DNA from: Blepharisma japonicum
Lineage: Eukaryota; Ciliophora; Heterotrichea; Heterotrichida; Blepharismidae
Direction of reading: 5' to 3'
Assembly: GCA_949751835.1 (NCBI GenBank)
Contig: CATKHK010000154.1
Coordinates: 1-45,565, forward strand
Length of the DNA: 45,565 bases
The position numbers and the translations under genes are program-made. A model generated the notes under the pieces. It was not told where the DNA came from. It saw only the letters and a program-made list of their open reading frames with translations, and did not search any database. Positions 1-45,565 of the stretch are shown piece after piece. The first letter of the stretch is position 1. The number at the start of each line of letters is the position of its first letter.

Positions 1-760
1 TTATGAATTTTCTCTTACAATAAATTTTTATTACTAAAGTTGCTTTATTTATTTTCAAGTGTCCTGCTTGACATTCAACTATTTTCTTTTATTTCTTTTC
101 CAATTTTTCAATTTTTCTTTATATTTATATTCATTAATAATAATCTGCCTCTTTTCTTCAGCTAAAGCAGCTACTTCTTACTTTAAATCTTTTATTTCTT
201 TATTGAGACTATCATTATTGTTTTTCAAACTTAAATTTTTATTTCCAATTCAGATTTACGCCAATCTGTGGCTTTTCGACAGATTGATTGCTCAAATTTT
301 ATAATCTGCTATTTTCTCTTTTTAAGGCTAAGTTGATGTCTTCAAATCTCTATATATTTATTAATGGTTTAAGTTTTTGATTAAACACTATTATAATTAA
401 TGGATTTCAAGGCAAAAGAGATTTTATATAAGCATTCTCTTTTTTCAATTCTATGTAGCCTTTTTCAAGCATGACGCATCTATTATTAAGCTCTATTGCA
501 CAATTTCAATAATTTTTCACGGATTCTTGAGTGCTTAAAATTACTTCTTTTGCTTCAATTTCTATTTTAACTCATGATTTTCTTCTTGATACATTTTATT
601 CGGGCTGTGCTTCAGCTTATTAAATTTTTTTGCTACTTTTCAATAATGATATTGATAAGAGCCTCTTCATTATCTCTATTGTCAGGGCTCTACATAAATA
701 TTATTTTCATAGCTCTTATTATATCATATCTATGAAGCTAAAATAAATATTTTTTGGGAC
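1..760 (-). pseudogene. Remnant of a B-box/coiled-coil family gene
   Basis: Reading the minus strand downward from about 760 gives broken stretches of Lys/Glu/Leu/Asn-rich coiled-coil protein in changing frames with in-frame TAA and TAG. A segment containing SPDNRDNEEALINIIIEK resembles the region just after the zinc motif of the intact gene at 10689 (IISSNDRDRDLELEEIENR). I infer a decayed member of the B-box/coiled-coil family. The plus-strand ORF over 59-304 is Phe/Leu-rich and is best explained as the antisense shadow of this remnant. No start or intact zinc motif was found. The assignment is tentative. Confidence 0.35.
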
Positions 761-788
761 TAGATATCGAGCAACAAAGTACTAGAAT

Positions 789-3586
789 ACCATTTTACTA
801 GATTTTGTAATAAATGTAATGAAATTGGACATTACTCTGATAGATGCACAAATATAAACAATGCCGAGCTTTATAAAAGGAAATTAAATGAATTTATGAG
901 TGAAATTAATAGACATATGAGTACCCAAGCTTATTATAGCAAAATTATTCATTTTCCACAAGCACTAATTAAAATTACGAATGAAAATGAAGATGTAGTT
1001 AGTGGAAGTTTTATTGAAAAAGGCAAGAAAGAAGAAAATTTCTCATTAACTTCTGTTATATGATCAAACGAACATTTAATTCGTAAATTCTGTAAGAGAG
1101 AAACTGAGATTGCATTTGCTTTGATATTAAAACAGATGGTCCTTTAAGCAGAAAATTCAAATTTTTGATTAGTTATGATATTAAAGAACTGTCTGGGGAT
1201 AAACCAGAAATAAAAATGAAGAAAGATAAAAATATATTGAAATCAGATGAAGACTCTATTAAAGTTGCTTGCATAAAAATTCAGAATAATAAACTAGGGA
1301 TAAAAAATTACTCAATAAAAGAAATTGAATGATCAAACTGTGACCTGATAGGAATTCTAGAAAGCGGATTTTGAGAACTTATAAGTAAAAATTTTAATAA
1401 AATCCTCAAACTGGATAATTGAGGATTGCAAATATATGCTAGAGATTCTGAAAATTGAAAAATTCTAGAAAAAGATAGCAACAATGAATATCAATTTGCA
1501 ATTGCCGAAGGATTAGGATTAAAAACCTGCGTTATCTATGCAAGACCTAAATGTAAAACAGAGGAATTTGTGAAACTATTAAGAAGCATTTAAAAATATC
1601 AATGTGATATAATTACCGGAGATTTCAATTTACATATTAAAGGCTATCTATCAAATAAAAATGGCAAGATTAGCAAAATACTTCTTGACTACCTTGAAGA
1701 ATATGACTATAAAATCATAAACTCTACTAATAATCCAACTTTTAAAAAAATAAACTGCCAAAAAATTATTGATTATACATTTAGCAAATTTCCCATCGAT
1801 TTATTCCTTTATGAAACAGAAAAAACTTCACATATGATACAATTTCTTAAGATGAGCAGAAAAAACAGGTGTTTAGATTTTCAAATTAATAAGAATATTA
1901 AAATTGACTATGCAAATTATGAAAATATGAAGAATATATTGTGGAATCTTGCTGAAATAGATATTAGCAATTGAGTATTAGCATTTCAGAGTTCTTTAAG
2001 ATGAGCATATGGAAGAAGAAATAGAAGAATCAGCAATATAAAAATTTTAGAAAAGAATGAGATTATTAGTATGCATATGAATAAAATACTAGATATCATT
2101 AATATGAGAGATGATAAATATCTAGTGAACAGGAAATTCAAATTTATAAAGAGAAGTTGTATTCGTGGTGATGATTATATGGACAATACATGAAAAGCAT
2201 TTTATTCAAATTTGTATGAGAGTAATAATCAAATTGATTATGATATTGAAAATGAAGGCTGTAAAAATCTTGCTGAAAACTACAGACCAATTGCACTAAT
2301 AAACTTTTTAGTTAAATTGTATGAAAGTTCCATATTCAAAAATATCAAAAAATTTTAACAGAAAAGATAAAAGTTATCAATTTGGATTTATGAGAAAAAA
2401 TAAGCTAAGATTCAATACGAAATACTAAATTCATGAATTGATGAGAAATTTAATGTCAACAAAGTAGGCAATGTTTTTCTTCTTTTTATAGATTTCAAAA
2501 AAGCATATGACTTTGTTAATAGACAAATTTTGATTGAAAAACTAAAAAATTATAAGATGCCAGCTGAGCTAATTAATGCTGTAAAATTAATCTTCAAAGA
2601 TCAAACTTTAAGAGTCTTGGGCTCTAAAATGCCATGAATGAAAATTAACAGAGGAGTTAGACAAGGTTCTCCATTAAGTCCTATTTTATTTAACATTTAT
2701 ATTAACGACTTGTTTGATATACTAGAAAATGATAAAAGACTATTTAATAGAGCTTATGCTGATGATTGCAAGTGATAATTATGAATCTGTTCTTAAAGCT
2801 TGTGATGAAGTAATTAGATGATGTAACAATAATAATATGGAAATCAATAAAGGTATTGATAAAACAGCTATTATGATTCTATCAAGGAAAAAGGAAATTT
2901 ATTTAGACAAATACAGAGAAAATGAATATGCATGCTTAACGACATCTTATAAATATTTAGGTAATATTATGAAATTAAGAAAAGACGGAAAATTTTTTAT
3001 TAATAGCTATTCTATTGAACAATGCAGAATAAGACTACCTAAATTCAAATTTTCTTTGAACAATATAGGGAGATGTATAAGACAGAATTGCTTTAATTAT
3101 AAATCAATTAAAATTCTTATCGAAAGTTGTATCAGAGGAAATTTATACGGGATGGGCAATACTGTAGATAAAAATGAGAACAAAATTTTTTTATCAGGGG
3201 AGAAAGGAAAATTTGAGACTTGTATAAGAAAAACACTAAGGAAAGTATCACACGCTCCTCAATGATATCCTATACCGATATTACATCTTATTACCAAAAT
3301 ACCATCTTGCTACTTAATTCTGAGGGAAATCAAAGCTAACAGATTAAAAGAGCTATGAAAAAACTACAACAGTGAACAATTTGATAAAAGTGATAGAGAG
3401 CTTTTGAGAAATCAATTTGCAAAATGCTCAAAAAAGATATATGATTCATTCCCTACAATTAAAAATTTAATAAGATCTCCTGAAATAATAGGCTGAAAAA
3501 GATTAAAAAACCATGAAAAATCAAGATTAGGAAGTAAAATTAAAGAAAATTCATTAAAATGAATCAATGAAGAGCTATTTCACTAA
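789..3586 (+). mobile_element. Degenerate non-LTR (LINE-like) retrotransposon, copy 1
   Basis: Domains appear in the usual LINE order. A CCHC zinc knuckle lies at 806-847 (C-x2-C-x4-H-x4-C). An APE-type endonuclease follows, with a DLIGILE segment, the GDFN motif at 1618-1629 and a TSHMIQF segment near its end (about 1270-1860). Reverse transcriptase then shows AENYRPIAL, FIDFKKAYDFVN, RGVRQGSPLSPILFNIYIND and YADD at 2755-2766. Several tryptophans are TGA, so the element has used the host code. Single-base deletions (for example near 1095 relative to copy 2), a TAA after LLRSI near 1590, stops near 2360 and a frame change right after YADD make it defective. The first 1.25 kb recurs at 41784-43030. 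No poly-A tail or target-site duplication was identified. Confidence 0.85.
2771..3586 (+). pseudogene. 3' open segment of the retrotransposon ORF (RT thumb and C-terminal region)
   Basis: One frame stays open from just after the YADD motif to TAA at 3584-3586 when TGA is read as Trp. It starts SDNYESVLKACDEVIRWC and contains TSYKYLGNIMKLRKDGKFF, typical of the RT thumb/connection of non-LTR elements, where a KYLG block follows the catalytic motifs. It is in a different frame from the YADD block, so the polyprotein is interrupted here. The tail (to about residue 270) has no recognised domain. This is part of the element at 789-3586, not a separate gene. Confidence 0.6.
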
Positions 3587-3647
3587 TTTTGAGATTTAGG
3601 CCAATATCGAATAAAAGCTTACAATTTTTTACCTCAGCATGTTTAAG

Positions 3648-4468
3648 TTATTTAGTGAATGAACATAATAAACGCAATTCTCCAATAAGTGTATTTAGCC
3701 AAACAATTTGATTTTTTTTGATATGAGGATCAGAAAAGTTTTTTATCTCAGTGAATATTTCCAACGCTTTATCATTTTTCCGCATATGAAAATAAGCGAT
3801 TCCAATTTTATATTTAACAAAGAACAGAGTTATATTTGAGCAGTATTTTTCAATAATTTTTAAATGGTGCAATGCATCCTCATATCTAGAATGGTTTATG
3901 TAATAATTTGCATATTTTAAATGAATTTCTTGAATATCATAATTACTCGGAGGCAAAATGCTGCAGCAAGAATTCGCATAAGAAATCATTTGACTCTCCT
4001 TAATATAATCTCGCTTGTGAAGATAAACTTCACTTAGCTGCAAATAAGCATCTATAAGATAATGATAATTCTTTTTACCAGACCATTTTGCCTTGTTAAC
4101 GCATTTTCATAGCATTACTTCTGCTTTATCATATTCATTTACAAAACAATTAAGCTTTCCTATAACATAATTAAGGTAAATCTTATTTTCAAAATGATCA
4201 GCATTGCTCTGTATATCTCTAAGGATTTCATTGATTTTATTTCCTTAAAGTTATTGTAGAGAAATCCAAGGCATAAATAAAATATTAATATATCATCCGT
4301 AATTTTACTGGCTTTAATTTGCTTAATTGAATTTTTAATATATTTTTTAGCTGTTAGTCGATCTCCTTTATAATAAAATAATTTTACTCCTAAAGTGAAA
4401 TTGATTTTATGCTTTTTGAAAGAGCTTGACACCGTTGAGGATATCGGTCCAACCAATAAGGAATTCAT
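3648..4468 (-). pseudogene. TPR-like helical-repeat gene, one frameshift
   Basis: Two minus-strand segments join into one protein. The upper part (from 4468) begins MNSLLVGPISSTV and runs through helical repeats. After a net one-base loss near 4235 the next frame continues NEILRDIQSNADHFENK, crosses a TGA read as Trp (MLWKC) and ends at 3648. Alternating paired helices with patterns such as YEDALHHLKIIEKY and KIGIAYFHMRKNDKALEIF are TPR-like. It lies downstream of A1 on the same strand, and the A-family 3' block runs up to its start, so its own promoter or N-terminus may have been replaced. It could be functional only if the frameshift is a sequence error or is bypassed. Confidence 0.5.
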
Positions 4469-4754
4469 AATTAAAAATGATTTAAAGAAAATTGACTTAA
4501 GATCTTTATTTCATACAGTTATAAGATTTGCATTATGCAATTGAAAATGTATTTTAGAAGAGTAGACGAGTAATATCTGAAAAATACTTAAAAGCAGTAT
4601 AGGTATATTCAGAATTTATCCAAGTGCTTATATTTTACGAACTTACAATTTTAATACTTTCCTATTATATTTTTACATATAAAACATGCTAGTAAGATCT
4701 TTTAGTTTTCAAGCTGAAGCATTAAAGAGAATAAAAATTTTTAAAAAGTCTATT
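4469..4754 (-). other. 3' non-coding block of A1
   Basis: On the minus strand this stretch carries the conserved block found after every A-family stop codon: the CTTGAAAACTAAAAG element, a TATAATAGGAAAGTATTAAAA stretch, and the TTCTAAAATA...TTCAATT...GCATAATGCAAATCTTATAA end. No gene was seen in it. Confidence 0.6.
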
Positions 4755-6071
4755 TTATAAATATTTTTTTAAACAGCTACTTAATAACTTTGTATTCAAA
4801 TCGAACTTATAGTGACAAGCACTTAATAAAGCTCCGGTTACAATGTATATTCCTCCTTTATTATATGAATAATAAAAGTAATAATTATTAAATTCCATTG
4901 TTGATTTTCCTATTTGTTTCCAATTAGTGTAACTTCCAATTTCACTTTCATAAATAAATCCATCGTCACCTTCAATCAAATACAGTCTCTCTGTATTTAT
5001 CAGAATCTTGCTTTTACGTTCTGAAAACTGATAAGGAATTGTTGAGAAAGAGTTAATATCAATTGAGTATAATAAAAGTCTTGTCCTTATACATCTTGAA
5101 ATCAAAATATTCCCATTAAATATTATACTACTGCATTCGTAATCAGCTTGTGGCATTGGGGTTAATTGAATTCACTTTTTTAGATCCAAGTCAAATCTAT
5201 TAGATAGTTTTAACAAATTAGTATTTTTTCCTCCAAAGCAATAGACACTGTTGTTGAAATAGATACATGATGAATAAGAACAAGGAGTTCCAGATGGCAG
5301 CATTTCGATTTCACCATTCACATTAAGTAAAACTGTAATTCCAGAGATTCAATAAGTAGAAAAACAGAATAATTTGCCATTTGGAAGTTGAGTTACGCAA
5401 GTGCCAAGCGATAGTTTGTTTGGAGTTATCCAGTGCTTATCTCTTTTCATGACTTCAGTTTCAGTGTTATAAACAATTGAATTAAATCCGTTGAAAAATT
5501 CATCAAAACTATAAAGAGATGTCTTTATCTGATAAGCATTAAGATAATCTTGGTAAGCTTGCTTTAGCAGTGGATCACGACGATTAGAATTCGTCCGATA
5601 TTTTTTACAAGTTGCTCTGAAATCCATTTCTAATTCTGAATTGTTTGGTCTACTCAAGATCTTAGCTGTTTTATTTCTTAAAGTGTCAATGTTTAAAGCG
5701 TTTTTTGTTTCTTTGAGCTTACTGTTGAAATCATGAGTACTGCTTATTTGATAATTAAGCAAACTTGTAGGTTTTACGTTTCTAAGCCAGTTTAAACGCT
5801 TAGCTTCTCTTACTAGTTGTTTATAATAGCTGTCACATGGATGCTGTGATTCACTTTGGTCGGTTTCGGTGTTGAAATAATAAATATCGCCTTTGGGTGT
5901 TTTGCATCGCTTTCATGGGTGAGGAAGAAAATCTGTCAAACCTTTCTGAGCTATGTAGAGCAAATCTTCATCATCTGGAAGAGTTAGACCGAGCGATATG
6001 CCGTACTTGATTATTTCATCTGCTGTTGGCTCATAATTTCGTTTGACCTTAGGCTTTAAGCAATTCCCCAT
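4755..6071 (-). CDS. A1: CEP164-type WW module fused to kelch-like domain (long form, intact)
   Basis: 438 residues, open throughout with TGA as Trp (three TGA). Residues about 12-45 (NYEPTADEIIKYG, LPDDEDLLYIAQKG) and the WW-like segment about 49-80 (LPHPWKRCK, GDIYYFNTET, SQHPCDSYYKQL) match the layout of the CEP164 N-terminal domain: an EI...G helix, a LL.IA..G helix, LP..W, YYFN, HPC..HY. The second WW tryptophan is absent (SESQHP). The WW tryptophan (codon 53) is TGA. A helical linker follows. The C-terminal half has kelch-like features: LPNGKLFCF, VYCFGG near 278, FDLDLKKW, NGNILIS, YESEIGSYTNW and YKFDLN at the end. In CEP164 the domain binds TTBK2 at centriolar distal appendages; a basal-body role here is inference only. 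Unlike its relatives it begins MGNC (GAG to GGG), a possible myristoylation/palmitoylation signal. It is the only A copy on the minus strand. Confidence 0.75.
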
Positions 6072-6278
6072 TATAAATAATTAGCATAAATTATATTCTA
6101 TTTGTTTCTTATCTTTGCAACTCTAATAGATAAATTTATAGAAATATCAAATCCAATAGTTTTTCGATTTTATTTGTTATCATCAATTGTAAAGCGAATC
6201 CTATACCGTTGTGCAAAAATCACATTTCTGAGCATTCAAAGCTATTGATAAGCCGCAAATTCATCCTCATTTTTTTAG
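6072..6278. other. Spacer upstream of A1
   Basis: AT-rich sequence between the divergent A1 start and the kelch fragment at 6279. The bases just before the A1 start (TAATTATTTATAATG on minus) resemble the leader seen before other family members, but the longer conserved 5' block is not recognisable. Nothing else was seen. Confidence 0.4.
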
Positions 6279-6584
6279 ATGGAATATGATATTCTTACAG
6301 ATTCTTATTCAGAAATTTCAACAATTAGTCTGTCACCAAGCACTACTAAATTATTTGTTGTAAAGAGTGAAAAAGTGTTTTTATTTGAGTTTTCGCAGTT
6401 TATATATGAAAATGATGATAGCTTGACAACATGAAGGAAAATTGGAGACTGCTCGTACATGCAAATGGATAAATCGATATCTAGTTATCCGCTTTTTTAT
6501 AAAGAAAAAGTGTTTGTGGCAGTTGATGACTTGGTATATTCATTTGATTTGAAGAAAAATGAATGAAATAAGCATATGCTTTAG
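6279..6584 (+). pseudogene. Kelch-like C-terminal fragment
   Basis: An ATG at 6279 opens a 101-codon frame to TAG, crossing two TGA (Trp). It reads MEYDILTDSYSEISTISLSP, then KLFVVKSEKVFLFEFSQFIYE, LTTWRKIGDCS, and ends VYSFDLKKNEWNKHML. This is the same order of blocks as the last third of the A family (SIDIDSFSTI, KILINAERLYLIE, YESEIGSYTNWRRIG, YYKFDLNKK) and is closest to the pseudogene at 13373-14787. No N-terminal part is present upstream, so I call it a detached fragment, although it is open and could be expressed. Confidence 0.5.
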
Positions 6585-8203
6585 AGCAATCATGATTTAT
6601 TAAATAAAATTATAAATATATTTAAAAATAAATAGTGAAGCCATTAAGCCAAACAACTCAGAATCAATCAATTTTAAATCTTAAACTACTATTTAAAATT
6701 AATAACAATTTAAAGAAGTGGGAAAATTGGAGAGTGCATTAAATGCTAAAGTTAAAAGCTATTTTTTATACTTTCATTTTTAAAATATCATTATAATTGC
6801 CTCGCTAAGCATAATTTTTCAGTATATTTACCAGCAAAGCTTTTTCTCAATTAATGTAATCAATAAGATTTAATGAATATTAGGCCTATTATCTGAATAT
6901 TAATATATATCTAATTACTTAGTGAGTGCCTCAGGATTATGAGGATAAGTCTAATCTGAAAAACTGAGCCAGTACCTAATGAAATTTGCAGTGCAAAATC
7001 GTTCTCCTTTGTTGAAACACTATTATCAAAAAATGAGTCTTTAATCAGCAAAGTTAGGCCTCCAAAACTTGAGATTCAGACAATTGATCAAAATCAAATA
7101 TCTGGGTTGATTATCGAGAGTTGTATAATCCTAACTCAGGTCATTATGAGCAATGAAAATAGAAGTAGTAAAATCTCTTTTAAATTCTCTCACAGCTATT
7201 TCTATAATCAATAAGACTAAAAAAGTACTATAAATTTTCTAGTTTATTAATTGATATTAAATATAGTGAAATGATCATAAAGAGTCTTTCAAATAGTCCA
7301 CCAAGTTCCTAATATAATTTAATTAAGAGTGCTTAATAAAAAATTTTGATCTCTTAAATGGAAAATCAGGTCTTAAGTATCAATAACTTCGGCTCTTTCA
7401 CATTTAGTGATGATTTTCCAGGTAAAGATAAATCCATTGCAAAAGACTCAAATAAAATTTACTTTAAGAAAACTAATAACTTTAGTAAAATATTATTTAT
7501 ATAATCAGAAACATTGCTAATAATAAATTTATCTAAACTTAACAATATTAATTACAAATTTTATATATTGTTTCCTATTTAACATATAAATATTAAATAT
7601 AAAGTAATTAGAGATGAGTTGTGCTGATTCTATTGACATTGATAGTGTCATAAAATTTCGCCTGATCTAAGGCTGTGGGATTTAATCTGCTCTCTTGGTC
7701 GATTAAAAGCTCCCTTAGCATATGATTAGATAACGAAAAAATATTTTCTTGTGACCAATAATGGCATTAATCAGTACGATTTAAAAATCCAAAAATGAAA
7801 GACTTAAAATAGAGTTTATCTACTAATACTTAAATAAACAGACAATATTTTTCTGCCTGCAGAAGTGTATAAGTGTAAACCTTATAAATCAAAGTCTGGG
7901 TAGCTTCCTATTATGCACTAGATATATAGGAAGTTGTAGTCCTAATTCTAGTATTTTTTAATCAGCGTTTAATATACGGTCTATATTGTTTATAATCACT
8001 AGGAATAATGTACCATTATAGTTGAAAATTTATCAACGATGAGGCATACTTCTATTTACTACGAAAATAAAGACTAATTATCAGAAAATATAAATATGTA
8101 TTAATATTCAATCTAAAATTAAATTTGTAAAATCTTAATTTTTTATGGTCAATATGGCTCATTTATATCAGAAAATTTATTCTTTATTATAATAATTATT
8201 ATT
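6585..8203. other. Mostly non-coding stretch with small ORF remnants
   Basis: There is no convincing gene. One plus-strand open stretch ends at TAA 7212-7214 and reads SFSFVETLLSKNESLISKV and on through PPKLEIQTIDQNQ; no start was found. A 48-codon ORF from ATG 7358 to TAA 7504 (MENQVLSINNFGSFTFSDDF) is unassigned. From about 7690 the sequence is a diverged copy of the leader at about 10170-10688, so the last 500 bases form the upstream region of the B-box/TPR gene at 8204 and probably hold its promoter. Confidence 0.4.
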
Positions 8204-9830
8204 ATGGAAGTTCTTAAATGTCACTTACCTGATTGCACAAACCAGCCTAAGCATGTTTGTCTATGCAATGGGGAAAATACTTTAAGCTGCACAATCCATA
8301 TCGATAATCATCATCGAATGTCTCCGAACATCAATCATTACTTTGAGTTTATAGGATCAAGTTCGGATACAAGAGATGCTGTAGCTGGATATCTTTTGAA
8401 CGAAAAGTTTAAGCTAAGAAGAATAGGAATGATGCTTGAGGAGATGTTTAGGGCTGGAAACTTCGAAATCAATAAAAAAAATTTATTATCGAGATTTAAA
8501 GCAAATACTGAATTTGTAGAAAAATTCTATAATGATATAACAGTAGAAAAGAAAAAAGAAAAGCCCGAAATATCAGCTTTACTAAGATTAGATGCTCAAG
8601 AAGCAGTTGAGCTAGCCAAGATCATTATCTCATCAAATGATTATGATCAGGATAAAAAAAAAATAGAAAAAGAAATTCAGGTGCTAAAAAATCGTCAAGA
8701 AGATCTTGAAAAAATGAATTCTGATTTTCAAAATAAAATGCAAGAAGGTCAATCATCTAAACCTTCGGGTATTTTTGTTTTTCTAGTTATAATTGTAATG
8801 CTTTGATATTGAGGAATTAAAAATAACGATGAGCTTTTAAAGAATAGCATAAAAAGTACTAAGATTCCAAAGAGTCCTTCTAGCGCTAAAAACTTTGAAA
8901 TCATCCATAAAGAAAATGATTTAGGTCTTAATTTATTAGAGGAAGGCAAATATGAAGAAGCACTATTACATTTTAACAAGTCACTCCAACTGAGTCCAAA
9001 TGAAGATATAATTCTATATAATCAAGGAATAACCCTTCTTGCACTAAAAAGAATTACAGACGCTAGAAATAGTTGCAAAGAAGCCATCAGGATTAACCCA
9101 AATAATGGTCTTGCACAAAGTTGCATAGGACAAATTTTCTATTATGAACAAAATTTTGAGAAAGCAATAGAATATTTCGATAAAGCAATTAATATTAGCC
9201 CAAATATACAAGATTATCATATTCTGAAAGGAAGCGCTCTAAAAATCTTAGGTAAAAATCAAAAAGCTGAGCAATGCTTTAAAACGGCTGAAAAATTAAA
9301 AAATAATTCATAATTGCAATATTAAATGATTAATCATCCTCAAATAAATTTTACTGCCTTATAAATCATTTGAAAAATTTTCTGTTTGTAAATTATGCAA
9401 AGTATTAATAACTATTTGCGATGTCCTTACTATTTTAAACATTCATTATCATTCTATTAATTTTTTAAAAATTATACTCTTGGATAATTAAAACCTTAAT
9501 AGATTTTTATTGATTTAATATTATGAACTATGGAAGAATTTTTCTGATAATAAAATTTTATGAAAGAAAGAAGCTTTGGCTTTCCCATCTATAATTTCTA
9601 AATAATTTCGGTTAATTTTTGATCACAAATGTATTTTCTGCTAACTTCACAAGAAGTGAGTAAAACATTTTACTTCTTCATGGATGGTATATTTTGATAC
9701 AATATATCGCAACACATATTATTAGTCCTTTCTATATAATTTTTCAGAGCATTAATATATTTTAGGTTTTTAGATTAAAATTGCCTTGAAATTTTGCGTA
9801 AGTTCATTTTAAATGCTGCTAAAGCTTTTT
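7690..9830 (+). repeat. B-box/TPR duplication unit, copy 1
   Basis: The leader, the gene at 8204 and the downstream region (TGATTAATCATC after the stop, then a stretch with TCTTGGATAATTAAAACCTTAA and GATCACAAATG) match the unit at about 10170-12770 in order and orientation. The two copies differ mainly in the length of the coiled coil and in TPR number. Boundaries are approximate because identity fades gradually. Confidence 0.65.
8204..9313 (+). CDS. B-box-like zinc motif, coiled coil, membrane segment and four TPRs
   Basis: 369 residues; two TGA near 8804 and 8810 are read as Trp, and the second aligns with TGG in the paralogue at 10689. The N-terminus has C6-x4-C11-x7-C19-x-C21-x7-C29-x2-H32-x3-H36, a cross-brace-type zinc pattern most like a B-box. 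Residues about 60-185 are helical and charged (coiled coil). About 187-205 is a hydrophobic single membrane segment (IFVFLVIIVMLWYW). The rest is four TPRs (YEEALLHFNKSLQLSPNE, AIEYFDKAINISPN) ending KLKNNS. I infer a membrane-anchored scaffold with TPRs on one side and the zinc/coiled-coil on the other. No signal peptide is seen. The start is fixed by the conserved M-x4-C start shared by all family members. Confidence 0.75.
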
Positions 9831-9880
9831 CCGTTAGAATAAAATTGATAATTTATTAGACTAATATTAGAAAATATAAA
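9314..9880. other. Downstream region of the B-box/TPR gene
   Basis: AT-rich, no gene seen. It is homologous to the region after the stop at 12275, so it is the conserved 3' flank of the duplication unit. Confidence 0.45.
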
Positions 9881-10071
9881 TATGAAAATCTACTTGTTTT
9901 AAGTCTGATTGCCTAAATCAGACTGAACATATTTTTCAGTCGGATGAGAGAGAAATTCATTGCTGCAATGTCAATCACCTTATTGACCCACGCCAGGACA
10001 CGAAAAATACACTACTTAAGTTGATTTTGGATAAATACGCTAATGAAAAGCAAATCCACATATCTTCTTAA
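9881..10071 (+). pseudogene. Decayed B-box-like N-terminal fragment
   Basis: An ATG at 9881 reads MKIY. After a frame change, CFKSDCLNQTEHIFQSDERE and then IHCCNVNHL follow, aligning with the family zinc motif: C6, C11 and C29 are kept, while C19 is Phe, C21 is Ser and His32 is Asn. It ends at TAA about 60 codons in. It contains a perfect 9-bp hairpin at 9902-9924. A dead fragment is the simplest reading. Confidence 0.55.
9902..9924. repeat. 9-bp perfect inverted repeat with 5-nt loop
   Basis: AGTCTGATT (9902-9910), loop GCCTA, AATCAGACT (9916-9924). It lies inside the decayed B-box fragment. It may be chance. Confidence 0.5.
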
Positions 10072-10688
10072 AAACTTAAAAAGATCTTCTGTTTATATAT
10101 TATTCTATTATACTGAAAAATTAAGGATTCTTCTCATTCTAGAAGATTTTATAAATTTGAAATATTAACTGATTCAAAGTCGATTAAAAACTCCTTTAGC
10201 ATATGATTAGATAATGAAGAAGTATTTTTTGTAATCAATATTGATATTAATCAGCGGTATTTAAAAACTCAAAAATGAGGAGATTTATAATAGAGCTTAT
10301 CTACTAGCACTTAAATAAATAGACAATATTTTTTCTTGTGCATAAGTGAAAGCCTTATAAATCAAATTCAGAGCAGCTTCCTTTTAAGACACTATATATA
10401 TAGGAAGATATAGTTTTAATTCTGGTATTATTAATCAGGGTTTAATATACAGTTTATAAAGTTGTTTTTCAGCATCGTTTATAATCACTAGGAATAATTA
10501 CCATTATAGTCGAAAATTTTCTTAATGATTAGGTATATTTCTATTAACTAATTGAAAATAAAGGCTAATTATTAGAAAAATATAAGTAATATTAATATTT
10601 AATTTAAAATTAATTTTGTAGAATCTTAAATTTTGTAAAGTCAAAATGGTTTATTTATGTTACAAATTTACTTTTTATTATAATAATT
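10072..10688. other. Leader of the second B-box/TPR gene
   Basis: No gene seen. From about 10170 it is a diverged copy of 7690-8203 (shared TTAGCATATGATTAGATAA, TTATCTACTA and a common end just before the ATG), so it is the conserved 5' flank and likely promoter of the gene at 10689. Confidence 0.45.
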
Positions 10689-12275
10689 ATGGAATCTCGT
10701 AAATGCTACTTCCCTGATTGCACAGACCAGGCGAATCATATTTGTCGATGCGATAAAGTAGGTACTTTAAGCTGTACATTCCATATAATGTATCATCTAA
10801 GATCGCTAGGCATCGATCATTGCTTTGATTTTATAGAATTAAATGGGGACGCAAAAGATGCGGTAGCTGGACATCTTTTGAATGAAGAGTTTAAGCTAAG
10901 AAGATTAAAATTGATACACGAGAAAGTATTTAAGGCTGGAGATTTTGGAATCAATAAAGAAAAATTATTATCGAATATTAATGCAAATATGATTTTTGTG
11001 AATAACTTCTATAATGATGTTATTGATGGGGAAAAGCCCGAAATATCAAATTTACTAAGTTTAGATGCTAAAGAAGCAGTTGATATGACCAAGGAAATTA
11101 TCTCATCAAATGATCGTGATCGGGATCTGGAATTAGAAGAAATAGAAAACAGATGCAAGAATCTTGAAGATAAAATTTCTCTAACAGAAGAAAATCTTAA
11201 GGACCTTGAGCAAGCTAAAAATTTAAATCAAACCAATATAGACAATATCATGATTGACTTAGACAACTTAAAAACATATAAGAAAGACTCAGAACAAGAA
11301 ATTTCACTGCTAATAAATAGCCAAGATAATATGAAGACAGACTTAAAAACAGATAGAGAAAACTTAGTAAAAGAAATTCAATTCAATATGAAGACAGATC
11401 TCGATAACTTAAAAAGAGATAAAAGAAACTTAGAAATAAATAATAAAGAGCTAGAAGATAAGCTCCAAAGAATGAATTCTGATTTTCAAACTAAAATCCG
11501 AAAAACCCAATTATCAAGTTTTTGCATTATTTTTGCTCTTCTAGTTATATTTTCAATGCTTTTATATTGGAGAGATAAAAATAACGATAAGCTTTTAGAA
11601 AATCGCATAATAAATACTTATCGTTCAATTATCTTTCCTGACCCTCAAAACATTGAAATCAGCAAAAAAGAAAATGAATTAGGTTTTATCTTATTAAATG
11701 AAAAAAAATATGAGGAAGGATTATTACATTTTAACAAGGCACTCCAACTCAATCCAAATGATGACACAATTTTATATAATCAAGGAGTCACTCTTTATAA
11801 GCTAAAAAGATATGAAGACGCTAGAAATAGTTTAAAAGAAGCCACCAGGATAAATCCAAATAACCATGATGCACAAAATTATATAGGAAGTACCTTCCTT
11901 TATCAAGCAAAGTTTAAGCAAGCAATAGAATATTACGATAAAGCAATTAAGATAGACCCAAATAATTCAATCTATCATTCTAATAAAGGATGGGCCCTAG
12001 AAAAATTAGAAAGATATGAAGACGCTAGAAATAGTTTTAAAGAAGCCATAAGGATTAATTCAAATAACTATGATGCACAAAATGGTATAGGAAACACCTT
12101 CTACTATGAACAAAAGTTTAATCAAGCAATAGAATATTACGATAAAGCAATTAATATAGACCCAAATAATTCAATCTATCATTCTAATAAAGGACACGCC
12201 CTACAAAAATTAGGAAAGCAACAAGAAGCTGATCAGTGCTTTAAAAAGGCCGAAAAATTAAAAAATAATTCATAG
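10689..12275 (+). CDS. B-box-like zinc motif, long coiled coil, membrane segment and six TPRs
   Basis: 528 residues, open with no TGA; its tryptophans are TGG. The zinc pattern has the same spacing as the gene at 8204 (C6, C11, C19, C21, C29, H32, H36). Residues about 135-270 form a long coiled coil rich in Asp/Lys/Asn/Leu with repeated NMKTDL and DNLK words. About 276-293 is a membrane segment (FCIIFALLVIFSMLLYW). Residues about 325-528 are six TPRs. Compared with the 369-residue paralogue it has about 90 more coiled-coil residues and a tandem duplication of two TPRs. Function is unknown; a membrane-tethered scaffold is inferred. The start is set by alignment with the other M-x4-C starts. 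Confidence 0.85.
   Translation: MESRKCYFPDCTDQANHICRCDKVGTLSCTFHIMYHLRSLGIDHCFDFIELNGDAKDAVAGHLLNEEFKLRRLKLIHEKVFKAGDFGINKEKLLSNINANMIFVNNFYNDVIDGEKPEISNLLSLDAKEAVDMTKEIISSNDRDRDLELEEIENRCKNLEDKISLTEENLKDLEQAKNLNQTNIDNIMIDLDNLKTYKKDSEQEISLLINSQDNMKTDLKTDRENLVKEIQFNMKTDLDNLKRDKRNLEINNKELEDKLQRMNSDFQTKIRKTQLSSFCIIFALLVIFSMLLYWRDKNNDKLLENRIINTYRSIIFPDPQNIEISKKENELGFILLNEKKYEEGLLHFNKALQLNPNDDTILYNQGVTLYKLKRYEDARNSLKEATRINPNNHDAQNYIGSTFLYQAKFKQAIEYYDKAIKIDPNNSIYHSNKGWALEKLERYEDARNSFKEAIRINSNNYDAQNGIGNTFYYEQKFNQAIEYYDKAINIDPNNSIYHSNKGHALQKLGKQQEADQCFKKAEKLKNNS
11808..12215 (+). repeat. 204-bp tandem duplication of a TPR pair
   Basis: AGATATGAAGACGCTAGAAA starts at 11808 and again at 12012. Each 204-base copy encodes 68 residues, two TPRs (YEDARNS, then QAIEYYDKAI...IDPNNSIYHSNKG). 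The duplication is in frame and absent from the paralogue at 8204. Confidence 0.8.
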
Positions 12276-13372
12276 TTGCAGTTTTTAATGATTAATCATC
12301 TTCAAATAATATTTTTACCGCTCTATAAAGCTTTGAAAAATTTCAGTCTGCAAATCAGACAAAGTATTAATAGATATTTGTGACATTCTTGCAGTTTTAA
12401 ACAATCATAATCATTCTAAACAATCTTTTCAATTTTTTATAGAAATAAGCTCTTGGATAATTAAAACCTTAATAGAGTTTAAAGATTTAATATTATGACA
12501 ATCGAATAATTTTCAATTAATAAAATTATGAAAGAAAGAAGCAGTGAGTTCTAAATTTTCTCTCTGATTGATAATTTCTGAAATAATTCCAGTTACTTTT
12601 GATCACAAATGCTTTTTCTGCCAACTTCTCACAGAAAGTGAGCAAAACATTTTCTCTTCTTCATGGATGATATATTTTGTTACAATATACCACAAATATT
12701 ATATTAATTAGCTCTATATAATTTCTCAGAATATTAATCACATTTTTTAAAGGTTTTAGATTAATTAACTCTTGATAAATAAGCAAATCATCTAAAAATA
12801 GAAAATTAGTATTTTTGAGGCTTCAAAATTTTTCTTATTCTCATTTTCTAATTAAAACACAGAAGATTAATATTATTTAAAGATTTATTAGAAATCCACT
12901 TTATAGAGTTAATCATGTATATTTTTATTCATTTTCTTTATTAATGTAAATTGCTTTAAAAAAATTGCAGAAATTTAATTAAGTAAAATCCAGTTTTGCA
13001 ATATTTTATTTAGATTATAATAAAATTATATAACAAAATCACCAGCTATCTTTTCTTCTATTTTTTCTCCTTAAAATTTCTCTATTAATAGCTATAATTT
13101 TAATTTCTCTTATACAAATATAGTTCATCAATTATTATTTATTCTTTCTTAATGTCATTAAACGTCTAATAACTATCATTTTAAGTTCTTTAATTCAAGT
13201 AGGTCATTCTAATAGGATATTCTTCTTAGAGTAATTTATTAATAATTCACTCGCAAAAATAAAGAATGCAAAATGTCAATCGATATTCTCTAGACACTTT
13301 ATTAATAATTCTCTCACGAATTGCTATTGAATAAAACTAGTCCTAAAGCAAATATTAAATAAAGATTATTTA
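12276..13372. other. Long AT-rich stretch without a recognised gene
   Basis: The first 500 bases match the 3' flank of the B-box/TPR gene at 8204. From about 12770 to 13372 I see nothing coding; both strands are full of TAA and TAG. Confidence 0.45.
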
Positions 13373-14787
13373 TTAAAAAGCCATAAAATCCTTAACATCT
13401 TGCACATCACAAGCTTTCTTTCTCAAATAGAAACTATAAACTTTTCTATCTGCTATCAAAAATACTATTTCTTTATGGTAGAGCATATCGCTTAATACAT
13501 TCGCATTCATTGGTATTCTTTTGCAAGATCAAATTATTTTCCCCATGTAATTAAATCATCTTCGTTTTCATATATAAAATGAGAAAAAAAGAATAAAAGC
13601 ACTTTTCCTTTGTAAACTACAAATAACTTTGAAACATAAGGTATAAGATTTAATGATGTAATTTCTGAATAAGAGTCTATAAGAATATCATAAAAAGCAG
13701 AATTATTGCCTGTTGATCCTATCAAAATGTAATATTTAAATAAAGCGCATTGCACCTTATATTCAATTTAAAGAGTATAATACGAAATTTGGCTTCACCA
13801 ATATGATTTTAAATCAAACTTCGCAACATAAAAAGAAAACCCACAGAAGGAATATATCAAAATATGAGACATAGAAATTATTATTGAAATCAAAATTTAA
13901 AATAAAAAATGATCATATTCTGCTAAACACTTTATTTGCTTACCCAAATTATTTAGGCTGAAAAATTTTAATATATGTGCTAATCGTAGATATAGAATAG
14001 ATTTTTCCATTAGCATAAATACCTCCTACATCTATAATTCTCTCATTTATAGGTACTTGTCTTTCCTCTTCAATTGGATTAATAATTACTGATTTTCTAC
14101 TGTCAGCATAAAATAATTCATTATTAGGAAGTAGACATTTTATTCCCAAAGACAAGAGATGTGGGTCATGCATTTTGTTGATTTTATTTATTTTTACTTT
14201 TTCAGCATTAAAACATTCAATGATGTTCTTTCTTGGCTATAATTTACGAATCTTATAGTCATTTTGCTAAAGCCATAATCCTGATAATACTCGAAGCACT
14301 GATTCATTGACTCCAATTTAAAAATTCCATATATTTCACGCTTGAAAATTGTTTTTATTCCTAATTTTGGATGCTTAATATAATCCATTAGGAGCCTTTT
14401 CTGATAATAAAGTTTCTATATAAGAAAGTTGCTTTGTGTTATCAATTTCTTGCCTATAGAAATAATTTCACTTACTTTTTTGTCATAAATATTTAGCTTA
14501 AATAAGGTGGATTGTGCTACTTTGTGGATTTTCTTGATTAAAGATTCTTTATCAATAACTGCTTGTTTTAATGCTTTTATTTCTGATTTATTTTAAAAAT
14601 AGCTTAAGAGCAGATTCCCTTGCTTTTTGACTGATTTCTGAAGAAATGCTGATAAAGTTGTGATCTCTTGCTAGTATGGAATGTCAGAAATATGATTTTC
14701 GCACATTAAAATAAGATATGCTTCACAGTTGAAAACAACTGAAGGATTTTCTGTGCATGCATCTATAAAGCATTTTATGCCTGACAT
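13373..14787 (-). pseudogene. B-box-like/coiled-coil/kelch-like pseudogene
   Basis: From ATG at 14787 the frame reads MSGIKCFIDACTENP, with C6, C11, C21, C29 and H32 of the family zinc motif but Phe at C19. It then hits TAG after SDIPY. A coiled-coil stretch follows (VIDKESLIKKIHKVAQS). Then MDYIKHPKLGIK to 14194, one-base loss, LGIKCLLPNNELFYADSRKS (aligning with LPNGKLFCF in the A family), KFDL...W, a TAA near 13773, ILIGSTGN, DSYSEI, KLFVVYKGKVLLF, LITWGK, another one-base loss, and a tail VYSFYLRKK ending at 13373. The kelch-like blocks are in the A-family order, but the N-terminus is B-box-like, so this is a different architecture using the same C-terminal half. Several stops and shifts mean it is dead. 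Confidence 0.55.
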
Positions 14788-14840
14788 TTTATTTATAAGT
14801 CTATAGATTTATAGAATTTCTAGAGGGTTTATAGTGCATT

Positions 14841-15050
14841 TTAACTTTTTATATGAAATTGCATTGAAAATATTTCTGAATTCCTACTGTATTGAAAATA
14901 AACGATTTTGTCAAAGCTTTTATAGTCATAATAAATTGAAATATAATTCTGAAATTTAAAAATGTTTCGTGTGTAAGTATCTGCATCAACGTGATCATAT
15001 TTTTCAATATACTGAGAAAGAAGCCCATATTTTAGTATCAATCATATCAT
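14841..15050 (-). CDS. Small ORF of unknown function
   Basis: 69 codons from ATG 15050, crossing one TGA (Trp): MIWLILKYGLLSQYIEKYDH to a TAA at 14841. Tyr/Phe/Ile-rich, no recognised motif. It sits just upstream of the B-box/kelch pseudogene on the same strand and may be a fragment. Confidence 0.25.
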
Positions 15051-15507
15051 TTTAATGTATATTTAAACCTAATATCAGTTTATTAGATTCTTTTAAGCTT
15101 GATAATCGTTTTGCTTTAAAATTTATAATTTCTCCCTTCAAGCAGTTTTATCATTATATAATTTTGATCAAATGCAAATTAAATTAATAAATCATTGATG
15201 AAAAATGCTTTCCTTGCTTAATCTCATCAATAAATAAGGGTATTTCTTTTATTACTAAAGTATTACATATAAAATTTTTAAAATATTTATATATTTAACC
15301 ATTTTAAATTTTAAAGTAATTTTTTAAGAATTTATTATAAATAATTTGAAGCGAAAATTATAAAAATATTTATCTTGATGTTCTTAATTTTAAAAATATC
15401 TGAGAAACATACTTTTATTTGTTATTAAATGGAAAAGCGAATCTGCGAAATCTAAATTCCCATTTTAATAATTAATATCAATTTTAAAAAAAGTTGAATA
15501 AATTATA
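15051..15507. other. AT-rich spacer
   Basis: No gene, repeat or RNA recognised on either strand. Confidence 0.4.
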
Positions 15508-15651
15508 ATGAGAACTTACAAATGTTTTATGCCTAGATGCCAGGACGAGCCTAAATACATTTGTTTATGTGATAACGCTGAAACTTACTGTTGTAGCCAT
15601 CATTGTATAAACCATGCAACAGAAAACGTCATAATTTCTATGCATTCTTAG
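15508..15651 (+). pseudogene. B-box-like N-terminal fragment
   Basis: 47 codons from ATG 15508 to TAG 15651. The zinc pattern is complete: C6-x4-C11-x7-C19-x-C21, then C29, H32 and H36 with the family spacing (KCFMPRCQDEPKYICLCDN). The reading frame stops soon after the motif, where the intact genes go on into coiled coil. A truncated gene is likely; a free-standing small zinc protein is possible. Confidence 0.5.
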
Positions 15652-15669
15652 AAATCAATATCTTTAGGG

Positions 15670-16523
15670 GGAAAAAATCAAGCAGATTCCAATTTTGATC
15701 TAAAATCAGTTATCTTTCTGACTATCAATATCTTGCAGCTTTTTATTTTACAGATCTTCGACTTATAATCTTATCTTATAGAATCTAGCAGATATAGCAT
15801 CTTAACAGTCCTTATGGACCATTTTGGTTTAAATTTCTTCCATTTCAATTCATTACACCTTCACAGCATTCTGCACCAATTTATAATGCTCTGCTTTATC
15901 TATAGTTGCTCCTCCCATCTTTTATTTATACAATCAATCTTCTGGTGCCTTCTCTTTTCTTTTCTAAATTATATTTCGTCTCTTGCCTTTATTCATTCAT
16001 CATCCTTGCCAAATTTATGGATTGTTTCATCCTAGCTTTACTATCTCGTTGCATGACTCCATCATGATTCCTTCAGTTCTTGGTATCTAAATGCTTATCT
16101 TTTTTTCAAGTAAATATTTAAGCATCCAGATCTCCTCACATTTTGCTTGAATCTTACCTACACGATTGAATTTTCTCCTTCTTTATAAAATAGTCTTGCA
16201 TCAACTCTTTTTCAATCTTCTGGCTGAATTTTAATGATTTTTATAGCTTCCAGAAACTTCCTTCAAGTCGTCCTATAATTTATTGTAAATCTTGCTCTCA
16301 GTCCCTTTCAGCAATTTTATTTGATTTTGCACAGTCTAGAGAATGCTAAATTTCTCTTTCACATACTTCACGCTTTTTGTGCTTTATTTTTATTGTAGCC
16401 TAAATCTTCTAAATTTTTCCAGTCTAACTTTAATATAAAATCTTCTATCTTTTCTCAATTTAATCATGTTTCCAAGATATTTGCATGATTTTGCAACTGA
16501 GGCATAGTCAGAAAATTATTCAT
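15670..16523 (-). pseudogene. Decayed coiled-coil gene remnant
   Basis: From ATG 16523 the minus strand reads MNNFLTMPQLQNHANILETW, then LNWEKIEDFILKLDWKNLED and on for about 65 codons with several TGA as Trp, then TAA. A second frame continues NQIKLLKGTESKIYNKL and DDLKEVSGSYKNH with TAG at positions where Gln would fit. The rest is broken, charged, helical sequence down to about 15670. It is probably a coiled-coil region of the B-box class, but there is no zinc motif to prove it. The plus-strand ORF at 15814-16035 is its shadow. Confidence 0.4.
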
Positions 16524-16678
16524 ATTTTTAATTAATCTAATAAAATAATGGAGTAACACTTCTAAATCAATATTGATACTCAAATCTATTTTGATTGATT
16601 AAATAATTTTTGTACAATTACATATCTTTAATAATCGTCTTTACTTAAAATTAGCAAAGCGAGTAATAATTATCTGTA
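16524..16678 (+). promoter_or_regulatory. 5' block of A2
   Basis: Conserved A-family leader: the perfect palindrome ATCAATATTGAT at 16566-16577, a TTTTGATTGATTAAATAATT element, CTTTAATAATCGTCTTTACTT, and GTAATAATTATCTGTA directly before the start position. Confidence 0.4.
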
Positions 16679-18120
16679 ATAGAGAGCAAATTAGAAGTAG
16701 AAATCATCGAAAATTACGAGCCAACTACAGAAGAAATTATCAAGTACGGGGCATGACTTGGTCTAACTCTCCCAGATGATGAAGATTTGCTATACATAGC
16801 TCGAGAAGGTTTGAAAGTTCCTCTTCCTCAGCAATGAAAGAGATGCAAAACTCAAGAAGGCGATATTTATTATTTCAACTCCGAAACTGGCCAAAGTGAG
16901 CATCAGCATCCATGTGAGAGTCATTATAAACAACTAATAAGAGAAGCTAAGCGTTTAAACAGGCCTGAAAACGCAAAACCTAAAGCCAAGACAAACTTGC
17001 TTAATAATCAAATAAGTAGTGATTTCAACAGTAAACTCAAAAAAAGAGAAAGCGCTTTAAACATAAACAATTTAAGAGATAAAACAGCTGAGATCTTGAG
17101 TAGACCAAACAATCCAGAATTGGAGATGGATTTCAGAGATACATGCTCAAAATATCAGGCCAATTCTAATCTTCATGATCAACAATTAGTGCAAGCTTAC
17201 CAAGATTATCTTAAAGCTTATCAGCAAAAGACATCTCTTTATAATCTTAATTGAAGAAGCAATAGAAATGTGTTAGAAATTTATAACACTGAAACTGAAA
17301 CCAAAGAATCAAAAATCTTGAAGACTCCAAGAAAACTAGACTTTGGCACTTGCATAACTCAGCTTCCAAATGGCAAGCTATTCTGTTTTAGTAATTCTTC
17401 ATACTCTGGAATTGTAGTGCTGATTGATGTGAATGGTGGTATCGAAGTGCTGCCATCTGGAACAGAAAAATCTTTGCTATTTTTATCAATTTTGCACTCT
17501 CTATTCTTTAAATTTTTTTAAAATAGTTTCATTCAGATAAATTTCAACTTAGGCAAACTCAACCTAGCATTTCTTAAAAAATCGCTAAGAAATAGCACAG
17601 AACTCATTGTGCTCAATCATCATGTATCTATTTCAACAACAGTGTCTATTGCTTTGGAGGAATATATCATGGGAATTATTTAACTTTACTTAATAGATTT
17701 GATTTGGGTTTAAAACGATGAAAGCAATTAATTCCAATTGTAGAAAGTGATTTAGACTGCAATAGTATAATATTGAATCGGAATATTTTGATTGCTGGAT
17801 ATTTAAATAAAAATCTTTGACTATATTCAATTGATATTAACTCTTTCTCCACAAATCCTTATCAGTTTACAGGGTGTTGTCGAAAGATCCTGATAAATTC
17901 AGAGAGACTGTATTTGATTGAAAGTAACAATGGATCAATTTATGAAAGCGAAATTGGAAGTTACACTAATTGGAGAAGAATAGGAAAATCAACAATGTTT
18001 GATTGTTTTCAATGGTATTGTTCATATAATAAAGGAGGAAAATACATTCTATGGAAAGATTCTATCAATACTGCTTACTACAAGTTCGATTTGTATACAA
18101 AGTTAATGAACAAACTTTAA
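16679..18120 (+). pseudogene. A2: long-form WW/kelch paralogue, start lost and interrupted
   Basis: The frame aligns with A12 from its first codon, but the ATG is ATA (16679-16681). It then reads the full N-terminal module (NYEPTTEEIIKYG, DEDLLYIAREGL), a WW-like segment with LPQQW (TGA), GDIYYFNSET and HQHPCESHYKQL, the linker, and LPNGKLFCF. At LPSG it is interrupted by a 140-base insertion (17464-17603) that brings stops and shifts the frame by two. After the insertion the kelch half resumes cleanly (CIYFNNSVYCFGG...YKFDLYTKL) to TAA. Its YLIESNNG wording is closest to A1. Removing the insert on paper would restore the frame but not the start. Confidence 0.75.
17464..17603 (+). mobile_element. 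140-bp insertion flanked by GAAC, with subterminal inverted repeats
   Basis: Comparison with intact paralogues gives exact boundaries: TCTGGAAC, insert, then TCATTGTGCTC. GAAC is present on both sides (17460-17463 and 17600-17603), as for a 4-bp target duplication. TGCTATTTTTA (17475-17485) faces TAAGAAATAGCA (17586-17597), an imperfect inverted repeat near the ends, and a local hairpin (GCATTTCTTA with TAAGAAAT) sits at the right end. It has no coding capacity. It could be a MITE or a germline-type eliminated element. Filler sequence from break repair is the alternative. Confidence 0.55.
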
Positions 18121-18512
18121 AATAGTATTTTTATCAAATAGATTTAAAATATTTTTATTACTCTTAATGATTCAGCTTGAAAACTAAAAGCTCTTACCAA
18201 TATGGTTTATATATAAAAATATAATAGAAAAGTATTAAAATTATAAGTTATAGTAATATAAGCAATTGGGTAAATCCTTAATATATCTATGCCAGCTTTT
18301 TAGAATTTTTTCAAATGTTATTTTCTACTTTATTAAAATAAATTTTCAATTTCATAATGCAAATCTATATGAAATAAATTCTAACACTTGCAATAAATCA
18401 ATATTGAGACTTAAAATCAATTTTGATTGATTAAATAATTGCTTCAGAATTATACATCTTTAATAATCGTCTTTACTTAAAATCAGCTAAACGAGAGTAA
18501 TAATTATCTGTA
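18121..18512. other. Spacer A2-A3: 3' block plus 5' block
   Basis: The first part (to about 18385) is the family 3' block with GCTTGAAAACTAAAAGCTCT. The rest is the 5' block, with ATCAATATTGAG at 18397-18408 in place of the perfect palindrome and AATAATTATCTGTA before the ATG. Confidence 0.55.
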
Positions 18513-19709
18513 ATGGAAAACAAAATAGATGGCTCGAAAGCTCCTCTTCCTAGGAAAAGAAAGCGAAGCAAAAGTCGTGAAGGCGATATTTATTATTTCA
18601 ACTCCGAAACCAGCCAAAGTGAACAGCAGAGTCCATGTGAGAGCCATTATAAACAACTAGTAATGGAAGCTAAGAGCTCGAATGAACTTAAAAATATAAA
18701 ACCTAAAACCAAGAGCTTGCTTAATTATCAAATAAGCATTACCAACGATTCCAACAGTAAGTTCAAAGAAACAGAAAATGCTTTAAACATAGAAACTTTA
18801 AGAAATAAAACAGCTGAGATCTTGAGTAGACCAAACAATCCAGAATTAGAAATTGATTTCAGAGCAACATGCTCAAATTATCAGACCAATTCTAATCTTC
18901 ATGATCCACTGCTAATGCAAGCTTACCAAGATTATCTTCAAGCTTATCAACAAAAGACATCTCTTCATATTATTAACTGAGATATAGACGAGCAAGGAAC
19001 TGAGATAGAAATTTATAACACTGAAACTGAAACCAATGAATATAAAATCTTAAAGACTCCACGAAGATTAGACACTGTTACTTGCATAACTCTGCTTCCA
19101 AATGGCAAGCTATTTTGTTTTGGTAATAGATCATACTCTGGAATTGCAGTGCTAATTGATGTGAATGGTGTAGGTGAACTGCTGCCGTCTGGAATTTGTT
19201 CTGCTTGCTCATCATGTATCTATTTTAACAACAGTATCTATTGCTTTGGAGGGTTATATAGGAATTCTTTAACTCTATCTAATAGATTTGACTTGGATCG
19301 AAAAAGATGAATTCAATTAACTCCAATGCCAAAAACTGATACATGGTGCAATAGTATAATATTTAATAGGAATATTTTGATTTGTGGATATTATTATAAA
19401 AATATTTTGCTTTACTCAATTGATATAGACTCTTTCTCAACAATTTCTTATAATTTTGTAGGGTGTCGTAGAAAGATCCTGATAAATGTAGAGAGACTTT
19501 ATTTGTTTGAAATTCCTGGATTAATTCATGAAAGCGAAATTGGAAGTTACACTAATTGAAAACGGATAGGAACATCAACATATAATGATTTGAAGGGTCA
19601 TGCGTGTTGTTCATATAATAAAGGAGGAATATACATTGGTCTCTCTGAGATTTACAGGGCTACTTACTATAAATTCGATTTAAATAATAAGTTAATAATT
19701 AGACTTTAA
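18513..19709 (+). CDS. A3: short-form WW-derived/kelch-like protein (intact)
   Basis: 398 residues with three TGA as Trp. The N-terminus reads MENKIDG and passes directly to a LP-RKRKR-CK segment: about 37 residues present in long forms are missing in frame, and the WW tryptophan is Arg. GDIYYFNSET and the HY..L helix remain. The kelch half is complete (LPNGKLFCFGN, IYCFGG, KRWIQLTPMP, YKFDLNNKL). The stretch GTEIEIYNTETETNEYKILK is shared with A10 but not with the nearest neighbours, hinting at gene conversion. The start is chosen at the conserved MEN, right after the 5' block. Confidence 0.7.
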
Positions 19710-20660
19710 AATAAATTTTTTATCAAATAGATGCTTAAAATATTTTTATTACTCTTATTACTTCAGCTTGAAAACTAAAAGCTCTTACCAATATGGTTTA
19801 TATATAAAAATATAATAGGAAAGTATTAAAATTGTAAGTTTATAATAATATAAGCACTTGGATAAATCCTTAATATATCTATGCCAACTTTATTGAATTT
19901 TTCAGATGTTATTTTCTACTTTATTAAAATAAATTTTCAATTTCATAATGTAAATCTTATAATTTTGTATATGAACTAAAGATCTGAGGATCAATTATAT
20001 TATTATTAGTCCTAAAAGTATTTAAGCAAGAATCAAAAAGGTTCCCTTTTTGAAAATAATGAAGATTTAGGCGGCTGGATAATCAAAGATTTATACTTCT
20101 AATCTTGAGATTATCAGCTTGCAACTTATTAATCTGAATTGCCTTTTTAAAAGATATATTTTTAAAATCTCAATAAATACGCTAGAACTAGAGAAGAGAA
20201 TCTTTGTGCAGAATTTACACTTGCGTTGCAGCGACCCAGAACACAAGAGATTGAAATTTGAAGGTTCAAATTGTAATTTTTTATTTTATTTAATAAAGAT
20301 TCATTCAAGCTGTCAAACTTTAGAATCATTTTTTAGGAAGATCCTTTTAGGATTATTGCTCTATTATTATTATTAATATTATTATTTTCTATATTTTCTT
20401 TTTACATATATGCAATTTATGGAAGAAAATCTATTATGCTTCAATTGATCAAAATTTATAACACAAAAGCTCCCAAAAATTTGAATCTGATAAGCTAAAG
20501 TTCAGAATAAGCTATGATAATTCAAAAACTTTAACACTTCTAATAAATCAAAATTGATACTTAAAATCTCTTTTGATTGATTAAATAATTACTTTAGAAT
20601 TATTTATCTTTAATAATTGTATTAACTTAAAATTAGCTAAGCGAGTAATAATTATCTGTA
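19710..20660. other. Spacer A3-A4 with duplicated unassigned sequence
   Basis: 3' block to about 19965, then about 560 bases also found at 36005-36545 (starting near GATCAATTATATTATTATTA), then the 5' block of A4 from about 20545. The duplicated part contains an open fragment (SLFENNEDLGGWIIKDLYF) on plus that soon meets TAA. The plus ORF at 20119-20376 is not conserved in the other copy, so I do not call it a gene. Confidence 0.5.
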
Positions 20661-21859
20661 ATGAAAAACGAAATAGATGGTTTGAAAGCTCCTCTTCCTA
20701 GGAAAAGAAAGCGATGCAAAAGTCGTGAAGGTGATATGTATTATTTCAACTCCGAAACCAGCCAAAGCGAACAGAAGCATCCATGTGAGAGTCATTATAA
20801 ACAACTAGTAATTGAAGCTAAGCGCTTAAATGAGCTTAAAAACGTAAAATCTAAAACCAAGAGCTTGCTTAATTATCAAATGAGCATTACCGACAATTTC
20901 AACAGTAAGCTCAAAAAACAGAAAGCGCTTTAAACGCAATAGACACTTTAAGAAATAAAACAGCTGAGATCATGATTAGACCAAACAATCCAGAATTAGA
21001 AATGGATTTCCGAGCAACATGCTCAAATTATCAGACCAATTTAAAACTTTATGATCCACCGCTATTATGAGCTTACCAAGATTATCGCATAGCTTATCGG
21101 CAAAAATCATCTCTTTATATTATTTACTCAGAATCAGTCGAGTGAACTAAGTTAGAAATTTATAACACTGAAACTAAAACCAAAGAATCTAAAATATTGA
21201 AAAATCCAAATAAACTAAGCTAAAAAGACTACTATGGCATAGCTCAGCTTCCAAATGGCAAGCTATTCTGTATTTGAAATTATTGATCCCCTAATATTAC
21301 ACTGCTAATTGATGTGAATGGTGGAGTCGAAGTGCTGCCATCTGGAGCTCCTTGCAGATACTGTACATTTATATATTTCAACAACAGTGTATATCGTTTT
21401 GGAGGAAATGATTTAAAACTATCCTATAGATTTGATTTGGATCTAAAAAGATGAATTCAATTAACTCAAATGCCAAGAGTTGATTACTTGTGTAATAGTA
21501 TAATATATAATGGGAATATTCTGATTTCTGGATATTCAAATAGAAATCTCTTATTATACTCAATTGATATTGACTCTTTCTCAACAATTTCTTATGAGTT
21601 TGCAGAACGGAAAAGAAAGATCCTGATAAATATAGAGAGACTGTTTGTGATTGAAGATATTTATGGATCAATCTATGAAAGTGAAATTGGAAGTTACACT
21701 AATTGGAGGCAAATAGGAAAATCATTAATCGATACTTGCTCTATTCAAGTGTATTGTTCATATAATAAAGGAGGAATATACATTGCATGCGGGAGGGTCT
21801 CTTCAAATCCCTCTTATTACAAGTTTGATTTGAATAAAAAGTTAATGAGTAGACTTTAA
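20661..21859 (+). pseudogene. A4: short-form paralogue, frameshifted
   Basis: Starts MKNEIDG with the RKRKR signature, then loses one A in an A-run near 20917, where the frame reads to TAA. The next frame resumes at the RPNNPELEMDF block, meets a TAA near 21220, and then is open to the end with kelch-like VYRFGG, SYRFDLDLKRW (TGA), LTQMPRV and YKFDLNKKLMSRL. The VYRFG and LTQMPRV wording is shared only with A8, its partner in the segmental duplication. The C-terminal 130 codons are intact and could fool a gene finder. Confidence 0.75.
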
Positions 21860-22768
21860 AATATTTTTTTATCAAATAAACTGCTTAAAATAGTTTTATG
21901 ACTCTTTAATGCTTTAGCTTGAAAACTAAACGTTCTTACCAATATGGTTTATACATAAAAATATGATAGGCAAATACATTAAAACTGTAAGGTCTAAATA
22001 ATATAAGCACTTGAATAACTCTTTAATATATCAATACCATCTTTTAGATTTTTCAGATACTATTTTGTCTACTCTTTTCTAAAATAAATTTCAATTATTT
22101 TAAAAAGCAGTACTTAAAGGGTTCAGTTAAATTGTCTATTATTGCTGGCTTTGTTTCTGGGAAATCTAAGTTGAGATCGAAAATTTGTTCAATTCTAATT
22201 AGCCGATCGAGTTAAAAAATTCGAGTGTTGTAAAAGATTCCCAATATTCGAAACTTTCCATGGAGTCAAAGTGACTTTAAACCAAGGCTAAAAATAGGAA
22301 TTTAGCCAGTCTAAAGAAGGGTATAGGCAGCTTTCATTTATTTTGGCAATGTTTTTGATTTTTGTGTAGACTGTTTTTTTGATGCATTCTAAAAGTATTC
22401 GTCAGCAAGCCGTTTTTTCTGAGTTTTTCTTAACCCCTGCACAAATTAAAAATGTGCTTTCATGCTCCAGTGCCAAATTGGTCATTGATTTTAATGATGT
22501 TTCGTTATTAATAATTCCTATATTTTTCAACTGAACAAACCCTGATTTTAATACCCATTTGTTTATTTCTTGAAGATTCAATATATTTTTACCTACTGAG
22601 TCCATGCTATTTTAAAATTTTTAATTTCAATTTGGATAATACAAATCTTATAACACTTCTAATAAATCAATGTTGATATTTAAATCTATTAAATAATTGC
22701 TTTAAAATTATACAATTTTAATAATCATCTTTACTTAAAATCAGCTAAGCTAGTAATAATTATCTGTA
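21860..22768. other. Spacer A4-A5 with 3' block, remnant gene and 5' block
   Basis: 3' block to about 22080, the minus-strand remnant annotated separately, then the A5 5' block from about 22640 (ATCAATGTTGAT, one mismatch to the palindrome). Confidence 0.5.
22080..22606 (-). pseudogene. Unassigned decayed gene, copy X
   Basis: On minus, 22605-22402 reads MDSVGKNILNLQEINKWVLK and on to ESTFLICAGV. Further down the frame breaks and then resembles the C-terminal piece better preserved at 38057-38254 (FKNCDLSKLKFILERVDK). Compared with 38060-38670 it lacks about 45 bases just inside the N-terminus. I do not recognise the family. Leu/Ile-rich helices suggest a helical-repeat protein. Confidence 0.4.
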
Positions 22769-23950
22769 ATGGAGAACAATATAGATGGCTTTGAAGCTCT
22801 TCTTCCTGAGATGAGAAAGCAATGCAAAAATTGGACGAGCCAAAGTAAACAGCAGAATCCATCTGACAGTCATTATAAAAAACTAGTTAGAGAAGCTAAG
22901 CGCTTGAACAGACTTAAGAATATAAAATCTAAAACCAAAATAAAATTGCTGAATTGTCAAATGAGTACTAATAATGATCTCAACAGTGGGCTCAAAGAAA
23001 CAGAAAATGCTTTAAACATAGAAACTTTAAGAAATAAAACAGCTGAGATCTTGAGTATTCCAAACAATCCAGAATTGGAGATGGATTTCAGAGCAACATG
23101 CTCAAATTATCAGACCAATTCTAATCTTCATGATCCACTATTAATGCAAGCTTTCCAAGATTATGTTAAAGCTTACCAGCAAAAGACATCTCTTTATATG
23201 ATTAACTGAAATATAGCCGAGGAGGAAAATAAGTTAGAAATTTATAACACTGAGACTGAAACCAAAGAATTTAAAAACTTTAAGACTCCAGAAATACTAG
23301 ACCTTGGTACTTGCATAACTCAGCTTCCAAATGGCAAGCTATTCTGTTTTAATAATACTTCATGCTCTGGAATTGCAGTACTAATTGATGTGAATGGTGT
23401 AGTCGAAGTGCTGCCATCTGGAACTCCTTGCTCTGAATCATCATGTATCTATTTCGACAACAGCGTCTATTGCTTTGGAGGAGATAACAAGGGATATGAT
23501 TTAAATCTATCTAATAAATTTGATTTGTATCGAAAAATATGAATTCAATTAACTCCAATGCCAAATACTGATAGATGGTGCAATAGTATAATATTTAATG
23601 GTAATATTTTGATTTCTGGATATTCAAATAGAAATCTTCTATTATACTCAATTGATATTGATTCTTTCTCAATAATTCCTTATGAGTTTGCAGAGTGTAT
23701 TAGAAAGGTCCTGATAAATGCAGAGAGACTGTATTTGATTGAATTACGTGGATTAATTTATGAGTGCGAAATTGAAAGTTACACAAATTGGAGAAAAATC
23801 GGAGCCTCTTTAGTTAGGAGTGATCTTCATCAAGTGTATTGCTCATATAATAAAGGAGGATTATACATTGGTGATTCTGGTTGGTCATGGTTTTCAGATA
23901 CCTCTTACTATAAGTTCGATTTGAATAAAAAGTTATTGAGTGAATTTTAA
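22769..23950 (+). CDS. A5: short-form paralogue with truncated WW region (intact)
   Basis: 393 residues; TGA as Trp at the NWNIAEE and KIWIQL positions. The N-terminus MENNIDGFEALLPEMRKQCK jumps to SKQQNPSDSHYKKL, so the GD.YYFN strands of the WW are gone (about 12-16 residues) on top of the short-form loss. A9 shares this, its partner in the segmental duplication. The kelch half is complete, ending YKFDLNKKLLSEF. The linker KSKTKIKLLNCQMST matches A10, not A9. Confidence 0.7.
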
Positions 23951-24504
23951 AAAATTATTTATCAAATAAACTTTTTAAAAATTTTTATACTCTTTAATGC
24001 TTCAACTTGAAAACTAAAAGCTCTTACCAGCATGTTTTATATGTAAAATATAATAGGAAAGTATTAAAAATTGTAAAGTTATTAAAATATAAGCACTTGG
24101 ATAAATCCTTAGTATATGGTATAACTATACAGCTTTTTAGTATTTTTTCAGATATTATTCGCCTGCTCTCTAAAATAAATTTTCAATATGCATAATGCAG
24201 ATCTTATAACTTTGTGTTTGAAATAAATTCTAAGTAGTATTAAAATTTAAATAATGAAAGCTATTTATTCTATTTATCTTGTTTTTCTAAATTAAACGAT
24301 CATAAATAAATCTCAAGAATGAATCTATATATTTAAATAGAAGACATTTATTATTAATATTATTATTGATAAATTTACCTTATAAATTTTTTATATTTTA
24401 ATAAATTAATATTAAATAATCTGCTTGTGATCTCAAACATAAAAGAAGCTAAATTAATATAAATTAATATAATTAATAACACAAAATTAAGAATGAAAGG
24501 CTAT
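23951..24504. other. Spacer between A5 and the REJ-type pseudogene
   Basis: A-family 3' block to about 24235, then very AT-rich sequence without a gene. The convergent REJ-type gene ends at 24505. Confidence 0.5.
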
Positions 24505-27500
24505 TTAAGCCTTAGATTTGGATTCTTCGACTGCAGGAAAAGCTTGAATGATAAAGTATCTGACAATCATATTTATTGTTTCCATAATAAAGATCTCAAC
24601 CAATATCCCCCATAAGAAGCTCACAGCCGAGTATCCACTCCATTTATGACAGAAATCAATGCTTAGCATAACATTCCGACAATTGATCAAAAAATAATGG
24701 CATCCCCGAGAGTTACTGCAGCTGCTGACCACTGTGGAGCTTTAATTCGATCAATGCTAAATGCAACTATCTTAAAGATTTCAGCTGGGATTGTAATTGC
24801 TAAAGCCAAGATCATGTATCCGAAGTAGTTTCCATCATAATTATCAAATAGCGTCTGAGTTGCTGTTTCACTTCCTGAGTGATGTCTTCAGATCCAAAGT
24901 AGAGTAATCCTTCAAGTAATAATTCAAAGATGATGGCTACCACCAAAGTAAATAATCTTGCAATTCTGGTAAATGTTGGTCTGCAATAGAACAGTCCGAA
25001 AGTTAAATGTCCTTCAATTAATTCTTGGAGCTCATACTTGATATCAGCCTCAGGTTTCTCATCATCAGCTGGGCCTGCGACTTGCTGAACAATCGAGTTT
25101 TCTGTTATATCAATTTCTTGAGACTCAACAATTTCGTCATCTGCACTACCTGACTCTCCGCTTTCGACAGACTTTTCTCCTTGAGATGCATGAACACTTA
25201 TATAGTGGCGCATAAGCTCTCTTTCAGTTGGTCTAAGAGAATGAGATGGTGAGTTGTGAAGTAATTCTTGGTAAGGGCTTGAGCAGTTGAAGGATAACTA
25301 ATTCTGTCAATAATAACCATGATTGGAGAAAGAATCAAGCCAAAGAACAAAGTAACAACAAGAATGCAAATAGGAGCATAGTTATCGTCACAACTTAAGC
25401 TTGTTGTTGGGTCATATGGTGGATTGTCACTAGGGTTAATCTCAGTGAGTCTGCACATTGAGAAATGATAGACCTTGAATGTGATCGTTTGAGTTGTGCT
25501 ATTTATTTCTGCTATCTTGCAGTTAGAATCAGTCCAATTTGATGTTGTCTCATTATAATACTGGCAACCCCACGCCATACCCTCTGAAATATACTTGTAG
25601 TAAGGGAACTCAATAAGGAATGGATAGTCTGAAGAGGAGTATGGGACATAGGTTTCATCTGTAGCAGTAAGAGTATAATCTTTGTATGTGCCTGAATTTC
25701 CAAAGCTGAATGTAGCCATATCAGAAAATAGATCATTTGCGTACTTGTGTAGAAATTTGCTCTCATGTTCATAATACTTTCATCATCAAATTCAAGTGTG
25801 CTTGGATAAGTAAGAACTCTGCTCTTTGAGTATTCCTTAGTTGCATTTTGCATTTCTGCTTTAAAGTTTCTGTCTTTATAAATCATGGTATTATCAGTAT
25901 TTTGCTTTCCACTTAGCGAAGTTTGAGTTACTAAGTCTTCATAGGTGGCTTTAATTGCCCAAGTCAGATAAAAGCCATTAATGTACAGAACAGATTGTTC
26001 AAAGATCAATTCTGAGAAGTTGGTACTATTTCCATATTTCAGGTAACTCTCACCTAGCATGATCACTGTGTTCATATTATCTTGGCTTGGATAGAGTGTG
26101 TAAAAGTAGTCAAAATACTCTTAAGCCAAGTTATTATCTGATCATACATACTAATGCTCATCAAACTAGTTTGTCCAGTCATTGAGTAAACAGATCCTAG
26201 AATATTTTCAAGTAGTGTTGTTGTCATGCTGCTTTGACTCTGAACATAAGATTGCAAATCACTCCAAATCTTTGCAAACAAAGAACTATCAATAGAAGCG
26301 CTGGAGCAGAACAAAATAATAGAAGAAGGAATATTATCTGGATCAAGAGTCAATGATAAGTAAGCATCCATTAATGAACTAGTATCTAAACGCCTTGAAG
26401 AAGAGTATTTGCTTACTGTAAATGTTTTAGATGAGTAGTCATTACAAGTGTTAAGTTGATCACAAACATGAGCAGAAACAGCCTGATCACCTGTAGACAA
26501 TTTAGTCGAAATTTGATTTTCTTCAGTTGTGGACCCTATAGTGTATTTTGTGTCTTTTATGCTAGCCAGATAATATTGATATGTGTAAAGAAGTGGATAG
26601 TCTTCATCATCAAGATCAAAACATCCTGTAATTGAAATTCTAAATGTATCAGTCAAGGCCATTCCGCTTTTTGGATATACTTGGGGATTAGCTTGACAGG
26701 ATGCGCCTAAGTTAACTGAGACAGATAAGTCCACACTTAAGCTCACACTACTAGAGTCTGTAATCTTCAAAGTGAAAACATATGATATTCCATCAGCCAT
26801 TGATGATGCAGAAATTGAAAGAGATGGAAGATTATTTGGTGATATATCAATCGATGATTCAGATTTCTGCGATCATATAAATGTAGATCCACTGCTTGCA
26901 AAAACACTTGCTGAGTATTTATTCTTCTCCTGGCTATAACCTTTGTAGCAATTGCTGGGATTTCAATTGAACTAGATGTAGCAACATTGAGGACTGTGAT
27001 AGTGACAGTTAAGCTTGTATATAGTTCTAGTATCTTTTGATATTGTACAAGTTATATCCCAATTCGCACCCTTTACTATTCTTGCAGAAGGAATAGTGAG
27101 TTCACTCTTTGTTTCACTGCTTAGCAAGGCTGCACTATCTGCGCCAGTGCATGTGGGCCCGTCTTCATGATTAGCACATGTCCAAGTATAAGTAAGAGAT
27201 GTTGTAGAATCATCTGGATCTTTAGATTTATTAGCATTAATGGTATAGTCCTTTGATGATGAAATTTGTCCACTACCTTTTGATAGCTCAATGTATAAAG
27301 GAGATGATATAACTTAACCGACACTGTAGCGCTCCCAATAACTGCTGTGACACTATTGTCTTGAGAACTAGTTGCTGTAAAAGAATAAGTACCACCAGCA
27401 GTAAATATGTTCTTAGAGATTGACAATTTTTGAGTTGTAGTACTTGCAGCAAGAGTAGATGCTTTACTATTATCAGGGGTTGATACATATGACCATTTCC

Positions 27501-30500
27501 AAGAAATTGAACTTGTTGATCCTCCACAAATAGATGTCACTTTAGCTTTAACATCTTTGCTATCAGAAGCTTTCATTGTAATTACACTTCCTGAGTCGAA
27601 TGAAACAGACAATGATTGCTGAGGAGAAATCGATGTTGTCACTGATGCTGAGCTTGTTGTATCACTCAACCAATTCTTGACCGTTACAGTTACTGTCAAA
27701 GTTGCGCTAGAAGTTACTGAGCTTAGCTTGCTTCTATCAATTGAAACAGTTGATGATGATGCTGATGTAGATGCAATATAGCTAGTAAACTTGAAAGAGC
27801 AGGAGACATTGTAGCATCCCATGCATAAGTAAGATTGCTTCCAATGATCCTGAAGACTTATCAGCTGAATACGAAAGTGGATCAGAACCACATCCAGGGA
27901 AATAGAGCTTGGTCCTGATAGCTTGACTGTCGGGCTTATGTTAGATAACATAGTTACTGAAGTGCTTAATGCTTGATAGTTGATTGTGCATGTATTTTGG
28001 TATCCTTAAGAATATAGGTGCCCATCCAAATCAATAGTGCCGCTTCTTATTGTGAATCCTGAGCCTAAGGAAATTTTCAAGCTCTTTGAATCAGTCTAAG
28101 AACAAACTGGGCCACTTCCCATTTTTTGATAAGAGTCATAAGTAAGTGTCTTGGAACATGTCGGATCAACTGTGATATCTACTGGAACCTTAAATGTTAT
28201 AGTGATAGATTTATATGATGTACTATAAGATGCACTCACTACATCAGAAGGTGCAAGATATTTCTCGCAAACAACGCATTTGCTATTTGATAAAGTATAG
28301 CCAGAGTTGCAAACACAGGTTTTCGAAGTAGCATCATATGCTGAATTAGCAGTACATGCGCAAGTTGTTCCAGTTAGCTCAGCCTTAGTAATATATCCAG
28401 AGCACTTCTTACTATCATTTGCATCACATGCAGTACAAAGGCTGTTGTATGTTGCTATACAGTCATTTGTAGAGTTCAAATAAAATCCAGAATTGCAAGC
28501 ACAAAGACCATTGGATATTGATACATTGGTTTTGAAAGCTGTGCAAGCAGTAGCTGAAGTACACTTAGAGCATGACGTTGGACACTGAGTGCAATTTCCA
28601 CCTGAAGAATAATATCCACTATCACATGAGCATATACTAACAGTAGTATTTTTAGATGCGCCAGTAATGCATGCCGAACATTTTGTAGCAGTGGTGCAAA
28701 TTAAACAATAACTTGTACATGCTGTGCAGTTGCTTGTGTCTTGATAGTAATTAGATGAGCAAGTGCAGGCCCCATCCTTTAAGTCAGCATTTGCTTTGCA
28801 TTTCTCACATTTCCCATAACTTATAGTAGAGTATGTGTCGCAGTTGGCTAATGAACATGTGCAAGATGTTGATGTTGTATCCCAGCTAAATCCGGAATTG
28901 TATTCTTGGCTGGTTCCATAAGTAGTTGATGAGCAAGTCTTACAGTTAGTAATTGAGCACCCACAAGATTTTGCTGTAGAATCTAGTGTAAATCCAGATT
29001 GACATGTTTCACAGTTTCCATATGTGGTTGTCGAGCACGTTAAACAATTAGCGATTGAGCACTTGCATAATAATGATGTACAACTCCAGGTAAACCAGTC
29101 TTTACATGTACAAGTTCCTGCTGAAAGGTTCATATTTGTTGAGTTTTTGCAAGTATCGCATTTTGAACTGCCTGATCCAGAACAAGTAGAGCAAGTGTAA
29201 TCGCAAACTTGACAAGTAGTAGTCGATATTGAAGCATTCCAATAATAGCCATCTTCGCCTTTACATTGTCCTGGCTTGCTTGATTGACTCATATGAGTTG
29301 TAACTTTGCATTCTTTACAATTAATAGTGCTTCCAGAGCATGAATCGCAACTTTTTACGCACTGAGGAGCACTAGAATCAAAGTATACAGTAATGCAAGT
29401 ACAAGTGCCTGGAGGTCTAGAATTGATCATATTTGATGAGTCTTTGCAGGTATCGCATTTTGAGCTACCACCACTTGAGCAAGTTTCACATGCAGTATCA
29501 CATGCTTGGAAAGTAGTTGTTGATATTGAACCATCATAATAATAGCCCCGCTGCATGTACATAATTTTTATCTTTATAAACAGAAAATTCATCATTACAA
29601 ATGCCACATTCTGTATTTGAGCCAGTCACGCAAGTTTTGCAGTTGGTAACTCCGCATTTTATTGTGTAAGATGATTCATCAGAGCTAGAAGTGCACCCAT
29701 CATTAGAAGTGGTACATTTGGCTGTTGAGCCACTTTCACAAGATTTGAAGTTAGACACTCGCATGTTGAAACACATGATGCTCCATCAGAGCTGGCAGCA
29801 TATCCATCCTTACAAGTGTCACATTTTGTTGTTGGGTCGGTGGTACAAGTTTTGCAGTTAGACACTCCGCATGCTATATTGTAAGTAAGATAATCAGCAC
29901 TTACAGTGTACCCATCTTACAAGTGTCGCATTTTGATGTATAGTCGGTGGTACAAGTTTTGCAGTTAGAAACTGAGCATACGTTGCAAGATAAACTATCA
30001 GAGCTTGTAGCATATACATCCTTACAAGTGTTACATTTGGTTGTGGGTTAGTGGTACAAGTTAAGCAATTAGAAACTGTGCATTCCAAACGTCTTTCTGC
30101 CTTGGATGACTCATTTCTTTTTCTTCCATCGTTGCCAACTTCACTTTTGATGAGGTTCTGGATTAACATGTCTGATACTTTAGGCTCAGCATTCTCTAAT
30201 TCTCTTTCACTTTCAACTCTATCTTTACTAATAGTGCTATCTTCAATTAGGTATTGAGTTGAGCCATCCACTTTTGCATTTTCTAGAATTGATAGATTAG
30301 TTGTATTGTTTACTTCCCCATGATAAATAACACCTTCTTGGGTCTGATGCTGGGAGGACTGGGTTTGAGATTCAGATTCAGTTTTACCTAATTTTATTTC
30401 ATTTCCTTCAAGTTCGCCATCCTGGTGAGAGACGATGCCTTTTTGGATCCAGTGATGGACGGTTTCTGGGCTTGAGCCGGGTGAGCTAGGGACAAAGTTG

Positions 30501-30505
30501 AAGTT
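24505..30505 (-). pseudogene. Large cysteine-rich, REJ/GPS-type membrane protein, heavily frameshifted
   Basis: From about 30505 downward: a Ser/Gln-rich N-terminal stretch, then many CxxC repeats (SNCKTCTT, KCDTCKDGY) of the furin-like/growth-factor-receptor cysteine-rich type to about 28300. REJ-like repeats follow (YTWTCANHEDGPTCTGAD, SISWKWSY, GGTYSFTATSSQD, and at 26700 PKSGMALTDTFRISITGC). At about 25560-25440 a GPS-like segment appears (GCQYYNETTSNW ... VYHFSMCRL). Then come a membrane segment (ICILVVTLFFGLILSPIMVI) and several C-terminal membrane segments to TAA at 24505. TGA is Trp at STFIWSQ. At least a dozen frame changes and in-frame TAG and TAA (near 28098 and 28012) break it. 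The N-terminus is cut by the junction to A6, so the true start is missing. Polycystin/sperm-receptor-like proteins share this order; the role here is unknown. Confidence 0.7.
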
Positions 30506-30514
30506 TGGTAAGCA

Positions 30515-31611
30515 AAATTAATGAAGCAACAAGCTTATAAAGACTACACTAGTGCTTATCGCCAAAAAAATCCCTTATACTATTATAAATGTTAATAACA
30601 GAACTAATTTATATATTTATGATACAGAAACGAAAGTGAAGACATCAGGGTGGTAGAAACTCCTAAACCACTAAACTGGCACTCATGTTTTGCTCAACCG
30701 CCTAATGGAAATTTATTTTTTTTTGGTAAAAGATAACCCAGTTTCTGAAATTTCATTGATAATTGATGAGAATTATAGAGTTCAAGAGCTGCCATCTGGG
30801 AAAATAAGATCAAATTAATCTTTTCATAAAATCAAGGTAAAAAAAAGCAAATATCATAGCCCCTTGCAACTCCTTGCTACAACTCATCATCTATTAAGCA
30901 TTAAATCTTTTCAAAGACTCTATTAGGACTGTATTTTGCAATTGAAGCTGAGATTTCATGTCCTAAAGAGATTTTGGTTTATCAGAGAAAAAATCTGTTG
31001 TGCTATATTTATTTCAATAATAATGTTTATTGCTTTGGAGAGTTGGTAATAACGATGAAAATTTAATTCTATCAGAGAGATTTGATTTGAACGAAAGCCG
31101 ATGGATTAAATTAAAGCCACTACCACAAGCTGATGCTAATTGCAATAACATAATATTTAATAAGAATATTTTGATTTCTGGATGTGAAAATAAAAATCTT
31201 TCGATATCAATTGATAGAAAAAGCTTTAAAACAATTTTTTATGACTTTGCAGCTTACCAAAGAAAAATCCTAATAAATTCAGAGAGAATCTATTTAATTG
31301 ATTATGAAAATGGATCGATATATGAAAGCGAAGTTTTAAATGACACTGTCTGGAGACGAATTGCAGATTCAAATATAAGTCATAATTATTGAGAAGTTTA
31401 TTTATCGTATAATAAAGGAGCAATAAACATAGCTATATACATCCTATTTCAAGATTTTTGAAGAATTGACATTGTTAGCATCAATGCACTGTATTTGACT
31501 AAGCCCATCATAAGAAGTAAAAGACGATATTGCGGCACAGATTTCGAAGGTGGGATTAGATGCTACAAGTTTAATTTAAAAGAAAAACTATTGATTACAC
31601 TGCCTCAATAA
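30515..31611 (+). pseudogene. A6: divergent kelch-like paralogue, 5' truncated and interrupted
   Basis: Homology starts abruptly at the linker (QAYKDYTSAYRQK, matching QAYQDYLQAYQQK). TAA TAA follow soon. VVETPKPLNWHSCFAQPPNG and ELPSG are in different frames. Two inserted stretches interrupt the LPSG-CIYF region (about 30801-30875 and 30905-31010). From 31030 the frame is open to TAA 31611, with TGG at the RWIKL position that is TGA in all the other paralogues. This is direct evidence for UGA as Trp. The end is unusual: after SYNKGAINIAIY it has about 25 extra residues before CYKFNLKEKL. It is the most diverged A member. Confidence 0.6.
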
Positions 31612-31984
31612 ATGACTTAATAAATAGGTCTCATTTAATAATTTTGCGTTATTAACCTTAGAAAATTGCATTTATGTATAATTATTTTTTAATCAATTAA
31701 TAGTATTTTGCATAACCATGCACATTATTAGGGTCAGCTTTGGAAGCAAATGCCGCTGATTGCTTGTTGTTCAATCATCTATATGAGTGAGTAAATGCAG
31801 GTTTGCTAAGACTATTAAATATTCCTATTTCTCTATCATTTGATCTCATAGGCCTAGGCTACTTAAAGATAGACGAATACTCACATCCAACCGATTATAT
31901 TCTTTCTATTCGGGGCTTAGAGGTCTCATCGCGCTCCCCTGCGATAATTTATTAGCTTATAGGAATTAGAAATTAATCAGCCAA
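31612..31984. other. Spacer
   Basis: No gene seen. GC is locally higher near 31850-31935 (AGGCCTAGGC, TCGCGCTCCCCTGCG), unlike the surroundings. No tRNA-like fold was evident. Confidence 0.35.
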
Positions 31985-32004
31985 AAGTCTTTTGCACATT
32001 TTGT

Positions 32005-32366
32005 GCGTGTCTGACTGCAAAACTTGTGCCACCGACCTAACAAAATGTGACGTTTGCAAAGACGGGAGCATTGCCAACAATGATAGTTCATCTTGCACAA
32101 TAACATGCTGAGTGTCTAACTGCAAAACTTGTGCCTCCGAAACCACTTGTGATACTTGTAAGGATGGATATAATGCCACTTCTAATGGACAGTATGCGTG
32201 TCTGACTGCAAAACTTGTGCCACCGACCTAACAAAATGTGACGTTTGCAAGAACGAGTTCATTGCCACCTATGATAGTTCATCTTGCACAATAGCATGCG
32301 GAGTGTCTAACTGCAAAACTTGTGCCTCCGAAATCATTTGTGATACTTGTCAGGATGGATATGATG
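32005..32366 (+). repeat. Tandem repeat of a CxxC module, 191-bp offset
   Basis: GCGTGTCTGACTGCAAAACT occurs at 32005 and at 32196, and similarity runs on for about 170 bases. 191 is one short of 192 (64 codons), so the second copy is out of frame by one lost base. Confidence 0.7.
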
Positions 32367-33002
32367 TCATCTCAAGTGGAAGCAATTGTACAGCATTCAG
32401 GGATTTTTATAAATATGTTTGTGTAATGTCTATTTAGCATGCCCTGAAAACTGCACAGAATGCACCTCTTTAATAAATTGCACATCATGCAAGAGCGGAT
32501 TTTATTTGCGTGATTATGGAAACTCTGTAAATTGCATATGTAATAATAATTTAGCTTGCGAATCTAAAATTGATAATAATGCGCCTACATATTTGTGTGG
32601 GAACCATACAGAACTAAGCTGCAATAGCACTTCATTTGGGTTTGAACTTGACATTGAAGATGGCAAAATATATATTAACTTTGCAGCAGATTTAGGAAGG
32701 CCCCTGAAGAAGAACGACTTTACAATTAAGTATGGAGATAATCTCACATATAATGCTTCTTCGAGCAGCTTATTTCGAGTTGACAACATGCATTATTATA
32801 TTCAAACTGATTTAAGCGATTGCAACTTGCCAATAACTGTTGATTTGCGCTTTAATTTCTCATAGATACTAAATTCAATAATAAGTAGAAGAATTTATAA
32901 ATTTTATCTATTTCTTTTAAGTATGGAGTATTTGTTTATTCAGTTAAAAAAATGTTATTTACCGGAGTAATTTGGTAGTTTAGTAATGCATTATCTATAC
33001 TT

Positions 33003-33075
33003 TGCAATCGGTACGTCCTTATTGATCTAACTATGAAATAATTGCGGAGCTAAACTGTCGATTGCAGTTAGATCA
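33003..33075. other. Interleaved inverted repeats (pseudoknot-like)
   Basis: TGCAATCG (33003-33010) is complementary to CGATTGCA (33059-33066), and TGATCTAACT (33023-33032) to AGTTAGATCA (33066-33075). The order is A-B-A'-B', the arrangement of an H-type pseudoknot. It lies in decayed sequence; function is doubtful. Confidence 0.3.
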
Positions 33076-33690
33076 TCTCCTTTATACATTGTTTATCAAA
33101 AGGTAATGAAGAAATTTCATCATCAAAGGACTATACCATCAATGCTAGTAAGTCTAAAAATCCTAATGATTCTACAAATCTCTTAGTTAGACTTGAACAA
33201 GTGCTAATCATGAAGATGGGCTACATGTGGCATGTGGTGGAGCATACAGTGCAATCTTGTTAAGCAGCATAACAAAGACTGAGCCAACTATTCCTTCAGC
33301 AAGAGTTAAAAGAGTGCAAATTGGGATATAGCTTTATATATTAAAGATACTCCTAGGATTACAAGCTTAACCGCAACTCTTGCAGTCCTAAATGTTCCCA
33401 CAGCTAGTTTAATTGAAATCCCAGCTATTTTTACAAAAGCTAACAGCTAGGAGAAGGTAAATAATTAAGAAGTGTTTCTGCACGTAGGGAATATATATTT
33501 ATATGAGCGCAGAAATTTGGATCATCGATTTATATATCACATAATAATTTTCCATTCATTTCAATTCCTGCAGGATCAATGACTGATGAAATACCATATA
33601 TTTTCACTTTGGAGATTACAAACACTGCCAATTTGGCTTTAATGTGGACTTATCCGTCTGAATTAGCTTAGATGCATCCTGCTAAGCTGC

Positions 33691-34242
33691 TACCTACTTT
33701 ATAATCATGGATTTAGAACATTTTGAATAAGATAAATCCAATCTGTGACTCATTTTGAATTATTTTTACTCTCCTTTAATTTTATAATAGCTTTAATTGA
33801 TTCTTAACATAACCTTAGCTGCTTTATATTGAATTGAAAAATAGCTAATATGTCTTTAAATGATTTTACTTCCATATAACATAATCTTCTTCTTCCTTTA
33901 GCTAAAATTATAAATTCGCAAATGATTCAAGCTCTGGAAGGAATTCATCTGATTTGATCCTCTATCATAGCCAATAGAATTTTTCAAAACTTTTTTATAG
34001 TGTGGTCTTAGAAATAACTTTGACGAAGCCATGAAGATGCTATGCTAAGAAGTCATCACAAAATCAGAAACAAAAAGTTCTAGATAATCCTGAAATCGAC
34101 ATATTATGAAAAGTTATCACAGCGAGCCATGAAAGAAGTAAATATAATTAATATATAGCGAAATTCATTTAAGAATTTTAATTTAAGCTTATAATGATTG
34201 TAGATTGAATAATTATGTATCTTTATTTGCATAAAATTTTAT
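33691..34242. other. Spacer with a possible gene tail
   Basis: The plus-strand stretch ending near 34159 reads SSQNQKQKVLDNPEIDILWK (TGA as Trp) and ITASHERSKYN before TAA, in coding-like style but without an upstream frame. Otherwise nothing was seen. Confidence 0.3.
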
Positions 34243-35034
<792 letters not shown>

Positions 35035-35210
35035 TTAATAAACTCGGCTCAAAATTGCGTTTGAAAGCCAATCAAGTCCCTCACAAAGCCCTTCTCCAGT
35101 TATGGCGCATGCATTTTGAATGTATCAATTTTCCCCCGAATCATATAAAGATTTAGTTTTTCAATTCTTTCAGAATTCCTCATTGCATTTGATAAATCAT
35201 TTTTGTTGCT
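35035..35210 (-). pseudogene. Arf 3' fragment
   Basis: The minus strand encodes SNKNDLSNAMRNSERIEKLN, then LYMIRG, a one-base loss, then YIQ and GEGLCEGLDWLSNAI to TAA at 35035, aligning with residues about 125-180 of the neighbouring Arf. Homology ends sharply at 35210 (TTTTGTTGCT), where kelch fragment A7 begins on the other strand. It lacks the P-loop and both switches, so it is non-functional. Confidence 0.8.
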
Positions 35211-35753
35211 TATATCTATTTCAACAACAGTGTTTTCTGCTTTGGAGGAAATACCTATGGATATGAATTAAATCTATCTAATAAATTTGATTTGGATCAA
35301 AAAAGATGAATTCAATTAACTCCAATGCCAAAAGCTAATACATGGTGCAGTAGTATAATATTTAATGGGAATATTTTGATTTCTTTATATTATCATAGAA
35401 ATCTTCTATTATACTCAATTGATGTTGATTCTTTCTCGAGAATTCCTTGTAATTTTGTAGATAGTCAATGAAAAATCCTGATAAATGCAGGGAGACTATA
35501 TTTGATTGAAGGCAGTGGATGAATTTATGAGTGCGAAATTGAAAGTTACACAAATTGGAGACAAATTGGCCACTCAACAAAGATCGATTGGGTTTATCAA
35601 GTGTATTGCTCATATAATAAAGGAGGAATATACATTGGTTATGTTGGTGAGATTGGTAATAAAGGTTGTATTGGCAATTATGGTGAAGAAGGGTTTTCAG
35701 ATACTTATTACTATAAGTTCGATTTGAATAAAAAGCAATTGAATGAATGTTAA
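35211..35753 (+). pseudogene. A7: kelch-like C-terminal fragment fused to the Arf fragment
   Basis: Begins in the middle of the family, at IYFNNSVFCFGG, and is open to TAA 35753 with TGA as Trp at KRWIQL, QWKIL and GWIYE. The C-terminus carries an extra Gly/Asn-rich loop (GYVGEIGNKGCIGNYGEEGF). The N-terminal 250 or so residues and the 5' block are absent. Confidence 0.7.
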
Positions 35754-36672
35754 AAAATTATTTATCAAATAGACTTTTTAAAAATTTTTATACTCTTTAA
35801 TGCTTCAGCTTGAAAACTAAAAGCTCATACCAGCATGCTTTATATGTAAAAATATAATAGGAAACTATTAAATTGTAAAGCTATAAAAAATAAGTACTTG
35901 AATAAATCCTTAGTATATTTATACAGCTTTTTAGTATTTTTTCAGATATTATTCGTCTACTTTTCTAAAATAAATTTTCAATTTGCATACTTTGCGTTTG
36001 AAATAAAGATCTTGAGCATCAATTATATTATTATTAGTCCTAAAGTATTTAAGCAAGAATAAAAAAGGTTCCCTTTTTGAAAATAATGAAGATTTAGGCG
36101 GCTGGATAATCAAAGATTTATGCTTATAATCTTGAGATTATTAGTTTGCGACTTATTAATCTGAATTGCCTTTTTAAAAGATATTGATTTAAAATCGCAA
36201 TAAATAGGCTAGAACTAGAGAAGAGAATCTTTGTGCATAATTTAAACTTGTGTTGCAGTAACACAGAACACAAGAGATTGAAATTTGAAGGTTCAATATG
36301 CAATTCTTTATAAAATTTAATTTTATTAAATAAAGATTCATTCAAGCTGTTAAACTATAGAATCATTTTTTAGGAAGATCCTTTTAGGATTATTGCTCTA
36401 CTATTATTTTCTTTTCACATATATGCAATTTATCGAAGAAAATCTATCATGCTTCAATTGATTAAAATATATAACACAAAAGCTCCCAAAAATTTGAATC
36501 TGATAAGCTACAGTTCAGAATAAGCTATGATAATTCAAAAACTTTAAGATTTGCAATAATCAATATTGATACTTAAAATCTATTTTGATTGATTAAATAA
36601 TTGCTTCAAAATTATACATCTTTAATAATCGTCTTTGCTTAAAATCAGCTAAGCTAGTGATAATTATCTATA
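35754..36672. other. Spacer A7-A8 with duplicated unassigned sequence
   Basis: 3' block to about 36000, then the copy of 19980-20540, then the 5' block of A8 from about 36545. The minus ORF at 36124-36345 is not kept open in the other copy. Confidence 0.5.
36559..36672 (+). promoter_or_regulatory. 5' block of A8 (exemplar of the family leader)
   Basis: Perfect 12-bp palindrome ATCAATATTGAT (36559-36570), then TTTTGATTGATTAAATAATT, ATCTTTAATAATCGTCTTT, AAATCAGCTAAGCTAGT, and GATAATTATCTATA before the ATG. The same order precedes A2, A3, A4, A5, A9 and A10. Conservation outside the coding region suggests promoter function, but recent duplication alone could explain it. Confidence 0.45.
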
Positions 36673-37872
36673 ATGGAGAACGAAATAGATGGTTTGAAAG
36701 CTCCTCTTCCTAGGAAAAGAAAGCGATGCAAAAGTCGTGAAGGCGATAATTATTATTTCAGCTCCGGAACTAGCCGCAGTGAACAGAAGCATCCATGTGA
36801 GAGCCATTATAAACAACTAGTAATGGAATCTAAGCATTTAAACGGATTCGAAAATGCAAAACCTAAAGCTAAGGCAAACTTACTTAATTATCAAATAAGC
36901 ATTATTAATGATTTCAACAGTGAGCTCAAAGAAACAGAAAATGCTTTAAACATAGAAACTTTAAGAAATAAAGCAGCTGAGATCTTGAGTAGACCAAACA
37001 ATCCAGAATTGGAGATGGATTTCAGAGCAACACGATCAAATTATCAGACCAATTCTAATCTTCATGATCAACAGCTAATGCAAGCTTTCCAAAATTATCT
37101 TCAAGCTTATCAGCAAAAGACATCTCTTTATTATCTTAGAATTGATAACAAGAGGAGAATTAATTTAGAAATTTATAACACTGAAACTGAAACCAAAGAA
37201 TCTAAAATATTGAAAACTCCAAATCAAGTAAGCTTTGATAATTGCTATAGCATAGCTCAGCTTCCAAATGGCAAGCTATTCTGTATTTGAAATTATTATT
37301 CATCTGAAATTACACTGCTAATTGATATGAATGATGGAGTCGAAGTGCTGCCATCTGGAACTCCTTGCTGATACTCTTCATGTATATATTTCAACAACAG
37401 TGTATATCGTTTCGGAGCAATATGTGGTTTAAAACTATCCTATAGATTTGATTTTGATCTAAAAAGATGAATTCAATTAACTCAAATGCCAAGAGTTTAT
37501 AACCACTGCCATAGTATAATATTTAATAGGAATATTTTGATTTCTGGATCTGAAAATGAGAATCTTCTATTATACTCAATTGATATTGATTCTTTCTCAA
37601 TAATTTCTTATAAGTTTGCAAAGATGAAATGAAAACTCCTGATAAATGCAGAGAAACTGTTTGTGATTGAAGATAATTGAGGATCAATCTATGAAAGTGA
37701 AATTGGAAGTTACATTAATTGAAGACAAATAGGAAAATCATTAATCGGTCCTTGCTCTGTTCAAATGTATTGTTCATATAATAAAGGAGGAATATGCATT
37801 GCAGGCGGAGGCTTTTGAAATCCCTCTTACTATAAGTTCGATTTGAATAAAAATTTAATGTGTAGACTTTAA
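36673..37872 (+). CDS. A8: short-form WW-derived/kelch-like protein (intact)
   Basis: 399 residues with seven TGA read as Trp, the most of any member (FCIWNYY, PCWYSS, KRWIQL, KMKWKLL, DNWGSI, INWRQI, GFWNPS). NWRQI is TGG in most paralogues. N-terminus MENEIDG with the RKRKR signature, YYFSSGT, KHPCESHYKQL. Kelch half VYRFGA, SYRFDFDLKRW, LTQMPRV, YKFDLNKNLMCRL. A normal-code gene finder would cut it at residue 205. Confidence 0.7.
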
Positions 37873-38831
37873 AATATTATCTTTGTCAAATAGACTGCTT
37901 AAAATAGTTTTATGAATCTTTAATGCTTCAGCTTGAAAACTAAAAGTTCTTACCAATATGGTTTATACATAAAATATAATAGGAAAATACATTAAAACTG
38001 TAAGGTCTAAATAATATAAGCACTTGAATAAATCTTTAATATATCTATACCAGCTTTTAGATTTTTTCAGATGGTATTTTGTCTACTCTTTCTAAAATAA
38101 ATTTCAATTTGCTTAAATCGCAGTTCTTAAAGGCTTCAGCTAAATCGTCTATTCCTGGTTTTGTTTCTGGGAAATCTAAGATGAAATCGAAAATTTGTTC
38201 AATTCTAATCAAGCCGATTGAAAAATAAAATTCGTGGGTTGTAAAAGATTCCAATATTCGAGACTTTACATGGAGTCAAAGTGACTTTAAATCCAAGGCA
38301 AAAAATAACAATTTAGCCAGTCTAAAGAAGGGTATAGGCAGCTTTCATTTATTTTGGCAATGCTTTCGATTTTTGTGTAGACTTTTTTTTTGATGCATTC
38401 TAAAAGTATTCGTCAGCTATTAGACTTCAGCAGTTAATTCTGAGTTTTTCTAAACCCCTGTACAAATTAAAAACGTGCTTTCATATTCCAGTGCCAAATT
38501 GGTCATTGATTTTAATGATGTTTCGTTATTAATAATTCCTATATTTTTTCAACTGAACAAACCCTGATTTTAATACCCATTTGTTTATTTCTTGAAGATT
38601 CAATATATTTTTACCTATTAAATCGACTTCAAAAAAGAGCTCGCTTGTTGGATTCAGTTTGAGTCCATGCTATTTTAAAATTTTTAATTTCAATTTGGAT
38701 AATGCAAATCTTATAACACTTCTAATAAATCAATATTGATACTTAAATCTATCAAATAAATGTTTTAGAATTATACATCTATAATAGTCATCTTTACTTA
38801 AAATCAGCTAAGCTAGTAATAATTATCTGTA
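37873..38831. other. Spacer A8-A9: 3' block, remnant, 5' block
   Basis: 3' block to about 38050, the minus-strand remnant annotated separately, then the A9 5' block from about 38705, with the perfect palindrome ATCAATATTGAT at 38729-38740. Confidence 0.5.
38057..38670 (-). pseudogene. Unassigned decayed gene, copy Y
   Basis: On minus from ATG about 38668: MDSNWIQQASSF (TGA as Trp), a frame break, NILNLQEINKWVLKSGFVQL, SLKSMTNLALEYESTFLI, a TAG, broken sequence, then the open stretch ESFTTHEFYFSIGLIRIEQI and FKNCDLSKLKFILERVDKI to TAA 38057. It is the better-preserved partner of 22080-22606. The family is not recognised; an ankyrin- or LRR-like helical repeat protein is possible. Confidence 0.45.
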
Positions 38832-39995
38832 ATGGAGAACAAAATAGATGGCTTGGAAGCTCCTCTTCCTAAGATAAGAAAGCAATACCCATGTTGGATC
38901 ATCCAAATTAAACAGCAGCATCCATCTGACAGTCATTATAAAAAACTAGTAAGAGACGCTAAGCGTTTAAACTGGCTTAGAAACGTAAAACCTACAAGTT
39001 TGCTTAACTATCAAATAAGTATTACTAATGATTCCAACAGTGGGCTCAAAGAAATAGAAAATGCTTTAAACATAGAAACTTTAAGAATTAAAGCAGCTGA
39101 GATCTTGAGTAGACCAAACAATCCAGAATTGGAGATGGATTTCAGAGCAACATGCTCAAATTATCAGACCAATTCTAATCTCCATGATCCACTACTAATG
39201 CAAGCTTACCAAGATTATCTTCAAGCTTATCAGCAAAAGACATCTCTTTATATTATTAACTGAAATATAGACGAGCAGAAATGTCAGTTAGAAATTTATG
39301 ACACTGAAAATGAAACCAAAGAATCTAAAATCTTGAAGACTCCAGAAAAATTAGACTCTGGCACTTCCATAACTCAGCTTCCAAATGGCAAGCTGTTCTG
39401 TTTTGGTGATCGCTCATACTCTGGAATTGTAGTACTGATTGATGTGAATGGTGTAGTCGAAGTGCTGCCATCTGGAAATTGTTGCTCTTATTCATCATGT
39501 ATCTATTTCGATAACAGTGTCTATTGCTTTGGAGGTCATAACAAATGATATGATTTAAATCTATCTAATAAATTTGATTTGGATCGAAAAAGATGAATTC
39601 AATTAACCCCAATGCCAAATGATGATTACAGCTGCAGTAATATTATATTAAATGGGAATATTTTGATTTCTGGATGTTCAAATAGAAATCTTCTATTATA
39701 CTCAATTGATATTGATTCTTTCTCAACAATTCCTTATAAGTTTGCAGAGGGTCGAAAGATCCTGATAAATGCAGAGAGACTGTATTTGATTGAATTATGT
39801 GGATCAATTTATGAGTGCGAAATTGAAAGTTACACAAATTGGAGACGAATAGGAGCCTCTTTAGTTGAGGGTGATCTTCATCAAGTGTATTGTTCATATA
39901 ATAAAGGAGGAATATACATTTGTCATTATGGTTGGAGAGGGTTTACAGATACTTATTACTATAAGTTCGATTTGAATAAAAATTGATTGAGATAA
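38832..39995 (+). CDS. A9: short-form paralogue with truncated WW region (intact)
   Basis: 387 residues, four TGA as Trp. MENKIDGLEAPLPKIRKQ passes to CWIIQIKQQHPSDSHYKKL: the YYFN strand is missing, as in A5. The linker LNWLRNVKPTSLLNYQIS is identical to that of distant A1, while A5 has a different linker, so the gene is a mosaic. Kelch half complete (VYCFGG, KRWIQLTPMP, YECEIESYTNW, YKFDLNKN). It ends a few residues later than the first TGA in the tail because that TGA is Trp. Confidence 0.7.
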
Positions 39996-40400
39996 TTTTA
40001 AAAAATTATTTATCAATAAGACTTTTTAAAAATTTTTATACTTTTTAATGCTTCAGCTTGAAAACTAAAAGCTCTTATCAACATGTTTTATATGCAAAAT
40101 ATAATAGGAAAGTATTAAAAATTGTAATATTATAAAAATATAAGCACTTGGATAAATCCTTAGTATATGGTATCTCTATACAGCTTTTTAGTATTTTTTC
40201 AGATATTATTCGTCTGCTCTTCTAAAATAAATTTTCAATTTGTATAATGTTGATCTTATAACTTTGTGTTTAAAATAAATTCTAACACTTCTAATAAATT
40301 AATATTGATACTTAAATCAATTAAATAACTGATTTAGAATTATACATCTTTAATAATCATCTTTACCTAAAATCAGCTAAGCTAGTAATAATTATCTGTA
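39996..40400. other. Spacer A9-A10: 3' block plus 5' block
   Basis: GCTTGAAAACTAAAAGCTCT near 40052 and the rest of the 3' block, then the A10 5' block with ATTAATATTGAT (one mismatch to the palindrome) near 40297. Confidence 0.55.
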
Positions 40401-41591
40401 ATGGAGAACAAAAATGATTGTTTGAAAGCTCCTCTTCTTAGGAAAAGAAAGCAATGCAAAAATCTTGAAGACGATATTTATTATTTCAACTCCGAAACCA
40501 GCCAAAGTGAACAGCAGCATCCATCTGACAGCCATTATAAAAGAGAACCTAAGCGCTTGAACAGACTTAAGAAGAAATCTAAAACGAAGATAAAATTGCT
40601 GAATTGTCAAATGAGCACTACTAATGATCTCAACAGGAGGCTCAAAGAAATAGAAAATGCTTTAAACATAGAAACTTTAAGAAATAAAACAGCTGAGATC
40701 TTGAGTAGACCAAACAATCCAGAATTGGAGATGGATTTTAGAGCAACATGCTCAAATTATCAGACCAATTCTAATCTTCATGATCCACTGCTAATGCAAA
40801 CTTACCAAGATTATCTTAAAGCTTATCAGCAAAAGACATCTCTTTATATTATTAACTGAAATATAGACAAGAAAGGAACTGAGATAGAAATTTATAACAC
40901 TGAAACTGAAACCAATGAATATAAAATCTTGAAGACTCCAGAGAAACTAGACCTTGGTACCCGCACAACTCAGCTTCCAAATGGCAAGCTATTCTGTTTT
41001 GGTAATAGTTCATACTCTGGAATTGTAGTGCTAATTGATGTGAATGGTGAAATTGAAGTGCTGCCATCTGGAACTTCTTGCTCTAATTCATCATGTATCT
41101 ATTTCAACAAAAGTGTCTATTGTTTTGGAGGTTATTACAAAGGATGCGATTTAAATCTATCTACTAAATTTGATTTGGATCAAAAAAGATGAATCCAATT
41201 AGCTCCAATGCCAGATGCTGATACATGGTGCAATAGTATAATATTTAATGGAAATATTTTGATTTCTGGATATTCAAATAGATATCTTCTATTATACTCA
41301 ATTGATATTGATTCTTTCTCAATAATTCCTCGCTATTTTGTAGAGAGGGATTGAAAAATCCTGATATATGCAGAGAGACTGTATTTGATTGAACGCGGTA
41401 GATCAATTTATGAGTGCGAAATTGAAAGTTACACAAATTGGAGAATAATAGGAGACTCAGAAATGATGCGAAATTTTTATCAAGTGTATTATTCATATAA
41501 TAAAGGAGGAATATACATTGGTTGTGGAATTTATTCACAGACTTATTACTATAAGTTCGATTTGAATAAAAAATTATTGAGAAAACATTAA
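40401..41591 (+). CDS. A10: short-form WW-derived/kelch-like protein (intact)
   Basis: 396 residues. MENKNDCLKAPLLRKRKQ carries the Arg signature; DDIYYFNSET and QHPSDSHYK remain, but the helix after it is shortened (REPKRLNRL). The linker KSKTKIKLLNCQMST matches A5 and EIEIYNTETETNEYKILK matches A3. Kelch half VYCFGG, QKRWIQLAPMP, ERDWKILIYAERLYLIE (TGA), YECEIESYTNW, YKFDLNKKLLRKH. Confidence 0.7.
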
Positions 41592-41783
41592 AAAATTATT
41601 TATCAAATAGACTTTTTAAAAATTTTTATACTCTTTAATGCTTCAGCTTGAAAACTAAAAGCTCTTACCAACATGCTTTATATGTAAAAATATAATAGGA
41701 AAGTATTAAAAATTGTAAAGTTATAAAAATATAAGCACTTGGATAAATCCTTAAAATTCTGGGAAGAGATTTTATGATAGAAC
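41592..41783. other. A10 3' block, truncated
   Basis: The 3' block runs to ATAAGCACTTGGATAAATCC near 41750 and then stops. It is replaced by a short AAATTCTGGGAAGAG stretch and the retrotransposon fragment. Confidence 0.55.
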
Positions 41784-43030
41784 ACCATTTTACTAGATTT
41801 TGTAATAAATGTAATAAAATTGGACATTAATCTGATAGATGCACAAATATAAACAATGCTGAGCTTTATAAAAGGAAATTAAATGAATTTATGAGTGAAA
41901 TTAATAGACATATGGGTACCCAAGCTTATTATAGCAAAATTATTCATTTTCCACCAGCACTTATTAAACTTACGAATGAAAATGAAGATGTAGTTAGTGG
42001 AAGTTTTATTGAAAAAGGCAAGAAAGAGGAAAATTTCTCATTAACTTCTGCTATATGATCAAACGAACATTTAATTCATAAATTCTGTGAAGAGAAAAAC
42101 TGAGATTGCATTTGCTTTGATATTAAAACAGATGGCCCTTTAAGCAGAAAATTCAAATCGCTGATTAGTTATGTATTAAAGAACTGTCTGGGGATAAACC
42201 AGAAATAAAAATGAAGAAGGAAAAAAATATATTGAAATCAGATAAAGACTCTATTAAAGTTGCTTGCATAAACATTCAGAATAATAAACTAGGGATAAAA
42301 ATTACTCAATAAAAGAAATTGAATGATCAAACTGTGACCTGATAGGAATTCTAGAAAGTGAATTTGGAGAACTTATAAGTAAAAATTTTAATAAAATCCT
42401 CAAACTGGATAATTAAGGATTGCAATATATGCTAGATTCTGGAAATTGAAAAATTCTAGAAAAAGATAGCAACAATGAATATCAATTTGCAATTGCCGAA
42501 GGGTTAGGATTCAAAACCTGCTTTATCTATGCAAGACCTAAATGTAAAACAGAGGAATTTGTGAAACTTTTAAGAAGCATTGAAAAATATCAATGTGATA
42601 TAATTACCGGAGATTTCAATTTACTTATTAAAGGCTATCTATCAAACAAAAATGACAAGATTAACAAAATACTTCTTGACTACCTTGAAGAATATGACTA
42701 TAAAATCAGAAACTCTACTAATAATCCAGCTTTTAAAAAAATAAACTGCCAAAAAATTATTGATTATACATTTAGCAAATTTCCCATTGATTTATTCCTT
42801 TATGAAACAGAAAAAACTTCACATATGATACAATTTATTAAGATGAGCAGAAAAAACAGGTGTTTAGATTTTCAAATTAATAAGAATATTAAAATTGACT
42901 ATGCTAATTATGAAAATATGAAGAATATATTGTGGAATCTTGCTGAAATAGATATTAGCAATTGAGTATGAGCATTTCAGAGTTCTTTTCGATGAGCATA
43001 TGGAAGAAGAAACAGAAGAATCAGCAATAT
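41784..43030 (+). mobile_element. Non-LTR retrotransposon copy 2, 3' truncated
   Basis: Closely similar to 789-2039, starting at the same base (ACCATTTTACTAG). Zinc knuckle at 41801-41842, but with TAA in place of Tyr (H-stop-SDRC). The endonuclease with ITGDFN is open over 42561-42965. It ends at 43030 (CAGCAATAT), before the RT. It lacks a one-base loss of copy 1 near 1095 but has its own loss near 42170. Loss of the 3' end is the reverse of the usual 5' truncation of these elements. Confidence 0.85.
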
Positions 43031-43093
43031 GAAGTATCAGAATGATCACATTAAGTTGGATTTTAAAAATAGTCTTAGTAATAATTATTTGTA
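43031..43093 (+). promoter_or_regulatory. Shortened leader of A11
   Basis: Only AGTAATAATTATTTGTA before the ATG resembles the family leader. The palindrome and upstream elements were replaced by the retrotransposon fragment. Confidence 0.35.
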
Positions 43094-44422
43094 ATGAGAA
43101 ACGAATTAAAAGATAAGATCAAAGAAGATTACGAGCCAACACCAGATGAAATTATCAAATACAGCATTTTGCTTGGTCTAACTCTTCCAGATGATGAAGA
43201 TTTGCTCTACATAGCTCGGAAAAGTTTGAAAGATCCTCTTCCTCACCCATGAAAGCGATGCAAAACTCTCAGTGGTGATATTTATTATTTTAACTTCGAA
43301 ACCGGCCAAAGGGATCCACAACATCCACGTAATTGCCATTATAAACTATGAGTAAGAGACGCTAAGTACTTAAAAGAGTTTGGAAAGATAAAATCTAAAA
43401 CCAAGAGTTTGCTTAATTATCAAATAAGCAGTACTAATGATTTTAACAGTAAGCCCAAAGAAACAGAAAACGCTTTAAACATAGAAACTTTAAAAAATAA
43501 AACAGCTGAAATCTTGAGTCGACCAAATAATCCAAACATGGAAATTGATTTTAGAGTAACTTGTAAAAAATACCGGAACAATTCTAATCATCATGATCTG
43601 CCGCTAATGCAAGCTTACCAAGATTATCTTCAAGTCTATCAGCAAAAGACATCTCTTTATATTTTTAACTGATATATACACAAGCAGGAAACTAAGTTAG
43701 AAATTTATAACACTGAAACTGAAACCAAAGAATATAAAATCTTGAAGACTCCAGAAAAACTAGAGATTGGTACTTGCATAACTCAGCTCCCGAATGGCAA
43801 GCTATTCTGTTTAGGTGATAATAGTTCTTCTATTACACTGCTAATTGATCTGAATGGCGGAATCGAAGTGCTGCCATCTGGAACTCCTTGTTCTCACTCA
43901 TCATGTATCTATTTCAACAGCAGCGTCTATTGCTTTGGAGGAATACATTATGATGCATTTACTCTATCTAATAGATTCGATTTGGATCGAAAAAGATGAA
44001 TTCAATTAACTCCAATGCCAGAAGCTGATTGAATGTGCAGTAGTATAATATTGAATGGGAATATTTTGATTTCTGGATATTCAAATAGAAATCTTTTATT
44101 ATACTCAATTGATATTGATTCTTTCTCAACAATTTTTTGTGAGTTTGCAGAGTGTAGTAGAAAGATCCTGATAAATGCAGAGAGACTGTATGTGATTGAA
44201 GATAATGGTGGATCAATCTATGAAAGCGAAATTGGAAGTTATACGAATTGGAGACGAATAGCAGAATCAGCAATCAAAAATTATACTGAGCAAGTCTATT
44301 GCTCATATAATAAAGGAGGAATATATATTGGTTATATCGGTTATTTAGGTACGGGACTTTTTTTCAATACTTATTATTATTATAAGTTCGATTTGAATAA
44401 AAAATTATTGAGAAAACGTTAA
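43094..44422 (+). CDS. A11: long-form CEP164-type WW/kelch-like protein (intact)
   Basis: 442 residues, open with TGA as Trp, including the WW tryptophan (TGA 43250-43252). The full N-terminal module is present: DYEPTPDEIIKYS, LPDDEDLLYIARKSL, LPHPWKRCK, GDIYYFNFETGQ, QHPRNCHYKLW. The second WW tryptophan position is RDPQHP, so it is missing. Kelch half LPNGKLFCLGD, VYCFGG, KRWIQLTPMP, YESEIGSYTNW, a Gly/Tyr/Phe loop, YKFDLNKKLLRKR. The retrotransposon fragment ends only 63 bases upstream, so its expression may be affected. Confidence 0.75.
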
Positions 44423-44754
44423 AAAATTATTTATAAAATAGATTTTTTAAAAATTTTATATTCTTTAAAGCTTCAGCTTGAAAACTAAAAGCTCTAATTA
44501 ACATCTTTATATGTAAAAATATAATAGGAAAGTATTAAAATTGTAAGGTTATAAAAATATAGACACTTGGATAAATTTTATATATATATGCTGACTTTTA
44601 GTATTTTTTCAGAAATATTCGTCTACTCTTCTAAAATAAATTTTCAATTTGCTTAATGCAGATCCTATAACTTTGTGTTTGAAATAAAGATCTTAAACAA
44701 ATGTATTAATTATTGCTTTTTGATAATATTTTATTTATATAATAATTATCTGCA
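44423..44754. other. Spacer A11-A12
   Basis: 3' block with GCTTGAAAACTAAAAGCTCT to about 44690, then a different AT-rich leader ending TAATAATTATCTGCA. The palindrome of the short-form leaders is not seen. Confidence 0.5.
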
Positions 44755-45565
44755 ATGGAGAACAAATTAGAAGGAAAAATCATTAAAAATTATGAGCCAA
44801 CACAAGAAGAAATTACCAAGTACGGCATATGGCTTGGCCTAACTCTTCCAGATGATGAATATTTGTTATACATAGCTCAGAAAGGTTTGAAAGATGCTCT
44901 TCCTCATCAATGAAAGCGATGCAAAACTAGAAAAGGCAATATTTATTATTTCAACTTCGAAACCGGCCAAAGTGGAAAGCAGCATCCATGTGAGAGCCAT
45001 CATAAGCAACTAATAAGGGAAGCTAGGTGTTTAAACCTGCTTAGAAATGTAAAACCTACAACTTTACTTAATTATCAAATAGGCATTACTAATGATTTCA
45101 ACAGGAAGCACAAAGAAATAGAAAACTCTTTAAGCATAGACACTTTAAGAAATAAAACAGCTGAGATCTTGAGTATTCCAAACAATCCAGATTTGGAGAT
45201 GGATTTCAGAGCAACATGCTCCAATTATCAGACCAATTCTAATCTTCATGATCCAATGTTAATGCAAGCTTACCAAGATTATCTTCAAGCCTATCAGCAA
45301 AAGACATCTCTTTATATAATTAACTGAGATATAGACAAGCAGGAAACTAAGTTAGAAATTTATAACACTGAAACCGAAACCAAAGAATCTAAAATCTTGA
45401 AGACTCAAGAAAAACTAGACTTTGCTACTTGCATAACTCAGCTTCCGAATGGAAAACTATTCTGTATTGGTAATACTTTATACTCTGGGATTACAACGTT
45501 AATTGATGTAAATCATGAAGTCGAAGTGCTGCCATCTGGAACTCCTTGTGTTTATTTATCATGTA
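44755..45565 (+). CDS. A12: long-form WW/kelch-like protein (3' end outside the window)
   Basis: Open for 270 codons to the window end with TGA as Trp (TGA 44911 is the WW tryptophan). MENKLEG, NYEPTQEEITKYG, DEYLLYIAQKG, LPHQWKRCK, GNIYYFNFETGQSG, QHPCESHHKQL, the linker, LPNGKLFCIGN and LPSGTPC. It is the best reference for the undeleted N-terminus because its first seven codons match those of the short forms. Completeness cannot be judged. Confidence 0.7.

What the first reader, a model, noticed from the sequence alone, without database searches (positions are those of the whole stretch)
16679..45565. Tandem family fusing a CEP164-type WW module to a kelch-like half-propeller
Twelve copies or fragments lie in 41 kb. 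Seen directly: long forms carry NYEPT.EEI.KYG, LPDD..LLYIA..GL, LP..WKRCK, YYFN, HPC.SHYKQL in that order, followed by a linker and kelch-like blocks. From memory of the family, CEP164 has the same order (EI..FA, ELMWLAREG, APLP..WKPC, DIYYFN, DHPCDEHYRSL). A fusion to a kelch-like domain and its expansion into a cluster is, as far as I know, not described. A basal-body or cortical role is only inference. A1 (4755-6071, minus) belongs to the same family.
Basis: partly seen in the sequence, partly recalled or inferred. Interest (0 to 1): 0.75.

Follow-up and report, generated by a model that had tools for sequence, protein, structure and literature searches.

The report
Kelch gene family capturing CEP164 module
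In a Blepharisma ciliate, a fast-changing family of Kelch binding proteins has picked up the front end of the cilium protein CEP164, and what evolves fastest is the Kelch binding face while the cilium-derived part is decaying.

Summary
The interpretation needs changing. The Kelch half belongs to a large family (about 250 motif hits above control in this genome) fused elsewhere to kinase, Cys/His-rich and, in B. stoltei, TPR and U-box modules. The CEP164 module is listed in none of 61 B. stoltei relatives. Separate CEP164-like genes exist. All four aromatic residues that bind TTBK2 survive in 1 of 20 long copies read (4 of 6 CEP164-like genes); the seven short copies read lack the first two helices and Trp62. 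Module omega rises from 0.07 (CEP164-like) to 0.68 (long) to 1.18 (short). Variation concentrates on the Kelch BC/DA loop face, the substrate face of KLHL20; omega there is 2.0 and 3.7 in two sets of close relatives, but not significantly above 1 in larger sets on ungapped columns. Best reading: a diversifying ligand-recognition family, not a basal-body family.

The parts
4758..6071 (-). Copy 1 (A1), long, intact, 438 aa: CEP164-type module (res 10-95), helical linker (128-184), six-bladed Kelch (184-438)
16691..18111 (+). Copy 2, long form interrupted at about 17474-17601 by an insert with in-frame stop
18513..19706 (+). Copy 3, short form, open frame, 398 aa; module truncated, Arg at the W62 position, Gln at the W84 position
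20679..21850 (+). Copy 4, short form, frame broken near 20891-20924
22769..23947 (+). Copy 5, short form, open frame, 393 aa; WW strand with Y73-F77 missing
30521..31449 (+). Copy 6, divergent Kelch-only remnant (50% identical over residues 281-416, 26% over 168-280)
35214..35756 (+). Copy 7, Kelch-only 3' fragment
36673..37869 (+). Copy 8, short form, open frame, 399 aa
38832..39992 (+). Copy 9, short form, open frame, 387 aa; WW strand missing
40401..41588 (+). Copy 10, short form, open frame, 396 aa
43094..44419 (+). Copy 11, long, intact, 442 aa; Pro at the W84 position
44755..45565 (+). Copy 12, long, cut by the contig end after residue 270; Lys at the W84 position

Best explanation
These genes are one branch of a Blepharisma family of ligand-reading proteins. 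SHOWN by computation: each intact long protein is a CEP164-type WW-in-helical-bundle module, a helical linker and a complete six-bladed Kelch propeller; the same linker+Kelch cassette is joined in other members to a protein kinase, a Cys/His-rich module, TPRs or a U-box; variation is concentrated on the BC/DA loop face of the propeller and in two sets of close relatives exceeds neutral expectation; the CEP164 module has mostly lost the aromatic groove that binds TTBK2 in human CEP164 and is under much weaker constraint than in CEP164-like genes. INFERRED: the Kelch face binds a changing set of peptide or protein ligands; the N-terminal module decides what happens to what is bound; in this branch the captured CEP164 module was tolerated as a plug or scaffold and is being discarded, so the Kelch half carries the function. 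INFERRED and least certain: the ligands are variable foreign or self-identity molecules, i.e. defence or recognition.
Against: In the larger, more divergent sets the loop omega depends on gapped columns: ungapped BC+DA gives 1.13 (36 sequences, 2dlnL 1.8), 1.11 (25 fusions, 0.95) and 1.05 (18 long, 0.17), none significant. The 7 short copies are not one clade in the cassette trees. In the 7 Cys/His sequences the AB+CD class was also 1.54, not different from 1. BC/DA variability between paralogues is usual for Kelch proteins (PMC10146909 passages), and I had seen where the alignment varies before I made the loop classes. Gene conversion was not modelled. No expression, ligand or localisation data. 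One long copy (C210) keeps all four groove aromatics, though it is cut by its contig end after 384 aa, and the long copies' module is still at omega 0.68, significantly below 1, so some may retain module function.
Confidence: 0.55

Rival explanations
1. Basal-body/cilium adaptor: the CEP164 module docks the protein to CEP164 partners (TTBK-type kinase) at transition fibres and Kelch recruits cargo.
For: The module is CEP164-type by sequence and fold; W62 kept in 19 of 20 and Y73 in 18 of 20 long copies read; module omega 0.68 is below 1 in long copies; copy C210 keeps the complete groove.
Against: W84 kept in 4 of 20 and the full quartet in 1 of 20 long copies, although Y73A, F77A and W84A each strongly reduce TTBK2 binding in human CEP164 (PMC8752127 passages). 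The coiled-coil body is absent, and human CEP164 truncated at 525 does not reach the centriole (same passages). The 7 short copies read lack the first two helices and W62 while 5 of the 6 short copies in the window keep an open frame.
Confidence: 0.12
2. Ordinary paralogue birth-and-death with relaxed constraint and no specific recognition role: loops vary because loops tolerate change, and the CEP164 piece is a passenger.
For: Pooled pN/pS 0.68-0.98 between copies; broken copies and fragments; ungapped BC+DA omega not above 1 in the three larger sets; BC/DA loops differ between Kelch paralogues generally.
Against: Omega significantly above 1 on ungapped BC+DA in two sets of close relatives; AB/CD and strands are constrained (0.58, 0.67), so copies are not simply neutral; the same face varies in B. 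stoltei.
Confidence: 0.25
3. A substrate-receptor family for ubiquitin ligases (U-box, Cys/His module, Kelch), where variable Kelch faces select endogenous substrates and the CEP164 branch acts as a non-catalytic competitor.
For: U-box-Kelch proteins in B. stoltei (P0039, P0051); Kelch fold closest to KLHL proteins and designed Kelch propellers.
Against: No BTB domain in the three fusion proteins scanned; U-box in 2 of 61 listed B. stoltei relatives; in this genome 50 U-box matches were found but their link to Kelch was not examined.
Confidence: 0.08

Closest known systems
CEP164 (centriolar distal appendage protein, N-terminal WW domain in helical bundle)
   Same: Residues 10-95: same fold and order; the own-genome CEP164-like P0066 is 6e-29 to the human domain.
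   Different: No coiled-coil body; TTBK2 quartet incomplete in 19 of 20 long copies read; fused to Kelch.
KLHL / Keap1-type Kelch propellers
   Different: No BTB or BACK hit; swapped N-termini; loops differ even between close paralogues, whereas each KLHL protein is said to conserve its own loops (PMC10146909 passages).
finTRIM family of teleost fish (PMC2657112, abstract and outline seen)
   Same: Lineage-specific expansion in clusters, near-identical N-terminal regions, C-terminal recognition domain under positive selection, exon shuffling.
   Different: B30.2 there, Kelch here; finTRIMs were found as virus-induced transcripts, nothing is known of expression here; no RING hit here.
Kinase-Kelch, TPR-Kelch and U-box-Kelch proteins of Blepharisma stoltei (unnamed products)
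   Same: Same linker and Kelch cassette; 42-69% identical to A1 over the aligned part.
   Different: Other N-terminal modules; none of the 61 listed shows a WW domain in its Pfam column.

Membership tests
CEP164 | N-terminal WW domain inserted in a helical bundle | tested here: met
   (long copies; the short copies lack the first two helices)
CEP164 | TTBK2-binding aromatic quartet Y73, F75, F77, W84 | tested here: not met
   complete in 1 of 20 long copies read; A1 has Y, F, T, S; complete in 4 of 6 coiled-coil CEP164-like genes
CEP164 | Long coiled-coil body after the N-terminal domain | tested here: not met
   Kelch propeller at 184-438 instead; CEP164-like genes whose continuation looks coiled-coil by eye are separate loci
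CEP164 | Localises to distal appendages / transition fibres | not testable with these tools
   needs imaging
Kelch propeller (six-bladed) | Six blades of four strands, closed ring | tested here: met
BTB-Kelch (KLHL) Cul3 adaptor | BTB and BACK domains | tested here: not met
   no BTB or BACK among Pfam hits up to E 10 in three fusion proteins
TRIM / finTRIM-like recognition family | Recognition face under positive selection | tested here: inconclusive
   yes in two sets of 7 close relatives on ungapped columns, no in sets of 36, 25 and 18
TRIM / finTRIM-like recognition family | RING and B-box N-terminus | tested here: not met
   no RING or B-box hit at E 0.01 in the Cys/His-Kelch protein of L072 and none at E 10 in three fusions

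The most novel reading that the evidence does not exclude
A previously unrecognised recognition repertoire in a single-celled eukaryote: a few hundred Kelch readers with a diversifying binding face, combined with interchangeable output modules (kinase, TPR, U-box, Cys/His, CEP164 module), rapidly turned over between closely related Blepharisma species and working as cell-autonomous defence or self/non-self recognition.
Probability: 0.3. Interest if true: 0.88.

Novelty: new variant of a known kind. Interest (0 to 1): 0.68.

Why it matters
If true, ciliates have their own counterpart of TRIM- or NLR-like diversified receptors, built on a Kelch propeller whose output end is exchanged like a cassette. 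It also gives a natural case of a disease-relevant domain (CEP164 N-terminal module) captured, amplified and then losing its partner-binding groove step by step, with long and short forms side by side.

Tried and rejected
Half-propeller: rejected, six full blades. Several independent captures of the CEP164 module: the free cassette trees place the C22 pair and C158 apart from the main clade, but one clade is not rejected (p-AU 0.63, and the held tree was 4.7 log units better), so a single capture is kept as default. P0004 of B. stoltei at 95% coverage looked like a CEP164-Kelch protein; its N-terminus is a kinase and the coverage is a weak extension. Loop omega above 1 in the full sets: not robust to dropping gapped columns. 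N-myristoylation of copies starting MG: only one of the few I held by eye against the recalled PROSITE pattern fits, not used. Subtelomeric location: 34 of the 100 listed motif places (of 284) lie within 10 kb of a contig end against 3.6 expected, 66 within 50 kb against 18.4; but only 2 of 40 sampled contig starts show CCCTAACA (one more reads N) and several contigs end inside family copies, so assembly breaks explain it as well. Module search in proteins of 240-766 aa: 43 candidates, none at E 0.001; search with the CEP164-like gene in proteins of 428-1363 aa: 159 hits at E 0.01, 120 listed, none of those with a Kelch Pfam domain; relatives outside those lengths, unannotated, or among the 39 unlisted would be missed. 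Left out of the residue table: module fragments on C42, C44, C96:137276, C143:10920 and C22:137917, the broken short copy 4, and short copies C167:17574 and C167:2545. Absence in print rests, 78 of an open-licence library; I opened none of the papers listed there except PMC2657112.

Full report
WHAT THE WINDOW IS. The window is contig C154 (45,565 bases, its full length) of a 45.2 Mb, 224-contig genome. TGA is read as Trp in the family genes. The telomere repeat CCCTAACA described for Blepharisma (PMC9942806 passages) stands at the start of 2 of 40 sampled contigs. The own-genome CEP164-like protein P0066 is identical to a B. stoltei protein at 735 of 776 positions without a gap. So this is most likely a Blepharisma close to, but not, B. 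stoltei; the species was not identified.

THE OBSERVATION. A1 and copy 11 match human CEP164 1-109 at 1.5e-14 and 5.1e-15. Kelch_6 and WW pass their Pfam cut-offs in A1; in copy 11 only Kelch_6 does; copy 9, a short form, has no WW hit.

THE FAMILY BEYOND THE WINDOW. A1 finds 97 matches in the own genome (96 of 1075 first-look candidates scored; a lower bound); most cover only about residues 97-430. In the loci I read, such frames start with something else: a protein kinase or a Cys/His-rich stretch without Pfam hit. The first 271 residues of one Cys/His-Kelch gene find 143 matches (142 of 594 scored). A similar Cys/His start stands before TPRs without Kelch in window ORFs 8204-9310 and 10704-12272, and before TPRs in a frame of L035 that runs off the locus (Cys/His start by eye). 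In B. stoltei the same cassette follows kinase, TPR, U-box and Cys/His stretches. A degenerate pattern for RLYLIE in the Kelch part hits 284 times against 33 for the reversed pattern, so about 250 cassettes is a rough estimate.

WHERE THE CEP164 MODULE CAME FROM. The module alone finds 43 matches; all 51 candidates were scored. Six belong to long frames that continue, by eye, as coiled coil (C33, C37, C31, C24, C48, C21); P0066 from C33 is 6e-29 to the human domain. A1's module is 67% identical to that of C33 and 45-53% to the other five. In C33 this gene lies head to head with a kinase-Kelch gene, 416 bp between the first in-frame ATGs, which suggests but does not show how the two could meet. 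None of 61 B. stoltei family proteins lists a WW domain. A module-only search found none in 240-766 aa proteins. A search with P0066 found 159 proteins, 120 listed, none of those with Kelch. One capture in this lineage, or loss in B. stoltei, fits; a single clade of fusions is not rejected (p-AU 0.63).

THE MODULE IS LOSING ITS GROOVE. In human CEP164 the TTBK2 peptide packs on Y73, W84, F75 and F77; Y73A, F77A and W84A strongly reduce binding, F75A moderately (PMC8752127 passages). Of 20 long copies read, W62 is kept in 19, Y73 in 18, W84 in 4, and the whole quartet in 1 (C210, itself cut by its contig end). Of 6 coiled-coil genes, W84 is kept in 5 and the quartet in 4. W84 is replaced by Ser, His, Pro, Lys, Leu, Gln or Arg. 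All 7 short copies read have Arg at W62 and Gln at W84, and 4 of 7 lack the whole Y73-F77 strand. Omega of the module is 0.07 in the six CEP164-like genes (deep divergence, so rough), 0.68 in 20 long copies (2dlnL 10.7 against 1) and 1.18 in 7 short copies (37 codons, not different from 1).

THE BINDING FACE IS WHAT CHANGES. Loop classes were taken from the model's secondary structure; I had already noticed in the alignment that variable stretches recur, so the classes are structural but not blind. Mean entropy over 27 fusion sequences is 1.99 (BC loops) and 1.83 (DA), against 0.48 (AB), 0.63 (CD) and 0.88 (strands); 0 of 20000 permutations reach the difference between faces; pooled pN/pS is 1.41 for BC+DA and 0.49 for AB+CD (260 of 351 pairs). 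In KLHL20 the substrate surface is shaped by BC and DA loops (PMC6720452 passages). The entropy pattern recurs in B. stoltei (55 sequences; 20 of one clade). Codon ML with all columns: BC+DA omega 1.44 (36 sequences, 2dlnL 20.4), 1.38 (25 fusions, 11.5), 1.24 (18 long, 3.6), 1.87 (7 short, 9.4), 3.58 (7 Cys/His, 23.4); AB+CD 0.58, strands 0.67, helices 0.53 in the 36; within the 7 Cys/His, AB+CD was 1.54, not different from 1 (kappa held in the null). With ungapped columns and the best of a kappa grid in the null: 1.13 (36), 1.11 (25) and 1.05 (18), not significant; 1.97 (7 short, 9.5) and 3.69 (7 Cys/His, 20.5) remain. The 7 short copies are close relatives but not one clade. None of 200 random 75-codon classes reaches 1.44 (mean 0.89). 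I conclude that close relatives diversify on this face, and that in older comparisons the signal cannot be separated from alignment effects. High loop variability between paralogues is itself usual in Kelch proteins (PMC10146909 passages). Two of 27 fusion sequences (interrupted copy 2, cut copy 12) were too short for the codon trees.

TURNOVER. CEP164-like P0066 is 95% identical between the two species, yet A1's top B. stoltei matches are 54-62%, and the near-full-length matches here to the B. stoltei kinase-Kelch P0004 are 62-70%. In this sample the 7 own Cys/His-Kelch genes form one clade (support 100, 99) and 20 B. stoltei sequences, several with TPRs, another (100; 98 for the 9 kept). The family seems to have been expanded separately in each species.

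MECHANISM AND VERDICT. A constant scaffold with a changing binding face plus exchangeable N-termini is what recognition families look like; finTRIMs in fish are the closest parallel I looked up (abstract and outline only). In the CEP164 branch the captured module is degenerating, so I think the Kelch half carries the function and the module is a passenger or scaffold in most copies. A basal-body role is not supported, though not excluded for copies such as C210. What is bound, and why, is unknown; defence or self-recognition is an inference.

Noticed in passing
window 764-3586 and 41831-43094: Two copies of a non-LTR (LINE-like) retrotransposon reading, with CCHC-like, endonuclease-like and reverse-transcriptase-like stretches by eye; the second ends about where copy 11 begins. 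Broken frames; described only.
   Followed up: no
window 8204-9310 and 10704-12272: Two related proteins with a Cys/His-rich start, coiled-coil-like stretch and likely membrane segment (by eye) and TPRs: an N-terminal type like the one fused to Kelch elsewhere in the genome.
   Followed up: partly
window 17474-17601 (inside copy 2): An insert of about 130 bp with ACAGAA near both ends interrupts a long copy; could be a small mobile element or retained eliminated sequence.
   Followed up: partly
L071 (C33:413000-418600): CEP164-like gene head to head with a kinase-Kelch gene, 416 bp between first in-frame ATGs.
   Followed up: partly
contig ends in G000: 34 of 100 listed RLYLIE places (of 284) lie within 10 kb of a contig end (3.6 expected); subtelomeric clustering or assembly breaks in repeats.
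   Followed up: partly
window 24660-30517 (minus) and 32413-32865 (plus): Large cysteine-rich, membrane-protein-like reading in several frames (by eye); a 520 aa piece has no Pfam hit at E 0.01.
   Followed up: no
window 34243-34833 (minus): ARF-family small GTPase (Pfam Arf 9e-67) sitting between family copies.
   Followed up: no
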